Shown: one piece after another, positions 1 through 64,000 of the stretch | Position numbering within the stretch: position 1 is the stretch's first letter | Layout of the letters: each line of letters opens with the position of its first letter | DNA from: Aurantimonas endophytica | GTDB taxonomy: Bacteria > Pseudomonadota > Alphaproteobacteria > Rhizobiales > Rhizobiaceae | Assembly: GCF_014196845.1 (NCBI RefSeq) | Contig: NZ_JACIEM010000001.1 | Coordinates: 620,001 to 684,000, forward strand | DNA: 64,000 nt | Direction of reading: 5' to 3' | The notes under the pieces: model-generated | Told to the model about the DNA's origin: nothing | The model's input: the letters and a program-made list of their open reading frames with translations, nothing else | Database searches by the model: none | Translations under genes and position numbers: made by a program

Positions 1-1
1 G

Positions 2-439
2 GCGCTGGCCAACGGCTATGACCACGTCATCAACTATCGCACGGACGATTTTGTCGCACGCGTCGCGGAAATCACCGACGGCCGCAAATGCGACGTGGTT
101 TACGACGCTGTCGGCAAGGACACATTCCCCGGCAGTCTCGACTGCCTGCGAAAGAGGGGGTTGTGGGCGTCGTTCGGGCACGCTTCCGGCAAGGCGCCGG
201 CGTTCGAAATCAGCCTCCTCAACCAGAAGGGCTCGCTCTTCGCCACCAGACCCAGTATCTACAGCTACAACAGCACGACGGAAGAGCTGGACGCTTCGGC
301 GAAAGCGGTCTTCGACATCGTCGGGTCGGGTGCGGTCAGGATAACAGTCGGACAAACCTATCCGCTGTCGGAGGCTGCCGAGGCCCATCGGGACCTCGAT
401 GCCCGCCGCACGGTTGGAGCCAGTGTCCTGACGGTCTGA
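2..439 (+). CDS. Quinone oxidoreductase / zinc-type dehydrogenase, C-terminal part
   Basis: The open frame enters from the left edge and encodes the last ~145 residues of a medium-chain dehydrogenase/reductase of the NADPH:quinone reductase (QOR) type. Visible features are the end of the Rossmann fold (GYDHVINY, then CDVVYDAVGKDTF, then a GLWASFGHASG loop) and the terminal substrate-domain helix YPLSEAAEAHRDLDARRTVG, typical of this family. Such enzymes reduce quinones or enones with NADPH in the cytoplasm. The N-terminus lies outside the window, so the exact subfamily cannot be told. Confidence 0.9.
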   Translation, partial: ALANGYDHVINYRTDDFVARVAEITDGRKCDVVYDAVGKDTFPGSLDCLRKRGLWASFGHASGKAPAFEISLLNQKGSLFATRPSIYSYNSTTEELDASAKAVFDIVGSGAVRITVGQTYPLSEAAEAHRDLDARRTVGASVLTV

Positions 440-567
440 GCATCGCGAGGTCGGCCCGGACTACGGATCGACCTTCGCCTAACATCCTTTCTCTTCGCAG
501 TCGCGGAACGTGCGAGGCCGCTGGCGACTTGTTGCGACATCATCCTCCTCCACACGCGAGCCCGCAC

Positions 568-2826
<2,259 letters not shown>

Positions 2827-2847
2827 ACCGCAGTCTTTCGAACGACA

Positions 2848-2886
2848 AACGAATGACGCCGGCGCATCGCGCCGGCGTCATTCGTT
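2848..2886 (+). terminator. Perfect 18-bp hairpin after glgX
   Basis: An 18-bp perfect inverted repeat (AACGAATGACGCCGGCGC and its complement) around an ATC loop, starting 22 bases after the glgX stop. There is no long U-run, but the stem is very stable, so a role in termination or 3'-end protection is likely. Confidence 0.75.
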
Positions 2887-2896
2887 ATTGGCCCTG

Positions 2897-2922
2897 GCCG
2901 CCGTCGCACGCGCGACGGCGGC
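2897..2922 (+). terminator. Second hairpin with short T-run
   Basis: An 11-bp GC-rich stem (GCCGCCGTCGC / GCGACGGCGGC) with an ACGC loop, followed by ATTTTC. It fits a rho-independent terminator for glgX, acting in series with the hairpin just upstream. Confidence 0.6.
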
Positions 2923-2999
2923 ATTTTCATGTTCGCCTCGGAACGATTTCACCTTTCCGCCATTATTCCCGCAGATCTGACAAGATGCGGAAAAATAAC

Positions 3000-3278
3000 A
3001 TGAAATTCACTGTCATTGCCGGCGCCCTCGTGGCCGCCGCGGGCTTCCTGTCGACCCCGGTTTCGGCCCAGGATCAGGGCGCCGATGCCCTTTACGAGAT
3101 GGCATCGCTGGACACGAGCCAGCTTCGGACCAACGAAGACGCTGGCTTCGTGCCGGTGCCGACTCCGCGCCCGGCGGCGATCGAGCAGGCATCTGCCCCG
3201 GCAGTGGCACCCGTCGAGATCCGCCGCACGGCCGAAGGCATCCGCCTCGTCGGGCCGCGCTTCTTTCCGGCCGACTAG
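3000..3278 (+). CDS. Small exported protein, unknown function
   Basis: 92 residues: MKFTVIAGALVAAAGFLST, a Sec signal peptide with probable cleavage after VSA, then about 70 mature residues rich in Pro and Ala (PVPTPRPAA) ending in EGIRLVGPRFFPAD. An alternative in-frame ATG at 2985 adds MRKNN. The mature part has no recognised domain and looks like a periplasmic protein with a flexible middle. Its stop overlaps the convergent DUF190 gene by four bases. Confidence 0.7.
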   Translation: MKFTVIAGALVAAAGFLSTPVSAQDQGADALYEMASLDTSQLRTNEDAGFVPVPTPRPAAIEQASAPAVAPVEIRRTAEGIRLVGPRFFPAD

Positions 3279-3622
3279 GCCTCTTTGCCGGGCCCGTACC
3301 GGCGGACCTGGACGGTTTCGACCGTCACCAGTCCGCTGGTCATCAGCTGGTCCAGCACCGGCAGGAAAGCGTCGATGGCGGCTTCGCCGTCGACGATCTC
3401 CACGACCAGCGGCAGATCGTCCGACAGCCGCAGCACGTTCATCGTGTGCAGGCGGCTCGAATGGCCGAAGCCGAGTGCGCCCCGCAGCACGGTGGCGCCC
3501 GCCAGATGCATCTCCCGCGCCTTCAAGACGATGGCCTCATAGAGGGGGCGACCGTCGCTCTTGTCGCCTTCGCCGATGAAGATGCGTAGGATGCGCGCCT
3601 GCTCAGCTATGTCCATCGCCAT
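3275..3622 (-). CDS. DUF190 family protein, partner of CrcB
   Basis: 115 residues matching the DUF190 family (ferredoxin-like, PII-like alpha/beta fold): RILRIFIGEGDKSDGRPLYEAIVLKAREMHLAGATVLRGALGFG, then LPLVVEIVDGEAAIDAFLP. DUF190 genes commonly sit beside crcB, and a role in fluoride resistance is inferred from that. The start at 3622 is preceded by GGAG seven bases away and overlaps the upstream crcB end by 20 bp, so the three genes form one leftward translationally coupled operon. Confidence 0.9.
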   Translation of the reverse strand: MAMDIAEQARILRIFIGEGDKSDGRPLYEAIVLKAREMHLAGATVLRGALGFGHSSRLHTMNVLRLSDDLPLVVEIVDGEAAIDAFLPVLDQLMTSGLVTVETVQVRRYGPGKEA

Positions 3623-4091
3623 CCGAATTCTCCAATTCCCGTTTCAGGGCGCCAAGTCCGCCGATGCCGTTGAGCCGCGTGGCGATGACGAAGCCCAGCC
3701 AGACGGCGACCAGCCAGGTGACCACCGAAACGCCAACATAGGTGGCCGCCATCAGATAATGCCCCGCGGCGAGGAACCGCACGCTTTCGAGGCTGAACAC
3801 CGAGAACGTCGTGAAGCCGCCGCAGAGGCCGGCGATGACGAATTGCCGGACCCCGGCGCTCGCCATCAGGCGCCCCCCGGGCTCGCTGAGCGTCGCGAAG
3901 AAGCCGATGACGAAAGAACCCACGACGTTGGCGACGAGCGTGCCCCATGGAAAGCCGGGGCCGGCGAGCGCCAGCGAGACCAGCATCCGTCCGACACCGC
4001 CGATCGCCGCGCCAAGCCCGACGAGGCCGTAAAGCCCGATACTGTCGCCCGCGCCACGCCACCACGGAAGCGCGGCGTTGTCCCGGCTCAT
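3603..4091 (-). CDS. crcB: Fluoride channel CrcB/Fluc, second subunit
   Basis: 162 residues with four predicted membrane helices. The Fluc signature is present: GGVGRMLVS, FPWGTLVANVVGSFVIGFF and the pore motif GLCGGFTTFSVFS (Phe box). Fluc proteins are dual-topology fluoride exporters of the inner membrane. The ATG overlaps the stop of the upstream crcB by four bases (ATGA). Two consecutive crcB genes suggest a heterodimeric channel, with each subunit in opposite orientation. The C-terminus continues about 25 residues beyond the last helix. Confidence 0.93.
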   Translation of the reverse strand: MSRDNAALPWWRGAGDSIGLYGLVGLGAAIGGVGRMLVSLALAGPGFPWGTLVANVVGSFVIGFFATLSEPGGRLMASAGVRQFVIAGLCGGFTTFSVFSLESVRFLAAGHYLMAATYVGVSVVTWLVAVWLGFVIATRLNGIGGLGALKRELENSDGDGHS

Positions 4092-4498
4092 GCGGGCGCC
4101 GTCGCCGTGAAGGTACAGGCGAGCAGCATGCCGATCGCCACAGCCGAAAGGCACAGCCCCAGCGACAGGACGACGTTGGCCACCGCCCGCCGCATGTCGC
4201 CCGTGCGGGCCAGAGCGAGTGTCAGGAGGCTGAACGACGACACCGTCGTATAGCTGCCGAGAAATCCGGTAACGGCGAGGAACCACACCTCCGGATCCGC
4301 GAACGGCGTCCGGCTGCGCGCCAGCACGGCGAGTACGCCGATAGTGAACGCGCCGGTTACGTTCACGACCATCGTCCCCCAGGGAAAGATCTCGCCGACC
4401 GCCCGCGCCACCGCGCCGGAGACGAAGAACCGCGCCATTCCGCCAACGGCGCTGCCCGCGGCGACGAGGGCGATCGTCAGCCAGAGATGCTCGGTCAT
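4088..4498 (-). CDS. crcB: Fluoride channel CrcB/Fluc, first subunit
   Basis: 136 residues with four hydrophobic segments and the Fluc motifs GGMARFFVSG, FPWGTMVVNVTGAF and GFLGSYTTVSSFS. It is the first gene of the leftward crcB-crcB-DUF190 operon. The family forms homo- or heterodimeric fluoride-selective channels that protect enolase and pyrophosphatase from fluoride. No convincing fluoride riboswitch was seen in the ~120 bases upstream. Confidence 0.93.
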   Translation of the reverse strand: MTEHLWLTIALVAAGSAVGGMARFFVSGAVARAVGEIFPWGTMVVNVTGAFTIGVLAVLARSRTPFADPEVWFLAVTGFLGSYTTVSSFSLLTLALARTGDMRRAVANVVLSLGLCLSAVAIGMLLACTFTATAPA

Positions 4499-4739
4499 AC
4501 TGCCGGCCTGCTCGTCACCGACACCTCCTCACATTCGCCTGCTGTCCTTGGCGCCGACAGAAGCGCACGCCGCTCGCCTCACACGCGGCTGGGATACCCT
4601 CATGAGACGCAAAGGGCCACGATGAGGAAAATTTCGATACCGCCGACGAAAGTCGAACAAATAGTGAACATAGACTGTCAGCCTGCGAGGAGGGCGCGGA
4701 ACTGGATCAATGCGAGGGCTACCGTTGGGAGGATTTTCA

Positions 4740-5111
4740 GTGACAATCAGTAGCACTTCGGTACTGCTCGATTATTGCAGCTTCTACATCACCGGCGTCG
4801 ACGGCGTCCGAGTTCCCGTCGACCATGACGGAGATGGCGTAACCGCAAACGATGACTGCATCAATGTCACCGCGTCACCTTGGAATGAGGGCGAAACGGC
4901 CATCACGCTCGGAGCTTCCGCGGAGCTTGGTCCGAAAGACGAACTGCCCCGATTTGACGGTCTGCTGAACACGCCCCTGCATCGCCTCGTACTCTTCGAC
5001 GCGAACTTGCCGAAGATCCTATCAATCGATGTGCCCGGCGAGCGGACGCGAGTCCGCATCTGGACCAACCGTCCACTTTGTCCGGACCAGGTGATCATCG
5101 CGGTGGGATGA
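4740..5111 (+). CDS. Unrecognised 123-residue protein, tandem copy 1
   Basis: GTG start, set by an ideal GGGAGGA ribosome site at 4727-4733 (7-base spacing). The product, MTISSTSVLLDYCSFYITG and onward, has no signal peptide or membrane segment. It is predicted to be a compact beta-rich domain with SFYITGVDGVRVP near the start, CINVTASPWNEGETAITLG in the middle, HRLVLFDANLPKILSIDVPG, and a C-terminal RVRIWTNRP..CPDQVIIAVG strand pair. It is clearly homologous to the next gene (same length, colinear motifs). A faint resemblance to the ComJ nuclease-inhibitor fold is only a guess. GC content is slightly below that of neighbouring housekeeping genes. Confidence 0.85.
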   Translation: MTISSTSVLLDYCSFYITGVDGVRVPVDHDGDGVTANDDCINVTASPWNEGETAITLGASAELGPKDELPRFDGLLNTPLHRLVLFDANLPKILSIDVPGERTRVRIWTNRPLCPDQVIIAVG

Positions 5112-5483
5112 ATGCCGATCAGACGGGTTGCCGTCGCGCCCGAATATCTCGGCTTCTACATCGCCGGGACGGACGCCGTCAGGGTTCCGCTGGACCACGA
5201 GCGCGTCGGGATCGTCGCGTCGGAGCAATGCATCAATGTCGGCTGTCTCTACTGGAACGATGGCGACACTACGATCACGCTGGGACGGTTCGCGGAGTTG
5301 CCGACGCAGGCGAGGCCGCCGAAGTTTGACGGCATTCTCGATACGCCCGAGCATCGCGTGGTTCTGTTTGACGCGAACATCCCGGAGATCCTGGCGATGA
5401 CGGTCCCCGACGTGCGGACACGGGTGCGTATCTGGACGAACCACAAGACCGAACCGGATGACGTGATCATCGCGCTGGGATGA
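5112..5483 (+). CDS. Unrecognised 123-residue protein, tandem copy 2
   Basis: Begins with the ATG immediately after the TGA of copy 1, so translation is coupled with no spacer. Paralogous to copy 1: YLGFYIAGTDAVRVPLDH, CINVGCLYWNDGDTTITLG, HRVVLFDANIPEILAMTVPD, RVRIWTNHKTEPDDVIIALG. Both keep Cys-Ile-Asn-Val, an acidic turn and the RVRIWTN strand, so these probably form the functional surface. Two divergent but equal-length copies suggest a heterodimer. The gene lies outside the prophage, 112 bp from the tRNA-Ser gene. Confidence 0.85.
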   Translation: MPIRRVAVAPEYLGFYIAGTDAVRVPLDHERVGIVASEQCINVGCLYWNDGDTTITLGRFAELPTQARPPKFDGILDTPEHRVVLFDANIPEILAMTVPDVRTRVRIWTNHKTEPDDVIIALG

Positions 5484-5595
5484 CGGGCGCGATTGCCTCT
5501 TCGTTCGTCACGCAAAGATGTACGCGAGACGCGCAGCGTTCAGTGCACCCAGGCAAAATTCCCTAGGGGCGGAGCCGACTGGGGTTATCGGCAAA

Positions 5596-5685
5596 TGGCG
5601 GATGGGGTGGGATTCGAACCCACGAGACGGTCTCCCGCCCGCCGGTTTTCAAGACCGGTGCCTTCAACCGCTCGGCCACCCATCC
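5596..5685 (-). tRNA. tRNA-Ser (anticodon UGA)
   Basis: Read on the minus strand: acceptor GGATGGG pairing with CCCATCC, discriminator G, encoded CCA at 5596-5598, D-arm GCCGAGC, anticodon arm CCGGT-CTTGAAA-ACCGG with anticodon TGA, the long variable arm expected for serine, and T-loop TTCGAAT. It decodes UCA (and UCG by wobble). The gene is intact, but its 5' half (5647-5685) lies inside the left attachment repeat, so all DNA upstream of the tRNA is now element DNA. Confidence 0.97.
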
Positions 5686-5686
5686 G
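5647..5686. repeat. attL: 40-bp core within tRNA-Ser 5' half
   Basis: Starts TTTCAAGACCGGTGCCTTCA and runs to CCACCCATCCG. It is identical over 40 bases to 49235-49274. The core runs from the anticodon loop to one base beyond the 5' end of the tRNA. Confidence 0.96.
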
Positions 5687-5739
5687 TGCCTTGTAATCGC
5701 TAGCTTTTCCGGCTTGAGGGCAGGGGCCTGAGGGCCGTC

Positions 5740-5761
5740 TGCTACCGGATTGCTACCGAAC
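5740..5761. promoter_or_regulatory. Left arm-type integrase repeats
   Basis: Two direct TGCTACC heptamers in 11-bp steps (TGCTACCGGAT, TGCTACCGAAC), three bases downstream of the int stop codon. The same doublet occurs at 49097-49118 near attR. A further shared 11-mer, GCCTTGTAATC, occurs at 5688-5698 and 49175-49185. Position and symmetry fit arm-type binding sites of the tyrosine integrase. Confidence 0.75.
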
Positions 5762-5764
5762 GGT

Positions 5765-6913
5765 CTAAGATGCTGGCTTTACAGCCCGCCGGATCGCCGC
5801 GTCAACCTGCTCCGCCGCATCGGCCTGCATCCCCGGCATGACGTGGCTGTAGAGGTCCAGGGTGATCGCGATCGTCGAATGTCCGAGCCGCTCCTGCGCG
5901 ATCTTCGGATGGACGCCAGCCGCGAGCATCTGGGTGGCGTGGCTATGCCTGAGGTCATGGAAGCGGATGCGCTCCAGCTTCGTCTTCGCCAGGATCCGCG
6001 TCCATTCGTGGGTGAGGGACCTCGGCTGAAGCGGCGCGCCGTCGATCTGCGAAACAACGAAGGATCGATCGTCGGGGCGGATGCCGAGCTTCAGCTGCTC
6101 CTCCGCCTGCCGGGCGCGATATGCCTTCAGTTCCTCCACAACGGTCGAGGAGAGGCTCACGACGCGCGACAGGCCGCTCTTGGTCTCCTTCAGCCGGACC
6201 ACGCTCTTGATCTGCTCAGCGGTCTCCACGACGGCGAGGCGGCAGTTCACGAGGTCGACGTTTCGCCAGCGCAGCGCGACGATCTCGCCGCGCCTCAAGC
6301 CGCACATTACAGCCAGGAGGACCGGCACGAAGATCCGGGTATCTCGCACGGCGTCCAGCAGCTCGGCGGTGGTGCCGGCCTCATACGCTCGCATCTCCTT
6401 TCGCTCGACCTTGGGCGGCTTCGATGCCGTCGCAGGGTTCTTCGGCAGCATGTCCCACACCACTGCCTGACTGAGAGCCTTGATCAGCACGCGCCGCATA
6501 TGATGAACGGTGCGCGGCGCAAGGCCTCCCTTGCCGTCGCGACGGCCGCTGGCGAGGGCTGAGGTCCAGGCCGCGTCTATCCTCTCCGTCTTCAGCTTCG
6601 ACAGCAGGACGTCGCCGATCAGCGGGACGATGTTCTTCTGCGCGATCTCGGCATAGCGCTCCAGTGTCTTCGGCGAGACGGCCGACTTCTCGTGATCGAG
6701 CCACCGATCGAGGTAGGCGGCGACCGTCGTCTTCGTCGGCTCGGTATATCCGCCGTGTCGGATGGCTGTAATGATCCGCGCGCATTCCTCCTGCGCCTGC
6801 CTTTTCGTCCCGGCGAAGGAATGCCACTTTCGGCGTCGCTTACCGCCTGCGTCGGGCAGGTCGACAATGATGGCCCACTTGCCCGGCGATCGTTCGCGGA
6901 TGTGACCTTTCAT
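5765..6913 (-). CDS. int: Tyrosine recombinase (phage integrase)
   Basis: 382 residues. An N-terminal arm-binding region (residues 1-60, MKGHIRERSPGKWAIIVDLP) and a SAM-like core-binding domain (~65-165) precede the catalytic domain. Catalytic residues are visible: Arg207 in GLRRGEIVALRW, a Lys in the KETKSG hairpin, His319/Arg322 in HDLRHSHATQM, His345 in LGHSTI and Tyr355 in LDLYSHVM. It inserts and excises the element at the tRNA-Ser site. The start overlaps the stop of the upstream RHH gene (ATGA), so both come from one leftward transcript. Its stop abuts the left arm sites. Confidence 0.97.
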   Translation of the reverse strand: MKGHIRERSPGKWAIIVDLPDAGGKRRRKWHSFAGTKRQAQEECARIITAIRHGGYTEPTKTTVAAYLDRWLDHEKSAVSPKTLERYAEIAQKNIVPLIGDVLLSKLKTERIDAAWTSALASGRRDGKGGLAPRTVHHMRRVLIKALSQAVVWDMLPKNPATASKPPKVERKEMRAYEAGTTAELLDAVRDTRIFVPVLLAVMCGLRRGEIVALRWRNVDLVNCRLAVVETAEQIKSVVRLKETKSGLSRVVSLSSTVVEELKAYRARQAEEQLKLGIRPDDRSFVVSQIDGAPLQPRSLTHEWTRILAKTKLERIRFHDLRHSHATQMLAAGVHPKIAQERLGHSTIAITLDLYSHVMPGMQADAAEQVDAAIRRAVKPAS

Positions 6914-7533
6914 TCGCCCTCTCCTTCCGACTTCGTTCGCTTCGCGAGGATGCGAGCGATCTCGTCTGCAAGAAACTGATCCTGTTCCTCATCATCCATT
7001 TTTTCGAATGAGTCGTGAGTGGCATCAGACCAAGACTGAATGGCTAGAAACAAGGTGCGACGATCATCTCGACTCTTTCGTCGGCGAAGCGCCTCGCTGA
7101 GAGACAAGATTGTTTCATAAATTAGGTCCTTTGACTTCTCCGCTGCGACCGAAAAATTTCGTTCCCCGAGCAATGGTGCGGTCGCTTTGGAAAGCACCTC
7201 CACCTCCATGGCTAGCGTCTCTGCGGCGTCGAATGCATCAGATATAAGTACTTGAGACTTATCGGGGTTGTCGGTCAGGTAAGTCTGATCGATTTCTTCC
7301 TCCACGGCCTCGTACAAGGATCTCATATTCCTCAAGAGTACGTCGGACTGGTCCGAGATGATCTTCATCCGGCCATGAGAAAATATCCCTATTTGGCAAA
7401 GTCGCCTTACGGCCTCGGATCTCGAGCTAATCCGGTTCTCAAACCGCCAATCATCGATACTCTTTAGTTCTTCTTTGCTGATTTTGACGTGTAGGCGCTC
7501 AGTGTCGCCCTCGCCGAGTTTCGGTCGCGCCAT
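6910..7533 (-). CDS. Ribbon-helix-helix DNA-binding protein, int partner
   Basis: 207 residues. The N-terminus (ERLHVKISKEELKSIDDWRFENRISSRSEAVRRLCQIGIF) has the beta-alpha-alpha pattern of an RHH (MetJ/Arc/CopG) domain. The remaining ~150 residues are mostly helical and acidic, with no known domain. The ATG at 7533 follows a TTG, and the shorter start is used. The gene is translationally coupled to int, which suggests a role in controlling integrase or excision. It faces the rightward HTH gene across a 101-bp divergent promoter region holding a palindrome. Codon use is less GC-rich than in the structural genes. Confidence 0.8.
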   Translation of the reverse strand: MARPKLGEGDTERLHVKISKEELKSIDDWRFENRISSRSEAVRRLCQIGIFSHGRMKIISDQSDVLLRNMRSLYEAVEEEIDQTYLTDNPDKSQVLISDAFDAAETLAMEVEVLSKATAPLLGERNFSVAAEKSKDLIYETILSLSEALRRRKSRDDRRTLFLAIQSWSDATHDSFEKMDDEEQDQFLADEIARILAKRTKSEGEGE

Positions 7534-7573
7534 CAAACAATCCCCAGTTTTCGTACGTTATGTGCGCACGAAA

Positions 7574-7586
7574 CGCTTGCCAAGCG
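7574..7586. promoter_or_regulatory. Palindromic operator candidate between divergent genes
   Basis: Perfect 13-base palindrome CGCTTGCCAAGCG in the 101-bp gap between the leftward RHH-int operon and the rightward early genes. A looser TTCGT...ACGAA inverted repeat lies just to its left. The position fits an operator for the RHH or HTH protein controlling the integration/early switch. Confidence 0.5.
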
Positions 7587-7634
7587 GTTAACGGCTGATA
7601 AGGTGTGCACGTATCGCACGATATGGAGCACATC

Positions 7635-7841
7635 ATGACGATCGACGAAGCCTTGGCAAGACCCACCATCTCGGTCCCGGACGCAGGCGCTCTGTTCTTC
7701 GGGTTGGGGAGAAACGCAGCTTACGACGCGGCAAAAAGCGGCGAGATCCCGACCATTCGCATTGGCGGACGGATTGTCGTCCCCGTGGCGCCGCTGGCCG
7801 AACGGGTCGGCCTGCGCAGCACCATCGGGACCGCGGCATGA
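7635..7841 (+). CDS. Small HTH (excisionase/MerR-like) protein
   Basis: 68 residues. TISVPDAGALFFGLGRNAAYDAAKSGEIPTIRIGGRIVVPVAPL is the typical HTH_17 winged-helix pattern of excisionase-like proteins: helix-turn-helix, a GEIPTIRIGGR wing, then a VP strand. The start is set by GGAG at 7625-7628; an upstream ATG at 7623 is possible. As first gene of the rightward early operon opposite int, it is a good candidate for Xis or an early regulator. Its stop overlaps the next start (ATGA). Confidence 0.8.
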   Translation: MTIDEALARPTISVPDAGALFFGLGRNAAYDAAKSGEIPTIRIGGRIVVPVAPLAERVGLRSTIGTAA

Positions 7842-8539
7842 CAAGGGCGGCTCAGAACGTGGAAGGCCCGGCCGAGGGTGCAACCTCGCCGAGCCACGGT
7901 TCCACCTACCCCAGCAAGGATAAGGATATGAACGTCTCAACACATACCACGGCAGCTCGAGAGCCCGCAACGAATCCCTTTCGCTTCGAGGCGGAGTACC
8001 CGGCGGAAGCGACGAAGATCCGCGCGATGGAAGGCGGCGAGCTGATCATCCTAGTGGATGGCCTGATCGCGGCCATGGACGCCTACTTGTCCATCGTGAA
8101 CATGCCCCGGTGCCAAGAGGACAGCCCCTCACACTGCTGGCTCGACTACGAGATGGAGCGCCTTGGCGCAATCCGCGAAATGGCTATGGAAGAAATGCAG
8201 CGCCGGCCTTTCGACGGCGGGCATGATGACGACGAACGCATCCGCTGCATCGTCGCCTATCTCGTCGAGTGCGGCGAGCCGGTTGGTGAACTCCTCGACC
8301 AGACGGCGCAGATGGTGAAGGCGCAGGACACCGCCAAGCGCCAGCGCCGCCATATCAGCGAAATTGGCAAGCTGATCGTCAACGCGATTGTCGATGACGG
8401 GCTTACCGAGCGCGAGCAAATCGCGGCGAGCATCCGCGAACGGCTCGCACCGGACGAGGTCAACGACGCGGACCTACAGGCCGCTGCAGATCATGTTCGG
8501 GCGATATTCGACGAAGCAGAGGCGAGGGCGGCGGCATGA
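7838..8539 (+). CDS. Phage early protein, unknown function
   Basis: 233 residues if started at the ATGA overlap, or 203 from the ATG at 7928, which has its own AAGGATAAGGA leader. The latter (MNVSTHTTAAREPATNPFRFEAEYP) may be the real start. No domain is recognised. The middle is acidic and helical (ELIILVDGLIAAMDAYLSIV) and the C-terminus is helical (LTEREQIAASIRERLAPDEVNDADLQAAADHVRAIFDEAEA). It belongs to the early operon between the HTH gene and the replication genes. Confidence 0.7.
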   Translation: MTRAAQNVEGPAEGATSPSHGSTYPSKDKDMNVSTHTTAAREPATNPFRFEAEYPAEATKIRAMEGGELIILVDGLIAAMDAYLSIVNMPRCQEDSPSHCWLDYEMERLGAIREMAMEEMQRRPFDGGHDDDERIRCIVAYLVECGEPVGELLDQTAQMVKAQDTAKRQRRHISEIGKLIVNAIVDDGLTEREQIAASIRERLAPDEVNDADLQAAADHVRAIFDEAEARAAA

Positions 8540-8751
8540 TCACCAACAGCGATCAAAGGCAGCGCGAGGCGTTCGACGAGTATCTCGCAGCGAAGGCTCT
8601 TGTCGAGCAGACTGCGTCCTTCGAGGATGCACGAGCGGCCGGTGCAGCATGGCGCCGCTTCCTCGACCTCTACCTCCCGACTGACCGGCGGCTGGGCGAG
8701 CCTGCGGCTTGCGCCGTCCTTTCCGTTCAGCATCCGGAGGCGCGGCCATGA
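8536..8751 (+). CDS. Small phage early protein, unknown function
   Basis: 71 residues, coupled to its neighbours on both sides by ATGA overlaps. The sequence is helical (REAFDEYLAAKALVEQTASFEDARAAGAAWRRFLDLY), with no signal, membrane segment or recognised domain. Retention in a tightly packed operon is the main support. Confidence 0.65.
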   Translation: MITNSDQRQREAFDEYLAAKALVEQTASFEDARAAGAAWRRFLDLYLPTDRRLGEPAACAVLSVQHPEARP

Positions 8752-9203
8752 GCAGCAACCCCTGGCACAAGCGCTACCACTCGGACGCGCTCAACGGCTA
8801 CATGGGCCTCAACCTGGAGGAGCGGGGGGCGTACACCACGCTCCTCGACCTCATGTACCAGAGCGGCGAGCCGGTCGTTGATAACGAGCGCCTTGTTGCC
8901 GGGTGGATGCAGGTCTCGCTCCGGCGGTATCGGATCCTGCGCGACGGGCTGATCAAGATCGGCAAGATTATCCGGCTCGACGACGGTCGGCTGACCAATG
9001 CCCGCTTTGAAAAAGAGCGCGAAAACTCCTCGAAAACCTCTCGAAAACGCGCCGAAAACGGATCGAGAGGTGGAGCAAAATCCGCCGAAGTCCGGAAAAA
9101 GCGCAACGATATCAGGGTGCCTGCTCAGCAAGAGCTACAGCAAACTTCAAGCTATACGCGCGCGTTCCAGAAGCCAGAAGCCAGAAGCCAGAGAAGAACC
9201 TGA
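8748..9203 (+). CDS. DUF1376 replication-associated protein, N-terminal part (frame interrupted)
   Basis: 151 residues, with a strong GGAGG site and an ATGA overlap. Residues 1-95 (NPWHKRYHSDALNGYMGLNLEERGAYTTLLDLMYQSGEPVVDN, then GWMQVSLRRYRILRDGLIKIGKI) are the DUF1376 domain found in phage replication modules, resembling a winged-helix origin-binding unit. After a basic linker (SSKTSRKRAENGSRGGAKSAEVRKKRND) the frame runs through three copies of CCAGAAG and stops. The natural C-terminal domain continues in another frame directly downstream, so the gene looks interrupted by a repeat-number change. Confidence 0.85.
   Translation: MSSNPWHKRYHSDALNGYMGLNLEERGAYTTLLDLMYQSGEPVVDNERLVAGWMQVSLRRYRILRDGLIKIGKIIRLDDGRLTNARFEKERENSSKTSRKRAENGSRGGAKSAEVRKKRNDIRVPAQQELQQTSSYTRAFQKPEARSQRRT
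9167..9194. repeat. 7-bp tandem repeat (CCAGAAG) x3 plus partial
   Basis: CCAGAAG occurs at 9167-9173, 9174-9180 and 9181-9187, then a degenerate CCAGAGA. Seven is not a multiple of three, so each gain or loss shifts the frame. Losing one copy joins the DUF1376 frame to the downstream frame, making a 747-bp (248-residue) gene. Confidence 0.9.
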
Positions 9204-9501
9204 CGGTTCTTATTCCGATCCTGACGGATCGGGCGCAAACGCGCCGCCGGACATTCGGAAAGAGCTGTTCGAGGAGGGCGTGAAATCCCTCAGCCGGCAG
9301 ACCGGCAAGCCAGCGACCAGCTGCCGGGCGCTGATCGGCAAATGGCTGAAATCCAGCCGTGACGACTGCCGTGTCGTCCTGACGAAAATCCGGCAGGCGG
9401 AGGTGGATCGGATCGCCGATCCGGTGCCGTGGATCGGGGAAGCGATCAAACCGGCGTGGTCGACAGATCCGGTCGAACGCCAGATGCGGCAATCGTTTTG
9501 A
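9190..9501 (+). pseudogene. C-terminal part of the DUF1376 replication protein, out of frame
   Basis: An open frame with coding character lies one frame away from the DUF1376 gene: FEEGVKSLSRQTGKPATSCRALIGKWLKSS, then VVLTKIRQAEVDRIADPVPWIGEAIK. This matches the C-terminal region usually fused to phage replication-initiator or DUF1376 proteins (a helical segment ending in a P.W/I.A motif). It has no ribosome site of its own near the repeat; an ATG at 8998 in this frame lies inside the DUF1376 gene. It is best read as the separated tail of that gene, restored by loss of one 7-bp unit or by ribosomal slippage. Confidence 0.65.
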
Positions 9502-9518
9502 ACGGCGCGATAATCCCC

Positions 9519-11285
9519 ATGACAGACGTGATCAGCGCCCTTGGCGAGCAGGGCATCTGGCTCCGCTCAGCGGCTGCCGGCGACCACAAGACGACCTGCC
9601 CGGCATGCTCGCACCAGCGGCGCAAGAAGACCGAGCCGTGCCTGTCGGTTACGGTCGAGCCGGAGGGCAGGGCGGTCTGGAATTGCCACCACTGCGGCTT
9701 CGCTGGAGCAGTCGGCGGAAGGGATCATCGTCCGGCGCATCAGGCTCGGGGGCCGCGCAGCTACCGTCGTCCAGCGCCGGTGGAGAATCCGCAGCGGCCG
9801 GACAAGATGCTGGAGTGGTTCGCCGGGCGCGGCATCTCGGCGGAGACCGTCACGGCGGCCGGCATCTATCGGACCCGCATCTGGTTCCCGCAGACGGACG
9901 GGGAGCTGGAATGCATCGCCTTCCCGTACGAATGGGCCGGCTCGCTGCGGAACGTGAAATACCGCTCGGCGGAGAAGCATTTCCGCCAGGAGAAGGACCC
10001 GGAGCCTGTCCTCTACAACGCGGACAGCATCATCGCCGGGCAGGATCTGATCATCTGCGAAGGCGAGATCGACGCGCTGAGCTTTATCGAGGCCGGCTTC
10101 CAGCGCGTCGTGTCGCTGCCGAACGGCGCCCCGGCAAAACCCGAGACGAGCGAACGGCGCTACGAGCCGCTGGCGACCCATGCGGACGCGCTAGAGGCCG
10201 TGAGCCGCGTCTACATCGCCACCGATATGGACGGGCCAGGCGAATTGCTGGCGAACGAACTGGCCCGGCGTTTGGGCAAGGATCGCTGCTGGCGGGTGCG
10301 GTTTCCGAACCGCGACGACGTCCAGGAGAAGGACGCCAACGACACGCTGATGCATCAAGGCGCTGATGCAGTCCGGCAATGCGTGAAGGATGCGGAGCCA
10401 TGGCCGATCGACGGCCTGCACGATGCTTCGGAGTTTGCCGACGAGGTGCTGGACCTCTACCACGGCCGCGGCCCGCAGCCGAAGTCCACGGGCTTCCCCG
10501 AGATGGACCGTGCCTTTCGGTATCAACCAGGGCAGTTCATCGTCGTCACGGGCATCCCGAACCACGGCAAGAGCCGCTGGCTCGACCAGGTGGCAGTCCA
10601 GACGGCGCGCATGAACGGTGACCGCTGGGCAGTCTTCTCACCGGAGACGGGCGACGCCAACCACATCGCGGACCTCTGCGAGATCTGGGCGGGCTTCCCT
10701 TTCCACGAGGGACCAACTCCGCGCATGACAGCCAAGGAACTCGCCGATGCCATGGCGTGGGTGAGGGACCGCTTCGTCTTCATCAACGCCAAGGACCACA
10801 CGCCGGCGATCGACTGGGTGCTCGATCGCGCCAAGGCGGCCGTCATTCGTCAGGGCGTCCGGCACCTGATCATCGACCCGTACAACGAAATCGAGGCAAG
10901 CCGCCCTGCCAAGCTCACGGAGACAGAGTTCATCAGCCAGTTCATTTCGAAGTGCAAACGCTTCGCCGCGCACCACGACGTCACTGTCTGGATCATCGTC
11001 CACCCGACGAAGATCCGGGCCGCGCCGGGTGACAGCCGAGAGCCGATCCCGACGCTCTACGATCTCGCCGGCTCCGCCCACTGGCGCAACAAGGCGGATG
11101 CCGGACTCGTCGTCTACCGCGACTATGCGCGCGATCAGACGCTCGTCATTTCGAAGAAGATCCGGTTCCAGCCGCGGTGCGGAGAGCCTGGCACGGTGAA
11201 GTTCGAGTTCCTCGGCGCCTGCCGGCGGTTCGAGGAGATCCCGAAGACATACGCCCGGCTCGGCACCTCGGCGGAGGCGGCCTGA
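9519..11285 (+). CDS. Phage primase-helicase (T7 gp4-like)
   Basis: 588 residues. An N-terminal zinc-binding domain (CPACSH near residue 27, CHHCGF near 55) leads into a TOPRIM primase core (DLIICEGEIDALSFIEAGF, then VYIATDMDGPGELLANELARRLG). This is followed by a DnaB-type RecA helicase domain with Walker A GIPNHGKS (~residue 346), VFSPETGD, Walker B HLIIDPYNEIE and a PTLYDLAGSAHWRNKAD helicase motif. It primes and unwinds DNA at the phage replication fork. The start at ATG 9519 precedes MTDVISALGEQGIWL; no strong ribosome site is seen. Its stop overlaps the next gene (TGATG). Confidence 0.94.
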   Translation: MTDVISALGEQGIWLRSAAAGDHKTTCPACSHQRRKKTEPCLSVTVEPEGRAVWNCHHCGFAGAVGGRDHRPAHQARGPRSYRRPAPVENPQRPDKMLEWFAGRGISAETVTAAGIYRTRIWFPQTDGELECIAFPYEWAGSLRNVKYRSAEKHFRQEKDPEPVLYNADSIIAGQDLIICEGEIDALSFIEAGFQRVVSLPNGAPAKPETSERRYEPLATHADALEAVSRVYIATDMDGPGELLANELARRLGKDRCWRVRFPNRDDVQEKDANDTLMHQGADAVRQCVKDAEPWPIDGLHDASEFADEVLDLYHGRGPQPKSTGFPEMDRAFRYQPGQFIVVTGIPNHGKSRWLDQVAVQTARMNGDRWAVFSPETGDANHIADLCEIWAGFPFHEGPTPRMTAKELADAMAWVRDRFVFINAKDHTPAIDWVLDRAKAAVIRQGVRHLIIDPYNEIEASRPAKLTETEFISQFISKCKRFAAHHDVTVWIIVHPTKIRAAPGDSREPIPTLYDLAGSAHWRNKADAGLVVYRDYARDQTLVISKKIRFQPRCGEPGTVKFEFLGACRRFEEIPKTYARLGTSAEAA

Positions 11286-11905
11286 TGGGAACGAAGAGTG
11301 AAGGGCAGGGCATGACGGCAAGGGCTGGAACGCAGACGGCGAGCGGCGCGAGATACGCGGCCCGGATGATGAAGCGGGCAGCGCGCTCGCCGCGCCTCGA
11401 TGTCGAGATGGCCGAGGTGGACAATCCCTACTGGACACCTGCCCACGCTAAGGACCGTACGAACCCGCGGAAGGTCCATGCGCTTCGGAATGCAAACGAG
11501 AGCCCGCTCGTTCTCATGGAATCGAGGGGGACGATTACGCCATTGCAGGCTGCTGCCGGCCTGCGCTTTCGCATGCTGTATGAGCGCGTCATGGCCGGAC
11601 CGCCTTCTCCCGGTGATATCCGGGAGCGGGTCGACGGCGGCGGTGGGCGCGCAGACGCGATGAGCGAGAGCCGGATGCAGGCGGGACGGGAACTGGCTCT
11701 GGCGGCGCGGGAGATAGGGCGGGCTGAATATTGGCTCGTTCGGTCAGTCTGCGGCGAAGGACAGTCGCTGCGCGAGATCGCGATGAGGACGAAAGTGCGC
11801 CGACCGTCAGCGGCAGTGGCACTGCGCCATGCTCTGGACCGCCTGGCCGAGGTGTGGAACCTGGCCTCGAAGGGGACAGTGGCCGCGCACCGCCGGGCTG
11901 CTTGA
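11285..11905 (+). CDS. DUF6456-like phage protein
   Basis: 206 residues, starting in a TGATG overlap with the primase-helicase gene. The C-terminal half (TPLQAAAGLRFRMLYERVMAGP, a Gly-rich stretch, AEYWLVRSVCGEGQSLREIA, then AALRHALDRLAEVW) resembles DUF6456-type proteins: a helical pair followed by an HTH-like unit. The N-terminus is basic and probably disordered. It is the last gene of the rightward early operon. A DNA-binding or late-regulator role is inferred only. Confidence 0.7.
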   Translation: MGTKSEGQGMTARAGTQTASGARYAARMMKRAARSPRLDVEMAEVDNPYWTPAHAKDRTNPRKVHALRNANESPLVLMESRGTITPLQAAAGLRFRMLYERVMAGPPSPGDIRERVDGGGGRADAMSESRMQAGRELALAAREIGRAEYWLVRSVCGEGQSLREIAMRTKVRRPSAAVALRHALDRLAEVWNLASKGTVAAHRRAA

Positions 11906-11960
11906 CATCGGGGCCCACTTAGGAGCAGATAGACGAATAGGCGGAAGTCCGATCAGGGCT

Positions 11961-12001
11961 CCCGCCTTCGTTGTTTCGGGCTCGCTGCGGCGGGCCTTTT
12001 T
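11961..12001 (+). terminator. Probable terminator of the early operon
   Basis: CCCGCC at 11961 pairs with GGCGGG at 11989-11994 across a loop of about 22 bases and is followed by CCTTTTTC. It lies between the rightward early operon and a leftward small gene. The long loop makes this call moderate. Confidence 0.5.
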
Positions 12002-12069
12002 CTTCTCTGGATGGCGAGCGCAGGCTCAGAGAGAAGCTGCGTCTCGCATAGCATCAGCCCGTTGCAGAG

Positions 12070-12210
12070 TTATTTCTGTCCCTTCTTCTCATCCTGAGAC
12101 AGGACTGAGGCAGCAAGCTTCTTGGCATCAGCTGCCGTAGCTTTCTTCGATCCGCTGAGCACCTTCGATGCCAGAGTGGATGTGCTCGAACTGGATTGTT
12201 TCTTGGCCAT
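12070..12210 (-). CDS. 46-residue basic protein, unknown function
   Basis: A short gene: MAKKQSSSSTSTLASKVLSG, then SKKATAADAKKLAASVLSQD and EKKGQK. An ideal AGGAGA site lies eight bases upstream of the ATG. It is Lys/Ser/Ala-rich with no signal. Short proteins of this 'SKVLSG...AKKLAASVLSQDE' pattern are, from memory, recurrent in alphaproteobacterial prophages. Function unknown. Confidence 0.75.
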   Translation of the reverse strand: MAKKQSSSSTSTLASKVLSGSKKATAADAKKLAASVLSQDEKKGQK

Positions 12211-12503
12211 TCGCATCTCCTATGGTCGCTGCATGAGGATCAATTGTGCCAGAAGGGGACGCAAGGGAATGTTTGGTACCGGTTTGGTTGTCCACCGTTA
12301 TGAGCACCTACTCAGCCCACCCGATTGTTTTAACGGCGGTCATCTGGCGACGGCCCGATCGAGACGATCGTCGAGTGCGAAAGCCGGCTAGTCATCATTT
12401 GAAGAGTTGAAGCGCCCGGCCGGAAAACAGCGAGGGCCGGTGGACGGACTACCAGAGATTTTTGCGAGGAGGCCGATGCTGCGGATCTGGCTGAAATGAG
12501 TGG

Positions 12504-13010
12504 CTAGCGTTGGTTTCTCTGCCATTCCTTGAAATCGTTTCTCAAGTCTGAATCGTCAGCGATCGCCTTGATGTCCAGCCTTGCCGCGCGAACATCGCGT
12601 AGGGTTCCGTCTAATTCCTTGGCTATCGCCAGCAGTGTTCGGGTCGGAATTTCGAGGTTTGGGTTCTCTCCGTATTCATACCGAGCCAACATGATCGCAG
12701 ATTGTGGTTCATCTTTTTCGGCCTTGGCTTCGTAGGCGCCGCCGGTCTCGGGAGGAAGGACCGGCGTGGACCGCCAGTGCGGAAATTGTTTCCGACCGCC
12801 GGTAAAGCCCCTTAGGTCTGCTCGGAGCTTGGTGACTTCCGTCTGCAACTGCCTCACTTCGCGAATAAGCTTGGCTAGTCCTGCAGCCATCGTTGAAGCG
12901 GTCGGCTCGTCCTTCATGGCTTTGTCCTCAGCCTGGTCCGCAGGTGCCAACGGCATATTACACGTCGCAGGGTCCTCGACCGAGATGGAGCCGGCTGGCT
13001 TTTCCACCAT
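12504..13010 (-). CDS. Hypothetical protein with coiled coil
   Basis: 168 residues, of unknown family. Residues ~38-68 (AAGLAKLIREVRQLQTEVTKLRADL) form a predicted coiled coil. The C-terminus (IPTRTLLAIAKELDGTLRDVRAARLDIKAIADDSDLRNDFKEW) is helical. There is no signal or membrane segment. The first ATG has a poor ribosome site, so a start farther in (MPLAPADQAEDKA) is possible. The 290 bases on its left hold only the control region of the 46-residue gene. Confidence 0.6.
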   Translation of the reverse strand: MVEKPAGSISVEDPATCNMPLAPADQAEDKAMKDEPTASTMAAGLAKLIREVRQLQTEVTKLRADLRGFTGGRKQFPHWRSTPVLPPETGGAYEAKAEKDEPQSAIMLARYEYGENPNLEIPTRTLLAIAKELDGTLRDVRAARLDIKAIADDSDLRNDFKEWQRNQR

Positions 13011-13051
13011 TCCCGCGTGGTCAGCCCCAACGGGCTTTGCTCGTCACGGTC

Positions 13052-13594
13052 TTAAGGCTTCCCTGGAGTCTTCGTTTCCATCAAACCGAAGGGTGAACTC
13101 TCCCAGTCTGGGAAGTAGACCCGGCCATGAAGGATCACTTCCTTCAAAGGATTGGCTGAGCATTCGCCGCGCCAATATATGAGGGCGCGCTGGCGCCAAT
13201 CCACTGGTTGACAGTCTAGGAGCCGACTGTCGGCAACGTGGATGAGCGTGTTCGGCAGGTAATGCAGGCGAACCGGTACGCGGTCTCGCAAGTCTCCGCC
13301 CCATGTAAGGGCCGCTCTTTCCGCGTCCTCTCGTGACATGAACGCAAAAAGTGCCTTCCGCCTCGAAGGCAGATGATCGAACTGCTCCCGACGGACAGTT
13401 TCCCAGGCGTCTTCTTTGCTAGAGCGTTCATCGGCTTGCGAGGTATGAAACGCATAGCGGGTTGTAACGTCAGACAAACCAGGCATTTCCTGTAACTCGG
13501 AGAAAGTGTCGGCGTAGCCTTTCCCAATCCACGCGTTGTGCAGGAGCATTTGATCCGCGAGATGCCATAGGGTCACTGGTTCGTATTGGTGCAT
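13052..13594 (-). CDS. Hypothetical protein, 180 residues
   Basis: A cytoplasmic protein with no recognised family. Notable stretches are HLPSRRKALFAFMSREDAERAA, LHYLPNTLIHVADSRLLDCQ and ALIYWRGECSANPLKEVILHGRVYFPDW. The arrangement (Arg-rich strand, later YWRG, then a terminal E..LHG strand) resembles small ADP-ribosyltransferase-fold families that carry a 'SR...lFaf' motif, but this is speculative. It is in the same leftward orientation as its neighbours. Confidence 0.6.
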   Translation of the reverse strand: MHQYEPVTLWHLADQMLLHNAWIGKGYADTFSELQEMPGLSDVTTRYAFHTSQADERSSKEDAWETVRREQFDHLPSRRKALFAFMSREDAERAALTWGGDLRDRVPVRLHYLPNTLIHVADSRLLDCQPVDWRQRALIYWRGECSANPLKEVILHGRVYFPDWESSPFGLMETKTPGKP

Positions 13595-13660
13595 TCAGCT
13601 TATCCCTCGCTGCGACCGTATATTGCGCGATTAGGTACCGCATCGGACAAATCGCGCGGC

Positions 13661-13846
13661 TCAGGGCCAAAGCCGCCCGAAGACCTCGTCGACCGTCCCT
13701 TGGACCACCACGCTGTTTCCGCCGACGAAGAAGACCTCGGCCCGTTCCGCGCCCGCCTGCTTCAGGTGGGTGATCATCTGGACGACCACGATGATCTTCT
13801 GATTGTTGGTGTCGACAAAATGCTGTCGCCCGGGCGAAGCGGCCAT
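13661..13846 (-). CDS. Small hypothetical protein, 61 residues
   Basis: Encodes MAASPGRQHFVDTNNQKIIV and onward, then HLKQAGAERAEVFFVGGNSVVVQGTVDEVFGRL. The two beta-rich halves resemble a small barrel or FlbD-like fold (a strand, a GN turn, V.GTVDEV). No family can be named. The codon pattern and defined secondary structure support a real gene. Confidence 0.6.
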   Translation of the reverse strand: MAASPGRQHFVDTNNQKIIVVVQMITHLKQAGAERAEVFFVGGNSVVVQGTVDEVFGRLWP

Positions 13847-13962
13847 GGGGAGTCCTTATCCAGCTGAGCGGCTCTTAGGACGCAACGCGTCATCGCGGTA
13901 AAGAAGGAAGGCGCCGCTGCTCTCGCGGCCTACATCTCATCGCTGCTTGGAGCGTTATCGTC

Positions 13963-14139
13963 ATGAACTGGGGTTTTGAGGACTTCGCGGCGGCAGCGGC
14001 GCTTCTGGGCGCGGCCGGGATCGCTCTGGTTCTCATCTACGAATCCATGCACAGCCAACTGCGGCGGGTTTTTCTGGGCGTCGCCGTCCTCGTAGTCACA
14101 CTGGCGATCTGGGCTCACCTGGCGGTGGGCATTCTCTAG
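13963..14139 (+). CDS. Small two-helix membrane protein (58 residues)
   Basis: A short gene: MNWGFEDFAAAAALLGAAGI, ALVLIYESMHSQLRRV, then FLGVAVLVVTLAIWAHLAVGIL. Two hydrophobic helices are separated by a polar loop. GGAG lies about nine bases upstream. Short 'MNW.lEDF..A..Ll' membrane proteins recur in Hyphomicrobiales genomes, from memory. Function unknown. Confidence 0.7.
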   Translation: MNWGFEDFAAAAALLGAAGIALVLIYESMHSQLRRVFLGVAVLVVTLAIWAHLAVGIL

Positions 14140-14248
14140 GCGGCGGGGCAATAGGTCGCGCCATGCAGATTGTTTTCGCCGGAAAAGGAAGAAACACACT
14201 GCCGAATACCAAAGGGTCTGGACGCCGATCTGTTCGCGCCGCTGCGGG

Positions 14249-14500
14249 CTATCGCGCAAGGTGGAACAAAATGTCTGACAGAAGCGCGCTCACCCGATCC
14301 GTCTGGCTTCGTAGGCCCTCGACCTTTTCTTGAAGCGCTCTGATTTGCGTGCTGGCATCGTAGAAGCTCGTTACGCCGAGGATTGACGAGCACGACGAGC
14401 AGACGACGGCATTGAGTTTATATCGCGCTCCTTGTGGCTCTATGATTTCAAGCTTCGTGCCCGTTTTGCCGCAATGTCCGCACTTCGCCGTACTGAACAT
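14249..14500 (-). CDS. Zinc-ribbon small protein with coiled coil
   Basis: 83 residues. CGHCGKTGTK near the N-terminus and CSSCSSILG about 25 residues later form a four-Cys zinc ribbon. They are followed by a predicted coiled coil (TQIRALQEKVEGLRSQTDRVSALLSDIL). The architecture suggests a small nucleic-acid- or protein-binding adaptor in the phage accessory block. Confidence 0.75.
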   Translation of the reverse strand: MFSTAKCGHCGKTGTKLEIIEPQGARYKLNAVVCSSCSSILGVTSFYDASTQIRALQEKVEGLRSQTDRVSALLSDILFHLAR

Positions 14501-14582
14501 GATCGTCCCTTCCGCTGTTCAGTCGGCAGCCTACTCCGGCGGGCAGGAGCATCAAGGCCCGGCTCTCCCGGATCGTGGCGCG

Positions 14583-14867
14583 TTACTTGCTGCACAAGCC
14601 GGCATAAGTCCTGGCCGGAAACCACTCCTGCTCTGATCGGCTCCAGCAGTAGCCGTCTTCAACCAAGATCTTTCCGATCTCGTTGACCGACTGACACGCC
14701 ACCTCGACTTCCTGTTCCGTCAAGTCCCCTCCGTCGGGACGTTGGCCCATTTTGCAGACGTATCGACCGGTGTGCCATCGCTCGATCACCTCATCATGCT
14801 GGAGGTCTGTTGCTCCGGCCGGGCCGATCGCCAAAACGCCAAACCAGACCACCAAGATCCTCTGCAC
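14583..14867 (-). CDS. Exported Cys-rich protein, paralogue A
   Basis: GTG start with GGGGA upstream (a TTG start at 14885 is possible). MQRILVVWFGVLAIGPAGA is a signal peptide. The mature protein holds RWHTGRYVCKMGQRPDG, VACQSVNEIGKILVEDGYCWSR and EQEWFPARTYAGLC, with four Cys that could form two disulfides. A paralogue with the same spacing lies at 38560-38865. Function unknown; a periplasmic location is predicted. Confidence 0.75.
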   Translation of the reverse strand: MQRILVVWFGVLAIGPAGATDLQHDEVIERWHTGRYVCKMGQRPDGGDLTEQEVEVACQSVNEIGKILVEDGYCWSRSEQEWFPARTYAGLCSK

Positions 14868-14961
14868 TGCTCTTTCCCCGTTCAATGGTGTCCACTCTGG
14901 TCGAGGGTGCGAGGCGAATTGTCCCTCAAGCGCCTCGGCGCCACCCTGCTCGTCGCGGCCA

Positions 14962-15150
14962 TCACGGGGCCTGCTCGGCTCGCCTTTTGCGATCTAACGT
15001 GTTGAGCAGGTCGACGATGTCATCAGCCTCCTCCATGTCCATCAGGATCATCACCTGGCTATGCACGACAGCAGGCAGATCGGTGAAGATGTCGACGACG
15101 CGCCATGTGCCGTCCGGGTCCTTGCGAAGCGTGTAGCGATCGTCGGGCAT
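14962..15150 (-). CDS. Small acidic hypothetical protein, 62 residues
   Basis: MPDDRYTLRKDPDGTWRVVD, a beta-hairpin, followed by a helix HSQVMILMDMEEADDIVDLLNTLDRKRR. No known family. The beta-beta-alpha pattern and coding composition support a genuine small gene. Confidence 0.65.
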   Translation of the reverse strand: MPDDRYTLRKDPDGTWRVVDIFTDLPAVVHSQVMILMDMEEADDIVDLLNTLDRKRRAEQAP

Positions 15151-15302
15151 GGCCTGAGGTTAATCCCGTTCTCGATCCCTGAAAAGTGTTCACCACCGCG
15201 CGAAAGGCCCTGCTGCACCGCAGCCTCGGGAGAGGCTCTGCGTTTTCGATGAAGTGCGCCACTAACCGACCCATCCGCAACGCAATCAAGGACGAAGCGC
15301 TG

Positions 15303-15695
15303 ATGCTAACCCTTCACCTCGCCGGATCCTCGATCGAGATGGACGCCTCCGGGCTCACCACCACGCTCTATGGCGATGGCTCATTCGTGAAGGCATGGCC
15401 CGGCGACAGTGCCGAGGACCGTGCCCGCGCCGTCTCTCTCGGCTACGCCAGGAACGATACATCCCTGACGCGGGATAGCTTGGTGCAGATGAGCCGGGAG
15501 CACGAGGCAGGGCACGCCATCCTCGCCAGTGTCATGGGCCTTCCGCACTCGCCGACCCTCAAGGGCGTAGCAGATGGCAGATACTGGCCACACTGGCAGG
15601 CTGAGGAAGCCGCAGTGCTGGCTGTGCAGCGCTATGCCCGCATGGCCGGCGTTGATCTCGTCGAGGTAGCGCGGCGCATAAGCGGGCAGGCTTAG
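15303..15695 (+). CDS. Hypothetical phage protein, 130 residues
   Basis: The chosen ATG has AAGGA upstream; an earlier in-frame ATG at 15249 would add 18 residues. The protein has an N-terminal beta region (LHLAGSSIEMDASGLTTTLYGDGSFVKAWPGDS) and then a helical region with MSREHEAGHAILASVMGLPHSPTLKG and EEAAVLAVQRYARMAG. The EHEAGHAI segment resembles a zinc-peptidase HExxH-type helix but with the order EHxxGH, so no enzymatic function is claimed. It is the first rightward gene leading into the packaging operon. Confidence 0.7.
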   Translation: MLTLHLAGSSIEMDASGLTTTLYGDGSFVKAWPGDSAEDRARAVSLGYARNDTSLTRDSLVQMSREHEAGHAILASVMGLPHSPTLKGVADGRYWPHWQAEEAAVLAVQRYARMAGVDLVEVARRISGQA

Positions 15696-15721
15696 AACCA
15701 GATTGCGCAAGGAGGCTGATA

Positions 15722-16054
15722 TTGCCCCTCCGACCGCCAATCCATCGCTCTCAAGGCCAGCGCACGAACCGCGAGGCCAACAGACAATACGACCGCCAAC
15801 GCACCCAAGAGCAGCCATGGCGCCGCTGGTACTGGACAGCAGCATGGCGCCGGATAGCCAAGGCACAACTGGCTGAGCATCCACTATGCGCTGAGTGCGA
15901 GCGCAACGGACGCATCACTCCAGCAACCGTCTGCGACCACGTAGAGCCGCATCGTGGTGATCCGGTCATCTTCTGGCACGGAGAGCGACAGAGCCTCTGT
16001 ACCGGCTGCCATTCGCGTGTGAAGCAGCGTGAGGAGGCCAGGGGGCGGGGCTGA
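15722..16054 (+). CDS. HNH endonuclease beside terminase
   Basis: 110 residues, starting with TTG; the start is decided by a perfect AAGGAGG at 15708-15714. The HNH motif is clear: WRRIAKAQLAEHPLCAECER, ATVCDHVEPHRGDP, then QSLCTGCHSRVKQREE. Zn-binding Cys pairs flank the DH of the nuclease site. HNH proteins encoded next to terminase are known packaging partners that nick DNA during genome cutting. Confidence 0.93.
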   Translation: MPLRPPIHRSQGQRTNREANRQYDRQRTQEQPWRRWYWTAAWRRIAKAQLAEHPLCAECERNGRITPATVCDHVEPHRGDPVIFWHGERQSLCTGCHSRVKQREEARGRG

Positions 16055-16127
16055 AAAGTCCAGCCGCTCCTCCTAGTGCACCGGCGGTCTCGTGAATTTC
16101 CTACACGTGCAAAACTGGACTCCAAAC

Positions 16128-16592
16128 ATGGCCGGTGGACGACCACGCAAGCCGACGCACCTGAAGGTGGTCTCTGGCACGGCGCAGAAGTGCCGGATGA
16201 ATCCGAACGAACCGGAAGCTGAGGTTGGCACGCCGCAGCCGGCGGACTGGCTTTCGGAGCGGGCGACGGTGATCTTCTTCGAGACCTGCGCCTCCATGGA
16301 GCGCATGGGCACGCTGAGCCTCGAGTGGGGCAACGTGATCGCCGACTACGCCTCGTGCGTCGAAGAGGTCGAGATCACCACGGGCATCATCGAGGATCTG
16401 GGGCGGACCTACACCACGACCACGCAGACCGGCGACACGATGTTCCGTCCGCGACCGGAAGTGGCGATGCGGTCGGATGCGATGAAGCGGGCGCAGTCGT
16501 TGCGTGCGGAATTGGGTCTCGGGCCGGCGGCCAAATCCAGGGTATCGGCATCGAAGCGCAATGAAGACAACCCGTTCAAGGCGCTCGGCTAG
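16128..16592 (+). CDS. Terminase small subunit (P27 family)
   Basis: 154 residues from the ATG at 16128 (MAGGRPRKPTHLKVVSGTAQ), the usual start of P27-type small terminases. An upstream in-frame ATG at 16092 adds 12 residues. Later elements are ADWLSERATVIFFETCASMERMGTLS and a C-terminal RSDAMKRAQSLRAELGLGPAAKSRV. It recognises phage DNA and recruits the large subunit. It overlaps the large subunit gene by 32 bp. Confidence 0.92.
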   Translation: MAGGRPRKPTHLKVVSGTAQKCRMNPNEPEAEVGTPQPADWLSERATVIFFETCASMERMGTLSLEWGNVIADYASCVEEVEITTGIIEDLGRTYTTTTQTGDTMFRPRPEVAMRSDAMKRAQSLRAELGLGPAAKSRVSASKRNEDNPFKALG

Positions 16593-18270
16593 CCCGACGA
16601 ACTACATCGACAGCGCGAACCGCTATGCGCGGGATGTAGTCTCCGGCAAGATCCTCGCCTGCAAGTGGGTGCGGCTCGCGTGCCAGCGCCATCTGGACGA
16701 TCTCGCGAGGCAGAAGGACAAGGCGTTTCCGTTCCGGTTCGACAGGGCGAAGGCGGAGAAGGTCTGTCGGTTCCTTGAGCTGTTGCCGCACTCGAAAGGC
16801 GAGTGGGCGCGCAAAGGGCTCAAGCTACAGCTCGAGCCGTGGCAGTGCTTCAAGACGGCGGCGCTCTTTGGTTGGGTTCGCAAGCGCGATGGCCTGAGGC
16901 GGTTCCGCAAGGCGCTGATCCTGGAGCCGAGGAAGAACGCGAAGTCGACATGGGCGGCCGGGATTGGCCTCTACATGCTGACTGCGGACGGTGAGCATGG
17001 GGCAGAGGTCTATTCCGGCGCTACGACAGAGCGCCAGGCATGGGAGGTCTTCGGCCCGGCTCGGCTGATGGCGCAGAAGACGCCGGCACTGCAATCGGCC
17101 TTCGGGCTCTCGGTTAACGCTTCCAACCTGCACATCCTCGGCAACGGGTCGAAGTTCGAGCCCGTGATTGGCAAGCCTGGCGATGGTTCGTCGCCGACAT
17201 GCGCGATCATCGACGAGTACCACGAGCACGACACTGACGTTCAGGTCGACACGATGGAAACCGGCATGGGCGCCAGAGAGCAGCCCCTGCTTCTGATTAT
17301 CACGACCGCAGGGGACAATCTCGCCGGCCCGTGCTTCGCGGCGATGGAAGACGCGCAGAAGGTTCTGGAGGGGCTGGTCGAGAACGACGAGCTGTTCGCG
17401 CTGATCTACACGGTCGACCCCGAGGATGACTGGACAGGCGAGGACGCGCTTCGGAAGGCCAACCCGAACCTCGACGTGAGCGTGAAGGGCGAGTTCCTGC
17501 GGGCTCGCCAGCGGGACGCGATCAACAATCCGCGCAAGGTCGGCATCTTCAAGACAAAGCATCTGAACCTCTGGGTCCAGGCGCGGGACGCCTACTTCAA
17601 TATCCAGCGCTGGAACGAGAGCGCAGACCCTTCGCTGAAGATCGAGGACTTCGCGGGCAAGCCGTGCCGCATCGGCGTCGACCTTGCTTCGACGATAGAC
17701 ATCGCCGCGGTCGAGATCACGTTCAGGCACGGCGACGGGTTCGCGCGGTTCGGCCGCTACTACCTACCAGAAGCCACCATTGAGCAGGGTGAGAACGAGC
17801 ATTATCGGGGCTGGGAAAAGGCCGGTTGGATCACGCAGACCGACGGCGACATGATCGACTACGTGACGATCCGTGACGAACTCCTGAAGCTCGCCGCGGA
17901 CTATCAGGTCGAGGAAGTCGCCTTCGATCCCCACCAGGCGATGATGATGATGTCGGAACTGGCGCAAGAGGGCGTCCCGACGATCGAGGTTCGGCCGCTG
18001 GTGCTGAACTTCTCGCCGGCCATGAAGCAGATGGACGGGCTGATCCGCTCCCGGAAGATCGCCCACAACGGCGATCCCGTTTTCACATGGATGCTGTCCA
18101 ACGTCGTCGCCAAAGCCGACGCGAAGGACAACGTCTATCCCCGCAAGAACCGCGCCGAGAACAAGATCGACGGGCCGGTTGCGCACATGATGGCGCAGGC
18201 CCGCTGGATGTCAGCCGAGGAGGTCGGAATGAACTGGTCTGACATCTTCGAGAATGTCGTGAGCGCCTGA
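16561..18270 (+). CDS. Terminase large subunit (HK97 type)
   Basis: 569 residues. The ATPase domain has the adapted Walker A LEPRKNAKST (about residues 121-130), followed by GAEVYSGATTERQAW, and Walker B AIIDEY (Asp218, Glu219). The RNase H-like nuclease domain starts with GVDLASTIDIAAVEI, with a later acidic EVAFDPHQA. It translocates and cuts concatemeric DNA into proheads. The start overlaps the small-subunit gene, and the stop overlaps the portal start. Confidence 0.96.
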   Translation: MKTTRSRRSASPTNYIDSANRYARDVVSGKILACKWVRLACQRHLDDLARQKDKAFPFRFDRAKAEKVCRFLELLPHSKGEWARKGLKLQLEPWQCFKTAALFGWVRKRDGLRRFRKALILEPRKNAKSTWAAGIGLYMLTADGEHGAEVYSGATTERQAWEVFGPARLMAQKTPALQSAFGLSVNASNLHILGNGSKFEPVIGKPGDGSSPTCAIIDEYHEHDTDVQVDTMETGMGAREQPLLLIITTAGDNLAGPCFAAMEDAQKVLEGLVENDELFALIYTVDPEDDWTGEDALRKANPNLDVSVKGEFLRARQRDAINNPRKVGIFKTKHLNLWVQARDAYFNIQRWNESADPSLKIEDFAGKPCRIGVDLASTIDIAAVEITFRHGDGFARFGRYYLPEATIEQGENEHYRGWEKAGWITQTDGDMIDYVTIRDELLKLAADYQVEEVAFDPHQAMMMMSELAQEGVPTIEVRPLVLNFSPAMKQMDGLIRSRKIAHNGDPVFTWMLSNVVAKADAKDNVYPRKNRAENKIDGPVAHMMAQARWMSAEEVGMNWSDIFENVVSA

Positions 18271-19481
18271 TGGGTGTCTGGAGCCGATGGTTCGGCAAGC
18301 GCCTCACGGCCCGCGACGGCGCCCTCTATGACTTCCTCGGCGGCGACGACACATGGGCAGGCGAGAGTGTCACGCCGAAGGGCGCGCTGAACCTCTCCGC
18401 GTTCTGGGCAGGCACCCGCATAACCGCTGAGACAGTCGCCAGCTTGTCGCTGGACGTGATGGAGAAGCGTTCTGACGGCGTGAAGGTCCGAGTGACGGAT
18501 CACCCGTTGCAGGCGTTGCTGGACGAGAGCCCGAACGCTGAACAAACGGCGATCGAGTTCTGGGAAGAGCGCGTCCTGGGGCTGTGTACTACTGGAAATG
18601 CATTCGCGGAGAAGGCGTACAGCGGTGCTCGGCTGGTGGCGCTCAATCCGATGCCGGCTGAGACCGCCGTGGTCCGCAATAGCAGCGGCAAGCTGGAGTT
18701 TCGGTTTCCGGACCGCGGCAAGGAAATCGTCCTGCCGGCGGAGAAGGTGTTCCACCTAAAGGCATTCGGTGAGGGTGATGTCGGCTTCTCTCCGGTGGAG
18801 TATGCGCGCCAGACCCTGAGCCTGACGATCGCCACGGAGAAGATGGCCGGGCAGGCCTTCTCCAAGGGACTTCGCTCCAAGGGCTTCTTCGTGATGCCTC
18901 CGGGCGCAAAGCTCAACGATGAGGCCCGTGCCTCTGCGAAGAAGAACTTCGTGGACGCGAACTCCGGGCCGAATGCGCCGTGGGCCATGCTGCTGGAAGG
19001 CGGCATGGACTTCAAGACCATCAGCCTGTCGATGCGCGATGCGGAGATGATCCTGAATCGCCGGTTCAACGTCGAGGATGTCTGCCGCTGGCTTGGGCTT
19101 CCGCCGATCCTCGTTGGGCACGCGGCTGAAGGTCAGACGATGTGGGGGACCGGTGTCTCCGCCATCATGCAGAACTGGCTCAATCTGAGTCTTCGTAACC
19201 GTCTGAAGCGTATCGAGCAGGCGATCACCAAGCGGATCATGACGCCGGAAGAGCGGCGCCGGTTCGCGGTGAAGTTCAACTACGAGGATCTGCTGCGGAC
19301 GGACACCGAGGCCCGATACAAGGCCTATGAGGTCGCCATCCGCGCAGGCTTCAAGACCATCAATCAGGTCCGTCGTCTGGAGGGTGATGAGCCCGTTGAT
19401 GGCGGCGATGAGATCCGCACGCAGATGCAGAACGTGCCGATCGATCAGGCCGATGCGGCGGCACAGGAGAACCAGCCATGA
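18270..19481 (+). CDS. Portal protein (HK97 family)
   Basis: 403 residues starting in a TGATG overlap. It shows the HK97 portal pattern: NLSAFWAGTRITAETVASL near residue 45, GNAFAEKAYSGARLVALNP, EKVFHLKAF, GFSPVEYARQTLSL, and RFNVEDVCRWLGLPPILVGH near residue 265. A C-terminal acidic tail follows. It forms the dodecameric DNA entry ring of the head and joins the head to the connector proteins encoded downstream. Confidence 0.96.
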   Translation: MGVWSRWFGKRLTARDGALYDFLGGDDTWAGESVTPKGALNLSAFWAGTRITAETVASLSLDVMEKRSDGVKVRVTDHPLQALLDESPNAEQTAIEFWEERVLGLCTTGNAFAEKAYSGARLVALNPMPAETAVVRNSSGKLEFRFPDRGKEIVLPAEKVFHLKAFGEGDVGFSPVEYARQTLSLTIATEKMAGQAFSKGLRSKGFFVMPPGAKLNDEARASAKKNFVDANSGPNAPWAMLLEGGMDFKTISLSMRDAEMILNRRFNVEDVCRWLGLPPILVGHAAEGQTMWGTGVSAIMQNWLNLSLRNRLKRIEQAITKRIMTPEERRRFAVKFNYEDLLRTDTEARYKAYEVAIRAGFKTINQVRRLEGDEPVDGGDEIRTQMQNVPIDQADAAAQENQP

Positions 19482-20341
19482 GCCTACGTAAACTCCCGGA
19501 GCTTCGGTGCCCGGACGGGCTCACAGGGTCCATCCACCTCACCGAAAAAGCTGCTCGGATGTACACGCCGATCGAGACGCCCCGCGCTGCCGCTGCGGAT
19601 GGGTCCGACGTGATCTCCATCCTCGATGTTATCGGCTACGATTTCTGGACGGGCGACGGGGTAACCGCCAAGCGCGTCGGGGCGGCGCTCCGGTCGATCG
19701 GCGAGAAGCCGGTAACCGTCCAGATCAATTCCCCTGGCGGAGACTTCTTCGAGGGCGTCACGATCTACAACATGCTGCGCGCTCACCCAGCCAAGGTGAC
19801 GGTGCAGATCCTTGGCATTGCGGCGTCAGCGGCTTCGGCGATTGCCATGGCTGCCGACGAGATCCAGATCGCCAAGCTCGGCTTCATGATGATCCACAAC
19901 ACGCAGTGGGTCGCAGCCGGCGACCGCCACGTCATGAACGAGACGGCGGAGATCATGGCCGTCTTCGATCAGGCGGCAGCCGAGATGTACGCTGAGCGGA
20001 CCGGCAACAATGTCGATGCCGTGAAGGCGATGCTCGACGCCGAGACCTGGCTGGCGGGGCAGGGCGCCGTCGATAAGGGTTTCGCCGACAGCACTGCGGA
20101 TTTCGAGGTAGAGCCGGCGGAGGTCAGCAATTCGACCACCGCGCTCTACCGACTGGAGGCGGCCCTTGCCGCCGGGAAGCCTGTGCCGCGCTCGGAGCGC
20201 CGCAAGCTGATGAAAGAGATTGTCGAAGGCATGCCGAGCGCTGCTCTCGATAACGCCAAGCCGGGCGCTGGCGAAGCCGCTGTCGAAGACAGCACCGACC
20301 TGTCCCTCGCACTGGCGCGACTGAAGCTCGCGCGGGCGTAA
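19478..20341 (+). CDS. Head maturation protease (ClpP-like)
   Basis: 287 residues, ATGA-coupled to portal. The ClpP/SppA fold is visible: VQINSPGGDFFEG, GIAASAASAIAMAADEI (the nucleophile is in the SAAS stretch), then KLGFMMIHNTQW with the catalytic His. A helical C-terminal extension (~residues 200-287) probably aids assembly. It cleaves the capsid delta domain and itself during head maturation. It lies between portal and capsid, as usual. Confidence 0.94.
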   Translation: MSLRKLPELRCPDGLTGSIHLTEKAARMYTPIETPRAAAADGSDVISILDVIGYDFWTGDGVTAKRVGAALRSIGEKPVTVQINSPGGDFFEGVTIYNMLRAHPAKVTVQILGIAASAASAIAMAADEIQIAKLGFMMIHNTQWVAAGDRHVMNETAEIMAVFDQAAAEMYAERTGNNVDAVKAMLDAETWLAGQGAVDKGFADSTADFEVEPAEVSNSTTALYRLEAALAAGKPVPRSERRKLMKEIVEGMPSAALDNAKPGAGEAAVEDSTDLSLALARLKLARA

Positions 20342-20359
20342 AGAACGGAACAACCCACT

Positions 20360-21571
20360 ATGAGCAAGACCACGCAGGAGCTCCTTTCGGAGGTCTCCAA
20401 CGAGCTCGTGCGCGTCAGCGACGAGTTCTCCCGCAAGGCCGAGGCAGCGATGTCCGAGGTCAAGAACTACGGCAAGCTCTCGGAAGAGACCAAGGGCGTC
20501 GTCGATGAACTGGCCTCCACGCAGTCGGCGCTGACCGGCGCCGTCGACGACCTCAAGGCTCGCCTCGGCGAAGTCGAACAGAGCGGCGCCCGTCGTGCCG
20601 GTGGCAATGCCGATCGGCCGAAGTCCTTCGGCCAGCAGGTCGTTGAAGGCGAGGCGCTGAAGGGCGTTACGTCGAGCATCGGCCGCGGCAAGAGCATCAG
20701 CGTCCCGGTGAAGAACGTCACCACGTCGGTCGACATCGCCGAGGGCGTCGTCGAGCCGCAGCGTCTGCCGGGCATCGACGTCGCGCCGAAGCAGCGCCTG
20801 TTCATCCGCAACCTGATCGCACCTGGGCGCACCACTTCCCCTGCGATCTTCTGGGTGCAGCAGACCGGCTTCACCAACGCCGCGGCAGTGATCGCGGCGG
20901 AAGGCACGGCAAAGCCGTATTCCGATATCGAGTTCGCCACCAAGATCACGCCGGTCGCCACGATCGCGCACATGTTCAAGGCGTCGAAGCAGATCCTCGA
21001 TGACTTCGCGCAGCTCCAGTCGATGATCGACGCGGAGATGCGCTACGGTCTGAAGTATGTCGAGGAGCAGGAGATCCTGTTCGGGACGGGTCTCGGCGGC
21101 CACCTGGAGGGTATCGTCCCGCAGGCGACCGCATACGCCCCGGCGTTCACGGTCGATGCGCAGACGCCGATCGACGACCTCCGTCTCGCAATGTTGCAGT
21201 CGCAGCTGGCTCGCCTCCCGGCGACCGGCTTCGTCCTGCACTTCGTCGACTGGGCGAAGATCGAACTGACCAAGGACACTCTTGGCCGGTACATCATCGG
21301 CAACCCGCAGTCCCTCGCTGGCCCGACCCTCTGGGGTCTGCCTGTTGTGGCGACCGAAGCACCAGAGTTCCAGGGTGAGTTCCTGACCGGCGCTTTCCAG
21401 ACGGCGGCTCAGATCTTCGATCGCGAGGACGCGAACGTGGTGGTCTCCACCGAGAACGTCGACGACTTCGAGAAGAACATGGTCTCGATCCGCTGCGAGG
21501 AGCGGCTGGCGCTCGCCGTCAAGCGGCCGGAAGCGTTCGTCACCGGGCCGTTCACCGTCCCGACCCCGTAA
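20360..21571 (+). CDS. Major capsid protein (HK97 fold)
   Basis: 403 residues. The N-terminal ~110 residues are a coiled-coil delta (scaffold) domain (LLSEVSNELVRVSDEFSRKAEAAMSEV). The HK97 core follows, with LFIRNLIAPGRTTSPAIFWVQQTGF, EGTAKPYSDIEFATKITPVATIAHMFKASKQILDD, and a P-domain ending YGLKYVEEQEILFGTG. A strong terminator-like hairpin follows its stop. Confidence 0.96.
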   Translation: MSKTTQELLSEVSNELVRVSDEFSRKAEAAMSEVKNYGKLSEETKGVVDELASTQSALTGAVDDLKARLGEVEQSGARRAGGNADRPKSFGQQVVEGEALKGVTSSIGRGKSISVPVKNVTTSVDIAEGVVEPQRLPGIDVAPKQRLFIRNLIAPGRTTSPAIFWVQQTGFTNAAAVIAAEGTAKPYSDIEFATKITPVATIAHMFKASKQILDDFAQLQSMIDAEMRYGLKYVEEQEILFGTGLGGHLEGIVPQATAYAPAFTVDAQTPIDDLRLAMLQSQLARLPATGFVLHFVDWAKIELTKDTLGRYIIGNPQSLAGPTLWGLPVVATEAPEFQGEFLTGAFQTAAQIFDREDANVVVSTENVDDFEKNMVSIRCEERLALAVKRPEAFVTGPFTVPTP

Positions 21572-21578
21572 TGGCATC

Positions 21579-21604
21579 GGCCGCCCTGGATCTCTGGGGC
21601 GGCC
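21579..21604 (+). terminator. Hairpin after the capsid gene
   Basis: GGCCGCCC / GGGCGGCC stem with a ten-base loop, followed by TTTCTC. It sits just after the capsid stop within the late operon, so it may act as a partial terminator setting a high capsid-to-tail ratio. Confidence 0.65.
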
Positions 21605-21628
21605 TTTCTCTCAACTGAGGATACGGCA

Positions 21629-21790
21629 ATGGACCTGAAAGCACTGAAGACCTTCCGGCATGGCAACGAGAACGTCCGTCGCGGCGCGAAGGTCACCATG
21701 ACCGAGGCACGCGGAAAGGAGCACGTCGCTCGCGGCCTTGTCGAAGAGATCAAGGCGCCGAAGCCCAAGGCCGAGAAGGCCAAGGACTGA
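21629..21790 (+). CDS. Small basic phage protein, 53 residues
   Basis: Encodes MDLKALKTFRHGNENVRRGA, then KVTMTEARGKEHVARGLVEE, with a Lys-Pro-rich tail (IKAPKPKAEKAKD). A TGAGGA site precedes the ATG. Such small proteins between capsid and connector resemble the 'N-terminal domain plus KPK tail' head proteins of HK97-like phages. It is possibly a minor head or completion protein. Confidence 0.75.
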   Translation: MDLKALKTFRHGNENVRRGAKVTMTEARGKEHVARGLVEEIKAPKPKAEKAKD

Positions 21791-21792
21791 GC

Positions 21793-22341
21793 ATGCGCGT
21801 CGTCGTCATCACGCCACCCGAGCCGATCCTGTCATGGGATGAGGCCAAGGCGCATCTGCGTCTCGATGACGACGAAGAGCGCGTCTACGTCGAAAGCCTG
21901 ATCGCCGCGGCGCAGGGCTGGATTGACGGCCCTGACGGCTGGCTAGGCCGTTCGGTGGGCTTGCAGACTCTTGAGTTTCGCGCCTGCGGGTTCTCCCGGG
22001 ATCTATTGCCATATAGGCCTATCGTCTCCGTGGAGAGTGTCACCTATCTGGACCGGGACGGCGAAGAGCAGGTTATCGACCCCGCCTCCTACGAGATCAG
22101 GAACGGTTATCTGCTGCCTGCCACCGGCACCTCGTGGCCGTGGCTCTACAGCGACGATGAGGCTGTCCGCATTCGCTACGTGACCGGGCAGGAGACGCCG
22201 CCAGCGGCGATCAAACAGGCGATGCTTCTGCTGATCGCGCAATGGTTCTCCTTCCGCTCGAACGTGGCCGAGGACGGCGCCCCGGCTGAGCTGCCGATGG
22301 CGGTCGAGGCGCTTCTGAACACGTACCGGGTCTGGTCATGA
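21793..22341 (+). CDS. Head-tail connector protein (gp6-like)
   Basis: 182 residues with the gp6/YqbG-type pattern: PEPILSWDEAKAHLRLDDDEERVYVESLIAAAQGWIDGPDGWLGRSVG, then GYLLPATGTSWPWL and IKQAMLLLIAQWFSFRSNV. It forms the adaptor ring under the portal. Its stop overlaps the next gene (ATGA). Confidence 0.92.
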   Translation: MRVVVITPPEPILSWDEAKAHLRLDDDEERVYVESLIAAAQGWIDGPDGWLGRSVGLQTLEFRACGFSRDLLPYRPIVSVESVTYLDRDGEEQVIDPASYEIRNGYLLPATGTSWPWLYSDDEAVRIRYVTGQETPPAAIKQAMLLLIAQWFSFRSNVAEDGAPAELPMAVEALLNTYRVWS

Positions 22342-22673
22342 AGCCGCTGAACATCGGCAAGATGGACCGCCGCATCACGCTGGAGCGGTTCACCGAGACG
22401 CGGGACGCCTTCAACGAACCCGTCCAGACATGGGCACCGCTCGCCACCGTGTGGGCCTCCAAGGAAGACATCCGCGACGGCGAGCGATGGTCTGCACAGG
22501 AAGTCGGCGCCGAGGTGACGACGCGGTTTCGGGTGCGATGGTCATCCGTGACCGCCGATCTCAACCCGAAGGATCGCGTACAGTTCGGCGGTCGCACCTA
22601 CGACATCGTGGCTGTGAAAGAGATCGGCCGCCGCGAGGGGCAGGAGATCACCGCGAGCGCGAGGGCCGACTGA
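22338..22673 (+). CDS. Phage head closure protein
   Basis: 111 residues of the SPP1 gp16 / HK97 gp7-like head closure family: MNKLN-type start (KPLNIGKMDRRITLERFTET), the NEPVQTWAPLATVWASKED strand, RFRVRWSSV, and a terminal RTYDIVAVKEIGRREGQEITASA. It seals the connector after DNA packaging. It is coupled on both sides (ATGA, TGATG). Confidence 0.92.
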   Translation: MKPLNIGKMDRRITLERFTETRDAFNEPVQTWAPLATVWASKEDIRDGERWSAQEVGAEVTTRFRVRWSSVTADLNPKDRVQFGGRTYDIVAVKEIGRREGQEITASARAD

Positions 22674-23134
22674 TGGCGGCAACCGTCAAGGTCGAGGGCC
22701 TGAAAGAGCTTGAGATTGCGCTTGAGCAGTTGCCTCGCTCGACCGGCAAGGCAGCGCTCCGGCGAGTCCTGCGCAAGGCAGCGCAACCAGTGGCCGACGC
22801 GGCAACCGCCAAGGCACCGCGCGACGAGGGCAATCTTCAAGCAAGCATTGGCGTAGGGACCAAGCTGACCCGCCGCCAGCGTGGCGTGCACAAGAAGATG
22901 TTCAAGGACGACAAGGCGTCGGTCGAGATATTCGTCGGCGCGGGTGGTTTGCCTCAGGCGATCACGCAAGAGTTCGGCACCGTCGACCACGGGCCGCAGG
23001 CGTTCTTACGGCCATCGTGGGATGCCCACAAAGATGGCGTCCTCGACAGTATCAAGGCGGATCTCTGGGCTGAGATCGAGAAGGCCGCCAAGCGCCACGC
23101 CCGCAAGACGGCGCGACTAGCCGCGAAGGGCTGA
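22673..23134 (+). CDS. HK97 gp10-like tail component
   Basis: 153 residues: MAATVKVEGLKELEIALEQL, then AAQPVADAATAKAPRDEGNLQASIGV and FVGAGGLPQAITQEFGTVDHGPQAFLRPSWD. The F/A-x-EFGT-x-PQAFLRP pattern is diagnostic of the gp10/tail-completion family. It probably acts at the head-tail joint. Confidence 0.92.
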   Translation: MAATVKVEGLKELEIALEQLPRSTGKAALRRVLRKAAQPVADAATAKAPRDEGNLQASIGVGTKLTRRQRGVHKKMFKDDKASVEIFVGAGGLPQAITQEFGTVDHGPQAFLRPSWDAHKDGVLDSIKADLWAEIEKAAKRHARKTARLAAKG

Positions 23135-23136
23135 TC

Positions 23137-23532
23137 ATGGAAGAGGCTCTAGCCGCTCACCTCCTGGCCACCGCCGGGCTGACAGCGCTTGTCGGCAATC
23201 GCGTCAACTGGAACGCCAGGCCGCAGGCTTCGGCCACGCCGTCGGTTGTCCTGACCAGAGTTGGCGGGACGCCGGATTACACGATGGCCGGTGCCTCCGG
23301 GCTGGTCGAGACGCGCGTCCAGATCGACGCCTGGGGCAAGACCTACTCATCGGCCATCGGCGTTTCACGCGCCGTCAAGACGGTCCTCAGCGGCTTCAGC
23401 GCCACGGTCGGCGCCATCATGTTCCAAGGGTCATTCCTTGAGAGCGAGAGACAATCCTTCGAACAAGGCTCAGGCGGGGAAGAGTTCCACCGCGTCAGCC
23501 TCGACTTCATCATCTGGCACAAGGAGACCTGA
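23137..23532 (+). CDS. DUF3168 tail terminator/completion protein
   Basis: 131 residues of the DUF3168 (SPP1 gp17-like) family: AAHLLATAGLTALVGNRVNW, PSVVLTRVGGTPDYTMAG, ETRVQIDAWGKTYSSA, then ESERQSFEQGSGGEEFHRVSLDFIIW. It caps the tail tube and fixes the interface to the head. It lies one codon after the gp10-like gene. Confidence 0.92.
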   Translation: MEEALAAHLLATAGLTALVGNRVNWNARPQASATPSVVLTRVGGTPDYTMAGASGLVETRVQIDAWGKTYSSAIGVSRAVKTVLSGFSATVGAIMFQGSFLESERQSFEQGSGGEEFHRVSLDFIIWHKET

Positions 23533-23534
23533 CA

Positions 23535-23963
23535 ATGGCCACCGAGGCAATGATCGGCTACCTCAGCACCTACGCAATCCATGACGGTGCCGACCCTGGC
23601 GTCTTCACCGAGATCGGCGAAGTGACTGAGATCACACCCGGCGAAGAATCCACCGACCGAGTGGACGTTACCCACATGCAGAGCCCCGACCGGCGCCGCG
23701 AATTCATCAGCGGCCTGATCGATCCGGGCGAAGCGTCGTTCACCATCAACTGGGTTCCAGGCAGCGAGACCGATATTCTCCTCCGTGAACTTCAGGCGAG
23801 CGGCGACAAGCGCGATCACAAGATCACGTTTCCGAATGGCGTCACCGTCACCTTCGAGGCCTCTGTCTTGACCTACAGCAAGTCCATGCCGATCGACGAC
23901 CGCATGACGGCCACCATCACGGTTGCCCCGTCCGGCGCCGAAACGTGGACGGAGGCCGCCTAA
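23535..23963 (+). CDS. Major tail (tube) protein
   Basis: 142 residues in the lambda gpV / SPP1 gp17.1 style: FTEIGEVTEITPGEESTDRVDVTHMQSPDRRREFISGLIDPG, then TFPNGVTVTFEASVLTYSKSMPIDDRMTATITVAPSG. It polymerises into hexameric rings forming the flexible tail tube. It precedes the tail chaperone genes as expected. Confidence 0.9.
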   Translation: MATEAMIGYLSTYAIHDGADPGVFTEIGEVTEITPGEESTDRVDVTHMQSPDRRREFISGLIDPGEASFTINWVPGSETDILLRELQASGDKRDHKITFPNGVTVTFEASVLTYSKSMPIDDRMTATITVAPSGAETWTEAA

Positions 23964-24316
23964 TGGCGAACCCGATCAAAGGCGAGATCGCGTTCGACGC
24001 TGACGGCACGCCCTACAAGCTGGTGTTCGACTTCAATGCGATCGTCGCGATCGAGGAGGAGTTCGACATCAAGATGGAAGACCTCGGCGAGGTGATGGGG
24101 GCAAAAGCCTCCTCATTCCGCAAGGTCTTTCAGATCGGGCTCCAGCGGTTCCATGATGACGTGACAGAGGAAGAGGCCGGCGACATCATCACCGCCGTGG
24201 GCACGGCCGAAGCCAGCCAGCTTATCACCCGCGCGTTTCAGGCGTCGTTCCCGGCGACGGAGGCAGGCAACACCAATGCCCGCCCTCAGAAGGCGAAGGG
24301 GCGCCGGACTGGCTAG
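23963..24316 (+). CDS. Tail assembly chaperone, first frame (gpG-like; GTA-type)
   Basis: 117 residues starting in a TAATG overlap with the tube gene. It contains GEIAFDADGTPYKLVFDFNAIVAIEEEFDIKMEDLGEVM and a helical remainder, as in GTA-family tail proteins encoded before the chaperone. The last codons (GCG AAG GGG CGC) carry a possible -1 slip site G-AAG-GGG at 24295-24301, 15 bases before the stop. Slippage would join it to the next frame, like lambda G/GT. Confidence 0.88.
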   Translation: MANPIKGEIAFDADGTPYKLVFDFNAIVAIEEEFDIKMEDLGEVMGAKASSFRKVFQIGLQRFHDDVTEEEAGDIITAVGTAEASQLITRAFQASFPATEAGNTNARPQKAKGRRTG

Positions 24317-24606
24317 CGCTCTACGGGACATGGGCCGGCGAGTTCGGTCTACCGCCTGACGAGTTCTGGCGGCAGACGCCACGGACGTTCGCCGCGGTGA
24401 TCGACGGGCGGGCGCGCAAAGCCAAGCAAGAGCAGGAAGGCCGCGCCTGGCAGGCGTGGACGACCGCCGCGCTCTACCGTTCCAAGAAGTTCCCCAAGCT
24501 CAAAGACATCATGCCTTCGGACAAGCCGAAGCGACCGCAGAAGATGCTCCCCGAACAGATCGAGGAAGTCGTTCGGTCGTGGTTGTCGGGCAGACGGAAC
24601 AGGTGA
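24301..24606 (+). CDS. Tail assembly chaperone, -1 frame extension (gpT-like)
   Basis: This frame encodes APDWLALYGTWAGEFGLPPD, then EFWRQTPRTFAAVIDGRARK and AKQEQEGRAWQAW, the conserved core of the small phage tail assembly chaperone (TAC) domain. From the TGA at 24157-24159 to the GTG at 24397 there is no ATG, GTG or TTG, so the conserved first half cannot be made by ordinary initiation. A -1 frameshift from the preceding gene near 24295-24301 is the simplest route. A short GTG-started form (24397-24606) would lack the FW..TP motif. Confidence 0.8.
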   Translation, partial: APDWLALYGTWAGEFGLPPDEFWRQTPRTFAAVIDGRARKAKQEQEGRAWQAWTTAALYRSKKFPKLKDIMPSDKPKRPQKMLPEQIEEVVRSWLSGRRNR

Positions 24607-24609
24607 CGT

Positions 24610-26724
24610 ATGGCCGGTAATGCAGTGATCGGCGCCCTCCGCGTCAATCTGGGGATCGACACCGCCGCCTTCGACAAGGGCCTGCAGGGCGCGCAGGGAT
24701 CGCTCGGCAAGGTCGGGCAGATGATGAAGGGTGCTTTCGTCGCAGCTGCGGCTGCGGCGGTCGCGGCTATCGCCGGTATCGGCCTTGCCATTCGCGGCAT
24801 CATCAACGACGCCGACGACCTCAGCAAGACGGCGAGCAAGATCGGTATTCCGATCGAGGAACTGTCGCGGCTGAAGTATGCGGCGGATCTCTCCGGCGTT
24901 TCCATCGGCCAGCTTCAGACGGGCGTGTCCCGGCTGTCCCGCAATATGAAGGACGCGGCGGCTGGCACGGGCACCGGGGCAAAGGCGTTCCAGCAGCTCG
25001 GCATCAGTGTCAAGGGCGCGGACGGCAACCTGAAGTCCGCCACCGAGATTATGGGCGAGATCGGCAACCGCTTCGCCACCATGCCGGACGGGGCGGAGAA
25101 GACTGCCCTGGCGATGGAACTGATGGGCCGCTCCGGCGCGGATCTCATCCCATTGCTCAATGGCGGTGCCGCCGGGCTCAAGGCTCTGACTGACGAGGCC
25201 GACGCATTCGGCCTGACGATCAGCGCCGAGACGGGCCGCGCGGCCGAGGCCTTCAACGACAACCTTGCCCGCGTGGGCTATGCGGCGACCGGCGTTGCCA
25301 CCTCGCTCGCTGCCGCCCTTCTGCCGGCCATGGTGGTTGTCTCTGAGGCGCTGGTGGCGATGGCGCGGGGCTTGGTCGAGATGCTGGCCTATCTGCCGAC
25401 TGTCGCGGAATATGCGGCTGTGGCTGGCAGCGCGCTGGCGATCATGATCAGCCCTCAGATCATCGCCTCGATCTACGCGGCGGCCACGGCGCTCGGCACG
25501 GCCCTTGTCGGGGCTCTGCAGGCTGTCGCTCTGGCAGCGGCGGCGAACCCTCTCGGCGCGCTCGTCGTCGGCATCACGATCGCGGTCACGGCGGCTTACC
25601 ACTTCCGCGACGAAATCCAGCAGGCCATCGGTGTCGATGTCGTCGGGATCGTGAAGGGGGCGGCCAACACGGTCGCGAACGCCTTCACGCTGGCATACGA
25701 GAACATCAAGGCCACCTGGTCGGCGCTTCCGACCTTGATGGGCGAGATCGTCACCGACGTGGTGAACGCTGTCATTGCCGGCATCGAGTACATGATCAAT
25801 GACACCAAGCGCCGCATTAACGAGCTGACGAGCCTCGCCAATAGCGTGACGGCTTTGGTGCCTGGGGGCGACGGGCTGCAGATCGCCCCGATCGGTCCCA
25901 CCGAACTCGGCCGCTATGGGGGCCAAGGCCCCGGAGCCTATGCGGCGCTTCAAGAGACAATGGGCGCCAATGCCAAGTCGATCATGGGGCGAGACTTGTT
26001 CTCGGGTTCGGTTGGCGTTGGCGAGGACGCCATGCGGTCGGCTTCTGATGCGGCGGCGGGTCTGACCGCGGCACTCAACAGCGTTTCTACTGCGGCTGGC
26101 GGGGAGGCAGGCGGCGGCAGTGGTCTGGCTGGCGCCGGCAAGAAAGCGGCCGACGCATGGAAGGGCCTTCGCAAGGAAACTGACGCCAGCAAGGCCAGCC
26201 TGTCCGAGCTGGGCAACGTCGGGCAGTCGATCGGGCGAACCATCGGCAGCGCCTTCAAAGGCCTGATCGACGGCTCCAAGGGCGTCAAGGATGCGCTGAC
26301 GGACGTGCTGTCGAGCCTGTCGGACATGCTGATCAACAGCGCGTTTCAGTCGCTGTTCAGCCCTGCAGGCGGTGCCGGCGGCGGTGGCCTGGGCGGCATC
26401 CTCAGTTCCATTTTCGGCGGGTTCCGCGCTGCAGGCGGGCCTGTGTCCAGCAGCAAGAGCTACATCGTCGGTGAGCGGGGGCCTGAGCTGTTCTCGCCGG
26501 GGCGGTCGGGCTCGATCATCGCCAATGACAACCTCGGCGCGGCATCCGGCAAGCAGACGATTGAGCTGAACCTTCGGATGGATACGGGCCTGGTCGCCGA
26601 GATCGCTGACAATCAGATCCAGACCCGCGCTGGCGAGATCGTGAAGGTGTCGGTGAAGACCATGCAGGACAACTTCAAGACGGTGCAAGGCGAGGCGGCG
26701 CGTCGGGGGCAGGTGAGGCGGTGA
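24610..26724 (+). CDS. Tail tape measure protein
   Basis: 704 residues. The N-terminus has the tape-measure pattern (VIGALRVNLGIDTAAFDKGL), followed by a hydrophobic Ala-rich helix (VAAAAAAVAAIAGIGLAIRG) and long helical stretches, with more membrane-like segments near 215-330. The C-terminal end, FRAAGGPVSSSKSYIVGERGPELFSPGRSGSIIAND, is typical of lambda-like tape measures. It sets tail length: at ~0.15 nm per residue, roughly 100 nm. The tail is therefore a long non-contractile one. Confidence 0.95.
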   Translation: MAGNAVIGALRVNLGIDTAAFDKGLQGAQGSLGKVGQMMKGAFVAAAAAAVAAIAGIGLAIRGIINDADDLSKTASKIGIPIEELSRLKYAADLSGVSIGQLQTGVSRLSRNMKDAAAGTGTGAKAFQQLGISVKGADGNLKSATEIMGEIGNRFATMPDGAEKTALAMELMGRSGADLIPLLNGGAAGLKALTDEADAFGLTISAETGRAAEAFNDNLARVGYAATGVATSLAAALLPAMVVVSEALVAMARGLVEMLAYLPTVAEYAAVAGSALAIMISPQIIASIYAAATALGTALVGALQAVALAAAANPLGALVVGITIAVTAAYHFRDEIQQAIGVDVVGIVKGAANTVANAFTLAYENIKATWSALPTLMGEIVTDVVNAVIAGIEYMINDTKRRINELTSLANSVTALVPGGDGLQIAPIGPTELGRYGGQGPGAYAALQETMGANAKSIMGRDLFSGSVGVGEDAMRSASDAAAGLTAALNSVSTAAGGEAGGGSGLAGAGKKAADAWKGLRKETDASKASLSELGNVGQSIGRTIGSAFKGLIDGSKGVKDALTDVLSSLSDMLINSAFQSLFSPAGGAGGGGLGGILSSIFGGFRAAGGPVSSSKSYIVGERGPELFSPGRSGSIIANDNLGAASGKQTIELNLRMDTGLVAEIADNQIQTRAGEIVKVSVKTMQDNFKTVQGEAARRGQVRR

Positions 26725-27338
26725 CGACTTATCCTCGCGAGCTGCCGCCCACTAATTGGGCTGACATCAACCTCAGGCTTGAGCTCTCGGTTTCGCAATC
26801 GCGTTCGGGTAATCGCCTGACGAACATTATCGAGACCGCAGATCCCGTGTGGGTAGTGACGCTCAAGACGATCCCGATCCGCCGGGAGGCTTTCACGGAA
26901 GTGGAGGCATGGTGGAATTCTCTCAGGGGCGGCCTTCGCAGCGCCATCTTCCGACATCCCGCATGGCCGGGGCCTCGCGCAAATAGGGACGACCTGACGC
27001 CAGCGCAGACGGTCGGGACGGTCGCGGTGATCGTCAACAGCGGAACCGTCTCGACCACGGGCCTTGCCGCTGGGCTGATCATCAGCCGCGGCGATTACGT
27101 GACGTTCTTCAACGGCATCCATCATCTAGCGCAGGTGACCGACACCTCTGGCGCAGGCACGACGCGGACGATCGAGTTCGAGCCGCCGTTCCCGCCAGGA
27201 TCGGCGTTTACCGGCGCAGCCGTCCACTTCGCCAATCCGAGCCTCTACATGCGCCCGGTGGCCGGGTCATTCCAGAAGTCCGGCGACATCCTGTTTCAGC
27301 AGGCTTCGTTCGAGCTGATCGAGACGAGGCTGCCGTGA
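26721..27338 (+). CDS. Distal tail protein
   Basis: 205 residues from a GTG overlapping the tape-measure stop. YPRELPPTNWADINLRLELSVSQSRSGNRLT and WWNSLRGGLRSAIFRHPAWPGPR, then a beta-rich C-terminus with SLYMRPVAGSFQKSGDILFQQASFELIETRLP. The position directly after the tape measure, and the beta content, fit a distal tail (Dit-like or lambda gpM-like) hub protein. The exact family is not certain. Confidence 0.8.
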   Translation: MTTYPRELPPTNWADINLRLELSVSQSRSGNRLTNIIETADPVWVVTLKTIPIRREAFTEVEAWWNSLRGGLRSAIFRHPAWPGPRANRDDLTPAQTVGTVAVIVNSGTVSTTGLAAGLIISRGDYVTFFNGIHHLAQVTDTSGAGTTRTIEFEPPFPPGSAFTGAAVHFANPSLYMRPVAGSFQKSGDILFQQASFELIETRLP

Positions 27339-27907
27339 GGCCCCTTAACGCAGACACGCTCACCCTGCTCGACGCGGGTCGGGCCGTCATCCGTGGCATG
27401 GTCCGCTTCGATTTCGGCACAGGCATCTACTGCTTCTGGAAAGGCTCGGCGCCGTTCGAATTCGAGGGGCGTACCTACCTGCCGGGCGGCGTGATCGAGG
27501 TAGACGACATCCAGGGCAGCTACGGCTCCGAAGCGGTTGGGCTCACCATGCGCCTGGCCGAGGCGCCAGACGACGGGCTGACGCCGGCGGTGCTCGCGAC
27601 GATCGAGCAGGAGGATTACCACCAGCGGCCAGTCACGATCTCGGATGCCTATTTCCATCCGGACACCAACGCCCTGCTGTTGGTCGAGCCGGTCTATCGC
27701 GGCCTGGTCGACGTCATCGACCACGAGTCGGGTGAGCAGTCCGCGCTGGTGATCCAGTGCGAGGGCCGGGCGCTGGACAACGTGAAGCCGGGCTTCCGGG
27801 TGCGCTCAACGGCCGACCAGCAGTCCATATGGCCGGGCGATCGGTTCTACGAGCACGCGGAGGTCTCGGGCAAGCAGGAGATATTCTGGGGGAGGGACAA
27901 GCCATGA
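27335..27907 (+). CDS. Tail tip hub protein (DUF2163/gpL-like)
   Basis: 190 residues starting with GTG in a GTGA overlap. It has FDFGTGIYCFWKGSAPFEFEGRTYLPGGVIEVDDIQGSYG and GLVDVIDHESGEQSALVIQCEGRALDNVKPGFR, matching small baseplate-hub proteins that assemble beneath the distal tail protein. Its C-terminus WGRDKP precedes a coupled peptidase-like gene. In lambda-like tails the order M-L-K-I-J matches this region. Confidence 0.83.
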   Translation: MRPLNADTLTLLDAGRAVIRGMVRFDFGTGIYCFWKGSAPFEFEGRTYLPGGVIEVDDIQGSYGSEAVGLTMRLAEAPDDGLTPAVLATIEQEDYHQRPVTISDAYFHPDTNALLLVEPVYRGLVDVIDHESGEQSALVIQCEGRALDNVKPGFRVRSTADQQSIWPGDRFYEHAEVSGKQEIFWGRDKP

Positions 27908-28308
27908 CCCGCATACCCGGCTGGGAAGAGGCGCTGGTTCGCGCGATCGAGGCGCACGCAGCGCTGCCGTTCGCCTGGGGCGCCAGCGACTGCGGCTACC
28001 TCGCCACCGACTGCATCGGGGCGATCACCGGCAAGGTGCCGTTCAAGACGTTCCGCGGCTACAGGACCGAGACCGGCGCGGCGAAGAAGCTGCTGAAAGC
28101 CGGTTTCGACGATATCGGCGACCTGTTCGCGTCCGCCTATGACGCGATCCCACCGGCCCTGGCGCAGCGCGGCGATGTCGGCACGATCGAGCGTGACGGC
28201 AAGGTCGGCGCCGCGGTCGTGACCTCTTTCGGCGTCGCGATCAAGACCGAGCACGGGGTCGGCTACGAGCCGATCACGGCGCTCTCCCGAGCCTTCCGCA
28301 TCGGATAA
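27904..28308 (+). CDS. NlpC/P60-like tail protein (DUF6950)
   Basis: 134 residues. LPFAWGASDCGYLATDCIGAITG has the WG..DC motif of the papain-like fold, with the catalytic Cys after SD; a possible partner His lies in TEHGVGYEP. This is the usual gpK-type position before the central tip protein, where the domain is thought to cut peptidoglycan during DNA injection. DUF6950 members often keep the fold with variable activity. Confidence 0.88.
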   Translation: MTRIPGWEEALVRAIEAHAALPFAWGASDCGYLATDCIGAITGKVPFKTFRGYRTETGAAKKLLKAGFDDIGDLFASAYDAIPPALAQRGDVGTIERDGKVGAAVVTSFGVAIKTEHGVGYEPITALSRAFRIG

Positions 28309-28311
28309 GCC

Positions 28312-30975
28312 ATGCCATTCATCGCACCAGCCATCGCGGCCATCGGCGCTGCGGCCACCGGCATTGCATCGTTCGTTGGCGGGCTCGGCATCGTCGGTCA
28401 GGCGCTGCTCGGCATCGGGCTCAACTTCGCTGTCAGCGCGCTCCGGGGCGACCAGAAGCAGGAACCTGTCAGCGGCACACAGTTGCAGGTGCAGTACGGC
28501 GCCGATCGGCCGCGTGAGGTCGCAGTCGGGCTGGTCGCAGTCGCGGGGCATGATGTCTACACGAACACCTACGGCGCTTCGAACAAGTACATGCAGAAGG
28601 TGTTCGTGCTGTCGGACTTTCCGGTCACGGCGCTAACGCGGATTGCGGTCAACGGCGAGTGGCGCGCGATCAATTGGGGCAACGTCGAGGGTCGGGGCGC
28701 ACAGGTCACCGGGTTCGAGAAGGACGTTCTGCGCATCCGGTTCTACGACGGGCGGCACACCGCGCTGCAGGCGGCCGAGTTCGGCGAGCACGGCCTCGTC
28801 GGCTCGTCCAACCCGGCCGGGCGATGGACGGCGGACCATGTCGGCAAGGCGACTTCGTTCGTCGTCGTCAACGCCCGCTTCGACGACGAAGAGATGGCCT
28901 CGCTGCCGCAGTTCCTGTTCGAGTTCCAGGGGGCGCCGCTCTATGACGTGCGCAAGGATACGACCGCCGGCGGCGCCGGGGCGCAACGCTGGAACGATGT
29001 GGCGACGTGGGAGTATTCCGAGAACCCGATCGTCCAGGCCTACAATTACGAGCGCGGCTTCTTCGCCAACGGCCAGTTGCTGGTCGGCAAGGGCGTGCCG
29101 GTGGCGGATCTTCCCGCTGCGCCATGGATGTCGGCTGCGAACGTCTGCGACGAGAGCACGCCCACCCGGTCGCTCCGCTACCGGGCAGGGGCGCTGTTCT
29201 CCACCAGCGATGGCGTCACGCATTCGGACAATCTCGCTCCTGTGCTCGAGGCGTGCAGCGGCGGCCTGTTCTACCTGGTCGACGGCGACCATCCGATCGT
29301 CGGCGCCAACCAGCCGGTGGTCGCGACACTCACCGACGACGACATCATTGTCGGCAGCCCGCGGCAGTTCCGGGCCAAGCGGTCGCGCTCGGATCTCGTC
29401 AACACCGTCTTCGGCACCTACAACTCACCGGACGATCTGTGGGCGGCCACGTCCTACGACCCCCGCTCCTCGGCGCCGGCGCTTGCGGCCGATCGCGAGC
29501 GCCATGCGAAGGCGCTTAACTTCGGGGCGGTGTTCGTCGCCAGCCAGGCGTCGGACCTCGCCGAGGCGGCGCTGCGCCGGGCACGCTATCAGGCGTCCGA
29601 GACGGTCATCGTCCGGCCGCGCTGGATCGTTCTGGAGCCCGGCGACTGGATCTCGCTCGCCAGCGCCCGCTACGGCACGCGGACCTATCAGGTGGTTGGC
29701 CGCTCGCTCGGCGCGCTGAACGCCAATGGCGCCCGCAACGTGACTCTGACGCTCGATGAGGTCGGCAACGGCATCTACGACAGCTCGGTGGTCATTCCCG
29801 AGCGGCCTCCGCGCATATCGCCCGGCTTCCCGGTGCGGCTGTCTACGCTGCAGGGTTTCATCGCCTATGCGAGCCAGGTCACCAACGCAGCGGGCAGGGC
29901 GCTGCCTGCGATCACGGTGCAGTGGGATCTGATCGACGACGTGACGGTCGATGCCGTTGTCATCGAATATTGGAAGTCGGACGATCCGGCGCGTCGCATT
30001 CAGGCGACGTTCGATCGAGCATCTGTCAGCGGTGTGGTGGCTGAGGGTCTGGTGCCGCGGACCTCCTACACGCTGCAGGGAACGGTGGTGACCAACCCGC
30101 CGCGCAACACGTTCTTCTCGGCGCCGCAGATCGTCACGACGCTGACGGAGGACCTGGCGGCCGAGCTCGCCGACCTGCAGGAGGATATCCAGGAGATCCT
30201 GCGGTTCGGGCCGGAGAGCCTCGCGCGGTTCGAGGAGCTTCTCGAAGGCCTCGCGGCAACGATCGCCACGACCAATGTCGTCCAGCACAGCGAGGCCGAA
30301 AACGCCAACGCCTCCCTCATCGAGGAACGCACCACGCGAGCGACAGAGACCGAGGCTCTGGCCAGGCGCACCGACGGGGTGGTGGCGGAACTGACTGACG
30401 TCGCCACGCTTGCCACCGGGACCGCGACTGTTGTTGAAACGATGGAGGGGCGTGTCACCCTCACAGAGGAGGGGCTTGCAGTCGCTGCCGAGCGTCAGGA
30501 AATAGTAGAGTCCCGGATCGACAGCGTCGAGGGCGTCAACCTCGGCCAAGCCAACGCGCTCAACTCGCTGTCTACTTCGGTGACGCAGCAGGGCAACTCG
30601 ATTACGGCGCAGGCAAATCTCATCAGCGGCGTGCAGGCGACGGTGGGCGAAGTCTCGGCGCAGGGGCTGTTCAGCACGCAGGTCGTGGCAGGGGGAAGCG
30701 GCGGCAGCGTTCGGCTTGCGCTCCTGGCTCGCGTCACCGCCGGGTCAGGCTACACTCAGACAGGCATCTTCCTCGACATCACTAACGGCGTTGGAACCGT
30801 CCTGATCGACGCGAACCGCTTCATCATCACCGACGGCGCGAACCCGAACGTCTTTCCGTTCGTCGTGCAGGGCGGCATCGTGAAGCTCGCCATTGCCCGG
30901 TTCCAGCAGCTCATCTCCGACAATGGCAAGATGCTGATCGACGGGTCGGGCGGGACTATTTCGATCTATGACTAG
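28312..30975 (+). CDS. Central tail tip / host specificity protein (gpJ-like)
   Basis: 887 residues. The N-terminus (FIAPAIAAIGAAATGIASFVGGLGIVGQALLGIGLNFAVSALRG) has hydrophobic gpI-like segments and is fused to a hub region (VQYGADRPREVAVGLVAVAGHDVYTN, YGASNKYMQKVFVLSDFPV). A phage tail 'insertase' domain near 380-500, a fibronectin-like segment (~525-610), a long coiled coil (~635-800) and a terminal beta domain, FSTQVVAGGSGGSVRLALLA, follow. It contacts the receptor and forms the tail tip. The stop overlaps the next gene by eight bases. Confidence 0.92.
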   Translation: MPFIAPAIAAIGAAATGIASFVGGLGIVGQALLGIGLNFAVSALRGDQKQEPVSGTQLQVQYGADRPREVAVGLVAVAGHDVYTNTYGASNKYMQKVFVLSDFPVTALTRIAVNGEWRAINWGNVEGRGAQVTGFEKDVLRIRFYDGRHTALQAAEFGEHGLVGSSNPAGRWTADHVGKATSFVVVNARFDDEEMASLPQFLFEFQGAPLYDVRKDTTAGGAGAQRWNDVATWEYSENPIVQAYNYERGFFANGQLLVGKGVPVADLPAAPWMSAANVCDESTPTRSLRYRAGALFSTSDGVTHSDNLAPVLEACSGGLFYLVDGDHPIVGANQPVVATLTDDDIIVGSPRQFRAKRSRSDLVNTVFGTYNSPDDLWAATSYDPRSSAPALAADRERHAKALNFGAVFVASQASDLAEAALRRARYQASETVIVRPRWIVLEPGDWISLASARYGTRTYQVVGRSLGALNANGARNVTLTLDEVGNGIYDSSVVIPERPPRISPGFPVRLSTLQGFIAYASQVTNAAGRALPAITVQWDLIDDVTVDAVVIEYWKSDDPARRIQATFDRASVSGVVAEGLVPRTSYTLQGTVVTNPPRNTFFSAPQIVTTLTEDLAAELADLQEDIQEILRFGPESLARFEELLEGLAATIATTNVVQHSEAENANASLIEERTTRATETEALARRTDGVVAELTDVATLATGTATVVETMEGRVTLTEEGLAVAAERQEIVESRIDSVEGVNLGQANALNSLSTSVTQQGNSITAQANLISGVQATVGEVSAQGLFSTQVVAGGSGGSVRLALLARVTAGSGYTQTGIFLDITNGVGTVLIDANRFIITDGANPNVFPFVVQGGIVKLAIARFQQLISDNGKMLIDGSGGTISIYD

Positions 30976-31423
30976 GCGACTTTATGCCGGCCCTGCCGGA
31001 TTGCTGATCAGCCGCGTCGGCTATGAAGCCGTGCCGGGGATGCAGGAGGCAGGCAAGGCTTTCGACAGCAACTGGCCGTTCGCGGGTCTGGTCGTAGGGA
31101 GCGGTAGCTATTCCGACCCTGCGCCCCCGCTCACGCGGCCGAACGGCAACGTCACGCCCGAGTGGTCTGCCACCGCCACGCCGCGAACGCTGGTGATCGG
31201 GCAGAGCATAGCGAACGCCTACTCCCATCTGGCGGTGATCTTCATGTGGCTGAACACGCTGGGCGAACAGCGGATCGACGTGCTGCCGGCGTTCTTCGCG
31301 ACTGCCAACACGCTGACCTCGCCGCGCAAATTCGAGATCCTGACGAACGGCGTCAACAACCCGCCGAGCAATGCTTACGAGCGCTTCACAGCACCGCGCG
31401 GCTTCGTCATTCTGGGGGCCTAG
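30968..31423 (+). CDS. Tail-tip accessory protein 1 (paralogue trio)
   Basis: 151 residues: MTRRLYAGPAGLLISRVGYE then AVPGMQEAGKAFDSNWPFAG and a beta-rich remainder ending ERFTAPRGFVILGA. It shares a motif (R-hydrophobic-Y-x-x-P, ISRxGYEA, FDSN) with the two genes that follow, so the three are diverged copies. The position between gpJ-like protein and fibre suggests a tip or receptor-binding role. No known family. Confidence 0.8.
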   Translation: MTRRLYAGPAGLLISRVGYEAVPGMQEAGKAFDSNWPFAGLVVGSGSYSDPAPPLTRPNGNVTPEWSATATPRTLVIGQSIANAYSHLAVIFMWLNTLGEQRIDVLPAFFATANTLTSPRKFEILTNGVNNPPSNAYERFTAPRGFVILGA

Positions 31424-31900
31424 ATGGCGAAGCGGGTTTCGCTGGGGCGTCACGTGGACGGCAGCTTCGGATTGAGGATATCGCCGCCAGGAGCGGACGT
31501 CGACAACCCGGGTGCTGCCCGCCTCTTCGATACCAACATCGCCCAGCTCCAGCCGATCTTCCGGTTCAGCTATCCGACGACCACGACGGTGACGGCTCGC
31601 GCAACGCCGACCCCGTACGGCCTCATCGGGTTGAGCTACAACGCCACCACCACAGCGACAGTCGCTTTCCCCTATGCCCTGCCGTTCGTGCCGCTGATCG
31701 TCATGTCCTACGACGCCTCGTTCAATGGGGGAGCCGACGTGTTCAGGGGAACGGCAAACTCGAACACGCGCGCCGAGATGTTTGTCACCGCGAACGGGTC
31801 TCAGCTGACGTCGCGGCTGGTCTTCGTCCTTAGCGCCGCCAACACGATCGACTACCCGCCGATCCATACCGCCATCGTCTACAACTGGCCCTGGTCATGA
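31424..31900 (+). CDS. Tail-tip accessory protein 2 (paralogue trio)
   Basis: 158 residues, starting directly after the previous stop. MAKRVSLGRHVDGSFGLRIS then PPGADVDNPGAARLFDTNIA shows the trio motif in altered form. The rest is beta-strand rich with many Thr (SYPTTTTVTARATPTPYGL), ending TAIVYNWPWS. Probably a jelly-roll-like domain exposed on the tail tip. No known family. Confidence 0.78.
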   Translation: MAKRVSLGRHVDGSFGLRISPPGADVDNPGAARLFDTNIAQLQPIFRFSYPTTTTVTARATPTPYGLIGLSYNATTTATVAFPYALPFVPLIVMSYDASFNGGADVFRGTANSNTRAEMFVTANGSQLTSRLVFVLSAANTIDYPPIHTAIVYNWPWS

Positions 31901-32292
31901 GCCTGCGCGTCTACGCTGCACCAACATTCGTCCAGGTGTCCAAGCCGGGGTTCGACGCGACCAGCGGGAACCCACTCCACCTGGTCTTCTCATCGAACTT
32001 CTACGGCCATGGTGGCGGCATCAAAGGAACCGTGGTCACCACCCCGGGGCCGATCGGAAGCAACGGCTTCCACGATCCGACGGACAGCTTCATCCTCCTG
32101 CCGCCGGGCACCGGCATCCCGGTCTACTTCATCTGGCAGCGAAACATCGACCAGACCTATGCCGAGTACGGGCGAGGGATTCGCGGTTGGTTCGCACGGA
32201 TCATCCCGGAAGGCACGCACATCCAGCTGAACGTGACCGCCTCCTACAACGCCATTTTCGACTACATGATCTATCGGAGGGACGTTGCGTGA
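31897..32292 (+). CDS. Tail-tip accessory protein 3 (paralogue trio)
   Basis: 131 residues, ATGA-coupled to copy 2. MSLRVYAAPTFVQVSKPGFD then ATSGNPLHLVFSSNFYGHGG repeats the motif RxYxxP, VSKPGFDA, F-S-S-N. The C-terminal half is beta-rich with EYGRGIRGWFARIIPEGTHIQLNV. As a colinear relative of copies 1 and 2 it supports a duplicated structural domain. Confidence 0.78.
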   Translation: MSLRVYAAPTFVQVSKPGFDATSGNPLHLVFSSNFYGHGGGIKGTVVTTPGPIGSNGFHDPTDSFILLPPGTGIPVYFIWQRNIDQTYAEYGRGIRGWFARIIPEGTHIQLNVTASYNAIFDYMIYRRDVA

Positions 32293-32699
32293 TCGTGATC
32301 TACAACGAGGACGGCCGGATCACCCAGACCATTGACGACCCGGTGACGCCTGAAGTGATCGACGGTCTGGAACGAGCCGGCGTCCGGCATGTCCGCGTGA
32401 CGCCGGACCAGTTCGACGGCCTGATCGATCTCTTCACCGGCCACCACATCTCCGAGGGCTGCCTGACGAAGCGTCCGGTCATGGAAGCCCTGGTGTCGAA
32501 GAGCGACATCAAGGCGGATGGCAAGCACAAGGCCGTCATTCGCGGCCTGCCCAGGCCCTGCGTCGTGCGCATCGACGGGCAGCCCATCGAGCGGAAGGGC
32601 GGGACGATCACCCTGACCGCTGACGTGCCGGCCACGTACCGAGTCGAGGTCGACCATTGGCCCTACCTGCCGTGGTCAGCGGAGATCGTCGCCACATGA
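32289..32699 (+). CDS. Hypothetical tail-region protein
   Basis: 136 residues from a GTG in a GTGA overlap, with GGAGGG upstream. It has an N-terminal alpha/beta unit (VIVIYNEDGRITQTIDDPVTPEVIDGLERAGVRHVRVTP) and a beta-rich C-terminal unit (KADGKHKAVIRGLPRPCVVRIDGQPIERKGGTITLTADVPATYRVEVDHWPYLPW). The second part looks like an Ig-like strand bundle. No family known. It is coupled to the following gene. Confidence 0.75.
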   Translation: MIVIYNEDGRITQTIDDPVTPEVIDGLERAGVRHVRVTPDQFDGLIDLFTGHHISEGCLTKRPVMEALVSKSDIKADGKHKAVIRGLPRPCVVRIDGQPIERKGGTITLTADVPATYRVEVDHWPYLPWSAEIVAT

Positions 32700-33052
32700 A
32701 GATGACCAAGGACATGACGGCATTCCGGGCCGTGGCAGAGGCGCGGCTCAACAAGATCTTCGCAGAGCGTCACGCGGCCATTCTCGGACCCCTGTACGCC
32801 GTCCATGCACGCAAGGCGGCCGACGCCGCTTGCGTTGTTGCGTCCGACGTCTCGTCCCTCCTGCTGGCACCAGAGGCCAAGCGCCGAGGCGTCTCCGAGA
32901 AGACCCTCGCGGCACAGGTTTTGATCCGGGCGAACCGCCAGTCAGCCATACTCGGCCTGCTCGAAGCGGAGCGTCAGGACGCACAGGCAGAGATAGCCGC
33001 GGCCAAGTCTCCAGCCGAACTCGACAGTATCCTCGCCGTTCACGGCGGCTGA
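32696..33052 (+). CDS. Hypothetical helical tail-region protein
   Basis: 118 residues, ATGA-coupled to the previous gene. It is almost entirely helical: MTKDMTAFRAVAEARLNKIF, ERHAAILGPLYAVHARKAADAACVV, LLEAERQDAQAEIAAAKSP. It may be an assembly chaperone or connector for the fibre encoded next. No recognised family. Confidence 0.72.
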   Translation: MKMTKDMTAFRAVAEARLNKIFAERHAAILGPLYAVHARKAADAACVVASDVSSLLLAPEAKRRGVSEKTLAAQVLIRANRQSAILGLLEAERQDAQAEIAAAKSPAELDSILAVHGG

Positions 33053-33089
33053 CACCCTTCAGCATTCTCACACATCGCAGGAGCGCCCC

Positions 33090-34268
33090 ATGCCGGTGCA
33101 ACCCTTCTACGCGACCGGCACCGCCACGGTGACGAGCGGCAGCGAGACCGTGACCGGGACCGGCACGGCGTGGGCAATCCAAGTCATCAACGGCGGTGAG
33201 TTCTCGCGGCAGGGGCTTAGCATCCCGATCGTGGCGATCAACAGCAACACGTCCTTGACGCTGGCCTACCCATGGCCCGGCGCCACGTCGACCGGCGCCT
33301 ATGCAATCTCGCTGGGCAATGCTGCGTCGGCCTCAGCGATCGAGGCGAACAAGCGGCTGGCCGAGCTGGTCGCGCAATTGGCAGACATCAGCCCATTCGT
33401 CCGGTCGCTGTTCGATGATGCCGATGCTGCGGCGGTTCGTGCGTCGCTCGGCGTGCTTGCATCGGCTTCGGCCGGAGCTACTGGCGCGGAGATCCTTGCG
33501 ACCACGACTCCCGCGCAAGCCAGGGCAGCTATCGGGGCGACGGTTACGGGCTCCGCGCTGATCACTGCCGCAAATGCTGCCGCCGCGCGGGTGGCGGTGG
33601 GTGCAACCACTACGGGCTCGGCGCTCATCACGGCGGCGGATGCTGCAGCGGCAAGAACGGCGGCGGGAATAACAGCCAACGGATCATCGGTCGTAACCGG
33701 GGCTACTGGGACGGGTGTGGCTCTTGCGACGGCGGCAAGCGCTGCGGCGGCCCGAACGGCGTTGGGCAGGCCCACCCACGTCATCTCGACCACGACAATT
33801 GTTGCCGGGGCGTCCTTCTTGGATATCAATGTGCCCGCCGGCTACAGCTCCTTCGAAGCGGACATTACGGGGCTGTTCCCTTCGACGACAAATGCTTTTT
33901 TCGTCGGCTATTGGGTCGACAGCGCCTTGGCGCAGACAGGCTACTACGGGGACATCACCTTTAGCTCGGCCACGAGCACAATTTCTAGGACTACGATCAG
34001 CAACGGCTCTGCATTCCAAATCTCTGCAGGCGTCGCCGCCACCGTGTCCGAGGGCATTTCAGGGCGGCTGAATATCTACCCCGGCGGGGGCGGAGTTCGG
34101 CCTTCGCTCATTTCCAGCGTCTTCCATTGGAACGGCGCCGGCATCCCTCAGTCTGTCGGCGCTTCCGGGCAAGTTCTCAGCAACTCCCGGATCGTCGCAT
34201 TCCGCGTCAGACCCCTAGCGGGAACCCTCGGTGGCGGGACCATCGTGCTGAAAGGTATTCCAGAATGA
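33090..34268 (+). CDS. Tail fibre protein with 22-residue repeats
   Basis: 392 residues. The N-terminus (MPVQPFYATGTATVTSGSET, VTGTGTAWA) is a tail-attachment beta domain. Residues ~100-235 hold Ala-rich repeats of the phage fibre type (D/N-AAAAR-xA-xG-xT). Two are clear 22-residue units and the flanking ones are diverged. The C-terminal ~150 residues are a beta domain (GYSSFEADITGLFP, FFVGYWVDSALAQTGYYGDITFS), the probable receptor-binding tip. ATGA-coupled to the next small gene. Confidence 0.9.
   Translation: MPVQPFYATGTATVTSGSETVTGTGTAWAIQVINGGEFSRQGLSIPIVAINSNTSLTLAYPWPGATSTGAYAISLGNAASASAIEANKRLAELVAQLADISPFVRSLFDDADAAAVRASLGVLASASAGATGAEILATTTPAQARAAIGATVTGSALITAANAAAARVAVGATTTGSALITAADAAAARTAAGITANGSSVVTGATGTGVALATAASAAAARTALGRPTHVISTTTIVAGASFLDINVPAGYSSFEADITGLFPSTTNAFFVGYWVDSALAQTGYYGDITFSSATSTISRTTISNGSAFQISAGVAATVSEGISGRLNIYPGGGGVRPSLISSVFHWNGAGIPQSVGASGQVLSNSRIVAFRVRPLAGTLGGGTIVLKGIPE
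33546..33677 (+). repeat. 66-bp tandem repeats inside the fibre gene
   Basis: Two imperfect 66-bp units (33546-33611, 33612-33677) starting ACGGGCTC[CG]GCGCT, encoding TGSALITAAxAAAARxAxG. They are a likely site of copy-number change by recombination that keeps the frame. Confidence 0.7.
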
Positions 34269-34618
34269 TCAGCGCGCCTTTCAGAATGGAAGAAAACGAG
34301 GTCATTCCACTGACCGTGGCGGAGATCGCCGCGCTCGCGGCAGCGGAAGCCGCGTTGGCCGACGCCCCGCCACTGGTGCCGGCTTTCATTACACCTCTGC
34401 AGGCTCGCAACGGCCTTAGAGAGTGGGGCATCGGTCGAACCGAGATCAGCGCGTTCTTTGATGAGATCGAGGACACTCTAGCCAGGGAGGCGGCGCAGGA
34501 TGCTTGGGAGTACGCCACGCAAATCGATCGATCTGACCCGCTCGTCGCCGCCTGTGCTGCCTTCCTCGGCAAGACGGAGGCGGAGCTTGATCAGTTCTTT
34601 ATCGACGCAGTCGCGTGA
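34265..34618 (+). CDS. Fibre-associated small protein (putative fibre chaperone)
   Basis: 117 residues, ATGA-coupled to the fibre gene. Contains LTVAEIAALAAAEAALADAPP, then TPLQARNGLREWGIGRTEISAFFDEIEDTLAREAAQDAWEYATQIDRSDPLVAACAAFLG. Proteins of this type, with the 'TP.QaR..L...Gi' pattern after a fibre, are found in many phages and are thought to be assembly aids. The role is inferred from position. Confidence 0.8.
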   Translation: MISAPFRMEENEVIPLTVAEIAALAAAEAALADAPPLVPAFITPLQARNGLREWGIGRTEISAFFDEIEDTLAREAAQDAWEYATQIDRSDPLVAACAAFLGKTEAELDQFFIDAVA

Positions 34619-34815
34619 TTTTCCGCAGGGGCTGCCTGATGAGTCCTGGCGCTTAGGGCAGACGACGCTCGGCAATTGGCGATGAACTCAAGCCGCTGCC
34701 GCAATGACCAAACGTCCTCGAACATCTGGAGATAGTAGGCGACCTCCATCGGCTCGGGTTTCTCCCCCAGAATGAGCGAGTAATATCCAATTACGTCGTG
34801 CGTCGTCAGCGCCAT
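34591..34815 (-). CDS. Small leftward hypothetical protein
   Basis: 74 residues from ATG at 34815 with AGGAG six bases upstream: MALTTHDVIGYYSLILGEKP, then EPMEVAYYLQMFEDVWSLRQRLEFIANC and a low-complexity tail. Its 3' end overlaps the end of the convergent rightward gene by 28 bases. The strong ribosome site supports it, but no homologue is known to me. Confidence 0.55.
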   Translation of the reverse strand: MALTTHDVIGYYSLILGEKPEPMEVAYYLQMFEDVWSLRQRLEFIANCRASSALSARTHQAAPAENHATASIKN

Positions 34816-34953
34816 GCATGCTCCTGCATTCCAAAGCGCACCTTCGGGTAACGCATAGACAGGGTAGCCGCGACGGATGAACCCAGCATGACCAGCTCCT
34901 CCCTCTATGTCAGGCAAGCGGCTCTCTCTTTGGTTGCACATGCCACCACCCAC

Positions 34954-34974
34954 ACGGCCGCCTTGAGCGGCCGT
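34954..34974 (+). terminator. Rho-independent terminator
   Basis: ACGGCCGC-CTTGA-GCGGCCGT stem-loop followed by TTCTT. It follows the rightward tail/fibre operon after the convergent small gene. The T-run is on the rightward side, and the stem is very stable. Confidence 0.7.
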
Positions 34975-35051
34975 TTTCTTGCGCCCGTCACCCACAGGAG
35001 AACCACCATGCAACGCACTTCACAGGGACGTGCTCTCCTTATGCTGCATTC

Positions 35052-35432
35052 TTATTTCTGTACCTTCAGCCTACTGAACGCCAGCAGACAGCAGCCGATC
35101 AACAGGGGCAGCGCCATCGTGTAGCCCGTGTCCTCAATCGACTGTGCGATCAGGGTCATGGCCGGCTGACCTTTGACGTAGAAGTCATTGAGTTCATTGA
35201 GGCACTGCACAGCAAGGACGATGAGAAGGGCAATGCGGGGCGACCGCCACGCTGCGAGTGCAGCGAGGAAAATCATCAAGCCGATAATCACGTGCAGAGT
35301 TGGCTCGTACACGCCCGTAGTGGCCACGAGAGATTGCTTGAGCTCGTATAGAAACGGAATGACGCACCTGCGCTCTGTCGCGAGCGCCTCCCTGTTGGCC
35401 CGCTGCCAGTAGGCGGCTCGCCCCGATCGCAC
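35052..35432 (-). CDS. Three-helix membrane protein (holin-like position)
   Basis: About 126 residues, with GTG at 35432 as tentative start; the conserved part begins IPFLYELKQSLVATTGVYEP. Three hydrophobic segments (LHVIIGLMIFLAALAA, RIALLIVLAVQCL, MALPLLIGCCLLAF) surround a conserved-looking LNELNDFYVKGQ. The start is not fixed by a ribosome site. Orientation is opposite to the lysis genes, so a holin role is only a possibility. Confidence 0.55.
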   Translation of the reverse strand: MRSGRAAYWQRANREALATERRCVIPFLYELKQSLVATTGVYEPTLHVIIGLMIFLAALAAWRSPRIALLIVLAVQCLNELNDFYVKGQPAMTLIAQSIEDTGYTMALPLLIGCCLLAFSRLKVQK

Positions 35433-35476
35433 AAGCTCAACGGATCGCGCAGGTCGCCCAAAGAACTGTGACTCCC

Positions 35477-35502
35477 GCCCGCCCGGTCCTGCCGCGGCGG
35501 GC
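35477..35502 (+). terminator. Terminator just before the endolysin gene
   Basis: GCCCGCC / GGCGGGC stem with a twelve-base loop followed by TTTTTCTT. It is 24 bases upstream of the endolysin start, so it may attenuate or insulate lysis-gene expression. Confidence 0.65.
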
Positions 35503-35530
35503 TTTTTCTTGCCACCACAGGAGACCGACA

Positions 35531-36415
35531 ATGGACCGCACCGTCCCGCTCGCCGCGGCTCGGATGCTCGACTTCGTGCGCGCCACGGAAGTCGGCACCG
35601 ATGGCCCGTCCGGCTACAACGTGATCTTCGGCTTCAACCAGGACAAGCTCCCGAAGCCGGTCACGCAGATGACGATCGACGAGGTTCTGGGCGCTCAGGC
35701 GTCTTGGTCGAAGCGCTTCGGCTCATCGGCCGCCGCTGGCTATCAGTTCATGCGCGCCACGCTCACCGACCTGAAGCGCGAGCTGGGGCTGCGGGGAACA
35801 GAAATCCTCGACGAGGACCTGCAGGACCGGCTCGCATTCCACCTGCTAAAGCGCCGCGGCTATGAGGCGTTCATGGCGGGGCAGATCAGCCGCACCGAGT
35901 TCGGCAAGCGCCTGGCGCAAGAGTGGGCGAGCTTCCCTGTCCTCGCCAGCGTGAAGGGCCCCCACCGGCAGGTTGCGCGGGGGCAGAGCTATTACACTGG
36001 CGACCCGCTCAACAAGGCGCTGGTCAGCCCGGAGGAGGTCGAACGCGTCATCGACGAGGTGAAGGAACTCGGCAACGCGATGCCGGCGCCTGCTCCCGTC
36101 CCCATTCCGAAGCCTGAACAGACAGAGGAGCCCACCATGCCCGCACCGATCGGCCACAATGGCGGCCCTGAACTCTCGCCGATCGAGCAGATGAACAAGC
36201 CTGTCCAGGGGGCCAAGGCGGGCTTCGCGACCAGCGGCGTGACCGGGGCGCTGCTCTACCTCTGGTCGACGACTGAGGCATTCCCTGCGGCATGGCAGAA
36301 CGACACGCAAGCGGCCATTGCCCTTACGGTGGTGGCCTCAGCCTTCTCCGGCCTCGTTGCCAATTTCATCGCCAGCTACCTCGCCCGTGACAAGCGTTTC
36401 ACGGCGCCGGCGTGA
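35531..36415 (+). CDS. Endolysin (muramidase-like) fused to a two-helix membrane domain
   Basis: 294 residues; AGGAG precedes the ATG. Residues ~8-165 resemble phage muramidases (COG4678-like): AARMLDFVRATEVGTDGPSGYNVIFG, SAAAGYQFMRATLTDLKRELGL, FGKRLAQEWASFPV. A Pro-rich linker (MPAPAPVPIPKPEQTEEPT) leads to a C-terminal part with two membrane helices (GAKAGFATSGVTGALLYLWS, AAIALTVVASAFSGLVANFI). An internal ATG at 36137 with GAGGAG six bases upstream would give a separate 92-residue holin-like product, MPAPIGHNGGPELSPIEQMN and onward. Fusion of lysin and holin is therefore suspected. Confidence 0.85.
   Translation: MDRTVPLAAARMLDFVRATEVGTDGPSGYNVIFGFNQDKLPKPVTQMTIDEVLGAQASWSKRFGSSAAAGYQFMRATLTDLKRELGLRGTEILDEDLQDRLAFHLLKRRGYEAFMAGQISRTEFGKRLAQEWASFPVLASVKGPHRQVARGQSYYTGDPLNKALVSPEEVERVIDEVKELGNAMPAPAPVPIPKPEQTEEPTMPAPIGHNGGPELSPIEQMNKPVQGAKAGFATSGVTGALLYLWSTTEAFPAAWQNDTQAAIALTVVASAFSGLVANFIASYLARDKRFTAPA
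36137..36415 (+). CDS. Internal in-frame start: holin-like 92-residue product
   Basis: An in-frame ATG within the endolysin gene with GAGGAG at 36125-36130 (six-base spacing), better than the ribosome site of many genes here. The product begins PAPIGHNGGPELSP, an opening commonly seen in alphaproteobacterial phage proteins, and has two membrane helices near residues 35-80. This fits a class II-like holin, or a membrane anchor made in addition to the full-length endolysin. Confidence 0.6.
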   Translation: MPAPIGHNGGPELSPIEQMNKPVQGAKAGFATSGVTGALLYLWSTTEAFPAAWQNDTQAAIALTVVASAFSGLVANFIASYLARDKRFTAPA

Positions 36416-36484
36416 TCCGTGCCCAATTCGCCGGCTCCGCGCCGCTCGTCCACCGCATTGAAAGCTGGGACCGAGCAGCGCCCC

Positions 36485-36892
36485 ATGCCGAATGACATGT
36501 ACCGAGAATACGCAGACCTCGCCGTCTATCTCCTCCCCGTCGCCACGGCTCTCGCAGTGGGCCTGTGGGCCATTGTGAGGCGGCGGGACGCGAACCATCA
36601 GGCCGAGCTTCAGGCGGCCAGGGAGTCCCGCAAAGCCGAGCGGGAGGAGATGGTCGACCAGCGCGAAGCCTTCTACGCGGACATCAAGTCCGAAGTCGTC
36701 CGGATGCGCGAACTGTACGAGAGCGAGCTCGACCGGGGTATCAGCCTTCGCACTGCACTTGCCGAGGCAGCCCATCGCGAGATGAACCTGCAGGAGACGA
36801 TTCACGATCTGACCCGCAAGGTCGACACGCTGCAGGAGGAGGTCGCCGAGCTGCGGAAGGAGCTTTCCGCTCGGGAGAGCCGGGCGTCCTGA
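36485..36892 (+). CDS. Membrane-anchored coiled-coil protein (spanin-like)
   Basis: About 135 residues from ATG 36485; a GTG at 36419, four bases after the endolysin stop, would add 22. One N-terminal membrane helix (AVYLLPVATALAVGLWAIV) is followed by a charged coiled coil (RRDANHQAELQAARESRKAER, KSEVVRMRELYESELDRGISLRTALAEAAH, LTRKVDTLQEEVAELRKELSA). This is the layout of an Rz-type inner-membrane spanin, next to the endolysin. No overlapping Rz1-like lipoprotein was found, so the assignment is tentative. Confidence 0.7.
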   Translation: MPNDMYREYADLAVYLLPVATALAVGLWAIVRRRDANHQAELQAARESRKAEREEMVDQREAFYADIKSEVVRMRELYESELDRGISLRTALAEAAHREMNLQETIHDLTRKVDTLQEEVAELRKELSARESRAS

Positions 36893-37181
36893 CCGTCTGA
36901 GACCGTTGTCATGCATCAGCCGCCGATGCCTCCGCGTTTGAATCTAGGTCATTTCTTGTCTGAAGCCGGACAAGGTGGATCGCCAGACCTTCAAAGTGTC
37001 ATCGATATCAAGCATTTACTATGCCACCAGCCGCCATGTTGATGAACCTCAGATAAACGACGTTTTGGTTGAAAAGCCAGGGCGGGGGAACTCTGGAACT
37101 CTGCGGTTGTGTCTTCTGTTAGCTGCACGGATGGGCGCTTTCATCCGTTGAGAAGCGCGTGCCAATAACGGGAGATGAACC
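36893..37181. other. Intergenic stretch before the SH3 protein gene
   Basis: No gene is seen. It holds the probable promoter of the SH3-domain gene and marks the change from phage structural genes to the cargo region. Confidence 0.5.
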
Positions 37182-37835
37182 ATGAAACTGAAGACATTCC
37201 TCAGCGCCGGCGCTGCTGCCTTAATCACCGCGACGGCCATTCCTGCTTATGCGCAGACGACTGTCTCTGCGACGACCGATCTCAACGTTCGCGCGGGGCC
37301 TGGCCCAAACTATGAGATTGTCGGCGCGATGAGCACCGATGATACAGTCACGCTCGAAGGCTGCACCGACAGCGGCGCCTGGTGCCGGGTCACGGTCGAC
37401 GGCACGACCGGCTGGGCCTACAGCCAGTACCTGACTGCCGATGTGGGCGGCGAGACTGTGGTCGTCACCGAACGGCGGACCGAGTATCCGGTCGTCACGT
37501 ACGAGGATAGCGGCGGCACGGGCGAGGTTGCCGGCGCGGCGACCGGCGCCGTGGCTGGCGCGATCGTTGGTGGCCCTATCGGTGCCGCTATCGGAGGCGC
37601 TGCCGGGCTTGTAGCAGGTGCGGCAATCAATCCGCCGGATGAGCGGATCGAGTATGTCCGATCGAACCCCGTTGATCCGGTGTACCTCGAGGGAGAGGCC
37701 GTGGTGGGCTCGCAGCTCCCGGAGACGGTGGAACTGCAGACTATCCCTGACTACGAATACCAGTATGTCTATGTGAATGGACAGCCGGTACTCGTTGATC
37801 CGAGCAACCGACAGGTAGTATACGTCGTCCGGTAA
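37182..37835 (+). CDS. Secreted SH3-domain, glycine-zipper, DUF1236-like protein
   Basis: 217 residues; GGAGATG lies upstream. Signal peptide MKLKTFLSAGAAALITATAI cut near AYA-QT; SH3_3 domain (DLNVRAGPGPNYEIVGAM, GWAYSQYL); a Gly-zipper membrane-like block (VAGAATGAVAGAIVGGPIGA, AIGGAAGLVAGAAI); then a DUF1236-like C-terminal region (YLEGEAVVGSQLPETVELQTIPDYEYQYVYVNGQPVLVDPSNRQVVYVVR). Such proteins are common in Hyphomicrobiales envelopes. It looks like captured host-type cargo, not a phage structural protein. Confidence 0.9.
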   Translation: MKLKTFLSAGAAALITATAIPAYAQTTVSATTDLNVRAGPGPNYEIVGAMSTDDTVTLEGCTDSGAWCRVTVDGTTGWAYSQYLTADVGGETVVVTERRTEYPVVTYEDSGGTGEVAGAATGAVAGAIVGGPIGAAIGGAAGLVAGAAINPPDERIEYVRSNPVDPVYLEGEAVVGSQLPETVELQTIPDYEYQYVYVNGQPVLVDPSNRQVVYVVR

Positions 37836-37867
37836 TCCGACCACGATCGCCGTAACACATTACGCGG

Positions 37868-37897
37868 AGCCGCCGTCCCTTCACCGGGGCGGCGGCT
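37868..37897 (+). terminator. Rho-independent terminator, copy 1 of a 30-bp repeat
   Basis: A 12-bp stem (AGCCGCCGTCCC / GGGGCGGCGGCT, with one G-T wobble pair) and a TTCACC loop, followed by TTC TTT. The identical 30-bp hairpin occurs at 39886-39915. Confidence 0.85.
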
Positions 37898-38064
37898 TTC
37901 TTTGCTGCTGGCGAAACTTTCGTCGGACAGAGTGCAGCGACGGCAGGTAGCCGCTGTTTCGATGGCTTGGGCCCACTTCTGCGCGGGCCGGTTTTCCCGG
38001 AACGGATTAGCCTTCGAAAGGTTATGGTGCTCGACAGGGACGAAGAGCACTAGGAAATAATACC

Positions 38065-38421
38065 ATGTTCAAGACCACAGCATCCGCAGCCGTTCTCGTC
38101 CTCGCTCTTGCTGGCTCTGCCTTCGCACAGGGCAACTCCGCCAATGCTGGCGGCGGCGGCAACAACAGCACCTCGGAAGGCCTCGTAACGGTTTCTCTGG
38201 GCGACGTCGTGCTTCAGGAAATCGCCAACGATCTGAATGTCGAGGTCTCCGACTTGGTGGACGTCACGCAGGTTCAGGTTCCGGTGGGCGTGGCGGCAAC
38301 GGTCTGCGACGTAAATGCCAACGTCCTGGCCGAGCAGAAGAAAGCCGGCGAGGCAACGTGCGAGGCGACGTCTTCGTCCCAAGCCCTTGCCCAGGCCGTT
38401 CAGAAGCAGATTGACGGTTAA
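38065..38421 (+). CDS. Small secreted protein, unknown function
   Basis: 118 residues. Signal peptide MFKTTASAAVLVLALAGSAF, cleaved after AFA. Mature part: Gly/Asn-rich linker (QGNSANAGGGGNNSTSEG) then VTVSLGDVVLQEIANDLNVEVSDLVDVTQVQVPVGVAATVCDVNANVLAEQKKAGEATCEA. Two Cys probably form a disulfide. A hairpin follows the stop. No family known. Confidence 0.8.
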   Translation: MFKTTASAAVLVLALAGSAFAQGNSANAGGGGNNSTSEGLVTVSLGDVVLQEIANDLNVEVSDLVDVTQVQVPVGVAATVCDVNANVLAEQKKAGEATCEATSSSQALAQAVQKQIDG

Positions 38422-38449
38422 TTGCGGTAAACCCGCAGGACTGAATAGG

Positions 38450-38465
38450 GGCCCCTTCCGGGGCC
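38450..38465 (+). terminator. Terminator after the small secreted protein
   Basis: GGCCCC-TTCC-GGGGCC stem-loop followed by TCTGTTTTG, starting 29 bases after the stop. A short but clear rho-independent form. Confidence 0.7.
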
Positions 38466-38559
38466 TCTGTTTTGCGTTCGCCTTATCTCGCACTTTTCAT
38501 GCGGTTGTCAGCAGCGAACTGCCGTGAGCGGACCACAACGCAGCGGCGCCGTGCCGACC

Positions 38560-38865
38560 CTAGCGCGCCGTAGCAATGTGATCGCACAAGCCGTTGGCCC
38601 GCCCGGATGGGAGCCACTCCTGTTTCGTTGCGCTCCAGCAGTGGGCACCTTCCTGAAGAATGATGCTGAACCGCTCAAGCGTATGACAGATGGCGTCTCG
38701 CTCATGTTCTGGCACGCGGGCTCCTTGGCGATCTTTGCCTAGTTTGCAGACGTAGCGGGCGTCATGCCACTGCTGGACCGAGGGATCACTTTGGAGGTGC
38801 CCAGCCCCAGCCGGAACCGCACCGGCCGCCAGTAACCCTACTCCCATAACCAAACTTTTCAGCAC
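38560..38865 (-). CDS. Exported Cys-rich protein, paralogue B
   Basis: 101 residues from GTG 38865, set by GGAGG seven bases upstream. Signal peptide MLKSLVMGVGLLAAGAVPAG. Mature motifs: QWHDARYVCKLGKDRQG, DAICHTLERFSIILQEGAHCWSA and KQEWLPSGRANGLC, with the Cys and Trp spacing of the 14583-14867 protein. Two distant copies in one prophage imply a shared periplasmic function. Function unknown. Confidence 0.78.
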   Translation of the reverse strand: MLKSLVMGVGLLAAGAVPAGAGHLQSDPSVQQWHDARYVCKLGKDRQGARVPEHERDAICHTLERFSIILQEGAHCWSATKQEWLPSGRANGLCDHIATAR

Positions 38866-39133
38866 GGCTCTTCCTCCGCCTGACGTCCCTATCGCAGGAG
38901 GAAACGATTGAACCTGCAGGAAGCTCCGAAGGCAGCAAGGTACTACAAGGACTTTTTCGCCGGGGGGAGCAGCTCGCGCCCCGTGCACGTGGACAGCTAG
39001 CGTCGTCTCGGCCAGTGGGCCTCGCCGTGGAACAGGCCGGACATCTGCCGGCTGCAGGTGAACGACTTCCGCGTGATCGGCTGCCTTACGATCTCAACCC
39101 CCGCCCGCTGCTATGCTCTCCTGCCGGCACCGC

Positions 39134-39463
39134 TTACAGGTCTTTCACCCCTTGGGAGGCCGGGGCCGCCACGACGGTCTCTTCAAAGGCCTGTGCGGCC
39201 TGCACTGCCGCGATTCTGAGCGGCTCGCTGTTGGCGGATCTGTCGTACAATCCAGGAGCGCTGAGGGAAGCGGAGAGGTATCGCTGCGTGGCCGTTCGAA
39301 CCGACGCGGCGGCTTGGTTTACCTCAGGTCCCTGCTCAACGCATGCCAGCGTGTTGGCGATGAATGCGTTCAGGTTCTTCCGCAGATCCCCAACAGCCGC
39401 GGCGTTCCGCCGCTCGAGTCGGCTCGTTATGTATTGAGCCCAGTCACGGGCGTTCTCAGCCAT
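39134..39463 (-). CDS. Helical hypothetical protein, 109 residues
   Basis: ATG at 39463 with GGGAGGA seven bases upstream. The sequence (DWAQYITSRLERRNAAAVGDLRKNLNAFIANTLACVEQGPEVNQAAASVRTATQRYLSASLSAPG) is all-helical, without signal or membrane segments. No family recognised. About 270 bases on its left hold no gene except the control region of the Cys-rich paralogue. Confidence 0.7.
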   Translation of the reverse strand: MAENARDWAQYITSRLERRNAAAVGDLRKNLNAFIANTLACVEQGPEVNQAAASVRTATQRYLSASLSAPGLYDRSANSEPLRIAAVQAAQAFEETVVAAPASQGVKDL

Positions 39464-39594
39464 GTGCAATTCCTCCCAGCATTCATGCTCACCCAGCGTG
39501 CATAAAGGTTTTTTGTTCACACTTCACGGCACGCTCACGGGAACGTTCACACCCTCCTGGCATTGCAGCTTCCAGTGATCACTGGAGACATCAA

Positions 39595-39858
39595 ATGCTA
39601 CGCAATCCTTTCTATGCCGCAGCTCTTGCTGCTGGACTTCTCGCCGCGACGAGCACTGCTGCTCTCGCTCAGGCGACAGCGCCAGATACTGAAACGGTGC
39701 AGCCGACGACGAATCAGAACGATGACGACGGCTTCGATCTCGGTTGGCTGGGGTTAATCGGCCTTTTGGGTCTGGCCGGGCTTGCGGGGCGCAAGCGGAC
39801 CACGCACGTTGATACCGTCAACAGGCCGATCGATCCGGCAAACCGCCCGCGCGTTTAG
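39595..39858 (+). CDS. Secreted protein with WGxxGxxG-type C-terminal anchor
   Basis: 87 residues. Signal peptide MLRNPFYAAALAAGLLAATS cut near ALA-QA, a short acidic Thr/Asp-rich linker (TETVQPTTNQNDDDG), then FDLGWLGLIGLLGLAGLAGRKR, a W-G-Gly-rich helix plus Arg/Lys as in WGxxGxxG-CTERM sorting tails. GGAG precedes the ATG. The protein is little more than a linker and an anchor, and its function is unknown. Confidence 0.8.
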   Translation: MLRNPFYAAALAAGLLAATSTAALAQATAPDTETVQPTTNQNDDDGFDLGWLGLIGLLGLAGLAGRKRTTHVDTVNRPIDPANRPRV

Positions 39859-39885
39859 GCGTCACCTACTCGTTACGCGATGCAA

Positions 39886-39915
39886 AGCCGCCGTCCCTTC
39901 ACCGGGGCGGCGGCT
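39886..39915 (+). terminator. Rho-independent terminator, copy 2 of a 30-bp repeat
   Basis: Same 30-bp hairpin as 37868-37897 (AGCCGCCGTCCC stem, TTCACC loop), followed by CTTTTT. It ends the WGxxGxxG gene. Both copies follow a TTACGCG sequence. Confidence 0.85.
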
Positions 39916-40147
39916 CTTTTTGGCTTTGGACATGAGATTCGCCGTTGATTGTCCCCTCTGGGGACGGAACGCGGAGGTCGAGCATGAACGCCACCTCGTC
40001 CACGGAGAATCCGCCATCCAGCGCAAAGCGCACTTCGTTTTGGCTGATGAAGACAGACCCTGGACGAAGCGTCGCCTCGCCGTCAGCGGGTGTGGCTGTT
40101 TCCGCCGGGACAGGGTCATTTGCAGATGATGTCAGTGGTGCGATCAT
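39899..40147 (-). CDS. Possible small hypothetical protein
   Basis: 82 residues from ATG 40147 with AGAGGG upstream: MIAPLTSSANDPVPAETATP, then LRPGSVFISQNEVRFALDGGFSVDEVAFMLDLRV and a polar tail. Its 3' end runs through the convergent terminator hairpin, which weakens the call. Longer upstream starts (40156) exist. Confidence 0.4.
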   Translation of the reverse strand: MIAPLTSSANDPVPAETATPADGEATLRPGSVFISQNEVRFALDGGFSVDEVAFMLDLRVPSPEGTINGESHVQSQKEPPPR

Positions 40148-40498
40148 GGAAGTCATCCCTCTAAGGGACGTCACCTCTGTGACTCTATCGAGTGATGCTA
40201 ACGGAAACCGACATTCGCGAGCAACAACCGATTCTGGCAGTTCGCCGCGCCGCGTTTTCATCTTGAATAGGGCCGTCCGCGGTTGAGCCGGAACACGCGC
40301 TCGTCGACCTGCTCCCCCGCGTGACCTGCCAAGCTCATGCAGATGACCGCCGTGGATCATGACGGATTGGCGGCGTTCCTTGCAGAAGCAAGACCAGCTT
40401 GATCAACGAATTTCGCAGTGGACGTGAGGGACAGGAGATCACGGTAAAGCCCTCCTCGTATTGGAGGCGATTGAGCCTCAACGAGCTCGGCGGTTCGC
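40148..40498. other. Non-coding stretch beside the kinase gene
   Basis: No convincing gene on either strand. Short frames here lack ribosome sites. It holds the 3' region of the kinase gene and the upstream region of the small leftward gene. Confidence 0.5.
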
Positions 40499-42055
40499 CT
40501 AATGCACTACTCCAACGGCTTGGGCCACGGCGGCGGCAAGTTTCGCCGCCCGAAACGGCTTGTCGAGTTTCAGTAGTCCCTCATCCGCACCCGGGGGCAG
40601 TTCTGCGTAGCCCGTCGCCAGGATCATCGGAGTGTTTGGCCATTCAGCCCTAATGGCTGTGGCCAACTGCGCACCGGTCATGCGGGGCATGGCGTGGTCG
40701 GTGATCACCAGATCTACAGCCTCTTCGCGCTTGAGAATGTCGAGTGCTTCGGCCCCTGACGTCGCTTCGAACACGCGGTGCCCCATGTCCTCCAGCATCA
40801 ACACCGTGTTCATCAGCACCAGCGGATCGTCGTCCACGGCGAGAATCGTCAGGGATGACGTGGCTGGCTCCGCCGGCTGTGCCCGAACCGACACTTCCTG
40901 CTGAACGGGCGCGGCCGCGGCGACGGGTAGGCAGATCTCCGCCGAGGTGCCCTTTCCCTTACGGCTCTTCAGCGTGAGGCAGCCGCCCGACTGCTCTGCA
41001 ACACCGTAGACCATGGAGAGGCCAAGGCCAGTTCCCTTGCCGACGCCTTTGGTGGTGAAGAAGGGGTCCGTCGCGCGTGCAAGCGTCGTCTCGTCCATAC
41101 CTTCACCAGTGTCGGTAATTGCCAGGCAGACGTAGCTCCCGGGGCTCAGGCTTGCATCTTCGTCGGCGGAAACCTCTTTTCGGCGCGCTGAGATGGTGAT
41201 TGTCCCCCCACCGGGCATGGCGTCTCGCGCATTCACCGCGATGTTTAGCAGTGCCAACTCCAACTGATTAGCGTCTGTCAGGACTGGCGGCAGGATCAAG
41301 GGGAACTGCGTCTGGATCTCGATCCCGGGTCCCACCGATCGCTCCAGCAGGCCAGCCATACCGGCGACGAGAGCGGGTAGCGAAACCGGCGCCAACTCCA
41401 GGGTCTGGCGGCGGGCAAATGCCAGCATGCGCTGGGTCAGCGCAGCGCCTCGCTCGCCTGCAGCAATCGCATTGTCTAGCAGTGGCGTGATCCGTCGATC
41501 CTCAGGAATCCGCTTTCGCACCATTTCGAGGCTGCCGAGGATCGCCATCAGAAGGTTGTTGAAATCGTGCGCCATGCCTCCGGTAAGCTGCCCGATCGCC
41601 TCCATCTTCTGCGACTGGAACAGAGCCTCGCGTGCCCGTTCCAGAGCTTCCTGATGTTCCTTGCGCTCGGTTAGGTCCCGCGTGACCTTGGCGAAGCCGA
41701 CGAGGCTACCATTCATGTCGCGGATGGGATCGATCACGACATAGGCCCAGAAGCGAGAGCCGTCCTTGCGCACGCGCCAGCCCTCGCTCTCGAACTTTCC
41801 GTCCAAAGCCGCCGTCTTAAGGGCGCGAGCCGGGAGCCCGACCGCCTTGTCTTCTTCGGTATAAAAGCGAGAGAAATGTTCTCCGAGGATCTCGGCTTCC
41901 TCGTATCCCTTGAACCGCCGGGCCCCGGGGTTCCAGCTAGTGACTATGCCGCTGGGGTCGAGCATGTAGATCGCGTAATCGGTGACCGCCTCGATCAAGA
42001 TCCGGTAGCGCCCGTCCTCCGTGAGGGAGGAGGAGAACCGTTCGACCTGTTCCAT
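40499..42055 (-). CDS. PAS-domain hybrid histidine kinase
   Basis: 518 residues, cytoplasmic (no membrane segment). PAS domain residues ~15-130 (YAIYMLDPSGIVTSWNPGARRFKGYEEAEILGEHF); HisKA with His163 in GGMAHDFNNLL; HATPase_c with N-box Asn275 (NIAVNARDAM), G1 DTGEGMD, F-box DPFFTTK and G2 GTGLGL; C-terminal receiver with Asp453 (ITDHAMP) and Lys499. This is the soluble FixL/HWE-neighbour 'PAS-HisKA-REC' type, a presumed sensor that could act as a phosphorelay start. No cognate regulator is adjacent. It is unusual cargo for a prophage. Confidence 0.95.
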   Translation of the reverse strand: MEQVERFSSSLTEDGRYRILIEAVTDYAIYMLDPSGIVTSWNPGARRFKGYEEAEILGEHFSRFYTEEDKAVGLPARALKTAALDGKFESEGWRVRKDGSRFWAYVVIDPIRDMNGSLVGFAKVTRDLTERKEHQEALERAREALFQSQKMEAIGQLTGGMAHDFNNLLMAILGSLEMVRKRIPEDRRITPLLDNAIAAGERGAALTQRMLAFARRQTLELAPVSLPALVAGMAGLLERSVGPGIEIQTQFPLILPPVLTDANQLELALLNIAVNARDAMPGGGTITISARRKEVSADEDASLSPGSYVCLAITDTGEGMDETTLARATDPFFTTKGVGKGTGLGLSMVYGVAEQSGGCLTLKSRKGKGTSAEICLPVAAAAPVQQEVSVRAQPAEPATSSLTILAVDDDPLVLMNTVLMLEDMGHRVFEATSGAEALDILKREEAVDLVITDHAMPRMTGAQLATAIRAEWPNTPMILATGYAELPPGADEGLLKLDKPFRAAKLAAAVAQAVGVVH

Positions 42056-42276
42056 TCAAAACCCTCTGCGTGTCGCCGCCCTGCTGAGGCGGTGGAAGGC
42101 CACCGGAAGCGCAAGCGAAATTGCTAAGTGTCGCAGACGTCCCGACTTGTCCAGTTACAGCGAGTGTCGGAGGCTCATCGCCACATCTATAAATGGTTCG
42201 CGGTAGAACCTTCTCCAGGAATGCACAAAACTCGCCGTCCCTGCGCCGGCGGCGGCTTTCGTCGAGGGGGATGAGT

Positions 42277-42513
42277 TTACTGCCGCCACCCGGCCTCGAG
42301 GGTCAGCGACGCGTGGAAGACCAGCATATTGGCCTGATCACGTACGCTGATGCTGATCACGTGGTGGTCGCCGCCTGGTCTGGCGTCGCAGGCCATCCGG
42401 GGAAGGGCATCGATGGCAGCTTCGCGTACCGCTGCCAATGTCCTGCACTCGATGCCTTCGTCGTCTGGGACGGTGAGACCATTGTCATCGATGTCAAAAT
42501 AGTAACGGGCCAT
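42277..42513 (-). CDS. DUF6894 family protein
   Basis: 78 residues from ATG 42513 with GGAG upstream. MARYYFDIDDNGLTVPDDEG then IECRTLAAVREAAIDALPRMACDARPGGDHHVISISVRDQ is the typical DUF6894 pattern: RYYFD..D.G....D..G.e....aAr.eA...L. These small proteins are frequent in Hyphomicrobiales; function unknown. Confidence 0.88.
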   Translation of the reverse strand: MARYYFDIDDNGLTVPDDEGIECRTLAAVREAAIDALPRMACDARPGGDHHVISISVRDQANMLVFHASLTLEAGWRQ

Positions 42514-42716
42514 AGATGTCTCCGCGGCAATGGCGCCAGTTACCATAGCCGACGCTTTCGCTCTCCATCTGATCCGGTTGCGTCGATGGAATGTACTTGG
42601 TCGTCTAGCAGCCGTGGGCTGCGGTCCGGCTATCTCGACGGACGGTGCGGCGGCCTTCTGGCGTTGTGGAGGGCGCGCGTCCTGCCGGCATGCCTGATAC
42701 TGCAGGCCGCGCCACT

Positions 42717-42932
42717 TCAACTTGGCTCGTTCATCAACCGCTGCGCCTTTGCGGTTTCGATAACGCGCGCCTGATCGGCCAGGCGTTGCCAGTTTCTGTG
42801 CGCTTCCTCTAGCCGCTGTCGTTGACCGGCTGTCGCGGCGTCCGCAGCTTCGGCCTTCGCGATGTCTGCCCGAGCTTGGCAATCAGCGCTGTTCAACGAC
42901 GACGCTACCGTGGTTCTTTTGGCACCAGTCAT
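42717..42932 (-). CDS. Small helical protein, 71 residues
   Basis: MTGAKRTTVASSLNSADCQA then RADIAKAEAADAATAGQRQRLEEAHRNWQRLADQARVIE, a single amphipathic helical hairpin with no signal. Start at 42932, with a GGGG stretch upstream. A similar short Ala/Arg-rich protein type occurs widely in Hyphomicrobiales. Function unknown. Confidence 0.6.
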   Translation of the reverse strand: MTGAKRTTVASSLNSADCQARADIAKAEAADAATAGQRQRLEEAHRNWQRLADQARVIETAKAQRLMNEPS

Positions 42933-43100
42933 GTTGCACCCCATGCCACGTGGAGTAGCGGAAGCTAACGGAGAACCCCTACAAAGCAAGGGAACCGGCT
43001 GCAACATGAACGCGAGGGGGATGCAGCGACGGACGAAGCTAAGAGTCTGCATGATTGGGCGCATCTCGACGCCTACCAAAGCCCGTGCTCTCCTTCCGTG

Positions 43101-43760
43101 ATGTGCAACCTCTACTCCATCACCAAGGGCCAGACGGCCATTCTCGAGTTCACCCGAGCCATGCGGGACCGGACAGGCAACATGCCGCCACTGCCGGGCG
43201 TCTTTCCCGACACGACCGCGCCGATCGTGCGGAACGGCGAGGACGGCGTGCGTGAGTTGACGATGGCGCGCTGGGGCATGCCTTCGCCGAAGTTCGTGCT
43301 CGAGGGCAAGAAGACTGACCCCGGAGTGACGAACATCCGGCGGACCAACAGCCCGCACTGGCGCCGCTGGCTCGGGCCGGCCAACCGCTGCGTCGTGCCG
43401 CTGACGTCGTTCTGCGAATACGACACGATCGATGGCAAGAAGGTGCCGACCTGGTTCGCCCGGGACGAGAGCCGGCCCCTGATGGTGTTCGCCGGGATCT
43501 GGACGAACTGGACCAGCGTGCGGAAGGTGAAGGAGGGGGAGGTCAATGCCGACCTCTACGGCTTCCTCACCTGCGAGCCGAACGCAGTCGTTGCGCCGGT
43601 TCACCCGAAGGCGATGCCGGTGATCCTGACGGAGCCGGAGGAGATCGACGTGTGGATGCGGGCGGAATGGGCGGAGGCGTCGGCGCTTCAGCGGCCGCTG
43701 CCGGATGACGTGCTGCGGATAGTGGCGCGCGGGGAGCGGAAGGACGGGGAGGCGGCATAG
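43101..43760 (+). CDS. SOS response-associated peptidase-like protein (YedK/HMCES)
   Basis: 219 residues. The start is fixed at ATG 43101 because catalytic Cys2 must directly follow the initiator Met ([10 protein letters not shown]); the upstream GTG would bury it. Other conserved elements are [24 protein letters not shown] (Glu of the FCEY motif), LMVFAGIW and [11 protein letters not shown] (catalytic His). SRAP proteins form covalent crosslinks to abasic sites in single-stranded DNA. It is carried as a stand-alone cargo gene in the right part of the prophage. Confidence 0.95.
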
Positions 43761-43933
43761 GATAGGCCTTTCAAAGCCCAGGTTAAATTCAGGGAGCCTT
43801 CAGCAGAGGCCATGCCCGGCCACTGTTATATTTAGCGGCTTGCTAACCACAAAAATAAGATTCGACCTAGCGTCCAAAATTGCGCCGGACCATTGTCGCT
43901 TACTGCCTTCTTCACCAACCGGGAGCATCCACA

Positions 43934-44056
43934 ATGCGCACCCAATCTATTCGAGATCGCAAAAAAGAAAACGCCCACGACCTTGTCGTGTATGGCTGCT
44001 ACACCGCCGCCGCGATATGGTGTGTTGCGTGTTCATACCTCATCTTCGTGCCATAA
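43934..44056 (+). CDS. Possible 40-residue membrane protein
   Basis: MRTQSIRDRKKENAHDLVVY then GCYTAAAIWCVACSYLIFVP: a basic N-terminus and one C-terminal membrane helix, with GGGAG upstream at nine bases' spacing. It fits a small tail-anchored peptide. Length gives little statistical support, so confidence is moderate. Confidence 0.45.
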   Translation: MRTQSIRDRKKENAHDLVVYGCYTAAAIWCVACSYLIFVP

Positions 44057-44106
44057 AACCGGAAGTGGCGAGAACGGTGCGTAGCGCTACCGGGAGCCGA
44101 GGTTCA

Positions 44107-44367
44107 ATGGAATTAGCGAAGCAGGTGCTGCGAGTATCTGTAGTAGGGCTCAGCGCTGTGATGCTCTGCGGCTGTGTCGCCGAAACAGGCTACTACAGCG
44201 GGTCCTACTCAGTGATCTACGAAGAGCCGATTTACGCCGAACCAGTATACGTGATCGATGACTGGCCGCGATATCGCCCCCGAGAGCATTATCGTCACAG
44301 AGCTTGGCATCCACATCATCGTGAGCGGTGGGATCGTGGCTACCGATACCGGGATCGCTACTACTGA
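44107..44367 (+). CDS. Small lipoprotein with Tyr/Arg/His-rich tail
   Basis: 86 residues. The signal peptide ends in the lipobox LCGC (VGLSAVMLCGCVAETG), so the Cys is lipidated. The mature part is Tyr/Glu-rich (YYSGSYSVIYEEPIYAEPVYVIDDW), then His/Arg-rich (RYRPREHYRHRAWHPHHRERWDRGYRYRDRYY). This composition suggests metal or surface binding, but no family is known. Confidence 0.75.
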   Translation: MELAKQVLRVSVVGLSAVMLCGCVAETGYYSGSYSVIYEEPIYAEPVYVIDDWPRYRPREHYRHRAWHPHHRERWDRGYRYRDRYY

Positions 44368-44396
44368 CACCGAGAGCACGAGCCCAAGGCTCCTTA

Positions 44397-44474
44397 CTAG
44401 TTTTCCGTGACGTAGAAGGCCATCAGGCCGCACAGGAAAACGAGGGCGGGCAGTGTCATCGAAAGCGTGGTCAT
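44397..44474 (-). CDS. Possible 25-residue membrane peptide
   Basis: MTTLSMTLPALVFLCGLMAF then YVTEN: one membrane helix, with GGAG eight bases before the ATG. It is too short for composition tests and is reported as a low-confidence peptide gene. Confidence 0.35.
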   Translation of the reverse strand: MTTLSMTLPALVFLCGLMAFYVTEN

Positions 44475-44823
44475 GCCCTTCGCTCCACACCGTTGACACC
44501 GATCTGCGGGTCGACCGCCGTCAGCGTCGTGCCATCTCAATCTCGATTAGGTAACCCGATCGGATTGAGCGAAGCTGGGAACGCTGCAACCGTGCGCGCA
44601 TCTGCCGGTTCTCTTCCACAAAGTGTCACCCCCAAGTCACGGCTCCAGATAGCGCGTCGCGGTGTCGGGCTGGTGCGCGTATCCGGACTGGCGTTCGAAC
44701 GCTGTTCCAGTAGCGGCGGCGGGGGCGGGTAACATCGTCATCTTATCGACGCTTTCTCAGATGTGCAGCCATGATGTCTTGGACCCGCTTGAGGTCCTGC
44801 TCCACACGTACCCGGTTATTGAT
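44475..44823. other. Non-coding stretch holding the missing MarR C-terminus
   Basis: No intact gene. Bases 44743-44823 on the minus strand read in frame as 26 more MarR codons after the TAG. The remainder shows nothing recognisable. Confidence 0.5.
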
Positions 44824-45183
44824 CTACAGGAACTCGCTTTCAAGCCGTAGCCACACTTCAATGATCCTGCCCTGCATTTCGATTCCAGAAGGAGTGATGC
44901 AGATGACGGTGCGGCGGGCATCTCTTGGATTCACTGCGCGTTCCACTTGGCCGGCTTGGACAAGGAGATCCACCATCTTGGACACTGTCGAGGGACGCAC
45001 TCCTAATCGGTTAGCCAGAACCGAGACCCCCGTGCCCATATTCGGCGAGAGAGCCAAAAGCAGCTCATCCTGCCCAGGATGAAGGCCAAGTTCAGCCAGC
45101 TTGAGGCCCATCAGCGCTCGGAGGGACTTGCTGATAGAGAGGAGGTTTGGCAGGAGCCTGATGTTCGACGGTGTCTCGGTCAC
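44824..45183 (-). CDS. MarR-family regulator, ending at an in-frame amber codon
   Basis: 119 residues from GTG 45183 (a TTG at 45225 is also possible). Helix-turn-helix GVSVLANRLGVRPSTVSKMVDLLVQAG and wing PRDARRTVICITPSGIEM are typical MarR. The dimerisation helix stops early at SEFL-TAG; the same frame continues for 26 sense codons (INNRVRVEQDLKRVQDIM, AAHLRKRR) to a TAA at 44743-44745, completing the normal MarR C-terminal helix. The gene is probably a recent nonsense mutant, or is read through. Its target and ligand are unknown. Confidence 0.85.
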   Translation of the reverse strand: MTETPSNIRLLPNLLSISKSLRALMGLKLAELGLHPGQDELLLALSPNMGTGVSVLANRLGVRPSTVSKMVDLLVQAGQVERAVNPRDARRTVICITPSGIEMQGRIIEVWLRLESEFL

Positions 45184-45257
45184 GGACGAATTCTCCACGC
45201 AGGCCCTGGAAGCGGGAGGCTGCAACTAGCTCCTGGAGATAGCACTGCCACCGGCTG

Positions 45258-45500
45258 CTACCGCTCCTCAATCCCGTCCCTGTCCGGCTGGTGCCGGTAG
45301 CTTGAGCGTCGCTCGATCTCGCGCATGACTCCATCCCAATGAACGCGGGCATCTTGTGCATCTACCACACCCGCTATCCGGCGCTTGTCGCGCGCCCTTC
45401 GCCACGCCTTCTCAGGCCCGTGGAGAATGATGAGATCCCTGGCGTCCTGCTGCATCTTGCGAGAGGCACCGAAAATGCGGGTGAGAAGGTGGCGCATCAT
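45258..45500 (-). CDS. Small conserved hypothetical protein, 80 residues
   Basis: MMRHLLTRIFGASRKMQQDA then RDLIILHGPEKAWRRARDKRRIAGVVDAQDARVHWDGVMREIERRSSYRH. The pattern 'A.dLI..HG..A...A......... W..V..eI.r' is a frequent short conserved protein in Hyphomicrobiales, from memory. Helical, soluble, function unknown. A longer upstream start is possible. Confidence 0.7.
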   Translation of the reverse strand: MMRHLLTRIFGASRKMQQDARDLIILHGPEKAWRRARDKRRIAGVVDAQDARVHWDGVMREIERRSSYRHQPDRDGIEER

Positions 45501-45570
45501 TTGTCGACGGGGCCCCACGTCACATTCGGCAGCGATAGGCCGGCGGTACACCCGACTATCCGCAACGTTC

Positions 45571-45831
45571 TCACAGCCCGATTGATGAAAGCAGCTGCAG
45601 CATCTCACGGCCTTGTGGGGTAAGACGGTACCAGAATGTATTCCGCCAGCCCGGCACGACCTCGGCGAGCTTCGCACCCGTGAGATGGTCCGCTACCCGC
45701 AATTCGTGCCCGGTCATTTCGTTCATCTCCAGACCAACTGAGTCCTCCACCGGTCCATCGCCCAGCCGGTGCATAAGGGCGATATGGGAAGTAGCAAATC
45801 CTGAATGGCGAATGTCCGGCTTTCCTGACAT
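45571..45831 (-). CDS. Winged-helix-like small protein
   Basis: 86 residues. The C-terminal half (MTGHELRVADHLTGAKLAEVVPGWRNTFWYRLTPQGREML) reads as the last part of a winged helix: helix, beta hairpin, then a 'LTPQGREML' helix as in MarR/PadR folds. The recognition helix is not clearly visible. It lies 70 bases upstream of the previous leftward gene. Confidence 0.6.
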   Translation of the reverse strand: MSGKPDIRHSGFATSHIALMHRLGDGPVEDSVGLEMNEMTGHELRVADHLTGAKLAEVVPGWRNTFWYRLTPQGREMLQLLSSIGL

Positions 45832-46045
45832 CACGGACTAACCTCTGCTCGTGTCAATGCGATCCTCCCACCTCGGTGCATCGTCGGAAGAGGCGGGCGA
45901 GCAGTCGGCGGATCATCTTGTTGATTTGTGGCTGCTGTGGCCGGCGTCAACGGCGAAGCCCGTCGCGGCTTGACGCTGGCCATCGGTGAGGTGGAGGTAC
46001 TCCTGTTGCGGCAGACCATCGACCCTGATTCTTGACGAGGATTTC

Positions 46046-46300
46046 ATGTCGCACACCGCCCGCCAACTCCGGACCATTATCAAGCTCGCTCTCGCCGCAG
46101 TGCCACCAGAGACGCGGCAGCGATGCGCACAGAAGCGACCACGCGTCTCCTGGCAGGATCACGACCTTGCTCAGGCGGAGATGGCGGAGGCGATCGCCGC
46201 GGCAGTGGAGCGGCACTTCGTGATTGCCGAGCAGCCGTTTGGCGAACGGCTCGCTCCGGCGCCTACAAACCCCAGCGCGCTGTTGCCTAAGGCTGGCTAG
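46046..46300 (+). CDS. Small hypothetical protein, 84 residues
   Basis: ATG with GAGG six bases upstream: MSHTARQLRTIIKLALAAVP, then PRVSWQDHDLAQAEMAEAIAAAVERHFVIAEQPFGER. Soluble and helical with a Pro-rich C-terminus. No family known. The ~210 bases upstream hold no clear gene. Confidence 0.6.
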   Translation: MSHTARQLRTIIKLALAAVPPETRQRCAQKRPRVSWQDHDLAQAEMAEAIAAAVERHFVIAEQPFGERLAPAPTNPSALLPKAG

Positions 46301-46332
46301 CCGGCGCCACTGCTGACGCGGCGCCGGGAGTT

Positions 46333-46689
46333 TTAGCCAGCCGCGACAGCGGAGGGCGATCGGCAGCCCTTCGCGCGCAAGTTGGCATCGATAGCGTTGA
46401 CCTTACCCTTGTTCACCGCGACCTGACCCTCCTTGTCACCGCCGAAGGTGCTAGAGACTGGTACGCCGAGCAGGAACACTCCCACCGCATCGCCGGTGGC
46501 CGCTTGGTTCTGCTGCTGGGAGACTGCAGCGAGAGCAGACTGCTCCCGGAGGTACTCCTGCGATAGGGCCTCGCAGCTTAAGTTGCTGTATGCGGCCATC
46601 GGCACCTCGACCGGGAGGATGGCATCGGGACGCTTGGCACAGGCAGTCACAGCCAAGCCTGCACAAACAGTCATCAAAACTCGCTTCAC
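46333..46689 (-). CDS. Lipoprotein, unknown function
   Basis: 118 residues. Signal peptide MKRVLMTVCAGLAVTACAKR has a lipobox-like VTAC, so the Cys at position 17 is likely lipidated. The mature part has SNLSCEALSQEYLREQSALAAVSQQQNQAATGDAVGVFLLGVPVSSTFGGDKEGQVAVNKGKVNAIDANLRAKGC. The helical pattern 'L..E...L...Q..a...D..g.fl.g.P' recalls a widespread small lipoprotein of prophages and hosts. Function unknown. Confidence 0.75.
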   Translation of the reverse strand: MKRVLMTVCAGLAVTACAKRPDAILPVEVPMAAYSNLSCEALSQEYLREQSALAAVSQQQNQAATGDAVGVFLLGVPVSSTFGGDKEGQVAVNKGKVNAIDANLRAKGCRSPSAVAAG

Positions 46690-46870
46690 ACTTGTCTCCC
46701 GATTAACAATATGGCGAGACTGTGGCTGGGCCAGGATGAAGTCAACCGTCTCACGATCCCGGCCTCATCAAGCGCGGCATGCCTCGCCCTGGCGATTGAG
46801 CTTGCTGCTGAGTTTGCGAACACCGATCAGGTCCAGTGCAGGGCCGCTTAGGCAGAAGAGGCTCGAGCCA

Positions 46871-47311
46871 ATGGGAATTTCCGGCGCTGATGTCGCGGAT
46901 CAGGCAGACCTACCGTCTTGGCCTGCCGCTCTGACCGTTCGTCTGGCTGCTGCATACTGCGGCCTCACCGAAAGCGGATTCCGCAGCCTATGTCCGGTTC
47001 CGCCGCTGAGCTTCGGGCAAGAGGGACACCGCTATCTTCGGGTGCATCTCGATCGATGGCTGGTGTCTCTCCCTGCTGAAGTAGCGGAGGCCACCAAAAA
47101 GCCTGAGGTGAGTGCGGTGATGCAGCCGAACGCTTATACGCCTGCGACGCTCGCCAAGCGCTGGAACTGCTCGGAAACGCTTGTGAGAAACCTGATCAGA
47201 AGGAAGGAGCTGGAGAGCTTTAAATTTGGCGGCAAGCTCATTCGCGTCAGCCACAAGAGCGTCGTGGCGTACGAGGCTGCAGCAAGGGTGGTGCCTAAAG
47301 CAGGAACCTAG
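46871..47311 (+). CDS. Double helix-turn-helix (HTH_17) protein
   Basis: 146 residues. Two excisionase-like HTH units: residues ~20-60 (ALTVRLAAAYCGLTESGFRSL, RYLRVHLDRWL) and ~88-137 (YTPATLAKRWNCSETLVRNLIRRKELESFKFGGKLIRVSHKSVVAYE). Each has helix-turn-helix, a wing and a terminal helix. Tandem HTH_17 domains suggest binding to two half-sites. It is a candidate Xis or regulator at the right end of the element. Confidence 0.85.
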   Translation: MGISGADVADQADLPSWPAALTVRLAAAYCGLTESGFRSLCPVPPLSFGQEGHRYLRVHLDRWLVSLPAEVAEATKKPEVSAVMQPNAYTPATLAKRWNCSETLVRNLIRRKELESFKFGGKLIRVSHKSVVAYEAAARVVPKAGT

Positions 47312-47333
47312 GCATCGCCAGGCTTTGGGGCCA

Positions 47334-47603
47334 TTATCTCCTATCTCCGGCAGGGGAAACGAATCCGAATGCAACGTCCCAAGGATTTTGCGCAGGCTCT
47401 GCCTCACCGAGCCGCGGCAGATCGTCAAAGGCCATGTCGACTTCGTGTCGATCCCAGATCCGCCGGCCGCCAATCTCCCGAGGATGCGGCATCTTGCCGG
47501 CGGTGACCAAACGGTCGAACAAAGTCGTTCCGATCCCCACGTAGGCCGCAGCCTGAGAGCGGGACAGACCTCGAGGAACGATGACCACGTCAGCGACCTT
47601 CAT
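47334..47603 (-). CDS. AlpA-like HTH regulator
   Basis: 89 residues from ATG 47603 with AGGAG seven bases upstream. LSRSQAAAYVGIGTTLFDRLVTAGKMPHPREIGGRRIWDRHEVDMAFDDL is the AlpA/HTH_17 pattern used by prophage excision regulators: helix, turn, helix, MPHPREIGGRRIW wing, D..E. It converges on the double-HTH gene, so the two may be antagonistic. Confidence 0.85.
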   Translation of the reverse strand: MKVADVVIVPRGLSRSQAAAYVGIGTTLFDRLVTAGKMPHPREIGGRRIWDRHEVDMAFDDLPRLGEAEPAQNPWDVAFGFVSPAGDRR

Positions 47604-47647
47604 GAAAAACTCCTGACGCATCGAGGTCTATTAAGTAGCGACTTAGC

Positions 47648-48103
47648 CTAATCGACGATCGCATCCTCTATGTTTCGATGGAAGTGGAACCCTTGGATCT
47701 GGGACGTCCGATAATGAAGCTTCGGCGCCAAGATCGACACGCGCTTGAACCGATCCGCCGTCAGCATCACGAGCATGGACGGAAGGACATCCGTCGGCAT
47801 GAACACGTAGGCCTGGAGCAATCCGTTGCGCAGATAGAGCTCCCCGATCGTCGGCGGCGGAGTCCGACCTATCATCTCCTTCAAATCGACGATGAACGAA
47901 AGCCGGATTTTAGCCGCCTCCGCCTTCAGGCCGCTGGGCCGGATGGGGGCCCCGAACAACTCGATCTCCCGATTATCGAAGTAGGGTTCCAGTGGCAGAC
48001 CGTGTCCGAGCGGCGCGCCGACCGAAAAGCCATATTCCCATCTCCAGTCGGTAAGGCGTACATCGTATTGGACGCTACTTCGTCCCTTCTGCGCGCGGGG
48101 CAT
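47648..48103 (-). CDS. Hypothetical protein, 151 residues
   Basis: The start is uncertain (48103 or 48112). The sequence is beta-rich: DVRLTDWRWEYGFSVGAPLGHGLPLEPYFDNREIELFGAPIRPSG, then EAAKIRLSFIVDLKEMIGRTPPPTIGELYLRNGLLQAYVFMPTDVLPSMLVMLTADRFKRVSILAPKLHYR. No signal or known family. It might pair with the adjacent HTH gene, since the AlpA-like start lies 45 bases from its stop. Confidence 0.6.
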   Translation of the reverse strand: MPRAQKGRSSVQYDVRLTDWRWEYGFSVGAPLGHGLPLEPYFDNREIELFGAPIRPSGLKAEAAKIRLSFIVDLKEMIGRTPPPTIGELYLRNGLLQAYVFMPTDVLPSMLVMLTADRFKRVSILAPKLHYRTSQIQGFHFHRNIEDAIVD

Positions 48104-48155
48104 TGACGGCATCAGTGGCCTCACAACCAGAGCCGAAGCTCAAGAAAGGTCGATC

Positions 48156-48371
48156 ATGGGACGTGGCCCGTCGTCTTTCAAACAGTCCGATGTCGTTCGA
48201 GCGGCTAAAGCGCTCCAGGCAAGCGGCCTGGAGATCCTGCGGACCGAGATCATGCCCGACGGACGCCTTATCTTCATTCACAAAGCTGAGGCTGATGCTC
48301 CTCCTGTGGTGGATGCATACGAGGTTTGGAAGACCAGCCGGGCTGGGAACGGCGACGGACGCCCTGCCTGA
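48156..48371 (+). CDS. Small conserved phage protein near integration end
   Basis: 71 residues: MGRGPSSFKQSDVVRAAKAL, QASGLEILRTEIMPDGRLIFIH. The 'M.RGP..FKQ.D..RA.k......G....v.i..DG.i' pattern is a recurrent short protein beside alphaproteobacterial prophage integrases, from memory. Its basic helix followed by a beta hairpin suggests nucleic-acid binding. Function unknown. Confidence 0.8.
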   Translation: MGRGPSSFKQSDVVRAAKALQASGLEILRTEIMPDGRLIFIHKAEADAPPVVDAYEVWKTSRAGNGDGRPA

Positions 48372-48416
48372 GGTAGCTTAGCCCACCTCTTACCCGTCGG
48401 TCATGAGGTGGCACTC

Positions 48417-48707
48417 TCAGTATGAGGTGCCCGGTACTGGACCATTGACCCCAAATGTCCCGCCAGACGCGTTCACGTGACGAAGAACGACCTCAACTTG
48501 ATCACCATTTGAAAGCGTCAGCTTCGGTGGCGGTACTTTCATGAAATCGACCTGGTGCGGCAACAGCTCATCGCTGATGAGCCTGCCGTCTGCCCACCGG
48601 GAATTGGTGCGCGCATCGTGCCAAACAGTCAGCTCGTAATCCACGGCGATCGACGCATCGGCGCTGCTGAGATTACCCCTACCAGCCAATTGCTTGATGG
48701 GTTTCAT
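48417..48707 (-). CDS. Hypothetical protein, 96 residues
   Basis: MKPIKQLAGRGNLSSADASI then AVDYELTVWHDARTNSRWADGRLISDELLPHQVDFMKVPPPKLTLSNGDQVEVVLRHVN. A soluble, beta-strand rich small protein. No family known. Leftward, near attR. Confidence 0.65.
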   Translation of the reverse strand: MKPIKQLAGRGNLSSADASIAVDYELTVWHDARTNSRWADGRLISDELLPHQVDFMKVPPPKLTLSNGDQVEVVLRHVNASGGTFGVNGPVPGTSY

Positions 48708-48817
48708 CTAACGGAACCTCCACTCGGGCCGGAGTGGCCCACGCTTCGTCTCCCTTCCATGTTGCGAGCATGTCGCATGGATCTGCCGAGGTCCAGCGGC
48801 GCACTTTTAGCGGCGGC

Positions 48818-49042
48818 TTAGGGACTGACGAGGCGGAAAACTCTACCGTCGAGGTCGGTGAATTCAGCGTCGTCATCCGTGTTGAGAGGCTTGCCGGTTG
48901 GAAATTCCCAGAACGTAGTTCCGCCGACGGCCTGCGTTCCGCTTATCAGTTCCGGCGTGGCAACGTTTTCGAACTGGTAGGCCGTGAGGATTGTGCCGTC
49001 TTCGGATATCAACTGAGCGGTACCGATATGTTTGGCTGTCAT
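48818..49042 (-). CDS. Hypothetical protein, 74 residues
   Basis: MTAKHIGTAQLISEDGTILT then AYQFENVATPELISGTQAVGGTTFWEFPTGKPLNTDDDAEFTDLDGRVFRLVSP. Beta-rich, soluble, no signal. It is the last gene before attR. The ~190 bases between its start and attR hold the right arm sites. Confidence 0.65.
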   Translation of the reverse strand: MTAKHIGTAQLISEDGTILTAYQFENVATPELISGTQAVGGTTFWEFPTGKPLNTDDDAEFTDLDGRVFRLVSP

Positions 49043-49096
49043 GTGTAAATCCGACTTGGCGATCTACCATGATGGCGGAACGCCGTGAGAACAGAC

Positions 49097-49127
49097 TGCT
49101 ACCATTTTGCTACCCAACTCGGTAGCA
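49097..49127. promoter_or_regulatory. Right arm-type integrase repeats
   Basis: TGCTACCATTT and TGCTACCCAAC in 11-bp steps, then an inverted GGTAGCA at 49121-49127. This mirrors the 5740-5761 doublet. The shared GCCTTGTAATC 11-mer lies at 49175-49185. Confidence 0.75.
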
Positions 49128-49234
49128 CAGAGCGATATAGGCACGGACAGAGCCGCACGGCGGGAGGGTAGGGCGCCTTGTAATCAGGGCTTTCGCGGCA
49201 TGGCTTGATACGGTCGAATACGCCTATGACCGAA

Positions 49235-49274
49235 TTTCAAGACCGGTGCCTTCAACCGCTCGGCCACCCATCCG
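49235..49274. repeat. attR: 40-bp core, orphan 5' half of tRNA-Ser
   Basis: Identical to 5647-5686. On the minus strand it encodes only the acceptor 5' strand, D-arm and half of the anticodon arm of tRNA-Ser, then continues into element DNA. The flanking sequences differ immediately on both sides. Confidence 0.96.
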
Positions 49275-49736
49275 CTGCCTGCCGAGTTACCTGCGCGGCG
49301 TCGCCATGACAAGGGTCGGGCAGGGCGCGCGGATCGGCGGCGATGCATTGGACGCTTCATCGAAACAATTCGTGATCGGAATTCGAATACGGCATTAACC
49401 GAGCGGAAATGCGGCTTTTATCCGGTTCAGAGGTCTGCTGCGGGGTCACGTGTCGTAGTCTCGTCGCGGATTTGGATGCGGGGGCAACCGCTTGCCGGCT
49501 GGCGCAGCCGGGCACGCACGCGGTGCCGGCAGAATGACCGGGCTGAGAACTGAAATACGCCCGGTGCAAGTGTGCCACTGTCAAGAGAGCGAAGCGACGA
49601 CGGCGCCAGTTTTTCACGTTCGGTCACGTTGATTCACAGATTCATACGCTGTTAACTCGGCCGCTTCAGGGGTTCGGGCGCTGGGGAGCGTTCGTTGCGC
49701 CTCGGTGCAGAGCATCGCATGGGGAAGGGGGACCGC
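49275..49736. other. Host intergenic stretch to the right of attR
   Basis: No convincing gene. It holds the original upstream region of the tRNA-Ser gene (minus strand) and the leader of rlpA (plus strand). Confidence 0.6.
49284..49312 (-). promoter_or_regulatory. Displaced native promoter of tRNA-Ser
   Basis: Read on the minus strand: -35 TTGTCA (49307-49312), 17-base spacer, -10 TAACTC (49284-49289), with the tRNA 5' end about ten bases downstream. It fits a sigma-70 promoter for the tRNA before integration. It now points at the orphan tRNA half at attR. Confidence 0.6.
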
Positions 49737-50858
49737 ATGGCCATCGTGGCAGCGGATTACGGGCGTCGGATGACGGCCCTCGGGGTCGTTCTGGCCGCAG
49801 GGCTGGTTCTGCCGGCCTGCCAGGGGACCAGCGCCGACACATCGGGCGACGAACTTGCCGAGATCGGCACCGCAGTGAAATTCGACTCCAAGACCTTCGG
49901 CGTCCCCGCCAGCCCCCGCGTCACCAATCTCAAGCGCGTTCCAAAGGGCGGTGGCCGCGCCCATGTCGGCAAGCCCTACAAGGTCCGCGGCGAGTGGTAC
50001 TACCCGAAGGACGAGCCGGGCTATGTCGGCGAGGGCCAGGCCTCCTGGTACGGGCCGAATTTCCACGGCCGGCTGACCGCCAACGGCGAAATCTACGACA
50101 TGCATGGCCTGTCGGCCGCCCACAAGACGTTCCCGCTGCCGTCCTATGCGATGGTCACCAACGTTGAGACCGGTAGCCGCGTGATGGTCCGCGTCAACGA
50201 TCGCGGCCCGTTCTCGCACGGCCGCGAGATCGACGTCTCGTCGCAGGCCGCCGAACTGCTCGGCTTCAAGAATGCCGGGATCGCCGATGTGAAGGTCGAA
50301 TATGTCGGCCGCGCGCCACTGGAGGGCGACGATACAGCGGTGCTGATGGCGAGCTATCAGCCCGGCGCGGCTGCCGGCGAAGCACCGGTCATGGTCGCCG
50401 AAGGGCAGGGGGCAACGCGCCAAGGCGGCTCGCTCATGGCCTTTGCCGGCGCGGCCGGATTGCCCGGCGTGCGCCCGCAGGGCCGCGCCGCCGACGATGC
50501 CGGCCGCACGGGCGGCATCGACCTCGGCCGGCTGCTCGGCGCCGCCCGCATCCCGGCGTTCAGCTCATCCTATGCCGGCGCAACCGCGGAGGGCGGTGCG
50601 CTTGCGGCAGTCCAGCAGGCAGCAGCCATGGGGCAGGTGCCGGCCGCCGAGCGGATTCAGATCGGCGTCATCGATCCGGCCCTGATGGAGCGGGTCCGCA
50701 GCGTGACGCTAGGCGAGGGCGCGCTGGAAACCGAGACGGTGCCCGGCACCGCGATGATATCCACATCGTTGCGCGTCGATGCCGACGCCTCCGCCGACGC
50801 GGTGCTGCAGCGCCTGTGGCAGGTCGGGGCGGGCGACGCCTTCGTCATCCGCGACTGA
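49737..50858 (+). CDS. rlpA: RlpA-like septal lipoprotein with DPBB domain
   Basis: 373 residues from ATG 49737 (AAGGGGG upstream). Lipobox LPAC follows GVVLAAGLVLPAC. The double-psi beta barrel is clear: EGQASWYGPNFHGRLTANGEIYDMHGLSAAHKTFPLPSYAMVTNVETGSRVMVRVNDRGPFSHGREIDVS. The C-terminal ~80 residues may be a SPOR-like remnant (ERVRSVTLGEG, AVLQRLWQVGAGDAFVI). RlpA is a lytic transglycosylase on denuded glycans or a cell-separation lipoprotein. It heads the host block after the prophage. Confidence 0.93.
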   Translation: MAIVAADYGRRMTALGVVLAAGLVLPACQGTSADTSGDELAEIGTAVKFDSKTFGVPASPRVTNLKRVPKGGGRAHVGKPYKVRGEWYYPKDEPGYVGEGQASWYGPNFHGRLTANGEIYDMHGLSAAHKTFPLPSYAMVTNVETGSRVMVRVNDRGPFSHGREIDVSSQAAELLGFKNAGIADVKVEYVGRAPLEGDDTAVLMASYQPGAAAGEAPVMVAEGQGATRQGGSLMAFAGAAGLPGVRPQGRAADDAGRTGGIDLGRLLGAARIPAFSSSYAGATAEGGALAAVQQAAAMGQVPAAERIQIGVIDPALMERVRSVTLGEGALETETVPGTAMISTSLRVDADASADAVLQRLWQVGAGDAFVIRD

Positions 50859-50959
50859 CCGACACGATCGATCTTGCCGTCACGGGGCCTGACAGCCTAG
50901 TTTGGGCTCGTTCCGCGGACGCAATGCTTGTGTCCGGCGCCAGGCCGAAGGTCCGCCTC

Positions 50960-52141
50960 ATGTTCCGGATAGCCATCATCACGGCGCTCGCCGCCGCGAC
51001 CGTGCTGGTATTTCCGGCGTCGTCCACGACGGCGCAGGAGGCTCTACCGCCCGCGGTGGAGACCACGGCCGTCGAGGTCCTGCTGGTCGATGGCGAGACG
51101 GGCACGATCCTGTACCAGAAGAACCCGGCCGAGCCGTTCCCGCCGGCCTCTCTCGCCAAGATCATGACGATGGAGATCGTCTTCGCGGCGCTCCGCGCCG
51201 GCGAGATCAGCCTCGAGACGACTTTTCCGGTGAGCGAGCACGCCTGGCGGACGGGCGGCGCGCCGTCCGGCACCTCCACGATGTTCGCCGCGCTGAACTC
51301 GCAGGTGCCGGTCGCGGACCTCATCCGGGGCACGATCGTGCAGGCGGCCAACGACGCAGCGATCATCCTCGCCGAGGGCATGGAGGGCTCCGAAGCGGCC
51401 TTCGCGGCGCGCATGAACGAGCGGGCGGCGGAACTCGGTCTCAACAATTCGCGCTTCGTCAATCCGACGGGCCTGCCGGCGGAGGGCCAGCAGGTGACGG
51501 TCACGGACCTGGTCAAGCTCGCCCGGCATCTGCGCGCCAGCTATCCGGAGCTTTACACGATCTATGCCGAGCCCTCCTTCGAGTGGAACAAGATCTTCCA
51601 GCGCAACCGTAACCCGCTGCTGTCGGCCGGCATCGGCGCCGACGGTCTGGGCACCGGCTATACCGACGCGTCCGGCTACGCGCTGCTCGGGGTCACCGAA
51701 CAGGACGGGCGGGTGACGTTTCTCGCCATGAGCGGCCTGGAAAGCGAACGGGAGCGTGCGGCGGAGGCGACCAAGCTGCTCCGCTGGGCGCATGATTCCT
51801 TCGAGCAGGTCCAGTTGTTCGATGCCGGCGCGATGATCGGCTCGGCGAGTGTCTTCGGCGGCACTGCCGGCTGGGTCCCCGCCGTCGCCGAGACGCCGGT
51901 GACCGTGCTGCTGCCGGTGGAGGCCGGGGAGCGCGTCCGCGCCCGGATCCGTTACGAAGGCCCGCTGATCGCGCCGGTCGCCAAGGGCGACCCTGTGGCG
52001 GCGCTGGACGTGCTGGTGGACGGCGAGCCTGTCTTGTCGCAGCAACTCGTCGCCGGAAATGACTCTTCCGCAGGCAGCTTCACAGACCGTGCACTCGGGG
52101 CGGCCAAGGAGCTCGCCTTCGGCTGGGTCCGGGCGTTTTGA
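50960..52141 (+). CDS. D-alanyl-D-alanine carboxypeptidase-like protein (PBP5/DacF-type)
   Basis: 393 residues with signal peptide MFRIAIITALAAATVLVFPA. The SxxK motif is intact (PASLAKIMT, near residue 68). The second motif, usually S-x-N, reads A-A-N in IVQAANDAAII, and the third, usually K-T-G, reads G-T-G in ADGLGTGYTDASGYAL. A PBP5_C-like beta domain follows residue ~300. Known members trim pentapeptides in the periplasm. The altered motifs make activity uncertain. Confidence 0.9.
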   Translation: MFRIAIITALAAATVLVFPASSTTAQEALPPAVETTAVEVLLVDGETGTILYQKNPAEPFPPASLAKIMTMEIVFAALRAGEISLETTFPVSEHAWRTGGAPSGTSTMFAALNSQVPVADLIRGTIVQAANDAAIILAEGMEGSEAAFAARMNERAAELGLNNSRFVNPTGLPAEGQQVTVTDLVKLARHLRASYPELYTIYAEPSFEWNKIFQRNRNPLLSAGIGADGLGTGYTDASGYALLGVTEQDGRVTFLAMSGLESERERAAEATKLLRWAHDSFEQVQLFDAGAMIGSASVFGGTAGWVPAVAETPVTVLLPVEAGERVRARIRYEGPLIAPVAKGDPVAALDVLVDGEPVLSQQLVAGNDSSAGSFTDRALGAAKELAFGWVRAF

Positions 52142-52154
52142 CGGCGGAGCGGCA

Positions 52155-52838
52155 GTGACACGCATGTTCATCACCTTCGAAGGCGGCGAAGGCAGCGGCA
52201 AGACCACGCAGATCATGCGCCTGGCCGAGCATCTGCGGCGTGACGGCCACACGGTCGTGACGACGCGCGAGCCGGGCGGCTCGCCCGGCGCCGACGCGAT
52301 CCGCCACGTCATCCTTTCCGGCGCGGCCGAGGCGCTTGGGCCCGAGATGGAGGCGATCCTGTTCTCGGCGGCCCGCGCCGATCACATCGCGCTGGTGATC
52401 CGCCCGGCGCTGGCGCGCGGCGACATCGTGCTGTGCGACCGCTTCCACGATTCCACGCGGGTCTACCAGTTCCTCGACAGCCCGCTGGATCAGGGCCTGA
52501 TGCAGCGCCTCGAGCGCTCGACCCTCGACGATGTCTATCCCGACCTGACGCTGATCCTCGACGTGCCGGCCGATCTCGGCGCTGCCCGGGCCCGCGAGCG
52601 CCGCGGCGGCGGCGCGATCGACCGTTTCGAGAAGGAGGCCGAGGCGCTGCACGAGAGACGGCGCCAGGCCTTCCTGAAGATCGCCGCCGAAGAGCCGGAG
52701 CGCTGCGTCGTCGTCGACGGCACGCAGTCGGTCGACGCCGTGGCCGCCGAGGTCGCCGAGATCGTCGACGACCGCCTGGAGGCGGCGCGCTTCGAGGCCG
52801 TCGGCCAGTCGCTCGATGCCAGCCGGCGGGTTCGATGA
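52155..52838 (+). CDS. tmk: Thymidylate kinase
   Basis: 227 residues. GTG start (GGAG upstream); the ATG at 52164 is an alternative. P-loop FEGGEGSGKTTQ near residues 7-18, TTREPGGSP with the DR-type basic patch, VLCDRFHDSTRVYQ, and the LID region ARARERRGGGAIDRFE. It phosphorylates dTMP to dTDP. Its stop overlaps the holB start, the usual pairing. Confidence 0.97.
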   Translation: MTRMFITFEGGEGSGKTTQIMRLAEHLRRDGHTVVTTREPGGSPGADAIRHVILSGAAEALGPEMEAILFSAARADHIALVIRPALARGDIVLCDRFHDSTRVYQFLDSPLDQGLMQRLERSTLDDVYPDLTLILDVPADLGAARARERRGGGAIDRFEKEAEALHERRRQAFLKIAAEEPERCVVVDGTQSVDAVAAEVAEIVDDRLEAARFEAVGQSLDASRRVR

Positions 52839-53896
52839 GTGATGCGAACCTCGGCGCGGCAGCGGCGCATGACGACATCGACGGCGTCACGGGGCCGCTT
52901 TCGACGCTGCGGCTGTTTGGCCACCACCCGGCCTGGGAAGAACTGCTTGCGGCGCGCGCCGGGGAGCGGTTCCACCATGCCTGGCTGCTGCAGGGGCCGG
53001 TCGGCATCGGCAAGGCTACCACGGCCTATGCGTTTGCACGAACCCTGCTGGGCGCACGTCCCGAGCGCCGGGACGGCGCGACCGTTGCGTTTCTCGCCGA
53101 TGATCCGGTGGTCCGGCAGATCGCCCAGGGCACCCATCCCGGACTGATCCACATCGTGCGGCCGGGCAACGAGCGCACCGGCGGCTTCCGCACGCAAATC
53201 ACCGTCGACGAGGTGCGCCGGCTGAACCGGTTCTTCCATGCCACCGCCTCGGGGTCGGGATGGCGCGTCGCGCTGATCGATCCGGCCGACGACATGAACC
53301 GCAGCGCCGCGAACGCCCTCCTGAAGATCCTGGAGGAGCCGCCGCCGCGTTCGACCTTCCTGATCACCAGCCATGCGCCGGGACGGCTCCTCCCGACGAT
53401 CCGCTCGCGCTGCCGGCTGCTGCGCTTCGACCCGCTGGAGCCGCCGGATCTGGCACTGGCCATAGAGGCCAGCCGTCCGGGAACCGACGCCGCGGCGATC
53501 AAGGCCGCCACGCCGCTCGCCGAAGGCAGCGTGCGGCAGGCGCTGATGCTGATCGGCAGCGGCGGCATCGAGATCAATGCGACCCTGGCGACTCTCCTGA
53601 AGGCGGATCGGCCGGACTGGAACGCCATCCACGCGATGGCCGACGCGCTGACGCTGAAGGGTCGCGAAGCCGCGTATGACCTCCTGCTGGCTGCTCTGCT
53701 GGCATCGATCGCACAAGCGAGCGAGGCGCGCCTCGATGCCGGCGACGGGGAGGGCGCAGCGCTGCTGGCAGCACTCTGGCAGGCGGAGTGTTCGCGCCTG
53801 CGTGAGGCGGCGGCGTACAATCTCGACCGCAAGCAGACCCTGCTGACGCTGTTCGACGGCTTCTATGCCGAGCGCGCGGCCAGCGACGCCGCCTGA
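52835..53896 (+). CDS. holB: DNA polymerase III delta prime subunit
   Basis: 353 residues, ATGA-coupled to tmk. AAA+ clamp-loader features: [23 protein letters not shown] (P-loop-like), [66 protein letters not shown] with the SRC motif. The zinc module is reduced. It loads the sliding clamp together with gamma/tau and delta. Confidence 0.96.
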
Positions 53897-53994
53897 CCCT
53901 GCGCTCGCCGCACGGGAGCCGCCGATTGAGCAGGCCCGCCGAATGCTCTATGTCCGCGGGTGACCCTGCCTTTCCCGCATTCGTTGAAAGCCCG

Positions 53995-55542
53995 ATGGCC
54001 GAACGCTTCTATCTGACGACACCGATCTTCTATCCCAACGGCGCGCCGCATATAGGCCATGCCTACACGATGATCGCGACCGACATCCTGGCGCGCTTCA
54101 AGCGACTGGATGGCTACGACGTCTTCTTCCTGTCGGGGACGGACGAGCATGGCCAGAAGATGCAGCAGACCGCAGAGAAGGAAGGCATCACACCGCTCGA
54201 GCTTGCGGACCGGAATGCGGCAGTTTTCCAGCGATTACTGACGGCGCTGAATTGCGCCAACGACGATTTCATCCGTACGACCGAGGAGCGCCATGCGAAG
54301 GCGTCGGCTGCGATCTGGGCACGGATGGAAGCCAGCGGCGACATTTATCTCGACCATTACCGGGGCTGGTACTCGGTTCGCCAGGAAGCCTATTTCGATG
54401 AGTCCGAGACGATTGCAGGCGAGGACGGCGTCCGCCGCGAACCGCTCGGCTCGCCGGTCGAGTGGAACGAGGAAGAGAGCTACTTCTTCAAGCTGTCCGA
54501 CTTCCAGGACCGGCTGCTCGCCCATTACGAAGCCAACCCGGACTTCATCGGCCCCGCAGAGCGCCGCAACGAAGTGCTCTCCTTCGTGCGCTCGGGCCTG
54601 CGCGACCTGTCGATCTCCCGCACCACCTTCGACTGGGGCATTCCGGTTCCGGGCGACGAGAAGCATGTGATGTATGTGTGGGTCGACGCCCTCACCAACT
54701 ATCTGACGGCGACGGGATTTCCCGGCGAGGGCGAGCGCTCGGCGTTCTGGCCCGCCGACCTGCACGTCATCGGCAAGGACATCGTCCGCTTCCACACCGT
54801 CTACTGGCCGGCGTTCCTGATGTCGGCAGGCCTACCGCTGCCGCGCCGGGTCTTCGCCCATGGCTTCCTGTTCAACCGCGGGGAGAAGATGTCGAAATCG
54901 GTCGGCAACGTCATCGACCCGTTCGCGCTGATCGACGTCTACGGCCTCGACCGGCTGCGCTATTTCCTGATGCGCGAGGTGCCGTTCGGCCAGGACGGCA
55001 ATTATTCGCACGAGGCGATCGTCAACCGGACCAACTCCGAGCTCGCCAACGATCTCGGCAATCTCGCCCAGCGGTCGCTGTCGATGATCGCCAAGAACTG
55101 CGACGGCAAGATCCCGGTGCCGGGTGATTTGACCGAAGCCGACACCGCCATTCTCGACGCCGCGAAGGAGCTGCTGGCGAAAGCCCGGGTCGCCATCGAC
55201 CGGCAGGAACTGCACGCCGTCCTCGCGGCGATCATCGCGGTGGTCAGCGAAGCCAACCGCTATTTCGCAGGCCAGGAACCGTGGGCGCTGCGCAAGACCG
55301 ACCCGGCCCGTATGGGCACCGTGCTCTATGTCACGGCCGAGGTGATCCGGCGCGTTGCGATCCTCTTGCAGCCCTTCGTGCCGGAGAGCGCCGGCAAGCT
55401 GCTGGACGCCCTGGGCATCGAGGCGGATGAACGCAGCTTCACCGAACTGACTCCCGACGTGGCGCTTCGCGCCGACATGCCGTTGCCGGCGCCGCAGCCG
55501 GTGTTCCCGCGCTTCGTCGAGCCGGAACCAGAGTCCGGGTGA
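53995..55542 (+). CDS. metG: Methionyl-tRNA synthetase
   Basis: 515 residues, class I. HIGH motif in [10 protein letters not shown] (residues ~16-25), [16 protein letters not shown], and the KMSKS loop EKMSKSVGN near residue 298. The anticodon domain follows residue ~350 and there is no C-terminal dimer domain, the short form common in alphaproteobacteria. It charges tRNA-Met. An earlier in-frame ATG (53950) is less likely. Confidence 0.97.
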
Positions 55543-56342
55543 TGGCCTTGCCGTTCCTTGTCGACAGCCACTGCCATCTGGATTTCCCGGATTTCGAGGC
55601 AGAACGCGACGCAGTCCTGACCCGCGCGCGCGCCGAAGGCGTCGGGCTCATGGTGACAATCTCGACCTATGTCTCGCGGATCGACCGGCTGAGGGCGATC
55701 ACCCGGGATCATGCCGAGGTGTTTGCGTCCGTCGGAACGCATCCCCACAACGCCGCGATCGAGCCCGATACGACGGTCGAGACGCTGGTGCGACTGAGCC
55801 AGGACGAGAAGATCGTGGCGATCGGCGAGGCCGGGCTCGACTATTTCTACGACAAGGCGCCGCGCGACGTGCAGGAGAAGGTGTTCCGCACGCATATCAC
55901 TGCCGCCCGAGAGACCGGCCTGCCGCTGGTCATCCATTCGCGCGATGCCGACACCGACATGATCCGCATCCTAGAAGATGAAAGCGGGAAGGGGGCCTTC
56001 CCCTTCATCCTGCACTGTTTCTCGGCGGGACGGGCTCTCGCGGAAACAGGCGTCGCATTGGGCGGTCACGTCTCCTTTTCCGGCATCCTCGCCTTCAAGA
56101 ATTCCGAGGAGATCCGCGCGATCGCCGCGGACGTGCCGATGCAGCGCCTGCTGGTGGAGACGGATGCGCCTTACCTCGCGCCGCCGCCGTATCGCGGCAA
56201 GCGCAACGAGCCGGCCTATGTGCGGCATACGGCCGAGGTTCTGGCGCAGGCCAAGGGCGTCGACCTGGCGGAGATTGCCCGGACGACGTCGGACAATTTC
56301 TTCGCGCTGTTCAGCAAGGTACCCGATCCGCGTGGCCAATAG
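55542..56342 (+). CDS. tatD: TatD family metal-dependent hydrolase
   Basis: 266 residues from ATG in a TGATG overlap with metG. Metal ligands: DSHCHLDFPDF (HxH, His10/His12), IGEAGLDYFYDKAP (Glu), VIHSRDADTD (His), LHCFSAGR (His) and ETDAPYLAPPPYRGKRNEPAYV (Asp). It is a probable DNase or D-aminoacyl-tRNA deacylase-related enzyme. The metG-tatD-MBL order is conserved in many Hyphomicrobiales. Confidence 0.96.
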   Translation: MALPFLVDSHCHLDFPDFEAERDAVLTRARAEGVGLMVTISTYVSRIDRLRAITRDHAEVFASVGTHPHNAAIEPDTTVETLVRLSQDEKIVAIGEAGLDYFYDKAPRDVQEKVFRTHITAARETGLPLVIHSRDADTDMIRILEDESGKGAFPFILHCFSAGRALAETGVALGGHVSFSGILAFKNSEEIRAIAADVPMQRLLVETDAPYLAPPPYRGKRNEPAYVRHTAEVLAQAKGVDLAEIARTTSDNFFALFSKVPDPRGQ

Positions 56343-56449
56343 ACCGTCATCAAGGGAGATGGTGGACGTGGTGACCAGCCTTCAAGCCATGATTGCCACG
56401 GCGCCGTTCGACGCCTTGGCGAACGCCGCCTAAGGCCCGGATCAGAGCA

Positions 56450-57259
56450 TTGAGCGATATTCTCCGCCTGACGATCCTCGGCTGCGCTTCATCGCCCGGT
56501 GTCCCGCGCATCAATGGCGACTGGGGCGCCTGCGACCCGGCAAATCCCAGGAATGTCCGCAGCCGTGCCGCGGCGCTTATCGAGCGGATCAGCCCGACCG
56601 GAAGAACCACAGTCGCCATCGATTGCGGGCCGGATTTTCGGACCCAGATGCTGCGGGCTAGCGTACCACGTCTCGACGCCGTGATGCTGACGCATCCGCA
56701 TGCCGACCATATCCACGGGATCGACGATCTGCGCGGCTACATGCTCGTCCAGCGGTCCCGCATTCCGGTCTATTCGGACGAAGCCACGCACGCCCGGGTC
56801 TTCGAAGCCTTCCGCTATTGCTTCGAAACGCCCGCCGGCAGCAACTATCCGCCGATCGCCGATCATGTTGGCATCGAAGGCGGGCGGCCGTTCGAGATCA
56901 CCGGCGCCGGCGGGCCCTTGCGGGTCCTGCCGATCCATATGGCGCACGGTTCGATCCACTCACTTGGCTTCAGGATCGGCGATCTGGCTTATTGCAGTGA
57001 CGTTAGCGACTTTCCGGACGCCGCGGTCGCGGCGCTGGCGGGCGTACGGCACATCGTCATCGACGCGTTGCAGTACAAGCCGCACCCGAGCCATCTGACC
57101 GTCGACCAGGCCCTCGGCTGGATCGAGCGCTTCGGCGCCGAGGCGGCGAGCTTGACCCACATGCACACGCCGCTCGACTACGCGACGCTCTGCGACGAAC
57201 TTCCGCCGCATGTCCGTCCGGCGCATGACGGGCTCGTCATCGAGCAGATGATCGCATGA
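56450..57259 (+). CDS. Metallo-beta-lactamase fold hydrolase (PhnP/YycJ-like)
   Basis: 269 residues from a TTG at 56450 (MSDILRLTILGCASSPGVPR). HxHxDH signature THPHADHIHG near residue 82, TTVAIDCGPDFRTQML, and later metal ligands PIHMAHGSIHSLGFRIG and YCSDVSDFPD. It is probably a phosphodiesterase. It is separated from tatD by about 108 bp. Confidence 0.92.
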   Translation: MSDILRLTILGCASSPGVPRINGDWGACDPANPRNVRSRAAALIERISPTGRTTVAIDCGPDFRTQMLRASVPRLDAVMLTHPHADHIHGIDDLRGYMLVQRSRIPVYSDEATHARVFEAFRYCFETPAGSNYPPIADHVGIEGGRPFEITGAGGPLRVLPIHMAHGSIHSLGFRIGDLAYCSDVSDFPDAAVAALAGVRHIVIDALQYKPHPSHLTVDQALGWIERFGAEAASLTHMHTPLDYATLCDELPPHVRPAHDGLVIEQMIA

Positions 57260-57476
57260 AGACCGCGGTGAGACGGGATAAAGCCTGGGCTGCAAGCCGC
57301 TGCGCCCATTGGTCAATATAATTGGTTCCATAATCTATCTTATGCCACTCTGATATGTGGGGGCCGTGGCTGGTGCGGGTCTGCGGCGCACCCTCGTGAT
57401 CCTACGCGGCCGATCCCTTCCCCCTTTCCGGTAACGGGGCTATGGAGACCGGCCTGTCGGCGCAAGGAGACCCGGA

Positions 57477-58328
57477 ATGACTCCCTCTCGCGAAATCACC
57501 CGGCTGATCGAGATCATGGCGGCGTTGCGCGATCCGGCCAGCGGCTGTCCCTGGGACCTTGAGCAGGATTTCTCGACGATCGCGCCGTACACGGTCGAGG
57601 AAGCCTACGAGGTCGCCGACGCGATCGAGCGCGACGACATGGTCGATCTGCGCGAGGAACTCGGCGATCTCCTGCTGCAGGTCGTCTATCACGCCCAGCT
57701 CGCCGCCGAGGCCGGCAGCTTCGATTTCGGCGACGTCGTCGACGGCGTGACGCGCAAGATGATCCGCCGCCATCCGCAGGTCTTCGGCGACGCCGAAGCG
57801 CGCTCGGCGGGATCCGCGCAGGTGCATTGGGAGCGGATCAAGGCCGAAGAGCGCGCCGAGAAAGCCGCTCTTCGCCAGGCGAATGGCTCACCTACCAACG
57901 ATGCCGGGACCGATACGGGAGCCCGCCATCTCGACGGTGTGTCGACGGCATTCCCGGCGCTGACGCTGGCGCTGAAAGTCCAGAAACAGGCCGCCGAAAT
58001 CGGCTTCGACTGGGATAGTGCCGGCCCGATCATCGCCAAGATCGACGAGGAACTGGCGGAACTCGCCGAAGCGGTCGCGGCACGGGATGCCGACGCCAGC
58101 GAGGCGGAGCTCGGCGACCTCCTGTTCAGCGTCGTCAATCTCGCCCGGTTCCACCGCATCGATCCGGAAGTCGCGCTGCGCCGCTGCGTGCTGAAGTTCC
58201 GCGATCGCTTCGGCTTCATCGAGACGGAGCTTGCCGCCAGTGGCCGCTCGCTGCAGGCGGCGAGCCTCGAGGAAATGGAAGCACTGTGGATCGCGGCAAA
58301 GACCCGGCCAAGCGGCACGGCGGGCTGA
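57477..58328 (+). CDS. mazG: Nucleoside triphosphate pyrophosphohydrolase
   Basis: 283 residues; AAGGAG upstream. N-terminal MazG domain with CPWDLEQDFSTIAPYTVEEAYEVADAI and EELGDLLLQVVYHAQLA. The second domain has IDEELAELAEAVAARD and EAELGDLLFSVVNLARFH. The paired EExxE...ExxD motifs are intact in both. It hydrolyses NTPs, including damaged dNTPs. Its own promoter probably lies in the 217-bp gap upstream. Confidence 0.96.
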   Translation: MTPSREITRLIEIMAALRDPASGCPWDLEQDFSTIAPYTVEEAYEVADAIERDDMVDLREELGDLLLQVVYHAQLAAEAGSFDFGDVVDGVTRKMIRRHPQVFGDAEARSAGSAQVHWERIKAEERAEKAALRQANGSPTNDAGTDTGARHLDGVSTAFPALTLALKVQKQAAEIGFDWDSAGPIIAKIDEELAELAEAVAARDADASEAELGDLLFSVVNLARFHRIDPEVALRRCVLKFRDRFGFIETELAASGRSLQAASLEEMEALWIAAKTRPSGTAG

Positions 58329-58336
58329 TCTGCGCT

Positions 58337-58714
58337 TTAGGAAGAAGCCCTGTCTGCGACGGCATTGCGGGCACGTTTAGACCGTGACCTGGGTGCTGCC
58401 GCCGCACGCCGCGAAGCCGCATTGGCGACTTCGATCCACCGCGCCGCCTCGTCGGGATCGTCGAGAGCACTGTCAGGGATGCGGAAATATGGCATGCGCG
58501 TGGGCGCTCGGCCGGGACGCGTATAGGTCCAGCGCGCGGACCCGACCGCCTCGAAGAGACCGTCGGTTTCCGCGTCACTCTTCAGATAAAGTTCGTCGCG
58601 GATGACAATGGCCACGATCCGTTCGCCGCTATAGATGCCCTGCCCGCTGAACATCCGCCGGATCCTGGTATCGCCCAGCGAAGCGAAGAGATCGTGCAGA
58701 TAGTCCTCGTCCAT
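58337..58714 (-). CDS. TfoX N-terminal domain protein
   Basis: 125 residues: MDEDYLHDLFASLGDTRIRR, MFSGQGIYSGERIVAIVIRDELYLKSDAETDGLF, TRPGRAPTRMPYFRIPDSALDD. This is the TfoX_N (Sxy-like) pattern; the C-terminal TfoX_C is missing, replaced by a basic tail. In gamma-proteobacteria Sxy activates competence. In alphaproteobacteria the role is unknown. Confidence 0.88.
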   Translation of the reverse strand: MDEDYLHDLFASLGDTRIRRMFSGQGIYSGERIVAIVIRDELYLKSDAETDGLFEAVGSARWTYTRPGRAPTRMPYFRIPDSALDDPDEAARWIEVANAASRRAAAAPRSRSKRARNAVADRASS

Positions 58715-58746
58715 CGGGCCTCGTCACCGTCTCTGGCGAGTGGGGC

Positions 58747-59124
58747 TCAGGCGCCGCGACCGGCGAGCGCGGCGAGGTCCGCCTGCTTCAGTTCGACGGA
58801 CTCGCCGCAGCCGCAGGCTGACGTCTGGTTCGGGTTGCGGAAGGTGAAGCCGGAGCGCAGCACCGTCTCCTCGTAATCCATCTCAGTGCCGAGCAGGAAC
58901 AGCACCGCCTCCGGCGCGACGAACACCCGCGCACCGTCATGCTCGATCGCGTCCTCGTTCGGCTTGGCTTCCTTGGCGAGGTCGATCGTGTATTCCATGC
59001 CGGCGCAGCCACCCTTCTTGATGCCGACGCGCAGTCCGAGCGCGTCCGCGCCCTGGGCAGCAAGGATCGCCTTCACCCGGTCGGCGGCACTGTCGGTCAT
59101 GCTCATGACGGTGAAGCGGCCCAT
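58747..59124 (-). CDS. sufA: Iron-sulfur assembly A-type protein (SufA/IscA-like)
   Basis: 125 residues. MGRFTVMSMTDSAADRVKAI, GLRVGIKKGGCAGMEYTIDL, and the C-terminal Cys pair in TSACGCGES; the three Cys (about 40, 104 and 106) bind the cluster. It carries [Fe-S] clusters to targets. It stands apart from the suf operon by the VOC gene. Confidence 0.94.
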   Translation of the reverse strand: MGRFTVMSMTDSAADRVKAILAAQGADALGLRVGIKKGGCAGMEYTIDLAKEAKPNEDAIEHDGARVFVAPEAVLFLLGTEMDYEETVLRSGFTFRNPNQTSACGCGESVELKQADLAALAGRGA

Positions 59125-59242
59125 GGCGGCATCCTTTCGGCGGTCTGCGATCGTCTGATGTTAGCAGAAAGATGGGTGGTCCGGCGAGGTGTCGCAAGCC
59201 GGACGGATCGTTCGGGATTCGGGTAACACGACCGTGCCGCGG

Positions 59243-59659
59243 TCAGCGGACCCAGAGTTCGCGGGTCGCCAGTTCGGCCGCGTGGCCGTCCGGATCGCGA
59301 AAATAGAGGCTGTGGCCCCTGCACTTCGGCCAGGCGACCTCGCTTTCGATCTCGATCTCGCAATCGCGTAGGTGGCGCCGCCAGGCGTCGACACTGTCAA
59401 CCGGGATGCCGAGAGCGAAATGGGTGGGGCCGCTACCGTCATGCGGCGGGATGACGCCGCCCGGCGTTTCGACTGGTTCGAGCGTCGACCCGCGCGAAAA
59501 CAGGATCAGCACCGTGTTGTCCGGCATTCGGAAAACGGTGATACGTTCCTCCTCCAGAAGCGTCGGAAGGCCCAGCACCTCACGGTAGAAACGCTTGGCG
59601 CGCTCCATGTCGTCGACGTAGAGACAGGTCTCGAGCAGCCCGGAGAGCGGCGGTGCCAT
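59243..59659 (-). CDS. VOC (glyoxalase/bleomycin-resistance) family protein
   Basis: 138 residues. LLETCLYVDDMERAKRFYREVLGLPTL then THFALGIPVDSVDAWRRHL and GHSLYFRDPDGHAAELATRELW: the two beta-alpha-beta-beta-beta modules of the VOC fold. Metal-ligand positions (H/E) are plausible. Substrate unknown. It lies between sufT and sufA. Confidence 0.9.
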   Translation of the reverse strand: MAPPLSGLLETCLYVDDMERAKRFYREVLGLPTLLEEERITVFRMPDNTVLILFSRGSTLEPVETPGGVIPPHDGSGPTHFALGIPVDSVDAWRRHLRDCEIEIESEVAWPKCRGHSLYFRDPDGHAAELATRELWVR

Positions 59660-59673
59660 GGTCGTCGACCGGC

Positions 59674-60096
59674 TCAGTACCAGCCGACGGCGACCTGGGC
59701 TTCCTCGCTCATGCGCTCCGGCGTCCAGGGCGGGTCGAAGACCAGTTCCACCTTCACCTGTCCGACGCCGTCGACCGAGCTGACGGCGTTCTCCACCCAG
59801 ATCGGCATTTCGCCGGCCACCGGGCAGCCTGGGGCCGTCAGGGTCATCTCGACGTCGACATTGCGCTCGTCGTCGATGTCGATCTTGTAGATTAGGCCAA
59901 GCTCGTAGATGTCGGCGGGAATTTCAGGGTCGAAGACCGTCTTCAGCGCACCGACGATATCGTCGGTCAGCCGCGTCAGTTCCTCGGCCGGGATCGAGGA
60001 TTCCGTCGCCGGCGCGCCGGATGCCATGGCGACGTTGGCGGCGGCCGTATCCTCGGCGATGGGTGCTACGAACTTGGTGTCGGCTTCGTCGGTCAT
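59674..60096 (-). CDS. sufT: SUF system maturation protein (DUF59/MIP18)
   Basis: 140 residues from ATG 60096 with GAGGA upstream. The DUF59 core is clear: IVGALKTVFDPEIPADIYELGLIYKIDI, VDVEMTLTAPGCPVAGEMP (conserved Cys), VKVELVFDPPWTPERMSEEA. The N-terminal ~35 residues are a disordered acidic extension. SufT helps mature Fe-S proteins. It is last in the suf operon, 11 bases after sufS. Confidence 0.94.
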   Translation of the reverse strand: MTDEADTKFVAPIAEDTAAANVAMASGAPATESSIPAEELTRLTDDIVGALKTVFDPEIPADIYELGLIYKIDIDDERNVDVEMTLTAPGCPVAGEMPIWVENAVSSVDGVGQVKVELVFDPPWTPERMSEEAQVAVGWY

Positions 60097-60107
60097 GCCA
60101 TTCATCC

Positions 60108-61367
60108 TCAGGCGAAAAATCGCCGTGCCTTCTCCAGCGCCTCGGCGAGAAGGTCGATTTCGTCGAGCGTGTTGTACATACCAAACGATGCCCGGCATGT
60201 GGAAGTCGCGCCGAAGCGCTTCAAGAGCGGCTGGGCGCAATGCGTCCCGGCGCGCACGGCGACGCCCTCGCGATCGATCACCATCGACACGTCGTGTGCA
60301 TGGATGCCTTCGAGGTCGAAGGAGACGATGGCACCCTTCCCCGGCGCCTCGCCGTAGATCCGCAGCGAGTTCACCGCCCGCAGCCGTTCGTGCGCATAGT
60401 CGCGAAGGCTTTCCTCGTGCGCGGCGATCGCCTCGCGGCCGATGCCATTGACGTAGTCGAGCGAGGCGCCGAGGCCAATCGCCTGCACGATCGGCGGCGT
60501 CCCCGCCTCGAAGCGATGCGGCGGGGCGTTGTAGGTAACCATTTCTTCGGTCACCTCGACGATCATCTCGCCGCCGCCATTGAAGGGCTGCATGCGATCC
60601 AGAATCTCTCGCTTGCCGTACAGCACGCCGATGCCGGTCGGCCCGTAGAGCTTGTGGCCGGTGAAGACGTAGAAGTCGCAGTCGAGGTCCTGGACGTCCA
60701 CCGGCAGGTGCACCGCGCCCTGGCTGCCGTCGACGAGAACCGGGATGTTCTTCGAATGCGCCAGCGCCGCGACCGCCTTCACGTCGACAACCGTGCCGAG
60801 CACGTTGGACATGTGGGTGGTGGCGATCAGCCTGGTGCGCGGCGTGATCGCCCGCTCGAAATCGGCGATGTCGATCGAGCCGTCGTCGGCGACGGGCACG
60901 AAGACCAGCTTGGCGCCCTTGCGCTCGCGGATGAAGTGCCACGGGATGATGTTCGAGTGGTGCTCCATGATCGTGAGCACGATCTCGTCGCCCTCGCCGA
61001 TCTCCTGCATGCCATAGCCATAGGCGACAAGATTGATCGCCTCGGTCGCAGAGCGGGTGAAGACGATCTCATCCGGGCTCGGGGCGTTGAGGAATGCGGC
61101 GACCTTGCCGCGCGCCGCCTCGAATTCCTCGGTGGCGCGGTTCGACAGGAAATGCAGGCCGCGATGGACGTTGGAGTAATCCTCGGCATAGGCCTTCTGC
61201 ACGGCGTCGAGCATTGCCTTCGGCTTCTGGGCGGAGGCGCCGCTGTCGAGATAGACGAGCGGCTTGCCGTAGACCTGCGTCGACAGGATCGGGAAGTCGC
61301 GACGCACCGCCGCGACGTCGTAGGCGACGGTGGCGGCGCTGTCTCGGGCGATGGCTTCGGCCTTCAT
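60108..61367 (-). CDS. sufS: Cysteine desulfurase
   Basis: 419 residues, PLP fold type I. VYLDSGASAQKP near the N-terminus, IMEHHSNIIPWHF, VDGSQGAVHLPVDV, PLP Lys in FTGHKLYGPTGIGVLYGK, the active-site Cys in STCRASFGMYN. Class II SufS type. It transfers sulfur from cysteine for cluster assembly. The gap from sufD is 91 bp. Confidence 0.97.
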   Translation of the reverse strand: MKAEAIARDSAATVAYDVAAVRRDFPILSTQVYGKPLVYLDSGASAQKPKAMLDAVQKAYAEDYSNVHRGLHFLSNRATEEFEAARGKVAAFLNAPSPDEIVFTRSATEAINLVAYGYGMQEIGEGDEIVLTIMEHHSNIIPWHFIRERKGAKLVFVPVADDGSIDIADFERAITPRTRLIATTHMSNVLGTVVDVKAVAALAHSKNIPVLVDGSQGAVHLPVDVQDLDCDFYVFTGHKLYGPTGIGVLYGKREILDRMQPFNGGGEMIVEVTEEMVTYNAPPHRFEAGTPPIVQAIGLGASLDYVNGIGREAIAAHEESLRDYAHERLRAVNSLRIYGEAPGKGAIVSFDLEGIHAHDVSMVIDREGVAVRAGTHCAQPLLKRFGATSTCRASFGMYNTLDEIDLLAEALEKARRFFA

Positions 61368-61458
61368 GGTCGATGAACTCCGGTTGCGGCTGCGGCATTG
61401 GCCGCCAGTCCGCGCGGGGCCTCGCGGCCCGCACGCAGTGTCGCGGGCGGTAACCCGA

Positions 61459-62700
61459 TCAATGACTGCGGGCGAGCCAGGCGTCGATGCGCTGCATCAG
61501 CGCATCCTCGACCGCCTCGTCCTCGAGCTCTTCCACCACTTCGGCGACGAATGCCTTGACCAGCAGCGCTCGCGCGATCGACTCAGGGATACCGCGCGAC
61601 ATCAGGTAGAACAGGTGGTCGGCATTGATCTCGCCGGCCGTCGCGCCGTGGCCGCACTGCACGTCGTCGGCAAAGATCTCGAGCTCGGGCTTGGCCAGGA
61701 ATTCGCCGTCATCCGAGAGGAGCAGCGTGTTGCACGCCATCTTTGCGTCGGTCTTCTGCGCCTCGCGGGCGACCTTGATCATGCCCTGGAAGACGCCGCG
61801 GCCGCCGGTCAGGATGTTGCGGAAGGTCTCGGTTGCCGTGGTGTTCTCGAAGGTGTGGCGCAGCGTCGTGGTGACGTCGATGTGCTGGCCGGCCTCGAGC
61901 AGGTTGATGCCGCGCATCTTGATCTCGGCGCCCTCGCCCGCCGTCTCCGCATGCACCTCGTAGCGCACCAGCGCACCACCGGCATTCAGGACGAAGAGCG
62001 TGAACAGCGCGCCTTCGCCGACAGTGACGTTCAGTTGGCCGAGATGGGTTGCGGCTGCGCCCTTCTCCTGGTCGACGATCCAGGTGACCCGGGCACCAGC
62101 ACGGATTTCGAGATGCGACACGCCGGTGGACGGCGCAGAACCGCCCTCGCCTTCGAGCCGCTCCACGAACGTCGCCGTCGCCCCGGCACCCACCGTGCAG
62201 CGCGCGAAGCCATGGGAGCGGCTGCCCGCCCGAGCCCGCAGTTCCACCGGCGCGGCAAGCGCCACGCCACTGTCGACGGAGATGTCGACTGCCGACGCGC
62301 CGAAGGCGGCGTTCAGCATCCGCACCGTGTCAAGGCCGCGATCGAGATGGTTCGGCGTCGTCTGCCAGTCGGCCGTCTCGGCCGACGCGGTCACCGTCAG
62401 GCCGTTGAGCGCATGGCCCGCCTCCGGCGCGTCGAAATCGACGACGTGGCTGTTCGCCAGCAACGGCGCGAGGATCGCGCCCGATGCGTCGGCGACCGGC
62501 GGAACGGCCGTCTCGGCCTGCCGGCCCATCAGGCCACGCAGGTCGGTATAGTGCCACGCCTCGATGCGGCGATGCGGCAGGCCTTCACGGCGCAGTGCCT
62601 CGGTGGCCGCCTGCGACGCGACGCTGGCCGCGCCACTTTCGGCACTCTCGATCAGCGCCGACTCGGCGGCTGTCCGGGGTCTCAGCTGATGAACCGTCAT
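61459..62700 (-). CDS. sufD: Fe-S assembly scaffold protein SufD
   Basis: 413 residues from ATG 62700 (a GTG at 62706 overlaps the sufC stop and is also possible). The parallel beta-helix core (GVSHLEIRAGARVTWIVDQEKGAAATHLGQLNV) and the C-terminal SUF domain AKPELEIFADDVQCGHGATAGEINADHLFYLMSRGI are typical. It forms SufBC2D with SufB and SufC. Confidence 0.95.
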   Translation of the reverse strand: MTVHQLRPRTAAESALIESAESGAASVASQAATEALRREGLPHRRIEAWHYTDLRGLMGRQAETAVPPVADASGAILAPLLANSHVVDFDAPEAGHALNGLTVTASAETADWQTTPNHLDRGLDTVRMLNAAFGASAVDISVDSGVALAAPVELRARAGSRSHGFARCTVGAGATATFVERLEGEGGSAPSTGVSHLEIRAGARVTWIVDQEKGAAATHLGQLNVTVGEGALFTLFVLNAGGALVRYEVHAETAGEGAEIKMRGINLLEAGQHIDVTTTLRHTFENTTATETFRNILTGGRGVFQGMIKVAREAQKTDAKMACNTLLLSDDGEFLAKPELEIFADDVQCGHGATAGEINADHLFYLMSRGIPESIARALLVKAFVAEVVEELEDEAVEDALMQRIDAWLARSH

Positions 62701-62702
62701 GG

Positions 62703-63458
62703 TCACGCAGCCTCGCCGATGATCTGGCTGTAGCCTTCGTTTTCCAACTGCAGTGCGAGGTCCTTGCTACCCGAGCGGATGATGCGGCCCTTGTAGAGGA
62801 CGTGCACCGTGTCCGGCACGATGTAGTCGAGCAGGCGCTGGTAATGGGTGATGACCAGGAAGGCACGCTCCGGCGAACGCAGCGCGTTGACGCCGTCGGC
62901 GACGATCTTCAGCGCGTCGATGTCGAGGCCGGAATCGGTCTCGTCCATGACGCTCAGCTTCGGCTCGAGCAGTGCCATCTGCAGGATCTCGGCGCGTTTC
63001 TTCTCGCCGCCGGAGAAGCCGACGTTCAGCGGCCGCTTCAGCATGGCCATGTCGATATGAAGCTCGGCCGCGGCCGCCTTGACCCGGCGGATGAAGTCCG
63101 GGGTCGTCAGTTCGCCCTCGCCGCGCGCCTTGCGCTGCGAGTTGAGCGCGGTCTTCAGGAACGTCATGGTCGGCACGCCCGGGATCTCCAGCGGATACTG
63201 GAAGGCGAGGAACACGCCGGTCGCGGCGCGCTCGGCCGGGTCCATCTCCAGGATCGACTGACCGTTGTAGAGAATGTCGCCCTCGGTGACCTCGTAGTCG
63301 TCGTGACCGGCGATGATGTAGGAGAGCGTCGACTTGCCCGAGCCGTTGGGGCCCATGATCGCGGCGACTTCGCCGGCGGCCACCGTCAGGTCGACGCCCC
63401 GGAGGATTTCGGTGCCCTCGTCGGCGACGCGGGCGTGAAGGTTCTTGATTTCCAGCAT
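62703..63458 (-). CDS. sufC: SufC ATPase
   Basis: 251 residues from ATG 63458 with AGGA upstream. ABC ATPase: Walker A GPNGSGKST, Q-loop FLAFQYPLEIPGV, signature NVGFSGGEKKR, Walker B KLSVMDETDSGLDID, H-loop TH. It powers SufB/SufD. Confidence 0.97.
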   Translation of the reverse strand: MLEIKNLHARVADEGTEILRGVDLTVAAGEVAAIMGPNGSGKSTLSYIIAGHDDYEVTEGDILYNGQSILEMDPAERAATGVFLAFQYPLEIPGVPTMTFLKTALNSQRKARGEGELTTPDFIRRVKAAAAELHIDMAMLKRPLNVGFSGGEKKRAEILQMALLEPKLSVMDETDSGLDIDALKIVADGVNALRSPERAFLVITHYQRLLDYIVPDTVHVLYKGRIIRSGSKDLALQLENEGYSQIIGEAA

Positions 63459-63472
63459 TTTCGTTCCTGCGA

Positions 63473-63790
63473 TCAATAGCTGCGCAGATCGCGCAATTCG
63501 TAGTGTTGGGAGCGTTCGTCGTACCGTTTCAGGACCCGCCTCGCCTCGTCCGGGACGTAGCTGCGTTCGTGGTCGTCGCCGACGAAGGCCTTCACGTTGT
63601 CGATGGAATCGAACTCCATGATGGTGATGAACTCGACCTCGTCGGCAAGCGGGCGACGCAGCACCTCGATGCGGCTGAACCCGGGAATGGCCTTGCCTTC
63701 GATGCCTTTGATCACCTCCGAGCGGAGGAGAGATTCGTATGTGTCGGCGTTCTCCGGCGTCGTATATCCATGCCAGATCCGCTTGATCAT
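63473..63790 (-). CDS. ABM-domain-like protein inside the suf operon
   Basis: 105 residues: [99 protein letters not shown]. This is the antibiotic biosynthesis monooxygenase-like ferredoxin fold (strand-helix-strand, [18 protein letters not shown]). It is ATGA-coupled to sufB and lies 14 bases before sufC. Its role in Fe-S assembly is unknown; it may bind haem or a radical intermediate. Confidence 0.85.
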
Positions 63791-64000
63791 CCCACCGAGC
63801 CCTCGAGGCTGATGCCGATCAGCTTCTGCGCCTCGACGGCGAACTCCATCGGCAGCTGCTGGATGACGTCCCTGACGAAGCCGTTGACGATCAGAGCGAC
63901 CGCCTCCTCCTCCGGGATGCCCCGCTGCATGCAGTAGAACAGCTGGTCGTCGGAGATCTTCGACGTGGTCGCCTCGTGCTCGAACTGCGCCGTGGCGTTG
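63787..64000 (-). CDS. sufB: Fe-S assembly scaffold protein SufB, C-terminal part
   Basis: The frame runs off the right edge. The visible ~70 residues, [20 protein letters not shown] and [20 protein letters not shown], match the SufB C-terminus, including the conserved EHEATTSK and the helix after it. It is the upstream partner of sufC and sufD in the leftward operon. Confidence 0.96.

Follow-up and report, generated by a model that had tools for sequence, protein, structure and literature searches.

How can a tRNA gene stay in use after a phage has replaced its 5′ half and separated it from the promoter that served it? This question is raised by a window of 64,000 nt from Aurantimonas endophytica (the window being the whole stretch of DNA analysed), in which a prophage of 43.5 kb has integrated through the 5′ half of tRNA-Ser(UGA).

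Prophage and integration site

The element is a tailed-phage prophage, since int, large terminase, portal, capsid and tail genes lie between two copies of a core sequence. A tyrosine integrase and phage structural genes enclosed by direct repeats matching a tRNA gene are also found in tRNA-integrating temperate phages. Its main features are the following:

5596–5685, minus strand: tRNA-Ser(UGA), anticodon TGA (ARAGORN, core identity, empty site in genome G002); 3′ half (5596–5646) from the host, 5′ half (5647–5685) delivered by the phage
5647–5686, minus strand: attL core, 40 bp, identical to 49235–49274, with flanks differing on both sides
49235–49274, minus strand: attR core, an orphan 5′ half of the tRNA
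5687–49234: prophage body, with structural and replication genes
5765–6913, minus strand: tyrosine integrase gene int, 382 aa (PF00589, E 2.3e-26; phrog_1, 2e-72)
6910–7536, minus strand: regulator-like gene overlapping the int start (phrog_4738, transcriptional repressor, 1.7e-6)
9429–11285: primase-helicase
16092–16592: small terminase
16504–18270: large terminase
18270–19481: portal
20360–21571: capsid
24610–26724: tape measure
28312–30975: tail protein
49097–49114, plus strand: TGCTACC repeats close to the right end, which by their sequence are probable arm sites

As the original prediction had it, the core covers the tRNA from its 5′ end (starting one base before it) to the anticodon loop, and the prophage lies on the 5′ side. 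The target tRNA is complete again at attL, a tRNA fragment is left at attR, and int is read in the same direction as the tRNA. The empty site is preserved in G002, a genome of the same genus with a single copy of the core, which aligns with the window's left flank, core and right flank as one continuous piece (799 columns, 87% identity). The left flank beyond about 5590 lies outside this alignment, and positions 4540–5590 are conserved neither in G002 nor in G003.

At least two half copies of the tRNA occur in 29 of 37 genomes. Orphan halves were read in 25 genomes plus G129, that is 26 genomes and 27 halves (two in G214), leaving out G215, G224, G227 and G232, which also carry at least two half copies. 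The identity, as distinct from the exchange point itself, ends in the anticodon loop, and 27 of 28 orphan halves continue with TTC[GT]. Williams is said to have defined in 2002 a class of anticodon-loop crossovers by identity ending in this loop, with inverted repeats supplied by the anticodon stem. In the Phages collection, the matches listed for the tRNA stretch were to tRNA genes that unrelated phages carry, and all integrase relatives fell below 60% identity.

Another tRNA able to read UCA was considered: among the 43 tRNA matches of G000, the genome that the window comes from, a search for UGA-anticodon genes returned one Ser gene and no second one, which answers the earlier call for such a check as far as genes with this anticodon are concerned.

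Loss of the native promoter

Promoters were scored with a matrix built from 43 other tRNA upstream regions of the same genome, the attR upstream being scored one base short, with no effect on the site found. Three features are relevant here:

49284–49312, minus strand: native tRNA promoter beside attR (−35 TTGTCA, 49307–49312; N17; −10 TAACTC, 49284–49289)
5687–5764, minus strand: int–tRNA gap, with no promoter-like site
5740–5746 and 5751–5757: TGCTACC pair within the gap, probable integrase arm sites

The stranded promoter, predicted next to the orphan half and found there, scores 11.1, a value reached by 1.0% of 4000 pieces of 110 nt drawn at random from the window. G002 has it upstream of the tRNA as well, and so does G003, apart from one changed −10 base. 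The working tRNA is cut from its native promoter, because the upstream DNA of the empty site in G002 matches the DNA beside attR. The prediction had named a differing upstream as grounds for its refutation, and it survives this check at the empty same-genus site; its claims that the attL tRNA has been severed from its own upstream DNA, and that the element has to supply a promoter, are both supported. Within the gap, no comparable promoter was detected, the best matrix score being 4.5, which 27% of random 79-nt pieces reach. The conserved GCTAACGAAATCAA directly before the tRNA was considered as a −10 element and was unsupported by the matrix in the window.

A candidate promoter in the integrase tail

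The original prediction was right that the gap holds no equally good promoter; its search was confined to the gap, and comparison between genomes places a candidate immediately next to the gap, within the 3′-terminal part of int:

5776–5805, minus strand: putative promoter (−35 TTGACG, 5800–5805; −10 TGTAAA, 5778–5783, spacer 16, or TAAAGC, 5776–5781, spacer 18)

This site scores 11.3, against 4.5 in the gap, and is the likely replacement promoter of the tRNA. It is not outstanding in the window alone, where a competing site at 7940 reaches 11.6. A generic sigma-70 consensus scan of the window did not list it, its −10 is variable and its spacer ambiguous. What singles it out is its conservation in related integrases: this putative promoter characterises an integrase family found in Hyphomicrobiales. 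The hosts of this family are soil and plant-associated bacteria; one locus, L051, comes from Sinorhizobium medicae.

Codon usage was compared after thinning 65 family genes to 51 at 90% nucleotide identity, without L067, L068, L070 and L077 (internal stops), L069 and loci with a partial int. The Val codon of the −35 is GTT in 48/48 cases (usage 17.8%), the remaining 3 of the 51 integrases having Ile ATT; the next codon is GAC, and TTGAC is present, in 50/51. At the −10, Val is always GTA (17/17) and Ile always ATA (17/17), hence 34/34 together, for usages of 7.1% and 9.2%, respectively. Among 130 conserved columns with at least four codons, a single one is restricted to one codon, and it is this GTT Val. 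Synonymous recoding lowers the median tail score from 11.3 to 2.2, with p ≤ 0.02 in 45/51 genes (p values that treat related sequences as independent) and p > 0.02 in the other 6; the tail site is the top site of its own gene in just 37/51. Taken as a pattern of synonymous codons, this looks like a promoter maintained by selection within the integrase gene.

Of the 58 family loci whose tRNA is Ser or Sec, all have GTTGAC or ATTGAC at most 250 nt upstream. The two-arm motif occurs in 50/56 family gaps, and in some gaps (e.g., L043, L052, L091) a further good site lies closer to the tRNA. Loci L069 and L079, whose tRNA is off the usual place, were excluded from the profile and from the arm count; tRNA-Sec and Ser(CGA) loci were excluded from the profile and kept elsewhere, and some profile rows are truncated integrases. 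Among distant integrases, TTGAC was absent from the last 120 nt in 9/9; GTTGACG is also found in the tail of the distant L155 and L341, which share the same target, and L339 has GTTGAT, no such site, and no tRNA found within 600 nt.

Remnants in genomes without a detected intact integrase

Does this site persist once the phage has gone? Remnants of the int tail were searched in 87 upstream regions from 97 relatives with a tRNA match (G050, G062, G064, G066, G067, G078, G081, G091 and G097 were left out, as was G090, whose tRNA is cut by a contig end). Twelve were obtained at E < 1e-3; reversed sequences gave a best E of 0.23 and 62 other tRNA upstream regions a best E of 1.9. Eight are strong, and no intact int was detected in these eight genomes. 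All eight keep TTGAC and a TAA-bearing −10 before the tRNA, and both arm sites are intact in 1/8, against the 50/56 family gaps counted with the same pattern. TTGAC occurs 80 to 140 nt upstream of the tRNA at 20 of the 87 loci, versus 2, 1 and 0 in other intervals. The four weakest remnants and the loci with TTGAC only could be native promoters. The frozen codons and the persistence of TTGAC and −10 in remnants are the reason why the phage seems to be equipped with an outward-facing promoter for the tRNA, able to outlive the phage itself.

Proposed mechanism and alternatives

In the mechanism that we propose, integrase-mediated recombination takes place within the anticodon loop of tRNA-Ser(UGA), where the anticodon stem probably provides the inverted repeat. 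Because the element sits on the 5′ side, the phage brings its own version of the tRNA 5′ half and severs the gene from its promoter; both are shown, the latter by the empty site in G002. A sigma-70-type promoter in the last int codons, whose −10 lies about 90 bp upstream and is aimed at the tRNA, would keep the tRNA alive; it is deduced from the matrix score, the codon-level conservation and the remnants. The transcript would begin close to the stop codon of int and cross the arm sites before RNase P trims it to the mature 5′ end. When the prophage decays the promoter can stay, as the remnants, presumed active, show, because by then it would be the promoter of the host's tRNA gene. This mechanism is, in our judgement, highly probable.

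Several other explanations may be considered. Read-through from an upstream regulator–int operon could make the tRNA: the two genes overlap and are both read towards it, no terminator-like site was found on the tRNA-direction strand between 5500 and 8000, and the competing site at 7940 would be available to such an operon. This is nevertheless improbable, as it leaves unexplained the frozen GTT-GAC and NTA codons and the eight genomes with an int tail and no intact int found. About equally doubtful is a promoter serving right-end phage genes in the circular form, the tRNA benefiting secondarily: transcription from it would pass attP and enter the right end, where an ORF of 96 aa lies on the promoter strand (48417–48707), but phage-free remnants retain it before the tRNA, and both uses could coexist. 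Binding sites are expected near attL in tyrosine integrase systems, and GTTGAC lies close to it; a binding site for the integrase, an excisionase or a host factor, with no promoter, is still quite unlikely, since GTTGAC is followed by frozen NTA codons at promoter spacing, agrees with a matrix trained on the promoters of other tRNA genes, and is kept in remnants while the repeated arm motif usually decays. Finally, tRNA-dependent lysogeny, in which a tRNA encoded by the phage takes over from a destroyed host tRNA, is described for mycobacteriophages (PMC10865867) and can be rejected with near certainty here, as the tRNA rebuilt at attL is complete and is the only one found in the window, and none of 53 tRNA-Ser genes beside family integrases has an acceptor-stem mismatch.

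Returning to the int-tail promoter, its broader implication would be that the coding end of this integrase family is a portable tRNA promoter, in which code and promoter overlap, that successive phage visits have replaced the promoter of one single-copy tRNA gene time after time across Hyphomicrobiales, and that some phage-free genomes still transcribe this tRNA from the phage promoter of a dead int, which we hold to be rather more probable than the contrary. If true, the remnant promoter would be indispensable to the host. This suggests how elements may exploit an essential tRNA gene through its 5′ half and leave the host alive, provides an example of a core host gene adopting phage promoters, and makes phage-driven turnover of host promoters directly testable.

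Comparison with known systems

As in the tRNA-integrating prophages and islands of the Islander type (PMC4383910), attP contains part of a tRNA gene, integration restores the tRNA, and the displaced fragment lies at the other end; the difference is that this phage supplies the 5′ half and thus the promoter too, instead of the usual 3′ half. The use of the 5′ half had been predicted to be unusual, and it is: of 88 prophages and islands reported in tRNA genes of Sinorhizobium meliloti, 77 correspond to the 3′ end and 9 to the 5′ end (PMC11476347). It is not singular, being shared by a whole integrase family, and a phage-supplied 3′ half is usual rather than defining because of those nine elements.

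The dusA islands and prophages also replace the 5′ end of their target gene, a protein gene there and a tRNA here, and putative promoters have been described for both the empty and the integrated state; a promoter-like sequence derived from the element likewise lies upstream of the target here, and the excerpted dusA description gives no promoter internal to int and no codon-level conservation (PMC4482086). Promoter switching in ICEKp1 similarly couples tRNA and int transcription by integration, the tRNA promoter driving int there, whereas in the present case the tRNA would depend on a promoter located in int (PMC13023037). Fionnbharth and other phages with tRNA-dependent lysogeny share the need for a phage-borne remedy for an essential tRNA; there, a whole phage tRNA replaces the destroyed one, while here the host gene is rebuilt (PMC10865867). 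Prophage Phi1_WSM419 of S. medicae uses the same tRNA-Ser(TGA) in a related host, and the passages describing it that were compared make no mention of a 5′ half or of a promoter (PMC5537653).

Prophage junction and target tRNA

A set of tailed-phage genes, including that of a tyrosine integrase (int), is located between two exact copies of a 40-bp stretch that runs from 1 base before the 5' end of a serine tRNA to its anticodon loop. The features concerned are:

5596-5685, minus strand: tRNA-Ser(UGA), the tRNA of the prophage junction
5765-6913, same direction as the tRNA: int, between the two core copies
49235-49274: second copy of the 40-bp core (attR)

The end of int is separated from the tRNA by 79 bp. 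Among the 43 tRNA matches of the whole genome (5.04 Mb, 9 contigs), a single serine tRNA with anticodon UGA was found. The prophage also encodes a PAS/histidine kinase/response regulator protein of 518 aa (40499-42055, minus strand), and an 11-mer, GCCTTGTAATC, occurs near both of its ends (5688-5698 and 49175-49185), perhaps by chance.

Loss of the native promoter

The original prediction held that the working tRNA had been separated from its native promoter, and this is borne out by two genomes of the same genus. The two flanks of the window, with the core between them, were joined by script and aligned to these genomes. G002, with a single core copy, matched in one piece (799 columns, 87%), the left flank past ~5590 remaining unaligned; G003 lacks the prophage as well, and there the alignment spans the core in two pieces, with homologues of the left flank ~6 kb from the tRNA. 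A CTTGTCA-N16-GTAAC promoter precedes the tRNA in both genomes, and the same promoter adjoins attR in the window. Because these prophage-free genomes carry the attR-side promoter before the tRNA, the working tRNA of the window is cut off from its native promoter; this loss, the recombination product and the rebuilt tRNA are established. The DNA at 4540-5590, past the 3' end of the tRNA, is conserved in neither genome and contains internally similar stretches (68-72%); it forms another variable spot next to that tRNA.

A candidate promoter in the integrase tail

A promoter matrix built from 43 other tRNA upstreams of the same genome (consensus CTTGaca-N16-CTATAtg) gives the native site beside attR a score of 11.1; of 4000 random 110-nt pieces drawn from the window, 1.0% score at least as high. 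The int-tRNA gap (5687-5764) had been described as showing no equally good promoter: this holds for the gap itself, where the matrix found none (the best score is 4.5, a value that 27% of random 79-nt pieces attain), and further upstream the first good site falls within int. This int-tail site, GTTGACG-N17-GTAAAGC (5776-5805, minus strand), scores 11.3, and 90 nt separate the end of its -10 from the tRNA; it ranks second in the 2.6 kb upstream, after a site at 7940 (11.6), and is not listed by a generic sigma-70 consensus scan. No terminator-like site was found on the tRNA strand between 5500 and 8000. Evidence for the int-tail promoter from the window alone is modest, and it is the family comparison that makes the case.

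The integrase family and its tRNA targets

Relatives of int were fetched from genome contigs (67 loci) and viral contigs (40 loci). A complete same-strand tRNA starts 69-83 nt past the int stop in 56 of these 107 loci (Ser(UGA) in 51, Ser(CGA) in 1, Sec in 4); 21 loci end at the int stop, five contain a matching half but lack the complete tRNA (L102, L106, L121, L137, L144), two have an unusually placed tRNA (L069, L079), and such a tRNA is missing from the other 23, most of which are distant relatives. The 5' half is present at least twice in 29 of the 37 named genomes, and the 3' half is absent from all 28 orphan halves read (27 in relatives and that of the window). Since 27 of the 28 continue with TTC[GT], the deduced attP form is ACCGGT-CTTGAAA-TTCGGT, in which the anticodon loop is flanked by two roughly inverted arms.

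Several loci deserve separate mention. tRNA-Sec replaces tRNA-Ser beside L050, L064, L066 and L070; three of four tested genomes matched, one with two exact halves on one strand, separated by ~31 kb. Tandem insertion at one tRNA is suggested in two genomes: in G215 another int adjoins an additional half copy (L057/L106), and G214 contains three half copies. Two orphan halves (L226, L229) differ by one change each (GAATGGG; TCTAGAAA), the kind of change expected once a fragment is freed from selection. In L041 (5231-5320) and L172 (Jiella endophytica), the phage-borne half reads GGGTGGG against GGATGGG in the host orphan half; integration therefore gives the tRNA-Ser a G3.U70 wobble pair, which is the principal identity element recognised by alanyl-tRNA synthetase and a possible cause of mischarging.

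Conservation of the int-tail site

Each of the 58 family loci that have a tRNA-Ser or tRNA-Sec contains GTTGAC or ATTGAC at most 250 nt upstream of the tRNA, positioned in the int tail among the matches listed; a few loci (L043, L052, L091) also contain a good site closer to the tRNA. The 51 non-redundant family integrases share 203 conserved columns; in 130 of these the amino acid has at least four codons, and only one of the 130 uses a single codon throughout: valine, always GTT (48/48, against a GTT share of 17.8% among Val codons). The other three genes have isoleucine there, encoded by ATT, thereby keeping TTGAC. The next codon is GAC in 50/51, and TTGAC is present in 50 of the 51 (L140 being the one without) and in none of nine distant integrases (last 120 nt). 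At the -10 codon, valine is always GTA (17/17) and isoleucine always ATA (17/17), with usages of 7.1% and 9.2%, respectively, the remaining 17 genes having different residues. Synonymous recoding of the last 75 nt of int lowered the median best matrix score from 11.3 to 2.2, with p <= 0.02 in 45 of the 51 genes and above in six, values that assume related sequences to be independent and serve as a ranking only. The int-tail site is the top site of its own gene in 37/51.

A small set of distant integrases was also compared. L155 (genome G129, to which L271 also belongs; 39% identical to the window's integrase) is likewise at the 5' half of tRNA-Ser(UGA), with GTTGACG-N17-CTACAGG in its int tail (12.7), and L341 (G429; 41% identical to L155) uses the same half, with GTTGACG-N17-ATAGGTA (12.0). 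L340 (G095), adjoining a Ser(CGA)-like half, lacks TTGAC and has CTGGACA-N17-CTAGGGA (9.5). For L339 (G267; 46% identical to L155), no tRNA was found in the 600 nt after int, whose tail has GTTGAT and no promoter-like site (best 3.7).

Remnants in related genomes

A profile built from 44 family members and covering the 150 nt that precede the tRNA was run against the tRNA-Ser(UGA) upstreams of 87 related genomes. At E < 1e-3 it recovered 12 remnants in addition to one intact element (G018); eight of the remnants have E <= 1e-6 (L036, L019, L299, L295, L033, L305, L037, L280), the best reversed sequence reaching 0.23 and the best of 62 other-tRNA upstreams 1.9. The int C-terminus (22-54 residues) is still visible in five of these eight (tblastn, within 600-700 nt), and their genomes are all outside the 9/200 that have an integrase match at E <= 1e-60 (at most nine candidates scored per genome). 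TTGAC and a TAA-bearing -10 at promoter spacing are kept in all eight, and two intact arm sites (TGCTACC pairs in the gap, probable integrase sites) in one of eight (family: 50/56; Fisher p = 2e-5). Counted by position, 20 of the 87 loci, including the intact one, have TTGAC between -80 and -140, whereas three other 60-nt windows contain it in 2, 1 and 0 loci. Nine of 28 orphan-half upstreams also match the profile (E < 1e-3), which fits repeated visits to one site.

Mechanism and known systems

RNA polymerase would start in the int tail, RNase P would remove the leader, and the remnant promoters may be active. Transcription that continues from the regulator-int operon into the tRNA may contribute as well, but accounts for neither the frozen codons nor the surviving remnants, both established. 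A promoter within int has not been described for a captured tRNA in the titles, abstracts and passages searched, mostly outside subscription journals. S. meliloti sigma-70 promoters conserve the TTG motif and poorly conserve the -10 (PMC3616915), with which the variable -10 of the int-tail site is in keeping; the 5' end is matched by 9 of 88 elements in S. meliloti tRNA genes (PMC11476347), and a prophage at tRNA-Ser(TGA) is tabulated in S. medicae (PMC5537653). In dusA islands the 5' end of the gene is replaced, with putative promoters before and after (PMC4482086); ICEKp1 represents the reverse case, the tRNA promoter driving int (PMC13023037).
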